From contig CM065815.1 in assembly GCA_033398695.1 (NCBI GenBank), positions 143,203,001 through 143,267,000 on the forward strand: DNA of 64,000 bases, written 5' to 3'. The first letter of the stretch is position 1. Every line of letters starts with the position of its first letter. The notes under the pieces are model-generated. The model had not been told where the DNA came from. It did not search any database and saw only the letters and a program-made list of their open reading frames with translations. A program made the position numbers and the translations under genes. Positions 1 to 64,000 of the stretch are shown here, piece by piece. This DNA is from Orobanche coerulescens. Its lineage: Eukaryota > Streptophyta > Magnoliopsida > Lamiales > Orobanchaceae.

Positions 1-272
1 ACCTTTGGGGACGAGCCGCTTCACCGTGAGCACTACCGGGGCGTATTCTCGTCTTGCGGGCAGAAGCTCTAGCTTCGGACGATCTATAGTCCTTTTATTA
101 AAAATTGTTCGTTACCTTCAAAGTGTAATATTTTCTTTCTGTTCTTTGTTATAGTTAAGTTCAGAATTTTATTTGTAATACATGTGCAAGTATCGAATTA
201 TTCCAACAATCTCAAGACGAGAATAATCGACCATACTTGTTCGTGTCATACTAAAACTTTTGCTGGAGAAAA
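1..272 (+). other. End of copia 5' LTR and/or untranslated leader
   Basis: This 272-base stretch precedes the gag start and has no gene. A copia 5' LTR should end just before a primer-binding site, but I see no clear TGGTATCAGAGC-like site. The 3' LTR lacks its U5 end, so the LTR/leader border cannot be fixed by comparison. A possible border is the ...CCAACA near 213, which is a guess. Confidence 0.45.
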
Positions 273-1244
273 ATGTCGTTCAATGCAAGCACCGGCGCAT
301 CCACTAATCCATCCACCGGTTCTGGAACCATTGGATCATCAAGCTCTTCAATGGATCCCATTCACAATGTTGCTCGACTAATGCCTATCGCCGAGAAACC
401 TCCTGTTTTCTCGGGCACTGACTTCAAACGTTGGTCTCAAAAGATGCTGTTCTACATTACCACAATGGGGCTTGCGAGCTTCCTGCGTGAAGAAAAGCCT
501 CCTGTCCCTGCTGAGAACGAGGCGAATGTTCAAGTGCGTACCGACTATGATACCTGGGTTCATTCCGACTATCTGTGTCGGAATATGTTGCTGAACGTGC
601 TTGATGATGGCCTGTTCAATGTGTTCAACATCAAGGAGACTGTCAAAGAAATTTGGGATGCTCTTGAGTTGAAATACCGTGTTAATTCTGCTAGCACGAA
701 GAAGCTTGTTGTCACGAGGCTCTCCGAATTCCAAATGGTGGATTCTCGTCCAATGATGCCCCAAGTACAAGAGTTCCAAACTCTTATACATGATGTTCAT
801 TCTGAGGGGATGCCTCTACCCGAGGCGTACACTGTGGCGCTCTTGGTCGACAAGTTGCCGCCTAGTTGGAAGGAGTTCAAGGGATACCTTAAGCATAAGT
901 GAAAGGAAATGACTCTTGAAATTTTGGTTGCTAAGCTCCGAACTGAAGCTCAAGTCCGTGATATAGACTTGAAAACCAAAGCTCCTATGGATGCTAAGGC
1001 TAATCTGACTGAAGGTAGGGGCGGACCTTCCAAAAAGCGTCCACTTCCTACCAAAGGCAAGGGAAAGGATGTGGCACCTCCGACGAAGTTTACCGGAACG
1101 TGCTACAACTGTGACAAGCCCGGCCATATGGCTAAAAACTGCCGAAAGCCGAAGAAGAACAAGGGAAAAGGCAAAGTCAACCATGTCGAGAAGGACTTTG
1201 ACTCTTGGGACAAAGATGATCTTGCTGCCATGATCACCGAGGTA
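273..1244 (+). pseudogene. copia Gag (capsid/nucleocapsid), broken
   Basis: The frame starts at an ATG at 273 with a Ser/Thr/Gly-rich N-terminus. It continues through a copia-type capsid region (motif PPVFSGTDFKRWSQKM) to a CCHC zinc knuckle, CYNCDKPGHMAKNC, at 1101-1142. Lys-rich flanks and an acidic segment follow. An in-frame TGA at 900-902 splits the protein at about residue 210; a CGA-to-TGA change would explain it. Gag would package element RNA into cytoplasmic particles. The reading continues in frame into the protease region, as expected for a single copia polyprotein. Confidence 0.92.
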
Positions 1245-4200
1245 AATCATGTCTCGGAACCTAACCCTGTTACTTGGTTTCTTGATACAGTGCACTGTTC
1301 ACATCTGTGTGAACCGAGACTTGTTTTTCACTTACAAGGAGATTCAAGACTGCTTCATCACAGAGGCAAGTGATCGTACCTCTCCAGTTCTTGGAATTGG
1401 AACTGTTGTGCTTCAATTCACCTCCGGTGTAGAGATAACTCTGAAGGATGTCTTTGCATGCTCCGGCAATCCGCAAGAATATGGTGTATGGTGTCAAATT
1501 AGTTAGAGCAAAAATTGATGTAGACCTTCGTAGCGATTTTATGATAATACGCAAGTTTTGTAAGACTCTAGGGAAAGGTCATATTGTCGAGGACATGTTC
1601 AAACTTAGCGTTCGTACTTGTAAGCCTCCAAAGGCGATTGCTAATAATAATGCTACTACTTCTGCTTATTTGCTTGAGTGCTCAAATTTATGGCATTGTA
1701 GATTAGGTCATGTGAATCTAAATGCTATAAAAAGATTAGTAAACTTAGATTTACTAAAATTAAATGAAATCAAAAATCAAAACAAATGCGAGATTTGTGT
1801 TGAGGCAAAAATGACGAAACTACCATTTCATTCGGTAAAACGGGACACAAAACCCCTTGAATTAATTCACACAGACGTGTGTGATTTAAAATTTGTGCAA
1901 ACTAGAGGTGGTAAGAAGTACTTTATCACTTTCATCGATGATTACACAAGATATTGTTATCTTTATCTTTTGAGAAGTAAAGATGAGGCTATTGAAGCCT
2001 TTAAGAACTTCAAGAATGAAGCCGAGAATCAATTAGGTTGTCGTATTAAGATGGTTCGAAGTGATAGAGGAGGTGAATATGTAGCTCCATTTGAGGAATT
2101 ATGCAACGAAAGTGGTATAATTCATCAAACCACGGCTCCATATGCTCCACAATCTAATGGCGTTGCCGAACGTAAGAATCGAACACTTAAAGATATGATG
2201 AATACCTTATTAATTAGTTCAGGGTTGCCCCAGAATATGTGGGGGGAAGCTGTCTTGACAGCCAACTACATATTGAACAAAATTCCATGCAAAGGTAAGG
2301 ATGTTACTCCTTATGAGTTGTGGAAAGGAAGAAAACCATCATACAAATATCTCAAAGTGTGGGGGTGTTTGGCGAAAGTTGAGGTGCCTCTACCTAAACA
2401 AGTTAAAATTGGTCCTAAGACGATCGATTGTATCTTTATTGGTTATGCACTTAACAGCAGCGCCTACAGGTTTGTTGTACACAAATCCGAGATACCCGAC
2501 ATTCATGTAAATACAACGATTGAATCAAGGAATGTTGTATTCTTTGAAAATATATATCCTTATAAGAATAAGGTTGATCCTAACTCTAGCAAATGAGTTG
2601 ATGATGAAGCTACAAGTTCTAAACTTGTAGATGAGCCTATGTGTTATGAAACCATAGATGAAGCCTCTAGCTCGAATCCGGTGTTATCTGAACGACCGAA
2701 CAGAAAGCGACCTAAGTCTACGCCAGTCAATGTAGAACCTAGACGAGGTACTAGAATACGGAAAGTAAAGATATACGGACCCGATTACGTCGTTTTGATG
2801 GTAGACGGTGAACCGGTATCTGTAAAAGAAGCTTTATCCAGTCCAGATGCGGCTTTCTGAAAAGAGGCAATAGACATTGAGATTGAGTCTATTATGTTGA
2901 ATCATACTTGGGTGTTAGTTGAATTACCACAGGGTTGTAAGGCCTTAGGATGCAAATGGATCCTAAAGAAGAAGTACAAGTCTGACGGTACTATTGACAA
3001 ATATAAGGCCCGACTTGTAGTTCAAGGCTTTAGGCAAAAAGCTGGTTATGATTTATTTGATACCTACTCGCCCGTGACAAGACTTACTTCTATTAGGGTG
3101 CTACTCACTATTGCTCCTTTACGCAATCTCGAGATTCATCAAATGGATGTTAAGACTGCATTCTTGTATGGGGAGCTAGAAGATGAAATCTATATGAAAC
3201 AACCGGAAGGGTTTGTAGTACCTGGGAAAGAGCACATGGTATGCAAACTACAACGGTCTTTATATGGTTTGAAACAAGCACCTCTGCGGGGGCATTTGAA
3301 ATTTGACGAAGTGATGTTGTCAAATGGTTTCAATATCAATGAGAGTGACAAATATGTCTATGTTAAGAAAACGGGTGACAATTACGTCATTGTTTGTCTA
3401 TATGTAGATGACATTTTGATAATGGGTAGCAAGTCTCATGTGATTGGTGAAACGAAACGAATGCTAAGTAAGAATTTTAGCATGAAAGATATGGGTTTGG
3501 CTGATACTATTCTTGGAATTAAGATTCTGAAAACACCTAACGGAATTGCTTTGACGCAATCTCATTATGTTGAGAAAGTGTTAAGGAAATTCAACGCTTT
3601 TGATAAACCCATTGCTAAGACTCCTTGGGAACCGAATGGTCATCTGAATTATCATAAGGGTGAACCTGTGGGTCAAGATGAATATGCTAAGATCATTGGG
3701 AGTTTGATGTATCTGTCAAATTGTACCCATCCTGATATAGCGTGCTCGGTTCACAAGTTGAGTAGCTACACAGCTAATCCAAGTAAAGAACATTGGAGGG
3801 CTCTAGAACGAGTACTGAGTTATTTAAAATATACTCAGAACTTTGCGATTCATTATTCAAGAGAGTCTGCTGTACTTGAAGGGTATTGTGATGCTAATTG
3901 GATATCCGAATCGAAAGACTCATTTTCTACGAGTGGATATGTGTTCACTATTGGAGGTGGTGTTGTATCTTGGAAGTCCAAGAAACAAACTTGTATTGCT
4001 AGGTCTACCATGGAATCTGAATTCATAGCTTTGGATAAAGCTGGTGAAGAAGCTGAATGGCTTGAAAATTTCCTCGAGGATATTCCATGTTGGACGAGAC
4101 CTGTGCCGTCTGTGTTGATACACTGTGATAGCCAAGCTGCTATTGGACGGGCACAAAATATGTTTTATAACGGTAAGTCTCGACATATTCGTCGACGACA

Positions 4201-4351
4201 TAATGCCGTGAGACATTTGATCTTAAGTGGGATTATCTTAATTGACTATGTAAGGTCAATAGATAATCTGGCGGATCCGCTGACGAAGAGTATTAATCGA
4301 GATAAAATGTATAAATTGTTAGAGGGAATGGGTGTTAAATCCACATCTTAA
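1245..4351 (+). pseudogene. copia Pol: protease, integrase, reverse transcriptase, RNase H, broken
   Basis: The protease begins at WFLDT near 1275, but its active-site segment has lost two separate single bases, which shifts the frame. Another frameshift lies near 1450. From 1448 to 4351 one frame holds the rest, broken by TGA at 2594-2596 and 2858-2860. Integrase shows the HHCC zinc site (LWHCRLGH then CEICVEAK, about 1690-1805) and the acidic core residues in HTDVCD, RSDRGGEY and NGVAERK. RT carries YVDD at 3401-3412. RNase H carries YCDANW, STMESEF and HCDSQAA at about 3880-4130. The segment between SLYGLKQAP and HLKFD looks altered. This is a defective copy of a normal-size copia Pol. Confidence 0.95.
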
Positions 4352-4902
4352 GGATGATTATAGCGGAAACCCAACCTTGTAGATTGGAGGATCCCAAGAG
4401 CTTGGTTCAATGGGATAACAAAGTTGTAATAATCCGTGTGTTAAAATACTCAAACATACCTATTCTCTGAGAACAGTGAGTGATTGTTTACCTACATGTG
4501 GTGAGGTTAAGTCTTATGATTTTTAATGATTCTTGATTACATCGGAGAGGTCAAGTATAGTAGGATATTTGGGAATAAAAATCACCTATATAAGTGTGAA
4601 GTGAGGGCCGCTTCAGTTGATACACTTATGAATCCAAAGGGGTGTCCAAGGCCGAAAAGGACACAAAACGTTAGAACGGATGGAATTGAGATGATATTGT
4701 GTCTATATTATTGTCTCAGTATACACCATGGAGGACTTGTTCAAGGTTTTCATGACCACTATGCCGCCAGTATACTCGATGATGTTGACAATGGATAGGT
4801 TCAAGGTCACAAGCCACCTAGTCAAATGCAATATTATCTCTTGAGGACTGAACTGTGCATTTGCATTCATTTTGCATTGGCATTCTCACTCATGTGGGGG
4901 AT
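4352..4902 (+). other. copia 3' untranslated region ending in polypurine tract
   Basis: This is 551 bases between the RNase H stop and the LTR. I see no supported gene in it. The last bases, GTGGGGGATT at 4893-4902, form the polypurine tract that primes plus-strand DNA. It abuts the TGTTGGAAAT start of the 3' LTR. Confidence 0.75.
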
Positions 4903-5096
4903 TGTTGGAAATGGTTTAGTAATTAACCATTTATTAAAAATAAATATTGTTAATTAAACAATTATTATTTAATTAAAATATTTATTGAATGTTAATCAAC
5001 GTCGTGAGTAGATGAACGTGGTATATTTAATATTTCTAAACCGATTTCCGGTGAGTGAGATATTATATGTTAAAGTTGGATGTTGGAGTAGGAACT
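4903..5096 (+). repeat. copia 3' LTR, first part
   Basis: The LTR starts TGTTGGAAATGG directly after the polypurine tract, a usual plant copia LTR start. It is AT-rich and breaks off at 5096. The last five bases, GAACT (5092-5096), are repeated at 14862-14866 on the far side of the nested gypsy element, which shows where that element entered. Confidence 0.85.
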
Positions 5097-5468
5097 TGTA
5101 ATACCCAGTTGTAATTCAGTCATTATCATTCAGCAATTTCATTCGGTGATTGTCACTCAGTGGATTTTCACTCATTAATAATCATTCATCAATCATGTTC
5201 ATTCATCCGTGTTCACCGTTTGGAATAACTTCGAGTTGTGTATCGTTATTGTTCATTGTTTCAACTTTCCCCATATGAGTTCGACTTTGTTAGATCACCA
5301 TTAATTTTTGGAAACTCCAAAAATTCTGAATCTTTGCAATATTATAGAGCATCGAGTTAGCTTTCCAATGGTTCAAACGGTGAGTCAATCGGAGTCCGGA
5401 CGAGAGAGTTATGGTCGAAATAGCTCAGGCACTCATTTTTCAGTTTTTGGCCGAGCAGCCTGTACCGG

Positions 5469-5684
5469 GTGCCGCGGCACATGCCGGCAGGGCCGCGGCA
5501 CACTGCCGAGTCAGTGCCGCGGCACATGCCGGAAGGGCCGCGGCACACTCGTATTGCATTGATCGGCCAAAAACGTCTGTACCGGGTGCCGCGGCACAGG
5601 CCGGCAGGACTGCGGCACACTGCCGACCACTGGGCGCGATTTTGGCCATGTGCCGCGGCACACTTCGGCTGAGCCGCGGCACAC
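5469..5684 (+). repeat. Array of paired CpG-rich palindromes in 5' LTR of A
   Basis: The perfect 12-bp palindrome GTGCCGCGGCAC occurs at 5469, 5514, 5586 and 5650. Each is followed by a variant whose core starts exactly 21 bp downstream: GCCGCGGC cores at 5471/5492, 5516/5537, 5588/5609 and 5652/5673. The 5609 core is degenerate. The spacers are not conserved. The array ends about 15 bp before a TATA-like site. The same four pairs with the same 21-bp spacing are in the 3' LTR. Confidence 0.9.
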
Positions 5685-5696
5685 AGGGCAGTCAAC

Positions 5697-5706
5697 CCCT
5701 ATAATT
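5697..5706 (+). promoter_or_regulatory. Weak TATA-like site of LTR A
   Basis: CCTATAATTG lies directly downstream of the palindrome array, at the position where elements C and D have clearer TATA boxes. It is a poor match to the plant TATA consensus. Confidence 0.35.
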
Positions 5707-7362
5707 GTGTTTTTGAGCGAGTTTCAGCTCATTTCTTCATTCCTTCACCTTCATGCGCGAGAGAGAGTCTTGAGAAAGTGATTTTTTTCTTCACCTATCA
5801 CTTGAGTGTGGATTTTAATCGTTTTCATTCGGTTGTGGAGCTCGGATCATCGATCTATCGCGTGTTCTTCGAATCATAGTGCTTGAATCTTCAAAGGTAA
5901 CTTTCATCAAACCTCTTGGATTTTCGATTTGTGTTGAGATATGATGTTTTGGATGTTAAGATCATGTTGTATGAAGTGATATACGCATGATTATGGATAT
6001 GTTCGATTATTCATTGGATTATTGAAGGATTATTCAAGAACACTTTGAATATTATGTTGGATTTGGGAATTTTCGATTAATTATTGTTGAAATCACGATT
6101 TTGGATATTCATAATGGATTATTGATCGTATTGGAGATATTTTGTGGTTTGAAACACTTCTTTGGGGATTAATGTTGGTATTATTGAAGTTTGGTTATAA
6201 ATAATCGAAGTTGGCCACAAAGTGCTCGATATAATGCCCCAATGAACTTGGTTTTATCGTATCAACGTTTTGAGTTCGTTATATTCGTGTTTGATTCGTG
6301 TATTGAACGGTTGTTGGTAATTATTGTTATTCAAGGTTGTTCGAGCGACCGGTATCTCGATTAGGACGTTGTTCGTGGAAGGACATTGTCTTCGGTATTG
6401 TGTAAGTTAATTCTTACTCGGTTAAAAGGATATTCATTCCTTTTGTTGTTGATCATTCATAATCATAACTCATTCATCATTGTATTAATCATATTGAGAC
6501 TTGTAATTGTCGAACAATCACTTCATTAACGAGGAACGGCGGTTCCAATCATTTCATTGAAACTATCAATCACTTCATTATTACTTTCATCTCGGTGAGT
6601 CATTCTTGACTTTGTCAGATTATTATTTATTCATTGATATTCATTGCGGTCATTCTCGTTCATATGACCTTCTGGGTTCATGTTGCGTGGTCGGGTGCGG
6701 ATGTGTGGAATTTTTAGTCGGGCACGTGATGGCCATGTATTGGGAGTAATACATTGGTCTGTGCACACGGTAAAGAGTAACTCCGTGAGACTAATTAGGT
6801 ACAAGGACGGGTGTGTCCAGTCATCCGTCTTGTACACTTGCACAGAACACTACGGGCGTACTATGATACTCCTCTTCAGCGTAATTCATAACTAAGGATA
6901 TTTCATAATTTCATATATATCATGTTTGTGTATTTTCAACCCTTGAGGATTGTTGTTCTGTGTAACTGACCCCGTTTGGGGATTTTGTTCTCAGGTCACG
7001 GCAAGGCAAAGGCACGGGAAGAGCATGTTGACGGCGACGAGTCCTAGTGATACTAGTAGGGGGCCCCAGTCATTCCGTTTATTTCAATCATGCTTATTTC
7101 TCTACAGTTGTATTTCCGCTGCAAATTCCGTTTGAAATGTTTATTTGTTCAGGGTGGTGTATTTTATCTCCATATAAAATATACTAGTATTCGGTATTGT
7201 CCTGGTGTGTTGTACTTAAACTCCTCATCGGAGTACTTGGTAATATAATGTGGTTCGGTACTACAATTATATTATTTAATTCATCATTTTCATTTGCCTG
7301 GTGGGTCCTAATCGGGGATTCATGGCACTGTAATATCCGCCTAGTTCTGAGTGTTACAGAGT

Positions 7363-7374
7363 TGGTATCGGAGC
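7363..7374 (+). other. Primer-binding site of element A
   Basis: TGGTATCGGAGC starts four bases after the LTR end. It matches the complement of the initiator tRNA-Met 3' end (TGGTATCAGAGC) with one change. This is the usual minus-strand primer of plant gypsy chromoviruses. Confidence 0.9.
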
Positions 7375-7855
7375 GTGGTTTTGAATACTACCTTCCGAGC
7401 CATGTCTCATTTGAAATCATCATCATCGGACTAGTATCATTGGACTTTCGCGTCACGTGTGACCTGTGCAAATGTCGAGCCAATCAGACCAAGAACTGTA
7501 AGATTTCTAACGCCATGGTATAATTTCTGGCAATAAGAATCATTCATTCATAATTCATCAGTTAGCAATCCTCAATCATCATTTTCATTTTGACCAGGAC
7601 GGTCATGTTAACTCATTAATCACTCAATTCATTTCATTACTCAGTTGTTGATCAGGAAGATCATATCATTAATCTTGTTAATTTGTTCAAGATAATCATT
7701 TCAATAATTTCATTAGATAATCATGTCACCTCAGTTAATCATTCATGTAATCACTGTGTTAGAGCGTGTATGCTCATTTTCATCATCTCATGTCATAATC
7801 ATAACGTGATATTCATGCGGGAAATATAATCATCATGTGACTTTCCTACTTCAGT
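7375..7855 (+). other. Untranslated leader of element A
   Basis: These 481 bases between primer site and gag are rich in ATTCATT/AATCATT runs and contain no supportable gene. They probably form the RNA leader with packaging signals, which is inferred from position only. Confidence 0.7.
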
Positions 7856-9125
7856 ATGGAGAGGGCAAGAAGAGGACGTGGAGTACGAGGCCGTGGAGCG
7901 GGCCGAATCCCGAGAGCTCGTGTGAATACACGTGCGAATGCGAGGAATAATACTAATTCATCGAGCAGCGACGCTGCCACTCATTCACCTGGACGTGATC
8001 ATTCTCTATCGGGGAGTCGTACCCGGGACACCGCTCAGTCAGAAGGTGTTCGGGTTGACCCACTCGCTTTTATGCAGGGCATGATGGCCCAAATGACCCA
8101 GATGGCACAGCTGATGGAGACGATGCATAACTCCGTCAATCAAAATCAACATGCTTCTCCGCCGCCACCTCAGAGGCAAGAGAGGAATGTGAGCAATATC
8201 ATCGGCGACATCTCTCGCCAGAGACCACCTACTTTTGAGGGCTCGTCTGAGCCGGCGGATATTATTCATTGGCTCGAGCATTTCGAGAAGTTGTTTGCTA
8301 TGGTAGAGTGTCCTGAAGGGCACAACGTTTCAGTTGCGGCTTATTACCTGGGTAAGAGCGCTCATTCTTGGTGGTTGTCGTTGAAGCCCACCGAAGGATC
8401 ATGTACTTGGGATCAGTTCAAAACTCTCATGATGGAGAGATATTATCCGGCCCCACTCAGAGAGGCCAAGCTGTCAGAATTACTCACTCCGGACCCCTCA
8501 GCAAACGAGGATGTTCTCGCCATTGCTGAGAAATTTCAGGAACTTCTTCCGTTTGCCTCATCTATCATTCATTCCGAGGTGGATAAGATTAAGTATTTCA
8601 GCAAGAGGCTGAAATCCCGTATGAGACTACAATTGCTTAATCATAACTGCACCACGTTGGCCGAATTCATTGAGAAAGCTCTTACCTATGAGCTTACTGC
8701 TAAAGAGATTGCTAAGCAACAACCTTCGTCTGCTAGCAAGAAATCGAAGAATCGTAATTAGTCTGAAGGCGGTCAGACAACCTTCAAGAAACCTCGTGCA
8801 GGTTCTGCTTTTTCTGAACGACCTCCTGTGACGTCTAAACCCGCAGAATCTCAGTCACGAGCGGCCAGTTCAGCCATCACCTGTTATAACTGTGGGGATC
8901 TTGGTCATGTCAGCACCAAGTGTCCGAGACAGTCTGTCACGTGCCATAATTGTGGAATTGTTGGGCATAAGGCCCGTTTTTGCCGTAGGGACTCCAAACC
9001 TACTCCGGCGTCATCTCAGGCCCCGGCGATCGGCCGTTCGAATCGATCCACTCAATCGGCATCGTTTAAGCAGCGGGAGCGACTAAAGGTGGAGCCTATA
9101 GCGGTGACAGGGCGTCGGTCTGCAG
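7856..9125 (+). pseudogene. gypsy Gag of element A, broken
   Basis: The frame starts at ATG 7856 with an Arg/Gly-rich N-terminus (MERARRGRGVRGRG). The retrotransposon gag domain follows, with FEGSSEPADIIHWLEHFEKLF, continuing to about residue 290. Two CCHC zinc knuckles, CYNCGDLGHVSTKC and CHNCGIVGHKARFC, lie at about 8883-8985. An in-frame TAG at 8759-8761 splits capsid from nucleocapsid; element D reads through here, so a CAG-to-TAG change is likely. A frameshift between about 9060 and 9125 separates gag from protease, whereas D has gag and protease in one frame. Gag would form the virus-like particle. Confidence 0.93.
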
Positions 9126-12100
9126 GACTAGCAAGCCCCGGGTTTATGAGATGAAGAAGACCGATGATCCAGAGGCCCGAATGATGTCAGGTACACTCGA
9201 TATTCTATCTCAACCTGTGTGTACCCTTTTTGATACTGGTGCATCACATTCATTCATTTCCGAGTCATGTTTGAGTAGACTACGTCTGGGTAGTGCTACT
9301 AGTTGTGAGCCTTATGTCATTGGTCTACCTGATGGTAGACGAATCATCGGAAATTGTGAGATTCAGAATTGTCCGATTCAGTTTCATGGTCGTGTATGGC
9401 CAGCGGACCTAATCGTGGTAGATTTGCCGATAGACGACGTCATCTTGGGTATTGATTGGATGGATCGCCATGATGCCATCATTAGTGTCCGTAAGCGTAT
9501 GATCACTATCATTTCAGACGATAGGGTTGAATGTGTGTTTCAGGGAGGTAATCCCGGCTGTTCTGGTAAGGTTATTAATTTGATGAAAGCAGTAAGATTA
9601 CTCAATCAGGGGTGTGTTGGTTATTGGTGCTTTATGACCAAAACCGAGAAATCATCAGTAATGTTGACGGATATTCCGGTAGTGAGGGAATATGCCGATG
9701 TTTTTCCAGACGAGTTACCTGGTTTGCCTCCACAGAGAGATGTGGAATTCACGATTGAGTTGGAGCCCGGTACGTCCCCGATATCGAAGGCACCGTACCG
9801 GATGGCCCCGACCGAAATGCGGGAGTTGAAGAATCAACTTGAGGAGTTGTTCGAGAAAGGTTATATCCGACCGAGTGCATCCTCGTGGGGAGCACCAGTG
9901 TTGTTTGTCAAGAAGAATGATGGTTCATTTCGCTTATGTATTGATTATCGGGAGTTGAACAGGGTGACGATCAAGAATAAGTATCCTTTACCCCGTATCG
10001 ATGATCTTTTGGATCAACTTCAGGGAGCTTCAGTATTTTCCAAGATCGACTTAAGATCTGGATATCATCAGTTGCGGATTCGAGAGTCGGATATCGCGAG
10101 GACAGCGTTTCGTACGCGCTATGGTCATTATGAATTCGTAGTTATGCCGTTCGGGCTAACTAACGCACCTGCGGTATTCATGGAGCTAATGAATCGGGTT
10201 TTCATCGACTTTTTGGATCGGTTTGTGGTTGTCTTCATTGATGACATCTTGATTTATTCTCGTGACCGAGAGGAGCACGAGGTTCACCTTCATCAGGTTC
10301 TCGACGTGTTGAGACGAGAGCAACTTTATGGAAAGTTTTCCAAATGTGAGTTCTGGATGTCCGAAGTGACTTTTCTCGGACATGTAATTTCATCAGATGG
10401 AGTGTGTGTTGATCCTCAGAAGACGAAGGCTATCCAGGATTGGTTACCTCCGAAGAATGTTAAGGAAATCCGAAGCTTTCTCGGATTAGCCGGTTATTAT
10501 CGGCGGTTTGTGGAAGGATTTTCCAAAATTGCTCAACCATTGACGAACCTTTTTCGAAAGGATAAGAAATACACGTGGTCCGACGCGTGTCAACGGAGTT
10601 TTGAGGAACTCAAGAGCCGGCTAATGTCAGCACCTGTACTTTCCTTGCCGCAAGGAATGGAAGGATTTTTGGTTTATAGTGATGCGTCCGGACAGGGTCT
10701 CGGATGTGTGCTCATGCAGAATGGCAAGGTTATTGCCTATGCTTCACGGCAATTGAGACCTTACGAAGTTAATTATCCGACCCACGACCTGGATCTAGCA
10801 GCCGTGGTGTTCGCTTTGAAAATCTGGCGTCATTACCTTTATGGCGTCACCTGTCAGATTTTCACTGATCATAAGAGTTTAAAGTATATATTTACTCATA
10901 AGGAGTTAAATATGCGACAGAGACGGTGGTTAGAATTAATCAAAGATTATGATATTGATATCCTTTACCACCCGGGCAAGGCGAACGTTGTCGCCGACGC
11001 CTTGAGTCGTAAGTCCGTTCAGGAATAGATGCTTGCTCGTTTAACAGTCCAGAAGGAGCTTCAGCAGGAATTCCTTAGACCCGAGATCGAGGTTTGGCTT
11101 CACCGAGTTCAGGGACAGCTTTGTATGTTGGAGATCTCATCGTCACTTGAGGAGGCAATCAGAGAGAATCAAGGTTCGGACCCATCATTGTTACGCATCC
11201 GTGAGGATGTGGTTCAGGGGAAAGCCCCTGGATTTGTGGTCCACGAGGATGGACTTTTGAGGTTTAAAAGTCGGTTGTGTGTATCGGCGAATGATGAGTT
11301 GAAAAACTCAATTTTAAGAGAAGCTCATGCTACCCCTTATTCTGTTCACCCGGGGTCTAGCAAGATGTATATAGATTTGAAACAAAATTACTGGTGGAGT
11401 AATATGAAGCGAGAAGTCGCGGAATTTGTTTCGAGATGCTTAACCTGTCAGCAAGTCAAAATAGAACATCAGCGACCGTGGGTATGTCGAAACCTCTCCC
11501 TATTCCCGAGTGGAAGTGGGAAGACATTTCTATGGATTTCATCACGAGTTTGCCGACGAGTCGTCGTGGCATGAATGCGATCTGGGTGATTGTGGACCGC
11601 TTAACTAAATCAGCTCATTTCCTTGAGATTAAGGATACTTGGGGTCCCGAGAGACTTGCCCAGCTGTTCATCAAAGAGATAGTGAGACTGCACGGTACTC
11701 CTAAAAGTATCGTTTCCGATCGTGACGGACGGTTTGTGTCTCATTTTTGGAAATCAGTTCATCATGCTATGGGAACTCAGCTTAATCTTAGTACTGCCTT
11801 TCATCCTCAGTCCGACGGGCAATCAGAGAGGACTATTCAGACATTAGAGGACATGTTGAGGGCATGCGTCCTCGATTGGAAAGACAATTGGGAAGCCCAA
11901 CTACCATTGATCGAGTTCACGTATAATAATAGTTGGCATGCTTCGATTAAGATGGCACCTTACGAGGCCTTGTACGGTCGTCGTTGTCGATATCCCTTGT
12001 GTTGGGACGAATTATCAGAATCAATCGGCACCGAGCCCGATATGCTTATAGCCACCCGTGAGAAGGTAGCTTTGATCAGGAGTCGTTTGTTAACCGCTCA

Positions 12101-12572
12101 GAGTCGACAGAAATCTTATGCAGACAATCGTCGTCGACCACTAGATTTCGAGACGGGTGACCACGTTTTGGTCAAAGTATCCCCGAGTCGAGGTATTTTC
12201 CGTTTCGGAAAATGGGGAAAGTTGAGTCCGAGATTTATTGGACCGTTTGAGATCTTGGAACGAGTAGGCGAGCTAGCTTATCGTTTAGCCTTACCTCCGG
12301 CATTGAGCCGAATTCATAATGTGTTTCACGTCTCTCGATTCAAGTACGTTGCCGACCCGAGTCACATACTTCAGTTCGACGAAATCGAGATCGCTGATGA
12401 TCATTCATATGAGGAGCGTCCCATACGAGTCTTAGAGCGGCGAATCAAACAGTTGAGGAATAAGTCGATTCCGTTGGTCAAGATTCAGTGGTCTAGACAC
12501 GGAGTCGAAGAGGCTACTTGGGAAACCGAGGACAGTATGCGGGAGAGTTATCCCGATTTGTTTGACCCTTAG
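9126..12572 (+). pseudogene. gypsy Pol of element A: protease, RT, RNase H, integrase, chromodomain-like tail
   Basis: The protease has [11 protein letters not shown], with the catalytic DTG at 9232-9240. RT contains the catalytic FIDD at 10233-10244 within [13 protein letters not shown]. RNase H shows [11 protein letters not shown] near 10675 and [11 protein letters not shown]. Integrase has its zinc site ending CLTCQ near 11440, and core acids in MDFITS (about 11533), VSDRDGRF (about 11718) and DGQSERT (about 11815). The C-terminus (IPLVKIQWSRHGVEEATWE) resembles the chromodomain of Tekay/Del elements, thought to guide insertion to marked chromatin. Breaks: TAG at 11026-11028 where D has a Gln codon, and a single-base frameshift near 11478. 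All key catalytic residues that I can see remain. Confidence 0.95.
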
Positions 12573-12588
12573 TTTCGGAGATGAAACT

Positions 12589-12604
12589 CTTTTAAGGGGG
12601 TGTA
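12589..12604 (+). other. Polypurine tract of element A
   Basis: TTTTAAGGGGG and the next four bases lie immediately upstream of the 3' LTR start at 12605. This is the usual site of plus-strand priming. Confidence 0.85.
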
Positions 12605-14861
12605 TGTAATACCCGGTTGTAATTCAGTCATTATCATTCAGTAATTTCATTCGGTGATTGTCACTCAGTGGATTTTCACTCATTAATAATCATTCATCAA
12701 TCATGTTCATTCATCCGTGTTCACCGTTCGTAATAACTTCGAGTTGTGTATCATTATTGTTCATTGTTTCAACTTTCCCCATATGAGTTCGACTTTATAA
12801 GATCACCATTAATTTTTGGACACTCCAAAAATTATGAATCTTTGCAATATTATAGAGTATCGAGTTAGCTTTCCAATGGTTCAAACGGTGAGTCAATCGG
12901 AGTCCGGACGAGAGAGTTATGGTCGAAATAGCTCAGGCACTCATTTTTCAGTTTTTGGCCGCGGCTGTGCAGGTGCCGCGGCACATGCCGGCTGGGCCGC
13001 GGCACACTGCCGGGTCAGTGCCGCGGCACATGCTGGAAGGGCCGCGGCACACTCGTATTGCATTGATCGGCCAAAACCGTCTGTACCGGGTGCCGCGGCA
13101 CAGGCCGACAAGGCCGCGACACACTGCCGACCACTGGGCGCAATTTTGGCCCTGTGCCGCGGCACACTTCGGCTGAGCCGCGGCACACAGGGCAGTCAAC
13201 CCCTATAATTGTGTTTTTGAGCGAGTTTCAGCTCATTTCTTCATTCCTTCACCTTCATACGCGAGAGAGAGTCTTGAGAAAGATATTTTTTCTTCACCTA
13301 TCACTTGAGTGTGGATTTTAATCGTTTTCATTCGGTTGTGGAGCTCGGATCATCGATCTATCGCGTGTTCTTCGAATCATAGTGCTTGAATCTTCAAAGG
13401 TAACTTTCATCAAACCTCTTGGATTTTCGATTTGTGTTGAGATATGATGTTTTGGATGTTAAGATCATGTTGTATGAAGTGATATACGCATGATTATGGA
13501 TATGTTCGATTATTCATTGGATTATTGAAGGATTATTCAAGAACACTTTGAATATTGTGTTGGATTTGGGGGTTTTCGATTAATTATTGTTGAAATCACG
13601 ATTTTGGATATTCATAATGGATTATTGATCGTATTGGAGATATTTTGTGGTTTGAAACACTTCTTTGGGGATTGATGTTGGTATTATTGAAGTTTGGTTA
13701 TAAACAATCGAAGTTGGCCACAAAGTGCTCGATATAATGCCCCAATGAACTTGGTTTTATCGTATCAACGTTTTGAGTTCGTTATATTCGTGTTTGATTC
13801 GTGTATTGAACGGTTGTTGGTAATTATTGTTATTCAAGGTTGTTCGAGCGACCGGTATCTCAATTAGGACGTTGTTCGTGGAAGGACATTGTTTTCGGTA
13901 TTGTGTAAGTTAATTCTTACTCGGTTAAAAGGATATTCATTCCTTTTGTTGTTGATCATTCATAATCATAACTCATTCATCATTGTATTAATCATATTGA
14001 GACTTGTAATTGTCGAACAATCACTTCATTAATGAGGAACGGCGGTTCCAATCATTTCATTGAAACTATCAATCACTTCATTATTACTTTCATCTCGGTG
14101 AGTCATTCTTGACTTTGTCAGATTATTATTTATTCATTGATATTCATTGCGGTCATTCTCGTTCATATGACCTTCTGGGTTCATATTGCGTGGTCGGGTG
14201 CGGATGTGTGGAATTTTTAGTCGGGCACGTGATGGCCATGTATTGGGAGTAATGCATTGGTCTATGCACACGGTAAAGAGTAACTCCGTGAGACTAATTA
14301 GGTACAAGGACGGGTGTGTCCGGTCATCCGTCTTGTACACTTGCACAGAACACTACGGGCGTACTATGATACTCCTCTTCAGCGTAATTCATAACTAAGG
14401 ATATTTCATAATTTAAAATATATCATGTTTGTGTATTTTCAACCCTTGATGATTGTTGTTCTGTGTAACTGACCCCGTTGGGGGATTTTGTTCTCAGGTC
14501 ACGGCAAGGCAAAGGCACGGGAAGAGCATGTTGACGGCGACGAGTCTCAGTGATACTAGTAGGGGGCCCCAGTCATTCCGTTTATTTCAGTCATGCTTAT
14601 TTCTCTACAGTTGTATTTCCGCTGCAAATTCCGTTTGAAATGTTTATTTGTTCAGGGTGGTGTATTTTATCTCCATATAAAATATACTAGTATTCGGCAT
14701 TGTCCTGGTGTGTTGTACTTAAACTCCTCATCGGAGTACTTGGTAATATAATGTGGTTCGGTACTACAATTATATTATTTAATTCATCATTTTCATTTGC
14801 CTGGTGGGTCCCAGTCGGGGATTCATGGCACTGTAATATCCGCCTAGTTTGGGGTGTTACA
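12605..14861 (+). repeat. 3' LTR of gypsy element A (2257 bp)
   Basis: It is near-identical by eye to 5097-7358, with scattered substitutions and a few short indels, mostly in the GC-rich array. It starts TGTAATACCC and ends GGTGTTACA, followed by the target duplication GAACT. The low divergence suggests a fairly recent insertion, although the coding region already carries several lesions. Confidence 0.95.
12973..13188 (+). repeat. Array of paired palindromes in 3' LTR of A
   Basis: GCCGCGGC-type cores start at 12975/12996, 13020/13041, 13092/13113 and 13156/13177. These are four pairs, each exactly 21 bp apart, matching the 5' LTR. Core 13113 is degenerate (GCCGCGAC). Flanking spacers differ slightly from the 5' copy. 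Confidence 0.9.
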
Positions 14862-14866
14862 GAACT

Positions 14867-15440
14867 AACATGAGGTATATGATGTTAGTTATCCCACATT
14901 GATTGTGGATGGATGTTTTGGCTTGTATTTAAAGTCTTTGCCTTTATGGGTTTAATAACAATTGGGTTGGTGTGTATGGGTGTCCTCGCGCACACACACA
15001 CACACACGCGCGCCGCCGCTGCCGCCGACCGACCGTCCGGGTCCGGTCGGGTCGGGCACGGGCTCGGGCTCGGGATCGGGCTCGGGCTCGGGCCCAGTCC
15101 AGGTCCAGGACTTGGATCTTGGCAATTGGTGCTTTGGGCTGGTGTTTGGGCTTATCTTTTTGGACCAAATCCGTAAGTCCACTAGCCTTTTGGTATGGAC
15201 AAGGCTCTTGAGTTGGCAAGACTCTTCATCCGACCAGCCCTTTGGGCGTCTGAAATCGCCAGCCATAATGGCAGGAGTAATGGCGCCGAGTCCCTTCACC
15301 TGATCAAGGAGTGCTATATATATCAGCATTCTGGTCATTGCAGAACACACGAAAATCAGTGCATTTTTATCATATCATATACAGTTCAGTCTTCGTTCCA
15401 GTCCAGTTCCCAGGTGCTCGGTCAGTTTGCGCTGCTGCTA
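14867..15440 (+). repeat. copia 3' LTR, second part, truncated
   Basis: Sequence resumes after the repeated GAACT and looks like the remaining U3 of the copia LTR, with a TATA box (CTATATATAT) near 15314-15323. The U5 end seen at the window start (ACCTTTGGGGACGAGCC) is not found here or beyond the foldback at 15441-16199. The LTR has therefore lost its end. There is no gene here; open frames over the CA and GGGCTC repeats are artefacts. Confidence 0.6.
14990..15100. repeat. CA microsatellite and GGGCTC-type simple repeat
   Basis: A (CA)n run near 14990-15007 is followed by a CG-rich part and then a GGGCTC/GGGATC hexamer run near 15058-15095. It lies within the copia LTR remnant and looks like slippage expansion. 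Confidence 0.85.
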
Positions 15441-16199
15441 CTTGTTTTGCCCTTTTGCATATAGCAATATTCTTTTTTGTCCCAAGTTTAGTAACAACTC
15501 TTTTGATACCCAAATTGTCGAATTTGACCTTTACTCGAATATATTCGAGTCATTTGTTATAATTTCGAGTAACATATTTTCGAGTCAACTTCAAAAAAAA
15601 TACAATATCGAGGAAGGTTGGAAATATGGGTTGCACGATTCCGAAAATTCAGGTTACACGAGTCCAATTCGTGTCACCCGAATACAATTCGGGACATGTA
15701 AATAAAAAAAAATAGTCTCCCGAATTCATTCGGGAGATGTAAAAAAAAAAAAAAAAAAAAAGGGCACCCGAAATCATTCGGGAGATGTATAAAAAATTTT
15801 TAAAAAAAAAAAAGGGTCTCCAGAATTCATTCGGGAGATGTAAAAAAAAAAAAAAAAAAAGAGGTCTCCCGAATTCATTCGGGAGATGCATACAAAATTA
15901 AAAAAAAAAAAAAAAAAAAAAGGGTCTCCCGAATTCATTCGGGAGATGTATAAAAAAATTCGGGTGACACGAATTGGACTCGTGTAACCCGAATTTTTGG
16001 AATCTGGGAACCCATATTTTCAACCTTTCTCAATATTGTTTTTTTTTAAGTTGACTCGAAATGATATTACTCGAAATTATAATATATGACTCGAATTTTA
16101 TTCGAGTAAAGGTCAATTTCGACAATTTGGGTATCAAAAGAGTTGTTACTAAACTTGGGGCATAAAAGAATATTACTATATGCCAAAGGGCAAAACAAG
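15441..16199. mobile_element. Foldback inverted-repeat element, Mutator-like
   Basis: Two arms of about 245 bp (15441-15685 and 15955-16199) are near-perfect inverted copies. They start CTTGTTTTGCCC and include GTTTAGTAACAACTCTTTTG on both sides. Flanking 9-mers CTGCTGCTA (15432-15440) and CTATTTCTA (16200-16208) match at 6 of 9 positions, so a decayed 9-bp target duplication is possible, which would fit Mutator-like elements. The centre holds tandem small hairpins. It has no coding capacity. Confidence 0.75.
15686..15954. repeat. Tandem array of hairpin units separated by A-runs
   Basis: About six units each contain a self-complementary stretch of the form CTCCCGAAT...ATTCGGGAG followed by ATGTA and a long A-run. 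Units differ slightly. They sit exactly in the loop region of the foldback, so small hairpins are stacked inside a large one. An open frame on the minus strand across it is low-complexity. Confidence 0.88.
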
Positions 16200-16208
16200 C
16201 TATTTCTA

Positions 16209-18562
16209 CATCTCAATTACATGGAGAATTTAAACATACACGGGGCAGACTGAATCGAAAGTGGGGTGGAGGCAGATTGATTCGCGTACGGGAGTGAGAT
16301 GTGGATCTCATCTATCTATTATTATATATAAAGCTTATCCCCCTTAATTTAATGTGCAAGGGGGTTGTGCACAAAAATTCTATTATATATAAAGCTTATC
16401 CCCCTTAATTTAATTTGCAAAGGGGGTTGTGCACAAAAATTAGTACTGTACAATTAATGCATTGCACACCAAAAATAATTTCGTTTTTTATAAACTCGCG
16501 GATTTACATCTACATATTAAACTCCAAGGAATATAAACAATCGTGTAATGATGGAGTGAACACAAAATGGTTCCTGAAACCATGCTCTCATAATTGATGA
16601 ATATGAAGTGTTGCTGAAGTATTAATGCTTGAAGCACTATATAAACCATCCAAAGACGAGAAAACAACATAGCAAAAAACCACACCAGTTTTGCAGTTTG
16701 CCATATGAGCCTCCTATTACGTTTTCTATTTATATGTAGATAAGAGGTTGTCACTATTTTTTAATCTTGGCCTACCTTTTCGAATATGGAATTAAAGACT
16801 TGTTGTGGTATTCTTTAAAGATGTTTGTGTGTGCTTCTGACATTAAAGGGTTTGATGTTTGTATGGAGTTAAAGACGTGTTGTGGTATTCTTTCGAATAT
16901 GGAGATCTGTGATTTGATGTTACTTTCTTTTCTTTGTTCGTTAAAAAACACAGAAACTAAATCGAATGATTTTGAGCAGAAACATTAAAGGGTTTGATGT
17001 TGTTTTTTATTATTTCGGGTAAGGAGTTACAACGACGATAGTTTGTGTGTGAAGCTGTGTTCGTGTTTGGTGGTTGATCTGCAAAACCAGAGAAAAAGAT
17101 GGATGGAAGGCGGATGTTTTTAGGATAGTGATAAAAAATTAGATGTATATCTTGGAATGATTGGATCCCATCTTACCCGAATTTTTTTACCCCATTGGTT
17201 TTGGGTTTTAATCTGTTGGACTGGATCCAACCGTAGCAAAACAATCTCAAAACACAAAATTAATGTCAACAATCAATCGGTTGGTGTTTGCTAAAAGAAA
17301 TGAAACAAAATGGATTGAAATAAAATGATTGTTTTAAAGTGTACAACTCATGAAAAGCTAATGAATGAATATATGCATGTAATAATGGGAAGCTTATGTG
17401 AATACTGAGTCGGACCTCCAGCAGTCGGTAAATTTGACACATACATACATTCATCAATGCATACATAAACACGTATCACGTATGTATGCAGACACATAGG
17501 TACGATATTGGTATACATTGAATAAAGAAGCTGAAAAATATTATAGATACAGCATGACTGCATGGGTATTTTGCTTTATAGGTGGCATTCTTCATTGGAA
17601 ATTTACCTCATATTAATGATTTACATAATCAATATGCACTTTTTCTCTCTATCTCATGATGATACTACTAATAGTCTCCTACAATATAATGGAGACTCTT
17701 CATGTCCATTCCTTTTGTATTATTCACTTTTACTTTTTGCTTGGGGATGGTAAGTTGGTAACCGTTGTGAATTAAAAACGAAATCATATCGTAGTTTCAA
17801 GATTGCATAAAATTATAGAATGTTAAAACAAAAGCTGTTAGTATTTAAAGATTATATGTGAAGAGACTCTTTTAAATGTAACGTCTTAGAAAAAGTCTTT
17901 TTACATGTACTCTTTTAATGTGAATAAACTATTTTAAGTACTGGAAACCTAATTAGTACCGACCATTACACTATGAATATTTAGGGTGCAACGCACGGGT
18001 TGATAAAACATTACACTATAACATTTAAAATAAATAAAATACATTACATATAACTAATTACATAGACTAAAAGAATTCTACACGGAAAAAGCGTTACGGA
18101 TGAGTCCTTATTCATATTAGAAGACTACATGTGAAAAGACTATTTTAATTGTAACTTTTAATGTAAATAAACTAATTTAAATACAAAAGTTATGATAACA
18201 TCACAATTAAATCCTCTAAAATAAATACAATACAAATTTTCTAATAGGCATCTAAATACCGTCATATGCTCATTCAAGTGTCTGCAACCAATGCTCATTC
18301 AAGCGTCTGCAACCAAAGACGGTGCATCGCACGGGTTGGATCAAGCCTCGTACTTTTGTAATTTAGATGATACTCTCAAACTCAGTTTATATTTTAACAA
18401 AAATATAATATTTTTATGATTGTGTCACGTATTTTAATATCTTATTAAAATACCATCTATAAATTATTACATGTCACTTTTAAATATGAATAATAACATT
18501 TAAATACATTACATATAAGTTGTATCGTGTAGTGAGGTCGCGGAAAGACGGGGTGGGGAGAC
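16209..18562. other. AT-rich non-coding stretch, possibly a decayed Helitron
   Basis: No gene is supportable in these 2.35 kb. The left part has TCTATCTATTATTATATATAAAGC-like sequence near 16309-16335, in the style of plant Helitron 5' ends. The right part has GTGCAACGCACGGG near 17988 and GTGCATCGCACGGG near 18322, followed by ATCAAGCCTCGTA, resembling a degraded Helitron 3' hairpin without an intact CTAG. This reading is tentative. Confidence 0.3.
16319..16441. repeat. Tandem duplication of a ~61-bp unit
   Basis: Two near-identical units, about 16319-16379 and 16381-16441, each contain TATATATAAAGCTTATCCCCC, an AT stretch and GGGGGTTGTGCACAAAA. Within each unit the CCCCC and GGGGG tracts could pair. 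Confidence 0.85.
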
Positions 18563-19100
18563 TTAGGCCCTATTTACTTCACCAGTTTTTTAGAAAAAAA
18601 TTCTAAGAAAACATAAAAAAAATAAAAATACGTTCAAATTAGATATTTTTAAAAAGAAAACTGGAAAACACGGTTTTCCAAATTATAACTGGACTTTAGA
18701 AAATTATATAAAACAGTCCTAACTTATTTATAGATTTAGAAAATTAGAAAACACGCTAGATTTGTGCTACAAACAAGCTAGATACTCTTCGAACAATCGA
18801 ACCTCAACAAATACATACATTTTAATATTTTTTTAAATCTATGAGCCATACTTGTAGTTATGAATATGTTACATAATTAGTATTTTTAAATGATAAAAAA
18901 ATCTAACAAACAAAATAAAACATCAAATAGTATGAATATTATTTATTATTAATTATCATTTTACTGTGTTCATGTGATTATTTAAATTAAATAAAAAATA
19001 AAAATCTTGTTCCTATATTTCATAATCTAAACTTTATGAACTAGTGATCACTTAAAAATAATAAGAGGAATAAATAGTGTATAAACATGATTATAAAATA

Positions 19101-19679
19101 TTAAAATGTAATGTATAATAATTAGTTATATGTTAATGTAAAAAGTATGTATATAATTTTTTGAGAGGATACTACATAACTATTTTTTGAGAGTCAAGAA
19201 CAACAAAGAGAAAACGATAATCAGTGGCGAACAACTATATCTACTGAACTGTGGAGGGATATATGAATATATTGATTAGTCAGATTCATTTTTAGATGAA
19301 AAAGACCATCTTTTGAGTATATAGTTCCTCCGTTACTTTATTATTGCAACGTGTTGACTATTACACTGTTCACATACTCTCTTTTGACCATCTTTTGTGG
19401 TTTATACATATGAAAAAAGAAAGTCATGTGAGATCTTGTTAGATTCATCTCGAAATATACTTTCAAAATATCAACGTCTTATAATTTTTAAAAATAAAGA
19501 ATTGAAGATATTAATAATCAAAGTTGTGCATTGGCAAGCGTGAAAGTCCAGATATTATAGTTATAAAAGAACGGAGGTAGTATATATATATGGTATTGAG
19601 TAGATTTATAGAGGTATATTAAAATGTAATGTATAATAATTAGTTCTATGTTAATGCAAAAAGTATGTATATAATTTAT
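19101..19679. repeat. Direct ~60-bp repeat flanking the Stowaway copy
   Basis: About 19101-19162 and 19619-19679 are near-identical. Both contain TTAAAATGTAATGTATAATA followed by ATTAGTT and, later, AAAAAGTATGTATATAATTT. They lie in direct orientation on each side of the MITE within the Harbinger-like element. Confidence 0.85.
19324..19580. mobile_element. Stowaway-like MITE (257 bp), copy 1
   Basis: The ends GTTCCTCCGTTACTTTAT and TTATAAAAGAACGGAGGTAG are inverted repeats flanked by TA dinucleotides (19322-19323 and 19581-19582). This is the Tc1/mariner-type TA duplication with a CTCCGT-type Stowaway terminus. A near-identical copy of the same length lies at 47657-47913. Confidence 0.9.
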
Positions 19680-19903
19680 GAAACTAAAAAGGTAGAAAAT
19701 TGATAAATTCTGTTTGCATATTTGGAACATGTTTTTCTAGTTTTCAATAATTTTTTTAAAAATTGAAAACTCAGAAAATTTTAAAAAAAATTTGAAAAAA
19801 AAGTGGAAATTTTGCACGTAAACAGCCCCTTAAATTCGTCCCAGTTCCATTCACATAGTCAAGGCGGGATTACCCATCAAATTCAGAAAGAAGTCAAGTT
19901 TTC

Positions 19904-20084
19904 GGTACCGTCCATGGTACACCCTCATGTAGTGCATCCCCTGTCGGATGCACGTACACGTCGCGTGCATGGACGATGCAGATTGATGCACTAGATGGAG
20001 CATCGATCTGCACCGTCCATACACGCCACGTGTAGTGCATCCAGCAGGGGATGGACTAGATGGGGGTGTACCATGGACCCGGCC
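19904..20084. mobile_element. Mutator-like MITE with 9-bp target duplication
   Basis: A 181-bp near-perfect foldback has arms containing GTCCATGGTACACCC at both ends. It is flanked by the perfect 9-bp duplication CAAGTTTTC at 19895-19903 and 20085-20093. A 9-bp duplication plus long inverted repeats is the Mutator signature. It is non-coding. Confidence 0.88.
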
Positions 20085-20160
20085 CAAGTTTTCCCATCGA
20101 ATTTGGAGTATTTTGCTACTTTTAGTTACTCTCTCAGTTCCTTAGTCCCACTTAAATAGT

Positions 20161-22005
20161 CAAAACCAAACCAAACCAAACATACCCAGTATATCACGCT
20201 CAGAGCAGGGTCTGGGGAGGGTAAGATGTACGCAGACCATGCCCCTACTTATTACGTTAGGGAGGCTGTTTCCGTGAAGACCCCCAGCTTAGTGCACAGC
20301 AGAATCTTGTGTGATAAATACAAAGAAAAACATGATTCGGAAAAATCTCGAGACCATACCTGAGCCATGGCCTAATCCACATGGGACTTACCTAAGCGAA
20401 ATTTGGCTACTTCACTCCCGATGAACGCTGCTCTAACAAAAGAGAGGTTGACTCTGCGCACAGCTCCCTGTCAAAAATACACCACACGCAAAGACAATAG
20501 GGTAAAATATACAATAAAAGTAAAAAATTACAATGCTCTAGGTCAAAGCTAACCGAGACAACCCAACCCTGAGGCTCTCAACTACAGCACCGTTCCCTAC
20601 AAAAGAATCCACAACTCTGATCTGGCGCCTCCAAGCGCACCTATCAACCGTCATGGTCTCGGAAAGATTTAAGGCCTTGAAATCTAATCTCAGCTGCTCC
20701 TCCCACGTCCTACTCGGTCTGCCTATCCTCCTCTCCCCGACAACCAATAAACTCTCGACCCTCCTCACCGGAGCAGACGCCTGCCTCCTGCGGACGTGGC
20801 CAAACCATCTCAATCTCTCTTCCCTAACTTTCGCTGAGATGGGCGCCACTTCCAGCGCGTTCCTGAAAACCCCGTTCGCTATTCTATCTAACATTGTGCA
20901 ACCACACGACCAACGTAACATTCTCATTTTAGCCACTTCCAATTTGCTCTCAATAGACTTCTTCATCGCCCAACATTCGGAGCCATACAACATTGCAGGT
21001 CGGATTGCCGCTCTATAGAATTTACCCTTCAACTTTAAAGGGACTTTCTTGTCGCACAGGACCCCTGTCGCTGCTCTCCACCTTAGCCACCCCGCCTTGA
21101 TGCGATGCGTGACATCATCTTCACACTCACCTTCCTTCTGAATGATCGAACCCAAATACTTGAACTTTTCCGTACGGGGTACGATGTGATCCGTAATCAT
21201 TACCTCTACATCTTCCTCGTTGGCCTCACCACTAAAGTTACACCAGAGATACTCGGTCTTAGACCGGCTCACACGCAATCCCTGGGATTCTAACTTAGCC
21301 CTCCAAAGCTCCAACTTCGAGTTCACCTCCCTTCTCGACTCCGCCACTAATACAATATCGTCAGCAAAAAATATGCACCACGGGATGCCATCTTAAATCC
21401 CTCGCGAAATGACGTCAAGGATTAGAGCGAAGAGAAGAGGGCTTAGCGCCGACCCCTGGTGTAGCCCTATCTCAACCGGAAAATACTGGGTGTGACCAAC
21501 TGGGGTCTTAACGCACGTCCTAGCTTGGGAGTACATGTCTTGGATCGCCCTAACGAACGGCAACGACACCCTCCTCTCTACTAGGCTCCTCCAAATAACA
21601 TCGCGCGGAATGATATCATAAGCCTTCTCTAGATCTATGAACACCATATGGAGGTCCTTACGCCGCTCTCTAAACTTCTCCATAAGGCGTCTGACGAGAT
21701 GAATGGCCTCAGTCGTGGACCTCCCCGGCATGAAGCCAAATTGGTTCTCTGAGATCTCAACTTCTCTTCTAACTCTGCATTCCACCCCTCTTTCCCAAAG
21801 TTTCATATTATGACTGAGGAGTTTAATACCCCTATAGTTACTACAACTCTGAGCATCGCATTTGTTCTTGAAAAATGGCACGACAATACTATGCCTCCAC
21901 TCTGTCGGCATCTTAGAACCTCTGAGGAGGATGTTGAACAGCTCTGCTAACCACTGAACTCCGACTTCCCCCAAACAAAGCCACACCTCAATAGGGATCT
22001 GATCC
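20161..22005 (-). mobile_element. RTE-type LINE, 5'-truncated
   Basis: On the minus strand the coding region of an RTE reverse transcriptase (22004 to 20538) is followed by a 3' untranslated tail. The tail contains the block typical of plant RTE elements (GGTCTGCGTACATCTTACCC, CCTCCCCAGACC) and ends in a GGTTT-type simple repeat at 20161-20180. The copy begins inside RT, so the endonuclease part is missing. This is a common result of incomplete reverse transcription. Confidence 0.88.
20538..22004 (-). pseudogene. RTE reverse transcriptase, C-terminal two-thirds, broken
   Basis: Read on the minus strand, motifs appear in RT order: [65 protein letters not shown], then the catalytic FADD at 21357-21368. 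The thumb region (KTEYLWCNF, FKYLGSIIQ) and the typical end RWFGHVRRR follow. One in-frame TAA near 21393-21395, just before FADD, interrupts an otherwise continuous frame; a CAA-to-TAA change would explain it. The protein ends at a stop near 20538. The N-terminal endonuclease and early RT are absent because of 5' truncation. Confidence 0.9.
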
Positions 22006-23197
22006 GTATATATTAAGTTTTGGATAATATCTATTAAATTAATATTGCGCCTATTTAAATAAGAATAGTAGTTTATTAGATTAAAAAACTAAAAATAACT
22101 GGAATATATCTTTAATATATAATTATACCGGCTTTGGTGTCACATCAATTTTGGTATAACAGCATATTAATAATAAAATATATTAAATATTAAATTATAA
22201 CAGTTCATATTAATTATTAATAATACATTACTATTTTCTCTAAAAATTTAACAATAAATTTCTAATTGATTACATTCCCCATCCATTGAATTAATGCATT
22301 GAATTTTATAACTATTTATATCAAATAAAATATAAAATAAACAAATTTATTAAAATATACTTAATTACTTTATTTAATATATAATTCTAGTAGATATATA
22401 GTTATAGTGGTTCCGGTGTAACCACATCTTAATATACCACCATATTAATATTAAAATATTTTAAATATTAAATTATGATTGTTAATATCTTTTCTTTAAT
22501 TTAGAATTAGAGCGAGTTTCATGTCATACCAACCTTGGTGTAACAATACCATTTGATAATTTCATATAATTTAAGATAATAATCTAAGAGAGAAATGGGA
22601 CTAGAGGTGACCAATGTGCCGGCCCGATTCAGCTCTGATTTTTTTGGCCCGCAGGCCGCGCGGGCAGCTCGGTCTAGGATCGAGCCCAGCCCCCTGTACA
22701 CCCGGGCGGTTTTAGTCCCGAACTCTCCAGTCCAGGCCCAACTCAGCCCGGCCCGCCCCTAACCCAGACCGGCCAGGTCCCTAGCCCACCCGCAGCTCGG
22801 CCCCCAGCCCACCCGCATCCCATCTCAAGCTCACCCCAAACTCATCCTACCCCACCATTTAAATTTTTACAAATTAAGTCAAAGTCTAATTTTTTTTTCT
22901 TTTTTATCTCCATTTAATTTAATGTAACATATTTTAAAAATTCAAAATGAAAGTTCTTAAATAAAAATTTTAATTTAATATTAACAAATATTTTTTAATT
23001 CAAAACAATTTTTTAAATTATTCTTAATTAAGATTAACTAATTTATTTTAAAAATTCAAAATATTTTTTTTCAAACTAATTTGTAATTTAATATTAACAT
23101 ATTGTTAAATAGGACCATAATTTACGACTGCCCAAAAATGCAAATAGAACAACTGAAGAGCAAATTGAATTGAAAAGAAAAAAAATGAAAAAAAAAC
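22006..23197. other. AT-rich non-coding stretch with a C-rich island
   Basis: No gene is seen. Two diverged direct repeats of about 85 bp occur near 22120-22205 and 22393-22480; both contain a CGG/CCGGTGT-type piece and a TTAAATATTAAATTAT run. From about 22608 to 22860 the sequence turns C-rich with repeated GGCCCG and CCCAGC words. This style is seen at the ends of some plant hAT-type elements, but I found no matching second end. Confidence 0.4.
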
Positions 23198-23206
23198 AAA
23201 AAAAAA
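23198..23206 (-). terminator. RNA polymerase III terminator of tRNA-Ser
   Basis: A run of nine A on the plus strand (nine T on the gene strand) lies about 13 bases past the tRNA 3' end. This is a standard Pol III stop. More T-runs follow. Confidence 0.75.
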
Positions 23207-23219
23207 CTAAAACATTTAT

Positions 23220-23301
23220 CGTCGACAGCAGGATTCGAACCTGCGCAGGCAAAGCCCAACAGATTTCGAGTCTGTCTCCTTAACCACTCGGACATATCGA
23301 C
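23220..23301 (-). tRNA. tRNA-Ser, anticodon CGA
   Basis: Read on the minus strand, an 82-base class II tRNA folds with acceptor arms GTCGATA and TGTCGAC (one G-U pair) and discriminator base G. The D-arm holds GAGTGGTTAAGG, the anticodon stem-loop GACAGACTCGAAATCTGT, and the T-arm GCAGGTTCGAATCCTGC. There is a long variable arm between the last two. The loop CTCGAAA places CGA as anticodon, reading UCG serine codons. The internal A and B boxes look intact, there is no intron, and a T-run follows. It appears functional and is the only host gene I can support. Confidence 0.96.
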
Positions 23302-23859
23302 GCTTGTGAGAAGTAAACATTATTTTTTGTTTTGTAATCTATGGAAGGCTAATCTAGCCGACATAGTGAGAGAAACAAGAACGTGACAGTTTTTTTTGTT
23401 CCTAGGGACATGGTAAGGCATATGGTGATGCGGGGAAATCCTCCGCAGGTTCAAATCCCGTGTGGGAAACAAATTTTTATTGAAATATTGTGAATGTTTG
23501 TCTTGGTTTTAAATCATGTTGGCTCTCTCCATATGTGTCTGTCACTCGTGCACATACCTCGATTTACAATTCGCTGATCAAAAGGACCTCCATACATGTG
23601 GGGAAAATTTCTGGTCTCCCTCTTACCCAAAAAAAAAGCATCGTGACATAATACTCCACTTGGCAATGGAATAAAAATTATCTCTTAATAAAATTAAAGC
23701 TCTTTAAATTAATAGATTGATGTGGTCTTAATCTCATTAATAGATAGAGATTTTAAAGTTGGTTTAAAATATATTTTTTTTACAATTTTGATCCGTCCAT
23801 AAAAAATTTACCTCTTTCTATTTTTATAAGTATACTCCACACATTTCACTTTAAAACTA
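23302..23859. other. Intergenic stretch with a tRNA-like relic
   Basis: No protein gene is seen. Around 23398-23470 the sequence has a T-arm-like GCAGGTTCAAATCCCGTGT and a stem TGCGG...CCGCA before it, resembling the 3' half of a tRNA or the B box of a SINE. The acceptor stem pairs poorly and the D-arm is not convincing. I read it as a tRNA-derived relic at most. Confidence 0.3.
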
Positions 23860-24595
23860 GGGAAAATGGTCAATTACACCTCTAATGTTTACTTCAATAT
23901 ACAAATAGGCCCTTAATGTAATTTTAGGTACAAATGACCATTAATGTTATAATTAATGACATGTGCCCGTTATTCACTATTTCCACTCTAAAATAGTTTT
24001 GTACCAAAGTTTCTTGTATTAATTTATTCTTTAAGCATGTTTTGTCTATCTTCTCTATTTTTATATTAAATCTATTTAATATATTAATATTTGTTAATAA
24101 TATTGATAAAATTCTACATATTTTAATGTCTTAAAAATAATTTTAATAATATAATCATCTTAAATAGTACTATGATCACTATTATAATATTTTTATTTTA
24201 CTAGATTATGTTATAATCTAAATTACTTTCCAATATTCTATAATAGTATCCAAAATCTAATAATGGCTAAATAATTTTAGCATAATTCATAATTACACAA
24301 TATTTTACATTAACAAAAAGTACACTCTATGAGACCATTGATGTAATTATATGTAATATATAATTATAAAAATATTTCGTTTATCCTTGAAAATAATAAT
24401 AGATAAATATTATTCTAAATTTTATTATTTTTAGTTAGATGCATTTGAATAATCCAAATAATCCACGTTATCCTTGAAATTTATAAAATTAAATTTAGTT
24501 GGTCTAAGCTATACAATATCGAGGTAGAGTTTTCGATCATATATTAAAATAAGATTTATTCTAATAAAAATAATATTATATAACTAATAAAAAAG

Positions 24596-27054
24596 TGTGA
24601 CACCCCCAATCCACTCAGGGATATTACACGCCGTAGGCCCTCTCCTCGAGGATCTACCAGGCTGATAACTAAAATCAAACATCTAAACATCGCCTTTAAG
24701 GCTAAAATGACTCAGCAGACCGACTTGGTCTTTCAATAATAACATACAACTCAATTCCAAACATATACCCACGCAGGGGTCAAAATACGATAAACTCCCG
24801 TACAACGGGGAAAAGATCTGCAATGAAAACAAAATACAACTAGACCAAAACGACATCAACAGATCCTCGTGTGATTAGTATCGTTCATCTTTCATCATCC
24901 TTCGTGCCGACCCTGTGCTATGCTCCAAAACCTGAATGCAAAAATAGACATCCACCCCCCGAATACTCGGGGGTTAGCAAAACTCCACTGTTTTGCTAGT
25001 GCAAGTACAAGTGCAAAAATACGAGCCATACAATATAAGTTCCAAGAACAATAATAATCAGGAATCCTCAAAGATCCAAACGTAAAGAAAAGTACTTCCC
25101 GAGGCAAGAGTTTGGGTAAACATTTCCAAAACCGAAAGATCGCAAAAAAGGGAAACAATTTACAAAACAGTTCAAAATGCCATCGAGAGTTTTAATAGAA
25201 AACAATTTAGGATTATAAAATCCTTCTCTTTCCAAAAATCAATAGGGTCACAGCCCAAATGTTTTGTTTTCACAAATAGAAAACCGACAATAATTCACAG
25301 GGCCAAAGCCCAACATCACGTGTCCTCGACGGACATAAAATCAACAAAACATAATCGCACACGCGCATCGCCTAGGACCGGGACGAAGCCACAAATCCCA
25401 CTCGAGGCCTCGAAGGACCCTCCCGAGCTGGCTAGCGAAACAAATCACACACATCTCACGGTTGGATCAATCGCTTGTTGCATCTGGCCACATGATCGCT
25501 TGCCATGTGCCACCGTAGATTATCTCGAGCTCTCACGGTTGGATCAATCACTTGTTGCATCGACCACATGATCACGTGCCATGTGTCACCGTAGACCTTC
25601 AACCGTATCCACACATTCACACAAATAACATATCACATCAAGGATATTCAAACAATTCACCCAGAGCATCAAACACTTAGCAAAACACCACGTCAAACCA
25701 CAATGCACCGAAATGAAACAATATACGTCCACACGCAAATACCAAGTGCAACATCAATGCCAAACATATCCATAGAGTTCACATAGTCATTCTCAAACCA
25801 CACCATTCACAAAACACACGCGTTTTGAAAGCAAGCCTTTAACAAGGCTAAACCGAATCTTTTGAAAGTTGATTCAAACGACCACACAAACACATTTAGA
25901 CGATCATCAATTATCATATACACAAACAAGAATTATATGGACAAGGTACTTGCCTCGAAATCACGATCGCAATAAGACGACGGATAGACGCGGTCGAATA
26001 GCCCCGAACCCCGAACAATATCAAGAACGTGACAGCACCACGAGTATTACGAGAATAACACCACACGAATCATCAATCACCAAACGGGATTCAACATCGG
26101 AATCCTCGAACACCTATAAACCTCGGGAAGGAACAATAACACATGGTTACGACGAGAATCAAGGCCAAAACAACGGAAATCCCAACAAACTATCGAAGGG
26201 AAACTCATTGGGACATTTAATCGAACATTAAATGTTCAAGACCCTTCAAGAACAAAGAAATCACCCTCGGGTCGAACAAACCAAGGATACGAGTATCGAT
26301 CCGTAGAACAAGTTCAAAACAATGTTTATACAACAATTAATTGATTAAAAGCGGATTGGAATCGAAATCAAAAAGGAAAATCCCCAAATCTACAAAAACA
26401 AGGGTTCAAGCCAAAATACCTTGATTTGGATGAAGGATTCAAGTAGAGGTCGAAAATCTACAACAAGACTTGAGGTGGATGATCTCTACAAGTTTGGGAG
26501 CACTCAAATCGCCCAAAATCGCCCACAAATCGCCTTAAATGGAAGGAGGAAGAAGAGAGGAGAAAATAAAGTTTTCTCCTCGAAAATCTGCTAAAAACGC
26601 AGAAAAGCCCGTGTGCCGCGCCCGGGCCACGAAACGCCCAGAATCAGCTTAGTGCCGCGGCACTGAAGTGTGCCGCACACAAGATGCACCACTCCAACAC
26701 GAAAAAGGCACATCGTATAGTCTTAGCTATTTCAACCATAACTCCCTCGTCTGGACTCCGATTGACTCACCGTTTGAACCATTGGAAAGATAACTTGATG
26801 CTATATAATATTGCAAAGATTCAGAATTTTTGGAGTTTCCAAGAATTAATGGTGACTTTACAAAGTCGAACTCCCACGTGAAAAAGTCGATTAAGGACAC
26901 GGAACTCAACAAAACGACACCGAAACGAACTCGGATGACAAAAAGTGCAGAATTAATCATTCTCGAAATGACGAAACGGTCATGATAGAGTTGTCAAAAC
27001 TAACTCCGGCCGAAAAAAGAAATTTACCGAAAATCGAAAATTGCGGATATTACA
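24596..27054 (-). repeat. 3' LTR of element B
   Basis: In gene orientation it starts TGTAATATCCGC (at 27054) and ends GGGGGTGTCACA (at 24596). It is near-identical by eye to 29833-32302. Near 26730-26880 it holds, inverted, the same block found near 5290-5420 of element A. Its own end shares similarity with the LTR end of element C (CTGGTAGATCCTCGAGGAGA in B, a close match in C). Confidence 0.93.
26611..26680 (-). repeat. Degenerate palindrome cluster in LTR B
   Basis: One perfect GTGCCGCGGCAC lies at 26652-26663, with partial copies at about 26613 and 26670. The second LTR has related cores near 31861, 31900 and 31920, the last two 20 bp apart. It is the same palindrome as in element A but with fewer copies and looser spacing. 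I see no clear TATA box beside it. Confidence 0.7.
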
Positions 27055-27059
27055 TTCTA

Positions 27060-27072
27060 CCCTCCTTAAAAG
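27060..27072 (-). other. Polypurine tract of element B
   Basis: On the minus strand CTTTTAAGGAGGG lies just upstream of the 3' LTR start at 27054, matching the tract of elements A and D in form. Confidence 0.8.
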
Positions 27073-28075
27073 AAGTTTCGTCCCGAAACTTAAAACAAGT
27101 AGGGGGGAGAAATATACCCGCCAGGAAAACTCGACGAGATACACAAAAATAGAAAATTCGCGCCCAACGGCGAAATGCTGCAAGAAACGCAAAGAGACAT
27201 ACGGCGTGAAAACGCGCTCCACGACGACCAACACAACGCCACCGTAGAGACATAATAAAATCAATAAGTGACAAACGTCATCAAATAGATAGTACAATCA
27301 GATCGATTATCCGAACAATCACAAAACACAACGAACGAAAATCAATACGATTGACCAACCTAACGGTTCATCAATCCAAACGCGAGTCAAACGCTGAACA
27401 AACACGGAATTCCACCGCCCAAGGGTTGGAAGATCGAAACGAGGCCGATTTCCCAAACTTAAGGGAATTACAAAGGAGTCCGAACGCTTAACAATCGCGA
27501 AACGAGATCAACAAAAACCGAACAATCAAACGATCGAACCACAAAGATCGAGACAACAAAAATTGAGCGATCATGTTCGGATCACGAAGGACAAGAAGGT
27601 TCAACCGACAACTCCGAGGTTCACATCTCGACTCGAGACAAAACATGATCCGGTGAAAACAACAAGATGCACACTCACATAAGATCCACAGGAAAGGGAA
27701 TAACAATTGAAAAGTCACAACGACGAGCGAGTAATTAGAAATAATACCACCCTCGTTCGATCAACAAAAGCAAGGGGCGGGACAAGCTCAGAAAATGTCA
27801 ACGAACATAAGCGAGTCGGCCAGTCGAAAATACAAAAGTTCAAGATCCAGTCCACGAATAAAAGAACTAGTAGAACCAAAAGATGCTACTTCCAAACAAG
27901 GTTCACAAGAATCGAACCGAACTCGGAAAAAGTCACGGCGATAACCAGATCGACCCAAAACAAGGTCACACTGCTCGAACGATGAAACCGAAATACGTAA
28001 CAAGCTCAGACAATATCAATGAACACGGGCGAATCGATAGAGTGGAGAAAGAGAAAATATAGAAGCGAAAATAGT

Positions 28076-28112
28076 ACGGGTATTATATTCGACCTCTTCT
28101 AAAAGAAGGTCG
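28076..28112 (-). other. Second, degenerate polypurine/LTR-start junction inside B
   Basis: On the plus strand, TATTATATTCGACC...CTAAAAGAAGGTCGTCCCC closely parallels the true junction at about 27047-27080 (ATATTACATTCTACC...TTAAAAGAAGTTTCGTCCC). It looks like an old copy of an LTR start plus tract embedded in the interior. Confidence 0.55.
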
Positions 28113-29816
28113 TCCCCGCTACTCACAATAACGAAATCAAGGAGACGACATAACAGGCAATCGGCGAAACATCCTTCAAAGGCCTCTCAAAGCCGATTCG
28201 ATATCTGTCTTGAAGCGCGAGCTCCAAAAGTCTCGGTAGCCAATTCGCAAACCGAATTCGGTGTCCTCGAGTCCACACTCGAAATGTATTCCGACGAGAA
28301 GGACAATTTGCACGTACATTCCCGGCACATCACGGTTGAAATGCCTCGGCTCGGCATACCGAAAATACAAATGCTAGATCTGATGGAACATAACACCGCA
28401 AAACAACATACCGAGATGCCAACTCGACAACGAGGAATCATAACACATATCATATATAACGATTACCATCGTAAAGTAATACACACACAAACACTACAAC
28501 AACGACGGTATCGTTCGGCGACCTCAATGGCGAACGATAACCAGACATAATTACAAACATCATGAAACAATCACACATGTGCATAAACGCACAAAAATCC
28601 CACTTTAACAACCCACACTCGTGCGACAACACGCAAATCACCACGAGGTGATAAACAAGAAACACTACCACACCTCTCACAGAGGGCTAATACAACAAAT
28701 GCGTGGCAACGCCTCGACATTCATGCCACCAATTCGATCATACTCGGGAGTAACATCATAACGACAAAGCAAACATCATACATACATATCCGGCCCTCAA
28801 GCGGGAATGGATAGGTTTTTAAAATGAAAACATCCTTTTGAAAATAATTTAGAAAAATGCGTTGATCTTGAGTATCACCTTTCAAGAAAAAGTACAAACG
28901 TGAAACATCGTTATCGAGACTTTGGAGAACCATCTCGCATTTGATAAAAATGAGGACACTTTCTCTTAGTGAAAACTTTCAGAATATTCGACCCTCGGGT
29001 CTAAATAAAAGTGTTTCTAAAACATTGAAAATATCTCAAAACATTTTGGTCCTCGAGGCAGAAAAATTTTGAAATATATTGTGGCACCTGGATGTTCCAC
29101 AAGAAAATAACTCATTTGAAAAAAATATGTCTCGAAATTTATTTCTAAGATACTCAAGTTTTCGAAAATAATTCAATGCCAAAAAGGACGATGCCAAAAA
29201 GGCTAGAATGCCCAAAAATTGAGTAATCACACGAACATCATAGCGCTGTGGGTCCCGCGTCGGAACCCCAGGCTGAAAACCATTTACAAAAATGCCAAAA
29301 AGGCTGATGACGGTAATATTTCAAAAACTTACAAAAGCCATTTACAAAATACTAAATACCGTCATAAGAATTTCGCCAAAGCGATCAAGGCCATAATGCC
29401 AAAAAACTCGGTTAAGGAGGTTTTGAAATAAAACTCGGTCGGTAAAATACCGAAAGTCATTACAAAAGAACTCACGCAACGGATAAAAGAAATATTCAAC
29501 ATGCACAATCCAAAGAACACTACTCCTCATATGAACGAAATATGAGTCAAATAACCACATATCAAGAAATTAAAATCCATAAGAGGATTCCGTCACTAAT
29601 CAAATAATCATAAAATAGCTCGTGACACACGAGGCACAACACAAAGAAGGGAGACTTACATCCACAGGTCGCACGAAGATGATGATCGCCCACGATACTA
29701 ATCACGACCAACAAACTCAGACGACGCGTCGCGACACGACTCAGTCAGATAAAATCCGACGAGACAAAAACTCAATAGACACCACTGACCCGACAGCCTA
29801 GGTTTCCACAACCTAA

Positions 29817-29828
29817 GCTCCGATACCA
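29817..29828 (-). other. Primer-binding site of element B
   Basis: TGGTATCGGAGC on the minus strand lies four bases inside the 5' LTR and is identical to the site of element A. It would bind initiator tRNA-Met. Confidence 0.88.
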
Positions 29829-29832
29829 TTTA

Positions 29833-32302
29833 TGTAACACCCCCAATCCACTCAGGGATATTACACGCCGTAGGCCCTCTCCTCGAGGATCTACCAGGCT
29901 GATAACTAAAATCAAACATCTAAACATCGCCTTTAAGGCTAAAATGACTCAGCAGACCGACTTGGTCTTTCAATAATAACATACAACTCAATTCCAAACA
30001 CATACCCATGCAGGGGTCAAAATACGATAAACTCCCATACAACGGGGAAAAGATACTGCAGCGGAAAACAAAATACAACTAGACCAAAACGACATCAACA
30101 GATCCTCGTGTGATTAGTATCGTTCATCTTTCATCATCCTTCGTGCCGACCCTGTGCTATGCTCCAAAACCTGAATGCAAAAATAGACATCCACCCCCCT
30201 AATACTCGGGGGTTAGCAAAACTCCACTGTTTTGCTAGTGCAAGTACAAGTGCAAAAATACGAGCCATACAATACAAGTTCCAAGAACAATAATAATCAG
30301 GAATCCTCAAAGATCCAAACGTAAAGAAAAGTACTTCCCGAGGCAAGAGTTTGGGTAAACATTTCCAAAACCGAAAGATCGCAAAAAGGAAACAATTTAC
30401 AAAAGCGATTCAAAATGCCATCGAGAGTTTTAATAGAAAACAATTTAGGATTATAAAATCCTTCTCTTTCCAAAATCAATAGTGGTCACAACAAATGTTT
30501 TGTTTTCACAAATAGAAAACCGACAATAATTCACAGGGCCAAAGCCCAACATCACGTGTCCTCGACGGACATAAAATCAACAAAACATAATCGCACACGC
30601 GCATCGCCTAGGACCGGGACGAAGCCACAAATCCCACTCGAGGCCTCGAAGGACCCTCCCGAGCTGGCTAGCGAAACAAATCACACACATCTCACGGTTG
30701 GATCAATCGCTTGTTGCATCCTGGCCACATGATCGCTTGCCATGTGCCACCGTAGATTATCTCAGGCTATCACGGTTGGATCAATCACTTGTTGCATCCT
30801 GACCACATGATCACGTGCCATGTGTCACCGTAGACCTTCAACCGTATCCACACATTCACACAAATAACATATCACATCAAGGATATTCAAACAATTCACC
30901 CAGAGCATCAAACACTTAGCAAAACACCACGTCAAACCACAATGCACCGAAATGAAACAATATACGTCCACACGCAAATACCAAGTGCAACATCAATGCC
31001 AAACATATCCATAGAGTTCACATAGTCATTCTCAAACCACACCATTCACAAAACACACGCGTTTTGAAAGCAAGCCTTTAACAAGGCTAAACCGAATCTT
31101 TTGAAAGTTCAATTCAAACGACCACACAAACACATTTAGACGATCATCAATTATCATATACACAAAACAAGAATTATATGGACAAGGTACTTGCCTCGAA
31201 ATCACGATCGCAATAAGACGACGGATAGGACGCGGTCGAATAGCCCCGAACCCCCGAACAATATCAAGAACGTGATAGCACCACGAGTATTACGAGAATA
31301 ACACCACACGAATCATCAATCACCAAACGGGATTCAACATTGGAATCCTCGAACACCTATAAACCTCCGGAAGGAACAATAACACATGGTTACGACGAGA
31401 ATCAAGGCCAAAACAACGGAAATCCCAACAAACTATCGAAGGGAAACTCATTGGGACATTTAATCGAACATTAAATGTTCAAGACCCTTCAAGAACAAAG
31501 AAATCACCCCTCGGTCGAACAAACCAAGGATACGAGTATCCAATCAAGTAGAACAAGTTCAAAACAACGTTTATACAACATTTAATTGATTAAAAACGGA
31601 TTGGAATCGAAATAAAATATGAAAATCCCCAAATCTACAAAAACAAGGGTTCAAGCCATAATTCCTTGATTTGGATGAAGGATTCATGTAGAGGTCGAAA
31701 ATCTACAACAAGACTTGAGGTGGATGATCTCTACAAGTTTGGGAGCACTCAAATCGCCCAAAATCGCCCACAAATCGCCTTAGATGGAAGGAGGAAGAAG
31801 AGAGGAGAAAATGAAGTTTTCTCCTCGAAAATCTGCTAAAAACGCAGAAAAAACCCGTGTGCCGCGGCCTGGCCACGAAACGCCAGGAATCAGCTTAGTG
31901 CCGCGGACAGCTGAAGTGTGCCGCGCACACGATGACCCACTCCAACACGAAAAAGGCACATCGTATAGTCTTAGCTATTTCAACCATAACTCCCTCGTCT
32001 GGACTCCGATTGACTCACCGTTTGAACCATTGGAAAGATAACTTGATGCTATATAATATTGCAAAGATTCAGAATTTTTGGAGTTTCCAAGAATTAATGG
32101 TGACTTTACAAAGTCGAACTCCCACGTGAAAAAGTCGATTAAGGACACGGAACTCAACAAAACGACACCGAAACAAACTCGGATGACAAAAAGTGCAGAA
32201 TTAATCATTCTCGAAATGACGAAACGGTCATGATAGAGTTGTCAAAACTAACTCCGGCCGAAAAAAGAAATTTACCGAAAATCGAAAATTGCGGATATTA
32301 CA
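29833..32302 (-). repeat. 5' LTR of element B
   Basis: This is a 2470-bp near-identical partner of 24596-27054. In gene orientation it starts TGTAATATCCGC at 32302 and ends GGGGGTGTTACA at 29833. It lies next to the primer-binding site and is followed on the plus strand by the duplication AAAAG. Confidence 0.93.
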
Positions 32303-32644
32303 AAAAGTATATAAAATATAATAGGTATATTTTACAAATAATAATAATAATAATAAAGGATTAATGCTTTTGAAATTTTAACAAAATAAAATATAGATTA
32401 TTGAATAAAATATGAGTATAAGTAAAATTAATGAAAAGAAATAGTTAATTCTCACTTTATTAATGCTTCCAAATTAAGATAAAACTATTTAGTGGTAAAA
32501 CAATTTTAGAATGATAATAATAAGAAGGGGCATGCTTGTTAATAATTACAAATATTAAGAGTTTGTTTGTACTTAAAGATACATTAAGGATTTAGTTATA
32601 GAGTAAACATTAGGGGCGCATTTCACCTTTTCCCCTTAAAACTA

Positions 32645-33236
32645 TAAAAAAATGGGACCCTCGTACATGTTAATTACAAAAATATTATTTCATTTCAATC
32701 TCATCACTTTACATTACCGGCAAAAATTATAAATACCCTCTTTGAAAAAACTAATGCTGAAACTATTCTATTTCCAAATTCATATATAGTTTCTATCCTT
32801 TTTTTAAAATAATAATATTTATGTTACCACTACTGGACAGGAGGGATAAATAGTTTACCACTACTGGAACAGAAGGGGTAAATAATTTACTAATATTGCT
32901 CGTACCCCTACTGGATAATTAAATTTACCACTACTGGACCCCTTCTATCCAGTAGCAGTAAATGATTTACTCATCCGTATTTCAGTATTTATTAAGAAAA
33001 TAAAACATTAAAAAAATATTTAAAAAAAAAATATATATGATGTGGAAACCATTTACAGAGAATTGTCAGCAAATCAACGCAGAAGTGGGTGCAGAAGTGG
33101 GGCCAAAGGCTATTAAAATATAAAAGGTGACATTTTTTACATATGTATAAAAAAGGGTATTTCATACATATGTTTCTCAAAATAGGGTATAAATAAGTAT
33201 TAGGAGTTACCCCGTGCATCACGGATCAAGCACTAG
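32645..33236 (+). other. AT-rich stretch ending in a Helitron-type 3' terminus
   Basis: No gene is seen. Near 32826-32950 the word CCACTACTGGA recurs four times. At 33211-33236 a short hairpin CCGTGCATCACGG is followed by ATCAAGCA and CTAG, then T, which is the form of a Helitron 3' end. I could not place the matching TC start. Confidence 0.5.
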
Positions 33237-33483
33237 TTTATCTAGAATAAATTGATATTCGAGTTTTTAATTAATTTAAAAGATTATAAATTGTAGTTAT
33301 TTAGTGAAAAACTAATCATGAACTATTAAGAAGAAATACAAATTAAAAACACATATTACTGTTTAATAGAAAGGTATATTTGTTACTTTCATATTCATAA
33401 TATTTCAAAATGGTGTTCATCATAGATATACTTATTTAAAGAATAAATATTTTTTATGTTATTTACAATATAAACCTAAATAC

Positions 33484-34597
33484 GAGAAAATTGTTTTTTA
33501 AGAACCGTAACTTTAGGGGGTGGCAGAAGTGGAACTGTAATTTTTCGGGCTGGCAAAAGTAGGACTGTAACTTTTCGAGTTGCCAAAAGTAGGACTGTAA
33601 CTTTTAAAAGTAGCAAAAATAGGCCTGTAACTTTTAAAAATAGCAATTTAAGGCCAAATCAAGCCCAGATAAATAAAAAACTAAAAAAATTCTGAAAATT
33701 CCGGAAAATTTAAGAAATCTGAAAAAAAAAATAAAAAAATTATGAAAATTCCGCAAATTTTAAAAAATCTGAAAAAAATTGGAACTTTTATTTTTTAAGA
33801 AAAATTATCATGAATAATAATATTAAAAATCAGATCTTTTATTTAAAATTCAAAAATAAAAAGTAAAAAATAAAAAAAAATCTGAAAATTCCGCAAAATT
33901 TAAAAAATCCGAAAAAAATCGAAACTTTTATTTTTTAAGAAAATTATCTTGAATAATAATATTAAAAATCAGATCTTTTATTTAAAATTCAAAAATAAAA
34001 AGTAAAAAATAAAAATAAAATCTGAAAAATTTAAAATATAAGTTCATATTCTGGAAAATTTAAAATAAAATTCTGAAAAATCGGAAAATAATAATATTAA
34101 AAATCAGAACTTTTACTTTTTATTTTAAATTTTAAATTAAAAATCCAATTTTTGAATTTTAATTAAAATTTTGCGGATAAAAGATCTGATTTCTGATTAT
34201 TTTTTTATTTTTTACTTTTTATTTTTGAATTTTAAATAAAAGATCTGATTTTTAATATTATAATTCAAGATAATTTTTCTTAAAAAATAAAAGTTCCGAT
34301 TTTTTTTTTTCAGATTTTTAAAATTTTGGGGTATTTTCAGATTTTTTTTTTATTTTTTTCAGATTTCTTAAATTTTCCAGAATTTTCAGATTTTTTTTTA
34401 CTTTTTTATTTATCTCGGCTTGATTTGGCCTTAAATTGTTATTTTTAAAAGATACAGGCCTATTTTTGCTACTTTTAAAAGTTACGGTCCTACTTTTGCC
34501 AACCCAAAAAGTTACAGTCCTACGTTTTCCAGCCCGAAAAGTTACAGTCCTACTTTTGCCATCCCCTAAAATTACGGTCCTTAAAAAAAAATTCCCA
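33484..34597. mobile_element. Giant foldback Mutator-like element
   Basis: Arms of roughly 500 bp are inverted copies of each other through almost the whole 1114 bp. The perfect 9-bp duplication CCTAAATAC flanks it at 33475-33483 and 34598-34606. Each arm has four tandem ~29-bp units of the type GGCAAAAGTAGGACTGTAAC, then long A/T-rich runs (GAAAATTCCG, AAAATCAGATC). A transcript would fold into one long duplex. There is no coding capacity. Confidence 0.88.
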
Positions 34598-34606
34598 CCT
34601 AAATAC

Positions 34607-34873
34607 TACATTTGTTTCTGTAATAAAGAAGTTTATAAATAGATTTAAATAACTACAATCGTAATTAGTTTTCTAAATTTACATGTAAACTGCATTACTT
34701 ATGTTTATATTTCTTAATTTTTTTAACCTGTAATAGTTTTTGTTTTTATCTATTATAAATATATAATATATTAAATTAATTAAATTTTGATGATATTGGA
34801 TTTGACATCCACATTGTACATCTCTTATTACAAGATAAAATAGTTTTCAAAGTTCGAAAAAAAGCCGAACATT
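34607..34873. other. Short AT-rich spacer
   Basis: I see nothing in this stretch beyond AT-rich sequence and the probable 3' untranslated end of the minus-strand reverse transcriptase gene. Confidence 0.5.
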
Positions 34874-37800
34874 TTACATTGAAACGACAGGCAAACGGGC
34901 AACAAGCTGCGCCGTTAGCCCTTTTTGAATAGCAAAATTAAGTCTTTTAAAAACTACATTCAGAGACCTTGGGGTCGTAACATTGCCATGCATAACCCGT
35001 TGGACTCTTTTGAGCAGCTCCACAGCCTCAGGTGCAAGGAAGCCAAATGTATCAAATGCAAAAGGTATAAACGCGTGTTGGTTATCAAAGCACGCTTTCT
35101 TGTGTTTGGTTACTTTGCATGAAGCAGCTTTCAAAGCAGCCTGACCTGCCGTAAAAGCATGATTCCCCAATCCCACAAGTGGAGAAACCCCCGTTAGATC
35201 TACACAAGCATGTTTCCCTCCTATCCATCCAAAGACCAAAATGTCAGCTGGTCTAAGTGTCGAACTTCCTTCTATCGGGTCAGTCAAGAAATTCACAAGT
35301 GCTTCTTTCTTAACTGAAATCCCAGCCCGCCTGAATATGTCAAAAAGAACATCCCTAACCAAATCGTGTCGGTATTTGAACCCCGGAAGCTCTCTACAAT
35401 GAACTGCATGCTCTCCGAATGAATCCAAACAAGCTTTGTGACAAACTGGGCAAATTTCATCAACCGGAAAAATAGGGATCATGAGGCGATATTTAAGGAT
35501 AGTGCGATACTCAATCGGCGACATATGTTGACCGAGACCATCTATAGGGATGGCAAGGAGAAATTCTTGAGCATGTGGTGCACGGAGACACTCAAAAACA
35601 GCTTTTTGTCTAACAATCATCGCAAAGTGAACTTTCATGTCATGGACAATCTTGCTAAAAAGAGCACTCGCCAATGTGTGTTGGGCTTTAGGGGGGCGGT
35701 GTCCTTTTTAGTGAAACTGCCAAAGTCAAAACTTGGAATCATATCACGAAGACAAGTCAAAGCACAATCATAATCATAATCCATATCACATACACCACTG
35801 CTGCGTAAGATGTGGTCCTGAAGCACCCAAGATTGGGCCCTCGAGGCCACACAGGCATAAGATGAAGCCTCTACCGCCGAATATAACCCCAAACCACCAA
35901 GCCTAATAGGTAAAGAGGCAAGTCGCCACTCGAGGTCCCCAAAGAAGGGACCTCCACAAACTACCATATCCTCGATCGCCTCACGCAATCCTTTGTCAAA
36001 AAGCATAGCAGCCTCCTCCACATATACGGGTTGACACGTCCTCAAGCCAAAAAAAAGTTTAGCAATACCCATGCACGATCGAAGCAAGAGGAGCTCACTC
36101 TGCGGGTCTCCTAGCTGGGGAAGAAGACGCATCATATCAATAGCACTAGAAGCTCTCTTCTTTACCAACCCACTAATGAAACCAGCATCCCTACTAACTG
36201 TCCCCCCAATAACCTTCACCCCCAACGATGGCCTACCGATGTCGTTTGGGAATAAACCCTCACGAAGCTTCCTACCATCACAAGAAGGCAAAAAAAGTTC
36301 GGTTTTCCTAATATTCAATTCAAGACCCAAAGCTGGACCCATCGCCCTAATGATGCCCAGAGCCCTAGCCACCTCCTCAGTGTCACCAATGACCGTCCCA
36401 TCATCAAGATACCACGCATGAAGAAGAAGCTTGAAATTGTTTCACGATTTGGTGCACGAGGGGATGCAACACGAGAGCGAAAAGAAGTGGTCCTAACTGG
36501 TCACCTTGCTGAACCCCAGTGGTGGACCATATATGATTATCTCCAAAATACAATCTGGCCGGTTGCCTATATAGAAATTCTACCCATAAAGAAATAGAAG
36601 GGCACCTCATCCTAACTTCATGAAGTAAAGCTGATCTATCCACCAAGTTAAAGGCATTAGAAAAATCCACTGTAAGCATCGCAAGAGACCCGTCAGTGTG
36701 ACGATCACTTAACAACCTGTTAACGCTATGTAATATGGCCTCTGCTCCACCCGACACACCGACCCCAAACTAAAAATTATTAAGGTACTTGGCCATTTCT
36801 TTGCCAACACCTTTCATAGCCACCTTGGAAACCAACCGCCTCCATATGGTACCCACTGCAATAGGTCGGGTCCCGTTGTCGGGTTTCAAGAGCGGCGTAA
36901 GAGGAGCAGACGCAACAAATTCCGCAAGAGCCGACGGACATCTCCCCCCTAACCACAAATTAACCACAGCAGTGATAGCACATAATAAACCAGTGGCAAC
37001 AGCAGACCCATCTCCACACAAAGCATCCAAAATGTGTTGTGACCGCAAGCCGTCCCTCCCACAAGAAGTCCCTTTAGGGAAGGATTTAATACAACCAATG
37101 ACGTTATCAACCTCCACAACAAGGGCAGGCTCAGCATAAATAGTGCTCGGCATAGACGGTGGTGGTTTGTGTGGATGTTTAGCCTCCAAATCCATCACAG
37201 TATCACTATTATGCGGAGCCACCCCTGATGAGCACAACACCTTCACCGCTGCTGTAAAGTGACCATCAGCATCCTTTCGAAGGCACGCTCTGATGTTGGT
37301 GTTACCAGCATTTTCATCCTTTTGGATATCAACGCTCCCTTGGTTAAGAGGCACCGGACCCGATCCATCTAATATATTTTTGACTAAAATGGCAACACCA
37401 TCCTCTTTCCCCCATGTGGCTAGCGAGCTCAGTATTGAACGATTTTGCAAGACCTTTCGATTCCCAGATCTGCTTTCTTGTCCATTTGTGGGTTTAAACA
37501 CTTGCAAAGTGCAACGAGGAAGAAGTAACAACTTAACCCACGCTCCAATAGATCCCGGTTGAGCGACTACTTCGTTTATAGTTGTTTTCAACACCTGTGA
37601 GAAAGCCATACGACAACCATGTGGGATGCTTTTGACAGTAACGATAGGTGCTTTGAAAACACGATCAAGGAGTACAACATCCAATACAAACAGCTCGTGA
37701 TCATTGGTCTTAGGCACTATGATAGAGGGTTTCACAATCCCGATAATGTGCCCACTATCACTATCGGTAAAACGAACCAGGACATCAGGGTGATGACATG

Positions 37801-38062
37801 CCCGACTAATTGCCTGTAATTTCATACACTTCCCACACATCCATTGACCAAAAATCTTCAATGTTTCCTCCATAGCCGTGTACAACCCATGATCCGCAGA
37901 TAAAGCCTCTCGCAACACATCTCTACGTTCGGCTAAAGAAGAATGCAATCTTTGGATATGAGAAATCAACCGAGGACCCCACTTCCCCATCTGGGCAACA
38001 ATGAAAATTAAGAAATGGAAATGGCCATGCACCATCCGAGGATGATGAAGAAGCCATAACAA
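34874..38062 (-). pseudogene. Reverse transcriptase with N-terminal zinc site and C-terminal restriction-like endonuclease domain, broken
   Basis: Read on the minus strand this is one about 1060-residue protein in pieces. The N-terminal part has a cysteine/histidine cluster (CGKCMKLQAISRACHH, about 37790-37837). RT motifs follow: GTSCGRDGLRSQ, PLLKPDNGTRPIAVG, VDFSNAFNLVDR, GVQQGDQLGPLLFALVLHP, then catalytic YLDD at 36400-36411. The C-terminus has CPVCHKAC...EHAVHC, YRHDLVRD, a conserved Glu, RPADILVFGW and CVDLTGVSP, which resembles the zinc-plus-PD-(D/E)xK layout of R2-type endonucleases. Breaks: TAG just below 36770, a frameshift near 36410 and another near 35665. From memory this matches a widespread uncharacterised plant RT family. 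It is not the usual L1 or RTE type. The domain call at the C-terminus is an inference. Confidence 0.8.
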
Positions 38063-38243
38063 CTAAATAAAAAAGAACCACGTCTCGAGATGAAACCGTG
38101 AAAAAAAAGGAAAAATTTATCCTAAAACAATAGGTGGCATTTCAACAAACAGTTGGCGTGCAATATCAGCTAACCCACTTCGACCGACTAAGAAATACAC
38201 CCTCCAAACCTATCGATAGTAGAAAACTTGGCAAGGAGAAGAA

Positions 38244-40031
38244 GAGCATGGGGTACCTTTGGCTGGTGGGTTGGCGCCGAACCACCAGCCCAAATTTTCC
38301 CTTGGCGCACCACACCTTGCCTCGCGCCGTAGCCCACTGCGCCATCATCACCAGCCAATGCCGTAGGTAATTTTTTTTTTTTTTTTACTAGAACTAGCTG
38401 TTGGTTTCAAAATGGAGAAGAAAAGTAGCCGTTGCCAAACGGCTTTATGCCCGTTTTTTTGAAAAAAAAAAATTTTAACCCAAAAAACTTATAAATACTA
38501 CCCAAATCAATCCTAAACTCATATACTTCTATCAAAACTTATTTCTATCATCAAAACTTCTATCAAAAATGAACCCCAACCAAAAATGGATCAACAACAT
38601 GCTAAACGACCCGAGCAACCAAATGAATCCCACCCAAACGCCGGGTTCGTCTTCTCAATCGGGTTACCTTCCAACCTTCCAAACGCCGTATATGAATCCC
38701 GAAGATTTGGCATTATTTAGTCAATGGAAGTTACAACAACAACAACCATTTACTCAATTTACTCAACCTCACACAACCCCTTCACAACCAAATTCGGACC
38801 ATGCATCCTTCCATCTTGTTGACGAAGACGAAGAAGATGAAGAAGATGAAGAAGAAGCGGAGCCGACACCGACATCAAAAAAGTCGAGGGCAAAAACTAT
38901 GGCGAAGAAACCAAAGTCAAAGGCAAAGACGAAGAAAAACGGTAAAGAAAAAGAAATTGATGAAGATGGTGTCCCGTCTCGAGCTCGCACTTTTTGGACC
39001 CAAGGCGAGGAGTATCTATTGGCGGAGTGTTTTATTCAAATTTCCGAGGATCCAAAGGTAGGGGCGGATCAAAAACAAGATACGTTTTGGTACAAAGTGC
39101 TCGATGCATACAACGCCGAAGCCAAGCGGCTTAAGTATGCACCTCGTACCAAAAACATGTTGACGGGAAAGTGGACTCCAATGAATAGAGATGTGAAGAA
39201 GTGGAATACGGTGGTGGATGAAACGGCCGTGATGAGTGGGGAGAATGATAGGGATTTTATGACCCGTTGTCACATATTGTTTAAAAAAACAACGGGTAGT
39301 GATTTTAAACACATGAGTGCTTGGGAGTTTTTGAAAGACACGCACAAGTGGAAAAACCCGACTCGACTTTGGCAAGGCGTAATCGTATTCGGCATAGTCA
39401 AGAGGAGCCCGTGCATTTGGACCCGACGAGGTTCCACGACCGACGGCATGTATCGAGTTTCAAAGAGTCAACGTTCGTCTAACTCGGCCGCTAGTTCGGT
39501 TCAAACCGGCATTGTTTCAAGAAATGTTGCAAATGCAAATCGAGTTAGACCGTAAGGCAAAATGGATGTACTCGGCGAGAGTCACTCGCACGAGTTAACT
39601 TATATGAATCTCAAAAGGTTGCCGAGGAGATGCGGGTGTTACAAATGGATACTAGCATGATGGATCCGGTTAACGCAAGGATTGTTCGCACAACAAGCTC
39701 GAATCCGGGCTAAATATCCCAAGACTTTCCCAAGAGGATTAGGCTTTTTATTTCTTTTTATGTATTCGGTTTTTAATTTTATGCTTGTATTGTGTGCTTT
39801 TAATTTTATGTAATGTGTGTTTTTAAAATTAATGAAGTTTATTTTAGTTGAAATTATGTATGTTTTATTTTTAAGTGAAAAAAAAAAAGGTTAGCCAGCA
39901 TCGAAATTCAGTGCCAACGGATCACCTAAATGTGGTGCACGGATTTACGGCCAGTGCACTTTTTGTTGACGTGGCAGCAAAAAAAGCCCACGGCACCAAG
40001 CCATGACACCAACGGTACCCAGTGCTGTAAG
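38244..40031. mobile_element. Possible Harbinger-type element around the Myb/SANT-like gene
   Basis: The left flank GAGCATGGGGTACCTTTGG and the inverted right flank (...CCAACGGTACCCAGTGCTG) are loosely related over about 35 bp and enclose the accessory gene at 38569-39741. I found no convincing 3-bp target duplication, so the ends are tentative. No transposase gene is present between them. Confidence 0.4.
38569..39741 (+). pseudogene. Harbinger-type Myb/SANT-like accessory protein (ORF1), C-terminus frameshifted
   Basis: The protein starts at ATG 38569 with a Gln/Pro/Asn-rich N-terminus. An acidic Asp/Glu run at about residues 85-95 and a Lys-rich basic stretch (about residues 100-128) follow. 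The trihelix-like region FWTQGEEYLLAECFIQIS...DPKVGADQK...FWYKVLDAY resembles the Myb/SANT-like protein of plant PIF/Harbinger elements, which partners the transposase at DNA ends. After about residue 270 the frame is wrong: the alternative frame recovers family-like sequence (SQEEPVHLDPTRF, then YESQKVAEEMRVLQMD near 39600), so there is at least one frameshift near 39360. Stops also occur beyond it. A small transcribed host gene of the same family cannot be excluded. Confidence 0.75.
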
Positions 40032-40691
40032 AGGTTGAGAGGGAAGTAAAAGGCAAAGGACTTTAAGTGGCGACTTATCTATTCTACCTGAGGCGGAGGT
40101 TTCGGAGCAATCCCGTCTATACCAATGAGAATACAAGAACGCGGCAAAAAGAAATGTGGGGACCATATCTTCGAGACCATAAACAGATTTTTTTATATAC
40201 TTACAGCAGTGAGCAGCGAGTCCGGGAGTGGAGGATGAAGGTGATTTCATTACAGTGATTTCATTACAGTCCGGGAGTAAAAATTTCTACATATTTTGAT
40301 CATTACAGTGATTTCATTCACTTATATATTTTAGATAGATTTTATAATTATATAAAACATCATTAACTTTTAATCTGGTCGATTGTCGAAGGTTTTTTCT
40401 TGACCACCACATCGCGACAGTCCTCACCGATAGACAAGTTTTAGCCAGCAGATTTTTTTAACACGCATTCGTGACCTATCTTTTATATATATATATATAT
40501 ATATGTTGTTTTTAGGATTTTTATGTGTGGCTGATTATCTTTAGAATACTAAAATATTTATATTATGTATAAAAATTATAATATATTAATTTATAAAATA
40601 TATAATATATAACTGACAACGGTATTTTTTGGTAGTGTACACATGAAAAGATCGATTATCCATCCACTCTCCTCCTCTTTGTGTTTAATAA
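40032..40691. other. Non-coding stretch with TA microsatellite
   Basis: No gene is seen. A (TA)n run lies at about 40484-40504. A short piece, ATTTCATTACAGT(G/C), is repeated around 40248-40320. Confidence 0.6.
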
Positions 40692-40725
40692 CTAGTGTAT
40701 AGCCCGTCAAAATTCGACGGGTAAT
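40692..40725 (-). mobile_element. Helitron-type 3' terminus, minus strand
   Basis: On the minus strand a hairpin CCCGTCGAATTTTGACGGG is followed by CTATACA and CTAG, then T. This is the typical Helitron 3' end (hairpin about 7-11 bases before CTRR, insertion next to T). The body would extend to higher coordinates; its 5' end was not found. Confidence 0.55.
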
Positions 40726-41836
40726 CATTTTACATTGTAATTTATAAGTAAAACTTAAAAATAATTTAATATTTTGTCAGGGTTCAGCCAGTTGGAATCG
40801 TACAGCAGTTAAACACACGAAATGATGAGGACGGGATTCAGCCACCCGAATTTATTTAGAATTTATGTACTTGTACTCGTCCTAAACCCGATTGGATTTT
40901 TTTTACTACATATTCCAGTTCAAAACTCGTATAGTGACACATGAAATAATGAGATTATAGTTGAGCCACTCAGACCCGTTTACAATCTATATATCCGTAG
41001 TCATCATAAATTCGATTAAAAGATGACTTTAATACCCATTTATAGCCCATATCCAATATAATATCCACTAATCACTCAGCATATTTAAAATTATACACTT
41101 TAAATAACTAAACATAAGTTGCTAGAGTAATTGGTTAATCCATCTCAATAAAAACTCAAACATAAAGTAAAAGTTAAGAATAAATATTATAAATAACAAA
41201 AGATTAAAAATTAAATTCCTATTATAGATTTAGAATTATACAATCTTCAAAAATTATTTACAACTTATATACATATACTTTGATGTGGGATTCAAAATGC
41301 TAGACAAACAAAAAAAGATTCATGTAGGAGAGAGAGTTAACATGGTACTCTGAATCCGTATTGCTATTAGATACTCTATATACTTATTTGGAAGTGAAGA
41401 GAATCAAGTTTATTAAAAAAATAACAACTATAAAGTTGAATTTATGTATTTATTTAGGTTCCCCAATCGGTAGAGCCTCATTTAAAATTGATGTGGTATT
41501 CAAAATTTTAGATAAATACGATTTATGCAAATTCAATAGTTGCTCAAATTAGATTCTCTAATTAAAAAATAAAGTAATCTATTTGACTAACTTAATAATT
41601 AATATTATTAATATTGGCCAAATTAAAATTTTTAATTAAAAAAAACTATTAAATAAAAGAGATGTGAGATCAAAATTTTACATAAATAAAATTAATGTAA
41701 AATTAATAATTGACCAAATTAAATTTTCACCTAAATATTAAACTATTTATTTGTCCAACTTAATAATTAGTCAAATTAAACACAATAAAAATAAAATTCT
41801 TAAGATTGTATGTAAAATAACTATGATGTTGAAAAA
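40726..41836. other. AT-rich non-coding stretch, possible Helitron body
   Basis: No gene is seen. Words such as TATTTAGGTTCCCCAAT and GATGTGG(G/T)ATTCAAAAT recur at about 41280, 41455 and 41490. A related piece appears at about 50568-50610 on the other side of element C, so C and D were inserted into this repeat-like sequence. Confidence 0.45.
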
Positions 41837-42137
41837 TGTAATACCCGAGATTTTCGTTCCGATTATTTCAAATTTTTTCGGATATTTCTCGATTGCCGAG
41901 TGTCGGTATTATTTTCTCTATGATTGATTTTGTGTTTATATGGTCTCGTGTGATTATTTGTTGCATGATGTTTTCATTTCGGATCGTTGGTGTTGTCCGC
42001 GAGCGTTTTGTCAAGTTCGTTCCGTGCGTTTTCGGAAATCGAGTTGCCGGGTCATAGCAGGACACCGGCCGGAAAGATGCGACAGGAACCGGAAGGGCGG
42101 CTGGGCACTGGCCGGACAGTTGCGGCAGGAACCGACA

Positions 42138-42444
42138 TAGCGCACGGTACTGTCGGAAGGCTGCGCATGCTACTCGGCAGGTATAGCGCGCGCTATTCGG
42201 CTGCCAGCGCACGCTACCTGGCCGAGCAGTCTGGTCCAGGAGGTTCTGGACGGGTCGGCTAGCTCACGCTAACGCTCGTCCAGCGCGCGCTATCTCGGCC
42301 GGGCATAATTCTCTGGACTGTCGGTGCCGATCACTAGCGCACGCTAGCGCAAGGCGTCTAGCGCACGAGGGCGGGCCCCGACCAAAAGTTCTAGGCTGAG
42401 ACTAGCCGATAGCCCGCGTTAATCTAGAAGCCTAGCGCACGCTA
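42138..42444 (+). repeat. Phased palindrome array in 5' LTR of C
   Basis: Ten copies of TAGCGCRCGCTA-type 12-mers start at 42138, 42161, 42184, 42205, 42260, 42281, 42335, 42359, 42410 and 42433. Neighbours within groups are 21-24 bp apart. The first members of the last four pairs (42184, 42260, 42335, 42410) repeat every 75-76 bp. The perfect palindrome TAGCGCGCGCTA occurs at 42184. Spacers are mostly unrelated. The array ends 12 bp before the TATA box. Confidence 0.9.
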
Positions 42445-42455
42445 TGGCGCGCCAG

Positions 42456-42463
42456 TATAAATA
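42456..42463 (+). promoter_or_regulatory. TATA box of 5' LTR C
   Basis: TATAAATA lies just downstream of the palindrome array, the probable core promoter of the element. The RNA start would be about 30 bp further on. Confidence 0.75.
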
Positions 42464-43472
42464 TGACTGAGCAGTCATATTTTCACCCATTTTTCATTTC
42501 GTTCCTTTCTCTTGCGGCTGGAGTCTTGGTGAGCATGGAGACATGTTGTCAAGCGATTAATCCACGAAGTTCTGGAGTTCCTATCATTGATTAATCGTTC
42601 CATAACCTTCTTTGATCGAGCGAATCAAGGTTAGATTTCCTAAAATCTTAGTTTTGGGAAAATTGGAGGTTTTGCTTGGTTTTGTCCGATTAGCCCGTAA
42701 TAACTTAGATTTGCGGCGGATCGATGATTATTAAGATATATTCTATCATTTCTCTTGTTGTTCCATGCTTGGATTGTCTAGGATTCATCGTTTCGTTGAG
42801 TTCCTAATCGACGCCTTGAAAGTGTTCGATTATGACGTCATAATTAATATTTTTCTACTGGAAATTAAATAGTTAACGGCATGGGGTATTTTGAAAAATG
42901 TTATCTTAGAAGGGGATTTGGGCGTTATGCGATTATTATTCCTCGTACGATCGTTGATTTATTGATGATATGTCTTAGGAACAAAATCCTTGTGAATAAT
43001 TCGAGTCGGAACCCATCCGTTCGTTGTCTTCTTCGGGGCCCAAGGTTTCCCAGTTGAACCATGTTCTTCGGAGTGTTCGGTAACAGTTATAGAGGCAAGT
43101 ATTCTACTTAGACGATTTGTGTCTTGTGTATAGAGCTTACGTATTGGATTTATCATGATTTGGTTTACCTTCGTGGCTATATTTCGTGCGAATTGAATAT
43201 TCGAACGGTTGTGAGTATTAATGATATTCTTGCTTGTTTAATATTGTGAAGTTGTGTTGGTCATGATAGTTGCGTGATCATGTTGGACTTGATTGCTCGG
43301 GTTTGATGTCTTGTGTTGATTATGATTATTGTGTTGGATTGACTATACATTTGGCCATGTATTTTGGTGTATGATTGGATGAACGTATTTGTATTAAGGT
43401 GTGCTATTCGTGGTGAAGTGTTTTGCGTTGTTTGATATGTGTTGGGAAGTGTGTGTGTGTGTGTGTGCCGTC

Positions 43473-43721
43473 CAGGTACGGTCCGTGTGGCCTCTGGAGT
43501 TCGGTATATGATGTGTACGAACAGCGTGTGTGGTCCAGGTACGGTCCATGTGGCCTCTGGAGTTCCGTACATGATGTGTACGAGCAGTGTATGTGGTCCA
43601 GGTACGATCCGTGTGGCCTCTGGAGTTCGGTACATGATGTGTACGAACAGTGAATGTGTTGAACCGGGTACGGTCCGTCGTGACCTCCAGATTTCGTTAC
43701 TTGACGAGTACGAACAGTGAT
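43473..43721 (+). repeat. 63-bp minisatellite in 5' LTR of C
   Basis: Four tandem units of about 63 bp each contain CCAGGTACGGTCCGTGTGGC or a variant, then CTCTGGAGTTCGGTACATGA and TGTACGAACAG. The last unit is the most diverged. A (GT)n run precedes it. The 3' LTR has the same four units. Open frames across it are repeat artefacts. Confidence 0.9.
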
Positions 43722-44464
43722 TGTGTGGATAATATTTTGATGTTAAATCTCGGACACGTTATGATATTTTCACTAATGTGTTTTGAAACAAAAACCGGGC
43801 TGAGACCTTGATGATTTTCGAAAGAGGTTTTGTAATTTTAGGACTCGAGGTCCAAAATAAACTATACTTTAAAAACTCCCGAGATACCGAATTTAATTTT
43901 TAGACACTTCATCACTTGTTTTATGATTAATAAAACCTCTCGGAAAATTTTGACAGTTGATTGTTTTACCTAAACCGTGATTGCATTCTGCTTGATACAT
44001 TTCGTATACTATTATACTTGCACTAGTAAAACAATGGAGTTTTACTAACCCCTGAGTAATTGGGGGGTGGATGTCTGTTTTGCGTCCAGGTACATGCTGG
44101 TTTGGGGGAGAAGTCACAGGATCGGCACAGGAAGTGGCGAGCTACGATACTAATCAATAGTTGAGACTTTGGTCGGGTAAGGTTGTGTCGACCGAGTTAT
44201 AGTCAGACTTCCGCTGTTGAGTATTTTTTCCTCTGCGTGGGTATTTATTGTAAAGAGTTATATTTTGTCTCGTTTGCATTTGTCGTGTGACCTCATCGGT
44301 CCGTGTGATTGTATTGTAATTAACCTTAATGGTCTGCATTATTGTAATGATTGACCTCGATCGGTCAAGTTTTTGGTATTTCTGTATTGTTTAGTCTGGT
44401 AAGTCCTCGTGGAGAGGGTCTACGGCATGTAATATTTCCATATGGTCTGGAGGTGTTACAGTTA

Positions 44465-44476
44465 TGGTATCAGAGC
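44465..44476 (+). other. Primer-binding site of element C
   Basis: TGGTATCAGAGC is a perfect match to the initiator tRNA-Met 3' complement, four bases after the LTR end. Confidence 0.93.
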
Positions 44477-46442
44477 TTCGGTTGCGAAAACCTAGGCTGT
44501 CGGGTCAAGTCGAGTCGTGGTTTATCGAGTAATATGATGTCATGTCATTCGAATTGCCGGGTGAGAAGTTGAGTTGTGCGTAGTCACAACATGTTGTATG
44601 TGTTGTCAGATGAGATTAGTATCGTGGGCGGCCGTCATCTCCGTGTGGCCTATGGACGTAAGTATCCTCTTTTATGCGAGGTATCTGTGTTTCATGATTT
44701 CATATATGTGCGATAATTGTGATGCATGATTTTGTTTGCATGGTGTTGTGAAATGGAATCCGTTTTGATTCTCGTGGTACATCACTTGTTTATTGAGCTG
44801 AATGTAATGATGGTTTGGGCACCGAGTGGTGCAATATATTGTGAAAGTTGTGAACCTTGATGTGATCCAGAGATTGTATCGACGGTAGAGTTCGTGATGA
44901 ACTTAGACGGATAATTCTGACGTATGTTTGAACTTGGTGTTCACGAGTCGTATTTGATTAAATTGGTAATCTCGTTTTCCGATTAGGCATGTGGTTTCAA
45001 GTTTGATTATTTTAATTATGTCCGATGTGTGAAGGTTTAAAACGGTTTTCTAAAAGATTTTATGAGCTTGAGTATGTTTGTAAAAGAATCGATTTTTGAA
45101 AATATTTCGATGGCGTGGATAAACAACGATTTTGTATGAATTTTGAAATCGGTTGAACTTTGACGAATAAGTCATGTATTTTCAAATGACTCCTTCAAAC
45201 GGTATCTGGAAAATGTGTTTTAAAATACTTCGGACATTGCAAACCGTTACCATCATTTTTTGTTATGATCGAAAGGATTTTTGGGAATTTTTTTTAATTT
45301 GCAAAACGACTTTGATTTTTTTTTCGAAACTTAAATCGTTAGGTGTTTGTGTGCTGGGAATATGTCGTTGCGACAAGTTTGTTATGTTGTTATGCTCGTT
45401 GGAAAATTTTGTAGTGTTTCTAAATGCCGGGATATATTGTTAGGATTCAAACCTTAAACTTCGGAGCCGTTTCAGGGCTGTTGGGACAATTCTGATGTCC
45501 TCCATACGACCGTAAGATGTTTACCATTACGGCCGTAAGCTCTTTGTTGTTACGGCCGTAAGTTCCTAGATGTTACGGCCGGGAAGTGCATGTTATTACG
45601 GCCGTCAGCTTGTGACTCTTACGACAGTAACTTTGTTGTTATAGTGATATCTGTGCTCTTTGTCGATCGTTTGATTCCATGGATATTATTGACGTGCTAT
45701 TAATTGTTACCTTTCTTGTTAGCGAATTCTGGTTGTACACTTAGGTGTTGTGACTGCGAGGTCTATTTTAATTGTATTATTCTATGATGTTATCCTGATG
45801 GGATAGTTGATCTGTGGTAATGATTAGTGCTAGTACAAGTGGTTCTCCACCCGGGGATGGTTTGGTGAAACCTATGGGGGTCGATGCTAAGGGGCATGAC
45901 CACGGATTTTCATATGCATTGTTATTCTCGATGGTGTGGCGTGGTAACATGTGGTTACCCTGCAGGTCATTTTGACGATATCGGTTATCGAGTAAATATG
46001 ATATTTCGAAACGTTGTTTTGCAAATGACTTCAAACGAAACAATTATGATAATGGAATCATGGTTTTGATTAAACGACCGAGGTATTAAAAGTATTTTTT
46101 TTTTCAAAAATTTCATTTTGGCAAAATCTTTTCAACTCAATAATTTTAAAATATTATCATGTGAACGAATACCTCAGAAAATTTTATTTTAAAGAATGTT
46201 ACAAATATTTGACCCCAATGATATGTATATGGTTTTGACAGTGTTTGTTTTGATAAAGGTCATACATTTCTATTTATGTGGTCATGGGGATTATTTATGG
46301 AATTAAGTTCTATTGTTGTAGTGAGTTCGTATATTCGTGTAATGACTCGGAGTGAATATTTTATTGGATTGTTTTTCATTGTCCTATGTTGATTCTGTGA
46401 TGTTTGTTTTGTTGTGTTATTCTGAATGGTTGTCCATTCAGT
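44477..46442 (+). other. Long untranslated leader of element C
   Basis: Almost 2 kb lie between primer site and gag, with no supportable gene and many stops in all frames. It contains the palindrome array at 45504-45630. Such a long leader is unusual for a gypsy element. Confidence 0.75.
45504..45630 (+). repeat. Six palindromes at exact 23-bp spacing in leader of C
   Basis: TTACGGCCGTAA or close variants start at 45504, 45527, 45550, 45573, 45596 and 45619, so every step is exactly 23 bp. The perfect palindrome occurs at 45527 and 45550. The 11-base spacers are unrelated to each other. The repeats lie between the primer site and gag. Confidence 0.93.
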
Positions 46443-47609
46443 ATGCCGAGAGGTCGAGGCCGATTACGTGGTCATGGTAGTGGTCGTAATAAGGAGCATG
46501 AGAGGGCGACTCATTCGTCGTCGAGTGCCAATCAGCTCAGTACAGATGGTCGAGATGACCAGTCGCGTGATCAGGGGAAATCAGCCAGAGGTAATGTTGA
46601 CGTTGATGCCGCCACCGTCCTTCGTCAGGTGGTTGATCAGTTGACACAGATGAATCAGATCGTGCACCGAGATGAGAACCCAGATGGGGATAATGGAGCT
46701 AGTAAATGGTTACGGGATGTGATGAGAATGTACCCACCCCATTTTGTAGGATCTTCGAACTCATTAGGTTGGGAGAACTGGCTCTTCCAGTTGGACAGAA
46801 CATTTGATGTTGTAGCTTGTCCCGATGAAAGGAGAGTACCTATTGCCCAATACATGCTCGACAAGGAAGCTGTAGACTGGTGGGAGGCCATAACGCCTAG
46901 TGATTGTGCAGCTACTTGGGCTGAATTCAAGACTGCCATGGAGGCCGGTATTGTCCGCCGCCTGTTAAAGAGCGTAGGATCATCGAATTCTTCTCGGCTA
47001 CACCCCAAGATGTGTTGATTATAATCGGGCAATAGTCGATTATAATCGGTAGTCGATTATGCGTATGATCAGGCAATAGTCGATTATAATCGGCAGTTAT
47101 GCTATGTTCGAGATCAAGTGAGAAGTGAGGCAGATAAGGTTCGTTATTTTGATATGCGTATGAAACCTCATGTTCGGCAGTGCATGGCCCCTTTTATGTG
47201 TACTACGTTGAAGGATTATCAAGACCAAGCTTTAGCTTTTGAAATGGTTGTATTGTCTACTGAGTCGGTATCTGTAGCAAATAAACAAAGGATTTTGGAT
47301 GATGCCTCGGGAAGTAAGGAAATTGGGATTTTAAAATCCCAAGCCTCTTATCAGATGAGTATGGGACCTTCTCGGTTAGCTAGAGAATCTAAAAGTCCCA
47401 GGTCGATGTCTTTGAGTCCAGACAGTGCTCCAAGATGTTTCAACTGTAATGTACTGGGCCACGAGCGTGCGAGTTGTAAGAAACCGCCGGTAACTTGTTA
47501 TAGTTGTGGACGCGGAGGGCATCGAGACCAGTACTGCGAGACCATTGCTAAGATGGTAGGGAACCGGAGTTTTGTTCATACTTCTGGAGGGCTCAGTGAT
47601 ACCCAGTGA
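46443..47609 (+). pseudogene. gypsy-type Gag of element C, broken
   Basis: It starts at ATG 46443 with an Arg/Gly-rich N-terminus (MPRGRGRLRGHGSGRNKE) like that of element A. The gag domain follows (PPHFVGSSNSLGWENWLFQLD, YMLDKEAVDWWEAITPSD). A one-base loss near 46950 shifts the frame. An AT-rich palindromic micro-repeat expansion at about 47010-47095 then interrupts the gene. The original frame resumes at about 47118 (SEADKVRYFDMRMKPHVRQ) and ends with two CCHC knuckles, CFNCNVLGHERASC and CYSCGRGGHRDQYC (47436-47537). The stop is at 47607-47609, and no protease follows. It was probably a self-encoded coat protein. Confidence 0.88.
47010..47095 (+). repeat. GATTATAATC micro-repeat expansion inside gag of C
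   Basis: The 10-bp palindrome GATTATAATC with flanking CGG and TAGTC pieces occurs at 47017, 47038 and 47082, with a partial copy at 47055. The first two are 21 bp apart. It introduces stops into gag and has no counterpart in the gag of A or D. Confidence 0.85.
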
Positions 47610-47656
47610 TGATATTTTGTGTTTGTAGTGCGGATGGTCTCCCGTGTGTAAACTTA

Positions 47657-47913
47657 CTTCCTCCGTTCTTTTATTATTGCAACGTGTTGACTATTACACT
47701 GTTCACATACTTTCTTTTGACCATCTTTTGTGATTTATACATATGAAAAAATATAGTCATGTGGGATCTTGTTAGATTCATCTCGAAATATACTTTCAAA
47801 ATATCAACTTTTTATAATTTTTAAAAGTAAAGAATTGAAGATATTAATAATCAAAGTTGTGCATTGGCAAACGTGAAAGTCCGAATGTTGCAGTTATAAA
47901 AAAACGGAGGTAG
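47657..47913. mobile_element. Stowaway-like MITE (257 bp), copy 2
   Basis: It has inverted ends CTTCCTCCGTTCTTTTAT and TTATAAAAAAACGGAGGTAG with flanking TA at 47655-47656 and 47914-47915. It is the same length as, and near-identical to, 19324-19580. It lies in the 3' part of element C after gag. Confidence 0.92.
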
Positions 47914-48115
47914 TATTATGTAATGTTTTTGTGGTGCATGATGATCGATGTTTCTGTGTATATGAATCCGTGTGGGTTGTTGAACCTACGGAGACACGTG
48001 ACTGTAGATCACGGGGTCATGAGTTGATATTTTTATATTTGAGCGTGGTGTTTTGCTAGCACTGTGATATCTTTGTTTAAGTTTCGGGACGAAACTTGTT
48101 TCTAGGGGGATAGAA
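47914..48115 (+). other. 3' untranslated end of element C with polypurine tract
   Basis: This is non-coding. GTTTCGGGACGAAACTTG at about 48080-48097 could form a small hairpin. The purine-rich CTAGGGGGA near 48102-48110 precedes the 3' LTR and serves as the tract. Confidence 0.75.
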
Positions 48116-50540
48116 TGTAATACCCGAGATTTTCATTGCGGTTATTTCGGATTTTTCCGGATATTTCTCGGTTGTCGAGTGTCGGTATTATTTTCTCTAT
48201 GATTGATTTTGTGTTTATATGGTCTCGTGTGATTATTTGTTGCATGATGTTTTGATTTAGGACCATTGATGTTGTCCGTGAGTGTTTTGTCGAGTTCATT
48301 TCGTGCGTTTTTTGGAAATCGAGTTGCCAGGTCATAGCGGTTGGACACCGGTCAAACAGTTGCGGCAGGAACCGGAAGGGACTGGCATAGCACGCGCTAC
48401 TGTCGGAAGGCTGCGCGCGCTACTCGACAGGCATAGCGCGCGGTATTCGGCTGTCAGCGCACGCTACCTGGCCGAGCAGTCTGGTTTAGGAGGTTCTGGA
48501 CGGGTCGGCTAGCGCATGCTAACGCCCGTCCAGCGCGCGCTATCTCGGTCGGGTAGAATTCTCTGGACTGTCGGTGTCGATCGCTAGCGCAAGGGGTCTA
48601 GCGCACGAGGGCGGGCCCCGACCAAAAGTTCTAGGCCGAGACTGGCCGATAGCGCGCGTTAATCCAGAAGCCTAGCGCACGCTATGGCGCGCCAGTATAA
48701 ATATAACTGGGCAGTCATATTTTCACCCGTTTTTCATTTCGTTCCTTTCCCTTCCGCGGCTGGAGTCTTGATGAGCATGGAGACATGTTTTCAAGCGATT
48801 AATCCACGAAGTTCTGGAGTTCTTAACATTGATTAATCGTTCCATAACCTCCTTTGATCGAGCGAATCAAGATTAGATTTCCTAAAATCTTAGTTTTGGA
48901 AAAATTGGGGGTTTTGCTTGGTTGTGTCCGATTAGCCTGTAATAACTTAGATTTGCGGGGGATCGATGATTATTAAGATATATTCTATCATTTCCCTTGT
49001 TGTTCCATGGTTAGATTGTCTAAGATTCTTCGTTCTGTTGAGTTCCTAATCGACGCCTTGAAGGTGTCCGATAAAAGATCTTAGAGGGGGATTCGGGCGT
49101 TATGTGATTATTATTCCTCGTACGATCGTTGATTTATTGATGATACGTCTTAGGAACGAAATCCTTGTGAAGAACTCGAGTCGAAACCCTTCCGTTTGTT
49201 GTCTTCTTCGGGGCCCGAGGTTTCTCGGTTGAACCGTGTTCTTCGGAGTGTTCGGTATCGGTTATTAAGGCAAGTATTCTACTTATACGATTTGTGTCTT
49301 GCATATAGATCTTACGTATTGGATTTATGATGATTTGGTTTACCTTCGTGGATATGTTTCGTGCGAATTGAATATTCGAACGGTTGTGAGTATTAATGAT
49401 ATTCTTGCTTGTTAATGTTGCGAAGTTGTGTTGGTCATGATAGTTGCGTGATTCGTGTTGGACTTGATTGCTCGGGTTTGATGTCTTGTGTTGATTATGA
49501 TTATTATGTTGGATTGACTATACACTTGTCCATGTATTTTCGTGTATGATTGGATGTTCAAACGTATTTGTATTAAGGTGTGCTATTCGTGGTGAAGTGT
49601 TTTGCGTTGTTCGATATGCGTTGGGAAGTGTGTGTGTGTGTGTGTGCGGTCTAGATACGGTCCGTGTGGCCTCTGGAGTTCGGTACATGATGTGTACGAA
49701 CAGCATGTGTGGTCCAGGTATGGTCTGTGTGGCCTCTGGAGTTCGGTACATGATGTGTACGAGCAGTGTATGTGGTCCAGGTACGGTCCGTATGGCCTCT
49801 GGAGTTCGATACATGATGAGTACGAACAGTGAATGTGTGGAACCGGGTACGGTCCATCGTGACCTCCGGAGTTTGTTACTTGACGAGTACGAACAGTGAT
49901 TGTGTGGATAATGTTTTGATGTTAAATCTCGGACACGTGATGATATTTTCACTAATGTGTTCTGAAACAAGAACCGGGCTGAGGCTTTGATGATTTTCAA
50001 AAGAGGTTTTGTAATTTTGGGACTCGAGGTCCAAAAGAAACTATACTTTAAAAACTCCCGAGATACCGAATTTAAATTTTAAACACTTCATCACTTGTTT
50101 TCTGATTAATAAAACCGCTCAGGAATATTTGGACAATTGATTGTTTTACCTGATTTGTGATTGCCTTCTGCTTGATACATTTCGTATACTATTATATTTG
50201 CCCTAGTAAAACAATGGAGTTTTACTAACCCCCGAGTAATCGGGGTGGATGTCTGTTTTGCGTCCAGGTACATGCTGGTTCGAGGTAGCAGTCACAGGAT
50301 CGGCACAGGAAGTGACGAGCTACGATACTAATCAAGAGTTATATTTCGTCTCGTTTGCATTTGTCGTGTGACCTCATCGGTCCGTGTGATTATATTGTAA
50401 TTGACCCTAATGGTCTGCATTATTGTAATGATTGGCTTAGGTCAGTCAAGTTTTGGTATTTCTGTGTTGTTTAGCCTGGTAGGTTATCGTGGAGAGGGTC
50501 TACAGCATGTAATATTCTCATATGGTCTGGGGGTGTTACA
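48116..50540 (+). repeat. 3' LTR of element C (2425 bp)
   Basis: It starts TGTAATACCCGAG and ends GGGGGTGTTACA. It is the clear partner of 41837-44460 with several indels. It includes the palindrome array (48388-48684), a TATA box (TATAAATA, 48696-48703), a (GT)n run near 49628 and the four-unit minisatellite at about 49650-49905. Confidence 0.94.
48388..48684 (+). repeat. Phased palindrome array in 3' LTR of C
   Basis: 12-mers start at 48388, 48411, 48434, 48455, 48510, 48531, 48585, 48599, 48650 and 48673, keeping the 21-23-bp steps of the 5' LTR. The 48585/48599 step is shortened by a 10-bp deletion relative to the 5' LTR. Several positions are perfect here but not there, and the reverse. 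Confidence 0.88.
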
Positions 50541-50545
50541 AAAAA

Positions 50546-50610
50546 TACACACTAAATTCCAAGTAAATATTTAGGTTCTCAATTTGTGGAGTTCTATTTT
50601 AGATCGATAT
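50546..50610. other. Short spacer between elements C and D
   Basis: AT-rich sequence resembles words near 41455-41500, so it is probably the continuation of the sequence that C entered. GATAT at 50606-50610 would be the target duplication of D; its other copy is outside the window. Confidence 0.5.
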
Positions 50611-52675
50611 TGTAACACCCCAAAAGGCGGCTATTACAGTGCCGTGGACCCCACACTGGGACCCACCAGGCGATATCCAAAACAGATTAAATAAATATTA
50701 TTTGTGATACCGAATCACAATGAATAGTCATTACTCCGATTAGGAGTTTATCAAAATATGGCCAACGACCTTATAATACACAGGATCCGAAAAACAAGTA
50801 TAAACCATATGGAGATGGAAAATACTTCAAATGTCAATACAACCAGATAGTAATTTAAATGAAGCAGAAAATAAAATAACATAACCGGACAACAAATGAT
50901 GTGGGCCCCCCGAAATAGTATCCTTCGAACCCTTCGCCGTCAACATGCTCTTCCCGTGCCTTGCCTTTGCCTCGACCTAAAATACAATACAAGTATTTCG
51001 CCCAAAACACAGGGTCAGATATACATGATAATTAATTCGTCCGACATTATACAATTCACGTATATAGATCTCAAGAAAATCATTCCGACTATTAATCATA
51101 CCCCTCGGGCATATGAAACAATCAGTCACAAACCGTCGAGCACATCCAATATTATGGATGATTAACAATATGGCTCAAGATGGACATCACAGTACGCCCG
51201 ATCTGGAAATGTGTCCGTGTACATGTCCGCCCCGTATACGGAATCCAGAATATACGTGGGACAATGTACCTAATTAGCCTCACGAAACTACGTCTCGTGT
51301 GCACAGTCCGATGCGGAATAATATCCACGCATGACTATATATGTGCCTGGCTAAAAATCCTACACACTGACCAATCAGAACGCAGATATGATTCCGGATA
51401 TGTCACGATACAACATGACAACGAATTCAATAAATCACATATCCGATTAAGGATCAAGAAAAACTCACCGAAGTGAAAATAAGACCAACGAGATCAGCGA
51501 TTCAAAGCGACGTACTTGGGAATGCAACCCCATGAAGAAAACGGAATAACGTCAAGGAAAATGTCAAATCACGACAAACATTACATGAACAATTCATACA
51601 TATGAAATATATAACCATCACAAGAATCTAATCATTATTATAACCAAGTAAGATAACTTGCCTCAATACGGAGACGAGAATAGTCCTCTCCTTGTCGGAA
51701 CGAACGAACGGTCCTCGATAAATATTGTTTACTCGAACAATCAACCTTAAACGAAATACATTTTAATCAATAACATATTCGTATAATTATCAATATAGGA
51801 TTAGTAAGACGTCATCCTACAATCCTTTAGAATAGTTTGCTATTTCCAATTATCGAAGCCTTATGTCAGGAGTTCTTTTAACATCATTACAACCATAAAA
51901 ATCAGTTTACAATACTTTTACCGAATGTTCACATGGTTCCTCATAAACAAGAATTCTATCAAGGGTATGTTGAATAACCAATTATGATGTTAAGATCATC
52001 TTATGATGATTAAACTTTCCAAAACATTAAAATGTTGAAAGAACAAAATCTGCACATTTATGATCATTCTCCTCTCATCTAAATTGAATATTAAGCTTAC
52101 AACAAGGTTATTAGTTATGAGATTACACCATATCCATGAAGGTTGTCAAAATCTTTCTTTACAAGGCTGGAAGATCCATTAACATCATGATGAATTCACC
52201 ATCTATCTAGTATGATGATCAAAACAAACTAAGTTCTCAACACATTAGATTAATGAAAAGTTGTTGTGTTGGTTTCACAAATATCCTTAACCATTCAAAA
52301 TATTGCTGAGCTAAACATAAGGAGAATATGATTCTTAAGAAATCTGAGTAAGAAGACATCCTTCTACTTCTAACATGGCCAAGTTCTTCCCAAGGTAAGT
52401 GAAAACTTAAAATGGTGTTTAATCACTTTATGATAACAACTCTATTAGTTAAATCCAACTACGGTGAAGTTAACTGATTCAAGGGTATTCTACTGAGCTA
52501 AATTCATCCAACAAGATGAGCATGATAGTTACAACGTGGTTAGAATCACTATATCATCAAGAACACATCCATCTCAAACCCTCATTTATCATATTCATCA
52601 AAAGTGTTAAAAAGGTTGGATTAAAACTATGTTTTACTTGATTAATCTACTCTAGGTGAAGTATAATTCGTTAAT
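50611..52675 (-). repeat. 3' LTR of element D, distal part
   Basis: In gene orientation this is the end of the LTR, finishing TTTTGGGGTGTTACA at 50611. It is A-rich on the plus strand, with no gene. It includes the first copy of the LINE target duplication at about 52660-52675. Confidence 0.88.
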
Positions 52676-52860
52676 GATTTTTCGCTGAGCACTCTCTCTC
52701 TCTAGAACGCTCTGCCTTCTCTCTACCCTGGCGATTTTTTTTCCTCGGTCACCCCGTCTTCCTCTTCATTCATTGTGACCGTTAGCAGATATTTTATAGC
52801 CGTTCACGGCGCTTCTTCTCCCCCGCCGCCGCCTCAGTGCGGCAGACCTTTCCTTTTTCG

Positions 52861-54518
52861 ATGGCCACTCCATCGGTTCAGCGATCCCAACCATCATCCC
52901 CAACAAAACAGCCCGACTTTGAGAACCTGACTCTCAAATCGAGTGCTAACCTTCTCAATAATCTTACGACAAATTTTATTAACTTTGGAAAAAAAACTCA
53001 CAGCCCACCGATTCTCTCTTCTAGAATCAAGTCGGCGTCCCAAAATACCAAGATTCACACGAAAGCGGCGGAAATCCCAAATCCAGGAAACCCTAGATCT
53101 GATGAAGAAGAAGGGGAAATAATAGAAACCCCCACCGTAGATGGAAAGATCCGTGAAGATGATGCTGAAATCATTCCGGAAACGCAACCGATACCAAAGG
53201 GTCCATCAACATCCAAAGCTACATATGCTGGAATCACCAAAGGGCCAGCAGGGAGCGACCAAAAGTTGGGCTCGATTGATAAAACTGGTGACATTCCAAA
53301 AGCTGTCTTCACAATCCCAGAGTGCGAACAAGCTTCGGCACCACTCAAATTTGCCCTAGTCGGTAAATTCTCCTATGGTAAGCCCAACAACGAGGTAATC
53401 GGCTCAACCCTATCTAAAATGGGATTTCCTTACTGCAAAATTCAATATTTGAATGGGAGGCATGTTTTGATAACGGTGGCAAATGAGGAGTTGTTCAACA
53501 AACTCAGACTCCACCGTGAAATTTCTGTTAATCAATTTCCTATGCGTATTCTTAAATGGACACCAGATTTTAGTTTTAAAAAAGAACTACCTGTGGTACC
53601 TGTGTGGATTAAAATTATTAATCTTCCCCTTCAGTGGTATGACATGAGATGTTTACAAACTATTGCTAGCTGTATTGGTGATTTTATCAAAGTTGATGAT
53701 GCTACCTTATCCATATCTCGGCTGAATTATGCTAGAGTCTGTGTAGATGTTAATTTGTTGAATCCCCTCCCCCTAAAGTGGCTATTGAATGTGGTGATAC
53801 CTCTATGGATTGCTTGATTGATTATGAAAGAAAACCCATGTATTGTGCTCACTGTGAACACATTGGACATGATGAGAAAATGTGTTACATTAAAAACAAG
53901 GAGCTCAGGCCCCAGGCATTAGAAAAGAGACAACAAATCATTTCTAAACTGGATTTCTAAAAAAATTTGTCAAATAAACAGGCTGTGGATAAGGGGAAAC
54001 AGGATCTTAATCCCAATGAGATTCCTGTTACCCCTGTTGATCCACAAAATAAAGAGATGGAGGGAGAGCAGACTATCATCCTTGATAGCCCTGTGAATCC
54101 CTCTAAATTTTCTTTAATTCTATCACCCCCTGCAAAAATATGGAATAAGTCAGGGACTGGTCCAGTCCTTACCTCTCTGATAGAGGTAAACCATGATGCA
54201 TCTTTCTCTAACCAACCCTCAAAGGGAGAGGATGATCACCCTGGTTCCCCTATCCTAGTAGAAATTCATTCAGAGGAGGATGATGATCCTACCCCCCTCA
54301 GGAACTCCTTCAGTCCTCTTCTATTAGATGAGGACAATGAATGTGATTCATCCCCCAACAATAGCAGCCCTGAGTCTGATCAGGTTCCTAGCTCTACTCA
54401 GGTTACTGTGCTGGCTCTTAGGGTTCGTAACCCTATATCTAAAGAAATGGAAACTAACCAGAAGAACAAGGAAGATTTGAGAAGAAGTGGTAGGCTAGCA
54501 CCCAAATCCTCAAAATGA
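52861..54518 (+). pseudogene. L1 ORF1: RNA-binding protein with DUF4283-like domain and zinc knuckle, broken
   Basis: The start is ATG 52861 (MATPSVQRS). The middle part (FALVGKFSYGKPNNEVIGSTLSKMG, then PVVPVWIKIINLPLQWYD) is the DUF4283-like region typical of plant L1 ORF1. A frameshift near 53770-53800 leads into the knuckle CAHCEHIGHDEKMC at about 53836-53883. An in-frame TAA at 53958-53960 beside an A-run breaks it again. The tail is acidic and Ser-rich and ends KSSK with TGA at 54516-54518. ORF1 coats LINE RNA. Its stop overlaps the ORF2 start as ATGA. Confidence 0.9.
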
Positions 54519-57500
54519 TCAATACTATGATTTGGAATATTAGAGGTATGGGTAATCCAGCAGCCCAAAAAGTTTTAAAAAGTTTAATTCATGACAACAA
54601 AATTAATATTTTGGGCATTATTGAGCCTAAAGTTGACCTAAACCTTCAATTTTTCTGTAGACTTCTTGGCTTTCACTCTGTTATTGCCAATGTGAGCAAC
54701 CATATTTGGATTTTCAATGATATAAACAACCATGTCCAGATTTTACATAATACAGCTCACATGCTTCATGTGAAAATCACATCATCCTTAACTTCTAAGC
54801 CCTTTTTATTCACTGTGGTCTATGGTAAGAATACCAGAGTTGAAAGATTTCAACTTTGGGATGACTTACTTAGTGTAAGTCAGCACAATATACCCTGGAT
54901 GATTGGGGGTGATTTTAATATTGTTCTGAGAAACTCTGAAAAGAAAGGTGGGGCTCCCCCTATCCAATCAGAGATGGATGACTTCTCTGATGCCATTATG
55001 GACTGTAATCTTTTTGAGGGTGGTTTTTCTGGTAGCCCTTTTACTTGGTATAGTGACTCTATCTGGCAGAGGCTGGATAGGATTCTGTTCAACTCTGATT
55101 GGTGTGATCTTTTTCCTTCTCCCTCCATCTTACATCTCCCCAGATATACTTCTGATCATCATCCCCTATTATGTAATTTCTCTGATGTTTCTGTGAAAAT
55201 TAAGCCTTTTTCAGATTCCAAAACATGTGGACCAAACACCATCTTTTCATGCAAATTGTTAAGGAATCTTGGTCTATTCCTACCTCCATCAGAGGTATCC
55301 ATAGGCTTCCTTTGAAACTGAATAGATTGAAATTCACCCTTAAAGACTGGAACAGAAATCAATTTGGTAATCTTTTCAATAATATTGCTAATGCTAAAGA
55401 GCAGGCTGCTACAGCTGAGCTCAATTTTGATAATGACCCTTCCCCCTCCAATTATGTCAACCTTAAAAATGAGAAAGCTAATCTGAATAAAATTCTTTCC
55501 ATGGAAGAAGACTTTTGGAAACAAAAAGCCAATATCAAATGGACTCTTGAAGGTGAGAGAAACACTAAATTTTTCCATAATTTGGTTAAAATTAAAAGAA
55601 GCAAGGGTAGTATAGGACAGATTACCTGCAATGGTATTCCTGTTTCTGATCCTTGCCTTATAGCACAATCTGCTACTGATTACTTCTCTGGCTTATTTAC
55701 TGATAATAACCCTCTTCTGGATAACATTGATGAGGACATCATCCCAAAATCATTTCTGACAATGATAATGACATGCTTTGTGCTATCCCAGACTTAAATG
55801 AGGTTAAAGTGGCTGTTTTTAATATGAACTCTAATGGGGTGGCTGGCCCTGATGGATTTAATGCTTTTTTCTTTCAAACTTGTTGGGATATTATCTCTGA
55901 GGATGTTCTTGAAGCTACTACTGATTTTTTTAGAGGAGCCCCCCTTACCAAGTCTTATACTTCCACCACCTTAACTTTAATTCCCAAAACTGATTCTCCA
56001 TCTTCCTGGAAGGATTTCAGACCCATCAGCTTTTGCAACAATATTCAAAAGATCTTTTCTAAAATCATGGGGCTAAGATTGAGCAAGCTTCTTTCTAAAC
56101 TTATTTCCCCTTTCCAGTCTGGTTTCATTAAGAATAGAATCATCACTGATAATATTTTGGCTGCCCAGGAGATTGCTCATGATATCTCTAGAAGCCCCGA
56201 TAACCTTATTGTTAAATTGGATATGGAAAAAGCTTATGACATGTTGAATTGGAACTTTCTTTATCAGGTTCTTTCTGGTTTTGGATTTGCCAAGGTTTGG
56301 ATTGATTTAATCAAAAACAACATTTCAAATTGCTGGTTTTCTATTCTGATTAATGGATCTCCTGTTGGTTATTTTAAATCCCAAAGAGGCATTAGACAAG
56401 GAGACCCTCTTTCTCCCATGCTTTTTGTTTTAGCTGCTGATTATCTTTCTAGGAGCCTGGATAATACTTTCATAAAAAAATCCTGATATGTTTTTCACTA
56501 TCAGGAAAAAAGTTGATGTTAATGTTTCCCATATAGCTTTTGCTGATGATGTCCTTATTTTCCTTAAAGCCAATAGAAACAACATCATGCCTCTGAAAAA
56601 TTGTTTGCATAAATATGAAGATCTTTCTGGGCAACTGATCAACACTCATAAGAGCCAGTTTATTCTTCATAACCCTAATGCTATCCTGAAAGATCTTATC
56701 CTCTCATGTACTGGTTTTAAGCCCACTGCCCTACCCATATCTTATCTAGGTGCCCTTCTCTGGAAGGGGAATCAAACTTTTGATATGTTTTGAAATCTTA
56801 TTTCTAAAATTCAAAACAAAATTCAAAGTTGGAATCACTTTTATTTGACTACAGGGGGGAGAATGGAACTTATTAAAACTTCTCTAAATTCCATGTCATT
56901 TTATGTGCTTCAAGTTCTTAGACCTCCTAACAATGTGATTATTCACTTAGAGAGGTTGTTTAATAGATTTCTATGGGGGTCTAGGGAGAATAAGAAAAAA
57001 TTGCACTGGTGTTCCTGGAACCGTTTGTGTTTTCCCTTTTAGGAGGGAGGTTTGGGTTTTAGAAACCTTAATGATATCATTAAGGCTGCTGAAATCAAAT
57101 TGTGGTGGCGGTTCAGGACCAATTCCAATATTTGGTCTAATTTTCTCAAAGCTAAATATTGTAAACGGCTTCATCCTAAAATCATTAAAACTAATTCTTA
57201 TGATTCCACTATTTGGAAAAGAATGTGTGAGATTAGGAACCAGGCCGAGGACTGGATTTTTTAAGGGATTGGCAACGGGGAGATCTCTTTCTGGCATGAT
57301 AATTGGTGCTCTCTCAACCCCCCTTCTCAATTTGACCTTGGCACGAAATCTAATTTGTTGATTAATAATGTTGGAATGACAATGGTTGGGATGTTTTTAA
57401 GTTGCAGGCCTTGATTCCGAATGAATTGTGTGACCTCATATGTGTTCTCCCCACCCACGACCATGAATGCATTCCCTTTTGGAAATTAAGTTCTAATGGC

Positions 57501-58585
57501 AACTTCACCTTCAAGTCTGCATGGCAGGCCATCAGGAAGTCCCAAAACTCTTCTACTATTTTATCCAAAATCTGGAATAGTGTGATTACCCCTACTATTT
57601 CTCTATTCATTGTTCGGCTATTGCATAATTGGATCCCTGATGGTCTTCGTAACAGGGGTATCAATGTTTCTAACGATGGATGTTTTTGTTGTCAGGGCAC
57701 AGAGGACAGTTCTCACTTATTTTTCAAAGGCCCGGTTGCTAAGTCCGTTTGGGCTAATTTTTCTTTTTTAGCTGGAATTGAACTTCTTAATTTAGAAAGT
57801 GTTGGCATGGTTTTATCTAATTGGTTTAACAAAGGTTATGGCTCTTGCCACATTTTTTATATCATTCCGGTCCTTATTTTGTGGTTTTTGTGGTGTTCCA
57901 GGAATGACAAACGTGTCAAAAATATTCCCTTTACTGCCCAGCGGGTCATCAACCGGGTTTGGAAGTACCTAGCCACTATCAAAAAGGTTGACAATATTAA
58001 TTGGAAAGGCGCCCCAATTTTTTGCGATCTTTTGGGGATTTTTTGTTGTAATATTAGAAAACCCCCCAATTTTTTTTTGGTTTCATGGATTAAACCCTCC
58101 CCTGGTATTATAAAATTGAACACTGATGGGGCCTCTAAAGGCAATCCGGGGCGAGGCGGGGGAGGTGGCCGTGACCACTTGGGTCATCCCATTTTTGCTT
58201 TTCATGAGTATCTTGGGCATCAAACTAACACATTCGCCGAAGCATACGCGGTTTGGAGGGGTCTTGAATTTTGTCATGACAGGAACATCCGGAAAGTTTG
58301 GGTCGAACTAGACTCCCAAATTGTTCTTCATTTAATTTCCACAAAAATTAAAGGACCGCGGCATACCAATCACATTTTCCAACGCATCCATTCTCTTATT
58401 AACTTGATGGATGTTAGGCTTACGCACATCTACCGGGAGGGGAACGTTGTTGCGGATTACTTGGCCAATAAAGGGTGCGAGAAGTGCAATTTTGAAATGT
58501 ATAATGTTTGTAATATTGGGGGGCTTTTACGGGGCTATCTTAGGCTCGATAGACTTGGTGTACCGTATATTAGATCTAGATAACG
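54515..58585 (+). pseudogene. L1 ORF2: endonuclease, reverse transcriptase, RNase H, broken
   Basis: It starts MINTMIWNIRGMGNP at 54515. The apurinic-type endonuclease shows IIEPK, GGDFNIVL, RLDRIL and SDHHPLL up to about 55170. RT has [18 protein letters not shown] and catalytic FADD at 56539-56550. A zinc-binding-type region (CFCCQGTEDSSHLFF) lies near 57680. The C-terminal RNase H has NTDGASKGNPG (Asp at 58125), FAEAYAVWRGLE, ELDSQI and HIYREGNVVADYLAN. Frame changes near 55225-55300, 55780, 56486 and 57380, and stops at 56791, about 57040 and 57262, make it dead. The RNase H end is a feature of many plant L1 elements. Confidence 0.92.
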
Positions 58586-58974
58586 CATTTTTGATGCCAA
58601 TGAGTCTTATTTTCGGCCGATGAGGTAGCTTCCGTGTAGGTGGGTCGGCTCCACCATTTTTTTCTTCCAGATATATATGTGATCTTTTTTCAAAAAAAAA
58701 AAAAAGTATAATTCGTTAATAACGTCAACATATGAAAATAATACAGAGAGGAAAGTACACCTACCTCCAGAAATGAAGAACAACCTCAAAGCTATGAGAA
58801 AATATACTCCAAGCTCAAGAACACCTCCTGGTCTCCAAGGAAATGAGCTCCACTCCAAGATTTAAGGCTTAGAAGCAAGTTGGGGGAGGTTGATATCGGT
58901 TTGGGAGTGCAGAGGGACGATATATGGAGAGAGAATCGGTTTGGAGTTGTGAAGAAATGAAAAACAGGCTGGTC

Positions 58975-58984
58975 CTATAAATAG
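58975..58984 (-). promoter_or_regulatory. TATA box of LTR D
   Basis: CTATTTATAG on the minus strand lies about 12 bp downstream, in gene orientation, of the last palindrome. It is a good plant TATA candidate. Confidence 0.65.
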
Positions 58985-58996
58985 ACTGTACAGACT

Positions 58997-59332
58997 TAGC
59001 GCACGCTAACGGGAAGCTTTAGTGTACGCTAACACACTTACGTGCGCTAATTGGTTAATATTACGTACGTAAGCGGCTTACAGTGGCTACTGTCTTGAAT
59101 TCGCAGGTCGCTAGCGCACGCTAATGAAAAAGGGGTTTCGCACGCTAATAAAAGTTGACTCTGGCCGACATGACAGCTCAGACCTTACTCACATGCATGC
59201 CAACGGCTAAGGAGTTCACGTGCTGAAGTCAACTGATGCCAGATTCCCTCTTAGCGTACGCCACAGAGGAAACATTACGCATGCTAAGGCACAGGATTAG
59301 CGTACGTTAATCATACTATGTAGCGTACGCTA
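58997..59332 (-). repeat. Phased palindrome array in LTR D
   Basis: Variants of TAGCGTACGCTA start on the plus strand at 59252, about 59275, 59298 and 59321 (exact 23-bp steps; perfect palindrome at 59321). Another pair lies at 58997 and 59020 (23 bp). Further copies end at 59049 and 59072 (23 bp apart), and others end at 59123 and 59147 (24 bp). TTACGTACGTAA at 59061 is a perfect palindrome. Spacers are unrelated. Confidence 0.9.
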
Positions 59333-59530
59333 CATCAACAGAAAAATTCGAAAATGCAACTCTCTAATTAACATCGAATCATCACATATGAAATGAAATA
59401 ACAACGATATGAAATTCAAATCTATAATACCTCAACATAATACTAAATGCAACGATTCATGATAATCAGATTATCTGAATAATACAATGACAGGTAAAAA
59501 TGAAAAATTACAGTCGGATATTACATACTC

Positions 59531-59543
59531 TCCCCCTTAAAAG
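59531..59543 (-). other. Polypurine tract of element D
   Basis: CTTTTAAGGGGGA on the minus strand lies just upstream of the LTR start at 59525. It shares the CTTTTAAGGGGG of element A. Confidence 0.85.
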
Positions 59544-59559
59544 AGTTTCGTCCTCGAAA

Positions 59560-62501
59560 CTAAGGGGTTAATAACTCGGGGTATCTCGCTCGCATACTAT
59601 CCTCGGTTTCTCACGTAGCCTCCTCGACTCCGTGTCGTGACCACTGAACTTTCAGTAGGGGAATCGTCTTGTTCCTCAACTGCTTGACCCTCCTCTCGAG
59701 TATCCGCACAGGACGCTCCTCGTACGAATGATCATCTGCTAATTCAATCTCTTCGAACTGAAGTACATGGCTCGGATCAGCAACATATTTCCTCAACTGG
59801 GAGATATGAAACACGTTGTGAATCTTACTCAAAGTCGATGGCAAGGCTAGTCGATAGGCCAGATCACCTACATGCTCCAAAACCTCAAACGGCCCAATGT
59901 ACCTCGGGCTCAGCTTGCCCCTCTTCCCAAAACGAAAAAAACCTCGGGTAGGAGACACCTTCATTAACACATGGTCACCAACCTCGAACTCAAGCGATCA
60001 TCGACGGTGGTCAGCATAAGACTTCTGTCGACTTTGAGCCGTTAACAACCGACTCCTAATCAAAGTGATCTTCTCCCGGGCTGCTAATAACATATCGGGT
60101 TCCGTACCCAGAGATTCTGACAGTTCGTCCCAACACAAAGGGGACCTACAGCGACGGCCATATAATGCCTCATACGGTGCCATCTGAATCGAAGCGTGCC
60201 AACTATTATTATAAGTGAATTCCACCAAAGGTAGCCGGGCTTCCCAATCGTCCTTCCAATCAAGAGCACATGCTCTCAACATATTCTCTAACGTCTGGAT
60301 GGTTCTCTCAGACTGACCATCGGTCTGTGGATGAAAAGCCATACTGAAATTCAACTGCGTGTCCATCGCACGATGAACTGCCTTCCAGAAGTGCGACACG
60401 AATCGCCCGTCATGGTCTGATACAATACTCTTGGGGGTACCATGTAATCTCACGATTTCCTTAATAAATAGTTGGGCCATCTCTCGGGACCCCACATGTC
60501 CGTAATCTCCAAAAAGTGGGCTGATTTGGTCAGACGGTCCACAATCACCCAAATCGTATTTATTCCTCGACGACTTGTCGGCAAGCTAGTGATAAAATCC
60601 ATAGATATGTCCTCTCATTTCCACTCGGGAATTGGCAGCGGTTTCAACATTCCTGCGGGTCGCTGGTGCTCAATCTTAACCTACTGACAGGTTAAACATC
60701 TCGAAACGAATTCGGCAACCTCACGTTTCATATTCCCCCACCAATAATTCTGGTTCAAATCCTTATACATCTTGCTAGATCCCGGGTGAATAGAGTACGG
60801 GGTAGCATGTGCTTCTCTCATGATAGAGTTCCTCAACTCTTCGTTAGTGGGTACACAAACTCGATTTCTAAAACGCATCAATCCATCCTCGTGGATCACG
60901 AATCCAGGGGCTTTCCCTTGGGTTACCTCTTCCCAAACTCGAGATAATAATGGGTCCGTAATTTGCTTCGATTTGATCATATCATCAAGAGACGAAGAAA
61001 TCTCAAGGGTGCAAAGTTGTCCCTGAATATGCTGTAACCAAACTTCAATTTCTGGCCTCATAAGGTCTAACTGCAACTCTCTCCGTGCTGTCAAACGACT
61101 CAGCATCTGCTCCTGCACTGTCTTACGGCTCAATGCATCGGCAACCACATTTTCTTTACCCGGATGATAAAGGATCTCGATATCATAGTCCTTGATTAAT
61201 TCTAGCCACCTTATCTGTCTCATGTTCAACTCCTTCTGAGTAAAAATGTACTTTAGGCTCTTGTGGTCTGTAAAGATCTGGCAGGTAACTCCATAAAGAT
61301 AGTGACGCCAGATTTTCAAAGCAAACACCACAGCTGCTAACTCCAAGTCATGGGTCGGATAGTTAACTTCAAAGGGTCGCAATTGTCTCGACGCATAGGC
61401 AATCACTTTCCCTTCCTGCATTCGTACACATCTCAGACCCTGTCTCGACGCATCACTATACACCACAAATCCTTCCGTTCCTTTTGGTAAGACCAAAACA
61501 GGTGCCGAAATCAATCAACTATTGAGCTCATCAAAACTTTGCTGACATGTTTCTGACCACAAATACTTCTTGTCCTTTCGCAGTAAGTTAGTCATCGGTT
61601 GCACAATTTTAGAAAATCCTTCTACGAACCGTCGGTAGTAACCTGCTAGGCTGAGAAAACTACGAACTTCCTTCACGTTCTTCGGTGGTAGCCAATCTCG
61701 AATGGCTTCCGTCTTTTGTGGGTCCACTCTCATCCCTTCGGCTGATATCACATGCCCGAGAAAGACAACCTCAGGCATCCAGAATTCACACTTAGAAAAT
61801 TTCCCATAAAGCTGTTCCCGCCTCAATGTATCAAGAACTTGGTGGAGATGACGCTCGTGCTCTTCGTGGTCACGAGAGTAAATAAGAATGTCGTCAATAA
61901 AAACAACTACAAAGCGATCCAGATAGTTAATAAAAACTCGATTCATCAACTCCATGAATACCGCCGGTGCATTAGTCAGTCCAAATGGCATCACCACAAA
62001 CTCATAATGCCCATAGCGAGTACGGAATGCTGTCTTCGAAATGTCAAACTCTCGAATCCTCAACTGATGATAACCAGATCTCAAGTCGATCTTAGAAAAC
62101 ACGGCAGCTCCCTGAAGTTGGTCCAATAAATCATCAATACGAGGCAAAGGATACTTGTTCTTGATGGTTACCTTGTTCAGCTCACAGTAATCAATACATA
62201 AGCGCAGAGATCCATCTTTCTTCCATACAAATAACACTGGTGCTCCCCAAGGGGACGCACTAGGTCGAATATAGCCCTTGTCAGTCAACTCCTCAAGCTG
62301 GTTCTTCAATTCTTGCATCTCAGTCGAAGCCATACGATACGGTGCTTTTGAAAGCGGGGATGTCCCTGGTTCTAACTCAATAATAAACTCCATGTCACGG
62401 TGCGTAGGTAAGCCTGGCAACTCGTCTGGAAATACATATGGGTAGTCTCGGACTACCGGAATGTCGGCCAATTCAACTGGTCGATCTGCTGTTTTGGCCA
62501 T
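59560..62501 (-). pseudogene. gypsy Pol of element D: RT, RNase H, integrase, chromodomain-like tail, broken
   Basis: Read on the minus strand it runs from [18 protein letters not shown] through RT with catalytic FIDD at 61890-61901. RNase H ([20 protein letters not shown]), the integrase zinc site (CLTCQ near 60681), core motifs (VSDHDGRF, DGQSERT) and the tail (IPLLKVQWSRHGVEEAT) follow. In-frame stops interrupt it near 61512 (TGA), 60678 (TAG), about 60620 (TGA, at a Trp codon in A), about 59990 (TGA) and 59608 (TGA, Trp in A). A one-base loss near 60474 shifts the frame in integrase. Most stops fit C-to-T or G-to-A changes at Gln, Arg or Trp codons. Protein order and motifs match element A. 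Confidence 0.94.
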
Positions 62502-64000
62502 GTATCACCAATAACCAATACATCGTTGATTAAGCAGTTTCACTGCTTTCATAGTGCTGATGACTCTCCTAGAACGACTGGGATTATCCCCTCGAAAGAT
62601 ACACTTGAAACCATCATCAGAAGTGACGGTTACCATCCGCTTGCAGACACTGAGTATTGTATCATGACGATCCATCCAATCGATACCCAAGATTATATCA
62701 TCCTTAGGTAAATCGACTACAATCAGATTTGACAACCACTCACGGTCGTTCAAATGAATCGTACAGTCCTGGACTTCACGATTTCCAATAATTCTTCTAC
62801 CATCAGGTAGACCAATCACGTAGGGCTCACAATTGATAACATGGTCTAGAGGCAAACGACTTAAACAAGAAGAAGATATAAAGGAGTGTGAAGCACCGGT
62901 ATCAAAAAGAACACACACATGATGGAAGTGGATCTCGAGTATACCTGAAATCATGCTGGCCTCGGGATCGTCAGCTTTCTTCATCTCGTAAATCCTGGGT
63001 TTCGCAGTTCCGGCACCAGGTGTACCACTTTGATTCCCACGGCCCATTCCCCTATTCGCCCCGGTGGTCTGATAGGAAGCAGACGGAGGCATCCGGTTCT
63101 GGACAGAGGACTGAACTGGAGCATGAGATGCTACTGGTTCATGTCCGGGCCCACTCCTGCAAAAACGAGCACGATGACCATTCTTACCACAAGTATGGCA
63201 TGTGATGGTAGGCTTTGGGCATTTGAAGTTGATATGCCCCTGGACCCCACAATTATGACACACCACGGATGAGGGAACCATTCGAGAGTGCGATCCGGCG
63301 GGCTTTGACGCCATGGGTGGTTGATCAGAAGGGTTTGGCAATGACTGGGGCTTCCTGAATGTCCCCCGATTACTCTCAGTCTGGTTCTGGTTCCTGGATC
63401 TTTTGTTGTTGGACTGTGGTTGTTTCTTGGAAATCTTCTTCGCGGTGAGTTCGTACTCCAGAGCTTTCTCGATGAACTCTGGTAAGGTAGTACAATGGTG
63501 ATTCAACAGCTGCATTCTCATTCGGGGTTTAAGCCTCTTGAGAAAGTATTTGATCTTATCGGCCTCTGTTCGGATAATTGTCATGGCGAAAGGAAGGAGT
63601 GCCTGGAATTTCTCAGCAACAGATAATACATCATCGTCTTCAGACGGGTCGGGGCTCAGTAGTTCCGACAGTTTGGCCTCATGGAGTGGCCCTGGATAGT
63701 AACGGTCTAGCATGAGGTTTTTAAATTCCTCCCAAGTGTAAACACCATCAGCTGGCCTTACTGAAAGCCACCAGGTGTGAGCGCCTTTGCTAAGATAATA
63801 CGCGGCTACCGAGACGCGGTTCTCTTCCGGGCAGTCCACCATCTAGAAAAGTTTCTCGAAATGCTCGATCCAATGCACAATTTCAGCAGGCTCAGAGGAG
63901 CCTTCAAAGGTCGGTGGTCGCTGGCGAGAGATGTCGCTGATAATCCGACTCACGGGTCCGCCAATCACAAGAGGAGGATGAGGTCCCTGTTGCTGGCCAG
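62502..64000 (-). pseudogene. gypsy Gag-protease of element D, partial, broken
   Basis: The gag domain (SRIISDISRQRPPTFEGSSEP, then CPEENRVSVAAYYLSKGAHTWW) enters from the window edge. A TAG at 63843-63845 interrupts it right after EHFEKLF. The frame then runs through two CCHC knuckles (CHNCGVQGHINFKC and CHTCGKNGHRARFC) into protease without a break. Protease has [11 protein letters not shown], with DTG at 62895-62903. A TGA lies near 62505, where A has a Cys codon. This copy shows that gag and protease share one frame in the family, so the shift in A is a lesion. The N-terminus is outside the window. Confidence 0.93.

Follow-up and report, generated by a model that had tools for sequence, protein, structure and literature searches.

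Elements and palindrome arrays in the window

The window, which is the whole stretch of DNA analysed, comprises 64,000 nt of the 3.65-Gb Orobanche coerulescens genome (GCA_033398695.1, CM065815.1, 143,203,001-143,267,000, forward strand). It contains the LTR elements A, B, C and D (Table 1). The Ty3/gypsy domain set was found in A and D. Element A carries the RT, RNase H, integrase and C-terminal SH3/chromodomain expected of a Tekay/Del chromovirus; in a domain profile search RVT_1, RT_RNaseH and SH3_Tf2-1 exceeded the cut-off, and rve (17.3 bits, cut-off 32.6) and Chromo (18.3 bits, cut-off 25.1) remained below it. A TGGTATC[A/G]GAGC-type PBS, which we take to be of the tRNA-Met type, follows the LTR in elements A, B and C, and in A this PBS and the 5-bp TSD likewise agree with a Tekay/Del chromovirus. 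Priming by tRNA-Met is attributed to most chromoviruses in the available text of PMC6317226. The protein matches listed for A, at least 120, aligned with parts of the query at 50-74% identity; the named proteins among them were all from plants, and at least one (P0108) had a Chromo domain. Relatives of the A RT were sought in viral contigs and none was found. The internal region of element B contained no ORF of at least 200 aa.

Table 1. Positions of the elements, site arrays and common U3 module in the window
Feature	Position	Strand	Remarks
Element A 5' LTR	5097..7358	+	3' LTR 12605-14861; LTR pair 97.5% identical
Element A TSD			GAACT; from LTR ends and TSD inspection
Element A class			Ty3/gypsy chromovirus, Tekay-like; from gag/RT/RH/SH3_Tf2-1 and weak Chromo
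152-bp U3 module, A copy	5277..5428	+	common to B, 92.8% identical
A array	5469..5682	+	8 copies, GTGCCGCGGCAC-type sites
A array, 3' LTR copy	12973..13186	+	matches 5' LTR array
Element B 5' LTR	29833..32302	-	3' LTR 24596-27054; internal region short
B degenerate cluster	31859..31929	-	3 copies, CGCGGCAC-type sites; not above shuffles
152-bp U3 module, B 5' LTR copy	31970..32121	-	B 3' LTR copy 26722-26873
Element C 5' LTR	41837..44460	+	3' LTR 48116-50540; TSD AAAAA
C array, 5' LTR	42138..42444	+	about 10 copies of TAGCGYRCGCTA
C leader array	45504..45630	+	6 copies of TTACGGCCGTAA, spacing exactly 23 bp
C array, 3' LTR	48388..48684	+	
D 3' LTR	50611..59525	-	LINE interrupts at about 52.7-58.7 kb (ORFs and sequence)
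D array	58997..59332	-	about 10 copies of TAGCGTRCGCTA or TTACGTACGTAA

The preliminary description had reported clusters of palindromes upstream of TATA, each with a different core. Perfect 12-bp palindromes do lie where it placed them in A (5469, 5514, 5586 and 5650 in the 5' LTR; 12973, 13018, 13090 and 13154 in the 3' LTR) and D (59061 and 59321), but most C copies are imperfect and the C 5' LTR has a single perfect one (42184). Two more are in the C leader (45527 and 45550), also at the positions described, and B has none in its 5' LTR and one in its 3' LTR (26652). The cores are not all different: the site words form three classes, with A and B sharing GCCGCGGCAC, C and D sharing TAGCGYRCGCTA, and TTACGGCCGTAA in the C leader. 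Three of four site words fit TWRCGNNCGYWA. In the A array two forms alternate, and the right arm of the site is fully conserved (1.00) with the left arm at 0.80. Outside their 152-bp module, the U3 regions of A and B can be aligned over one 34-bp piece of the array only. A third palindrome repeat, AT-rich and of the CGATTATAATCG type, occurs in three copies in the C internal region (47016..47092, + strand).

Chance controls, site conservation and spacing

The arrays are real. In an unsupervised search of stretches hand-picked around the arrays, with 60 shuffles each, the score of the most-repeated 12-mer exceeded all 60 shuffles in both LTRs of A, both LTRs of C, D and the C leader, and a chance origin was rejected. 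The majority words from this search pair at 5 or 6 of 6 positions in A, C, D and the C leader. Perfect 12-mers in U3 gave a more varied result. The A 5' LTR has 4 (shuffle mean 0.17), a number reached in 0 of 1000 dinucleotide shuffles, and D has 2 (shuffle mean 0.18), reached in 9 of 1000; the single one in the C 5' LTR was reached in 213 of 1000 and is not above chance. The degenerate cluster reported for B proved to consist of three degenerate copies, but its repeat score of 15 in both LTRs only equalled the best shuffle (15) and is not above chance.

Core identity was 0.66-0.90 in the window arrays, against 0.24-0.44 for the flanks; nine of the 20 loci that were fetched contained 15 arrays, with values of 0.74-0.93 for cores and 0.24-0.43 for flanks. 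Array copies were selected at no more than 3-4 mismatches, which forces part of the core identity; thus weight rests on the near-chance flanks and the shuffle controls. Spacer identity was higher (up to 0.44) in the leader, A and two fetched loci (L024 and L036) than in the other arrays. Compensatory changes within arrays did not exceed those in shuffles. Among 29 A-type copies, the cores varied only a little less than the spacers, at 0.054 versus 0.080 outside CpG (p 0.054) and 0.074 versus 0.081 at CpG (p 0.29); they varied more than the remaining U3 (0.044). Comparison with the NAC, CAMTA, SBP and BZR transcription-factor cores gave no single fit to the array words.

The arrays had also been called CpG-rich. 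Judged by GC content, this label fits A, B and C (0.63-0.70) but neither D (0.48) nor the leader (0.47). CpG observed/expected ratios in the arrays were 1.02 for A, 1.12 for B, 1.17 for C, 1.26 for D and 1.38 for the leader, and outside the arrays the remaining LTR sequence of A, B and C was near these values (1.10-1.29). On the possibility, raised in the preliminary description, that the sites attract methylation or hold chromatin open, CpG transitions between LTR pairs showed no consistent difference between the array and the rest (C, p 0.10; A, p 0.28).

The spacing of about 21-23 bp given in the preliminary description was borne out, as 22 of 30 neighbour gaps in the window are 21-24 bp, compared with a maximum of 12 in 20,000 random placements. 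Gaps in the A array, for example, are 21, 24, 21, 51, 21, 43 and 21. In the 15 arrays from nine loci, 91 of 140 gaps were 21-24 bp and 3 of 140 were 25-42. The TATA-like site starts 11 bp past the last copy in C (TATAAA), 13 bp in D (TATTTATA) and 17 bp in A (TATAAT). TATA was present in 7 of 10 C/D-type arrays, starting 11-13 bp past the last site in all seven, and absent in three; the chance of such a position is about 0.003 per array, with a TATA pattern (including TATTTATA for D) that was fixed post hoc, after the arrays had been inspected. Because C/D-type cassettes have common sequence after TATA (GGACA in 4/7, near forms in 3/7), this register may reflect common descent instead of independent retention. 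Across the 15 arrays, five lacked a TATA-like site within 90 bp of the array ends.

Genome-wide abundance and mosaic LTRs

The arrays are not limited to single copies. Exact site pairs in the whole genome numbered 334,161 for TAGCGCACGCTA, 62,965 for TTACGGCCGTAA and 18,864 for GTGCCGCGGCAC, compared with 0 for each of the three words read backward, which was the sole control for these counts. Fewer than 0.001 TAGCGCACGCTA pairs are expected by chance; this counted form pairs at 5 of 6 positions and its dyad symmetry is imperfect. Comparison with shuffled sequence also confirmed enrichment, since a strict array detector called 24 of 1040 overlapping windows from the 20 loci (9 loci positive) and 0 of 1040 shuffled windows. 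Of the 34 repeat-rich windows in these loci, 10 were non-palindromic. The counts leave out windows of AT-rich repeats, to which 16 of the 27 scoring at least 29 belonged and some of which were near-palindromic. Nine of 11 arrays each contained a single site class, and most longer A-type copies had one additional 45-bp unit. The motif-pair pattern occurred in two stretches of viral contigs, which we judged to be chance matches.

Two mosaic loci provide the evidence for exchange. LTR1 of L029 has the A backbone (86.5% over 1641 aligned bp) and carries a 22-copy TTACGGCCGTAA array, of the leader type, in place of U3 positions 111-631 of A; L039 has a C-like U3 on a B backbone. The arrays therefore seem, from these alignments, to have been exchanged between element families as cassettes. 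The earlier proposal that the layout is kept while the palindrome changes thus holds even on one backbone, as the L029 LTR and window element A illustrate.

Candidate functions and related systems

Considering what can be read directly from the DNA (the arrays, their spacing, the core and spacer similarity, the TATA register in seven arrays, the abundance and the two mosaic LTRs), we favor, as reasonably probable, a model in which the arrays are promoter-proximal clusters of cis-regulatory sites exchanged as U3 cassettes. In this model the U3 part of the LTR holds 12-bp sites of dyad-like form, clustered at intervals of roughly two helical turns, which a putative host DNA-binding protein would bind beside TATA to drive transcription of the element. 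Duplication of units with one or two sites would supply new sites, after which the spacers would drift while the sites were retained. The cassette, consisting of the array and TATA region, would move between LTR backbones, probably via template switching in reverse transcription; as a result, sites would differ between related elements and be identical in less related ones. Several observations count against the model: the dyad symmetry is imperfect, compensatory changes do not exceed those in shuffles, A-type cores vary little less than their spacers, five of the 15 arrays lack a nearby TATA-like site, 10 of the 34 repeat-rich windows are not palindromic, the C/D-type TATA register may be inherited, and the evidence for exchange comes from two loci. 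Among the options in the preliminary description, turnover of binding sites fits best.

Pairing of array copies at the RNA level is a different and unlikely explanation, in which copies in 3'-end transcripts would form hairpins leading to small RNAs and silencing, the pattern being a by-product of a promoter need or a host-recognised signature. RNA folds of all six arrays were stronger than the mean of 60 shuffles (z -2.3 to -5.6). The 110-nt windows below -40 kcal/mol overlapped the array in 10 of 10 cases for A (of 108 windows), 12 of 12 for the C 5' LTR (of 126) and 2 of 3 for B (of 119), and maize Sirevirus palindromes are described as small-RNA hot spots in the accessible parts of PMC10760457 and PMC5311732. 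However, none of the 36 D windows fell below -40 kcal/mol, and hairpins need neither a fixed TATA distance nor 21-24-bp phasing. The leader palindromes of C (45504-45630) would also suit dimer linkage sites in element RNA, with the GC-rich palindromes acting in dimerisation or packaging, but the LTR arrays of A, C and D are located in U3 upstream of TATA, and we regard this role as very improbable.

Functionless expansion of repeat units, with the palindromes incidental, would account for the alternating forms of the A array, the extra 45-bp unit of most longer A-type copies, and two plant-like LTRs (L003 and L005) in which 63- and 51-bp tandem repeats without a palindrome precede a TATA-like site. 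Such neutral duplication, which we also consider unlikely, is already strained by C, D and the majority of the 15 arrays sampled, in which cores are alike and spacer identity is near chance, and by three different words that are each palindromic or nearly so. Pure tandem duplication was rejected on these cores and spacers. A replication-linked process generating palindromes at two-turn spacing, raised in the preliminary description, has the regular spacing alone in its favor; we saw nothing else in support. As it predicts neither a word common to several families, nor mostly single-class arrays, nor the TATA register, it was rejected, and we give it almost no credence.

Should the promoter-site model be true, identical 12-bp sites, numbering in the hundreds of thousands across one plant genome, would constitute a large pool of ready-made promoter-proximal sites and, often TATA-phased in the checked arrays, a heavy sink for the protein that reads them. 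Families would change promoter class through cassette exchange, and escape from or recruitment of host control would become testable. A broader and distinctly more tentative possibility is a modular promoter code across the genome, in which the Ty3 chromoviruses of this plant draw on a limited set of 12-bp sites of dyad-like form, used in arrays of mostly one class, with class-specific spacing and TATA distance and swappable U3 cassettes, by which families switch host factor or escape a repressor in an arms race via array turnover.

Short repeats in the U3 of Tnt1/Tto1-type elements (Ty1/copia) serve as activator sites; they have few copies and are not known from Ty3 elements. The consulted part of PMC2829016 names Tnt1 box I as well as arrays with two or three repeats. 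The chromovirus LTRs L003 and L005 resemble the arrays described here in having repeats upstream of a TATA-like site, but their units are non-palindromic (2/6 pairs) and contain none of the four site words tested. A search of open PubMed Central yielded no account of such palindrome arrays for Ty3 elements, which does not prove that there is none, and matches to the exact site words were unrelated by title. As excerpted, PMC10760457 and PMC5311732 refer to a 2016 study (doi 10.1101/gr.193763.115) of palindrome clusters in LTR cis-regions with small-RNA mapping; an obvious structure peak is generally absent from maize Ty3/RLG elements according to the former.

The preliminary description knew of no system with this layout, but the repeated motifs of Ty1/copia Sireviruses have it. 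According to the portion of Bousios et al. (2010; PMC2829016) available to us, these RM boxes are palindromic, number 8-32 per element with 3-14 in the 3' LTR, mostly begin upstream of TATA at 200-400 bp from the LTR start, have additional internal copies in some elements, and use a family-specific word with diverged flanks. Like them, A, C and D have at least eight palindromic repeats that precede TATA within the upper half of the LTR (8 copies from LTR position 373 in A, about 10 from 302 in C and about 10 from 194 in D), whereas B has fewer than eight. The words here are mostly CG..CG, in contrast to CGG-CCG in Sireviruses; only the C leader word TTACGGCCGTAA has that signature, and GCCGCGGC and GCGYRCGC differ. 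Helical spacing, a fixed TATA register and exchange of arrays on the same backbone were not found for Sireviruses in that portion of the source. The elements described here are Ty3/gypsy chromoviruses rather than Ty1/copia elements. Our results thus extend to Ty3 chromoviruses a layout published for Sireviruses, and what is new to us is the occurrence in chromoviruses, a spacing specific to each class, the TATA register and the exchange.

Palindromic arrays of the window and their site classes

The window is transposon-rich flowering-plant DNA containing the LTR retrotransposons A to D. Because element A encodes RT, RNase H and SH3_Tf2-1 domains together with a sub-threshold chromodomain, its sequence marks it as most likely a chromovirus of the Tekay type. 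In the internal part, D is 73.8% identical to A across 4451 bp, and B and C are akin in the 3′ part of the LTR (75% over 149 bp and 78% over 68 bp).

Coordinates of the elements and of further features in the window
Feature	Position	Strand	Description
Element A	LTRs 5097-7358 and 12605-14861	+	Ty3/gypsy; TSD GAACT
A/B module	5277-5428		152 bp, just upstream of the array
Element B		-	short internal region
Inverted repeat	33489-34593		1.1 kb, matches its reverse complement at 80.7% identity; contains 30-bp tandem repeats and palindrome ACTTTTAAAAGT; resembles a foldback or terminal-inverted-repeat element
Element C		+	short internal region; TSD AAAAA
Tandem repeats in the LTRs of C	43461-43728 and 49643-49907		63-bp unit, about 4 copies, downstream of TATA
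Palindromic repeat in the interior of C	47016-47092		CGATTATAATCG type, AT-rich; located where a 205-aa frame with only weak gag similarity ends
Element D	3′ LTR 59525 to 50611	-	around a LINE; akin to A
LINE inside the LTR of D	52786-58580		pieces of DUF4283, endonuclease, RT and RNase H

The 12-bp palindromes reported in a preliminary description were found at the places it gave, although counts of perfect palindromes alone bore out A and D but not the 5′ LTRs of C and B. An unsupervised search for the most repeated 12-mer was used instead, in which symmetry was not required and each stretch was compared with 60 shuffles. The arrays of A, C and D and the separate array in the leader of C each exceeded all 60 shuffles, with majority words pairing at 5 or 6 of 6 positions; the repeat score of B equalled the best of its shuffles. 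When the whole window was scanned as 425 windows of 304 bp, 27 reached the threshold score of 29, and 16 of these were AT-rich and were set aside. Five of the remaining 11 paired at 5 or more of 6 positions, all of them from the A, C and C-leader arrays, and the other six paired at fewer than 5; the D array, about 340 bp long, fell below threshold on this grid. The four GC-containing words, allowing up to 2 mismatches, had no match in the window outside the arrays of A-D.

The same description listed four different palindrome cores; these resolve into three site classes. Class 1 (GCCGCGGCAC) is common to A and B, class 2 (TAGCGYRCGCTA) is common to the LTRs of C and D, of which D additionally carries TTACGTACGTAA, and class 3 (TTACGGCCGTAA) occurs in the C leader. 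Grouping by backbone joins A with D and B with C, whereas grouping by site joins A with B and C with D. The module just upstream of the array is 92.8% identical between A and B; elsewhere in their LTRs only 34 bp of the array aligns (E 1e-3). This module recurs at 83% in another locus of the genome (L025, 4789-4920 in element orientation), in which the strict detector found no palindromic array.

Conservation of site and distance, and TATA register

When copies of each window array were aligned, the 12-bp core was 66-90% identical, a value partly forced by picking copies at no more than 3-4 mismatches, compared with 24-44% in the 10 bp on each side. Of 30 gaps, 22 measured 21-24 bp; 20,000 random placements reached at most 12. 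From the like cores, the near-chance similarity of the flanks and the clustered gaps we conclude that, at the level of sequence, the kept unit is the site and its distance, not the spacer. Site symmetry is imperfect, the right arm being better kept in A and the left arm in C, D and the leader, and no compensatory changes beyond those in shuffles were found within the arrays.

A TATA-like box was present in seven of ten class-2 arrays (the 5′ LTR of C, D, and loci L021, L029 with two, L034 and L039), and in all seven it started 11-13 bp past the last site, a position with a chance of about 0.003 per array for a pattern that was fixed only after the array-to-TATA sequences had been inspected. 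The other three, without such a box, were L038, whose sequence ends ~40 bp past the array, L033, for which either orientation was possible, and one L021 array with no TATA nearby. The intervening 11-13 bp vary in sequence, but the bases after TATA are similar, so this register may reflect a core promoter of shared ancestry. In class 1 the distance was 17 bp in A and 18 bp in L022.

Arrays across the genome and probable exchange of U3 cassettes

Enrichment over shuffled sequence, part of the check proposed in the preliminary description, was examined in loci sampled from the window's own genome (3,646,015,169 bases). We took 8 kb downstream of 20 RT matches, the first 20 by score of the kind about 480 bp long among 150 scored, excluding longer, higher-ranking matches as probably LINE-type; the sample, drawn in order of score, is small and non-random. 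Of 1040 overlapping windows, 24, spread over 9 of the 20 loci, held an array that the strict detector classed as palindromic, compared with none among 1040 shuffled windows; another 10 windows were rich in repeats without being palindromic. Two further loci, L038 and L039, carried four class-2 sites each, below the detector's threshold. Across 15 arrays from the nine loci, cores were 74-93% identical versus 24-43% for flanks, and 91 of 140 gaps measured 21-24 bp, 3 measured 25-42 bp and 27 measured 43-55 bp. Nine of 11 arrays inspected were single-class and two were mixed.

Exact same-word pairs 5-35 bp apart were also counted genome-wide. Class 2 gave 167,758 and 166,403 pairs on the two strands, class 3 gave 62,965 and class 1 gave 18,864, whereas the same patterns read backwards gave 0 for each class. 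Among the earliest-listed positions, which all fall on contig C1, spacing was mostly 23-24 bp for class 2 (69/100), 22-23 bp for class 3 (30/50) and 21 bp for class 1 (28/50). Because the first 2.6 Mb of C1 hold about 2.9 class-2 pairs per array, a rough extrapolation puts class 2 alone at some 110,000 arrays.

The best 30 matches of the U3 of A, its own two LTRs included, were all class 1, an outcome favoured by the query; their arrays held 7 to 10 sites, most longer ones differing by one 45-bp unit (21+24). Other LTRs were mosaic. One LTR of L029 (2992-5625, element orientation) matches A at 1-110 (78.6%) and 632-2262 (86.5%), with a 22-copy class-3 array in place of the intervening U3 of A. 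The second resembles A where it starts, at 5833 (82.9%), is 72% identical to A 937-1959, and carries an 18-copy class-2 array (cores 93% identical, flanks 27-29%). The LTR of L039 matches B at 1-189, 1103-1282 and 1826-2470 (82-88%), and between these parts matches C 105-467 and 535-855 (69-71%), with class-2 sites. These mosaics at two loci support the exchange of U3 cassettes between LTR backbones, for which template switching would be a candidate mechanism. At L029 6063-6626 (element orientation) the class-2 sites stand mostly in fours 21-24 bp apart, the groups being separated by 54-74 bp; by eye, the linkers have a GTACTGG-like word in common, a possible second conserved element.

Five contigs outside this genome (L003-L007), filed under bacterial titles (Mycobacterium, Streptomyces, Geminicoccus, Solirubrobacter, Labilibacter), are plant-like and encode a plant-like chromovirus RT, and are probably contamination. 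The four tested words were absent from all five. In L003 and L005 the repeats that precede a TATA-like site are not palindromic. One window of L006 is rich in repeats, and its majority word is near-palindromic (5 of 6 pairs). In the LTR of L007 the near-palindrome ACTTACGCAAGT stands in five near-exact copies spaced 18-19 bp; as their flanks are partly alike (43-56%), this repeat may be a plain duplication.

Proposed function and relation to Sireviruses

Because the sites lie two helical turns apart, adjoin TATA in register with it and stay alike while their spacers drift, the arrays are best read as promoter-proximal clusters of binding sites for a host protein, which would bind beside the TATA box. 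RNA hairpin formation, or small-RNA targeting as published for Sireviruses, might follow from such a cluster. Among the open PubMed Central papers searched we did not find the Ty3 chromovirus setting, the class-specific spacing, the TATA register or the change of class on one backbone. The layout itself is not new, contrary to the preliminary description, whose author knew of no such system: according to PMC2829016, Sireviruses carry many-copy palindromic motifs upstream of TATA with a word that varies by family, an arrangement like that of the arrays described here.
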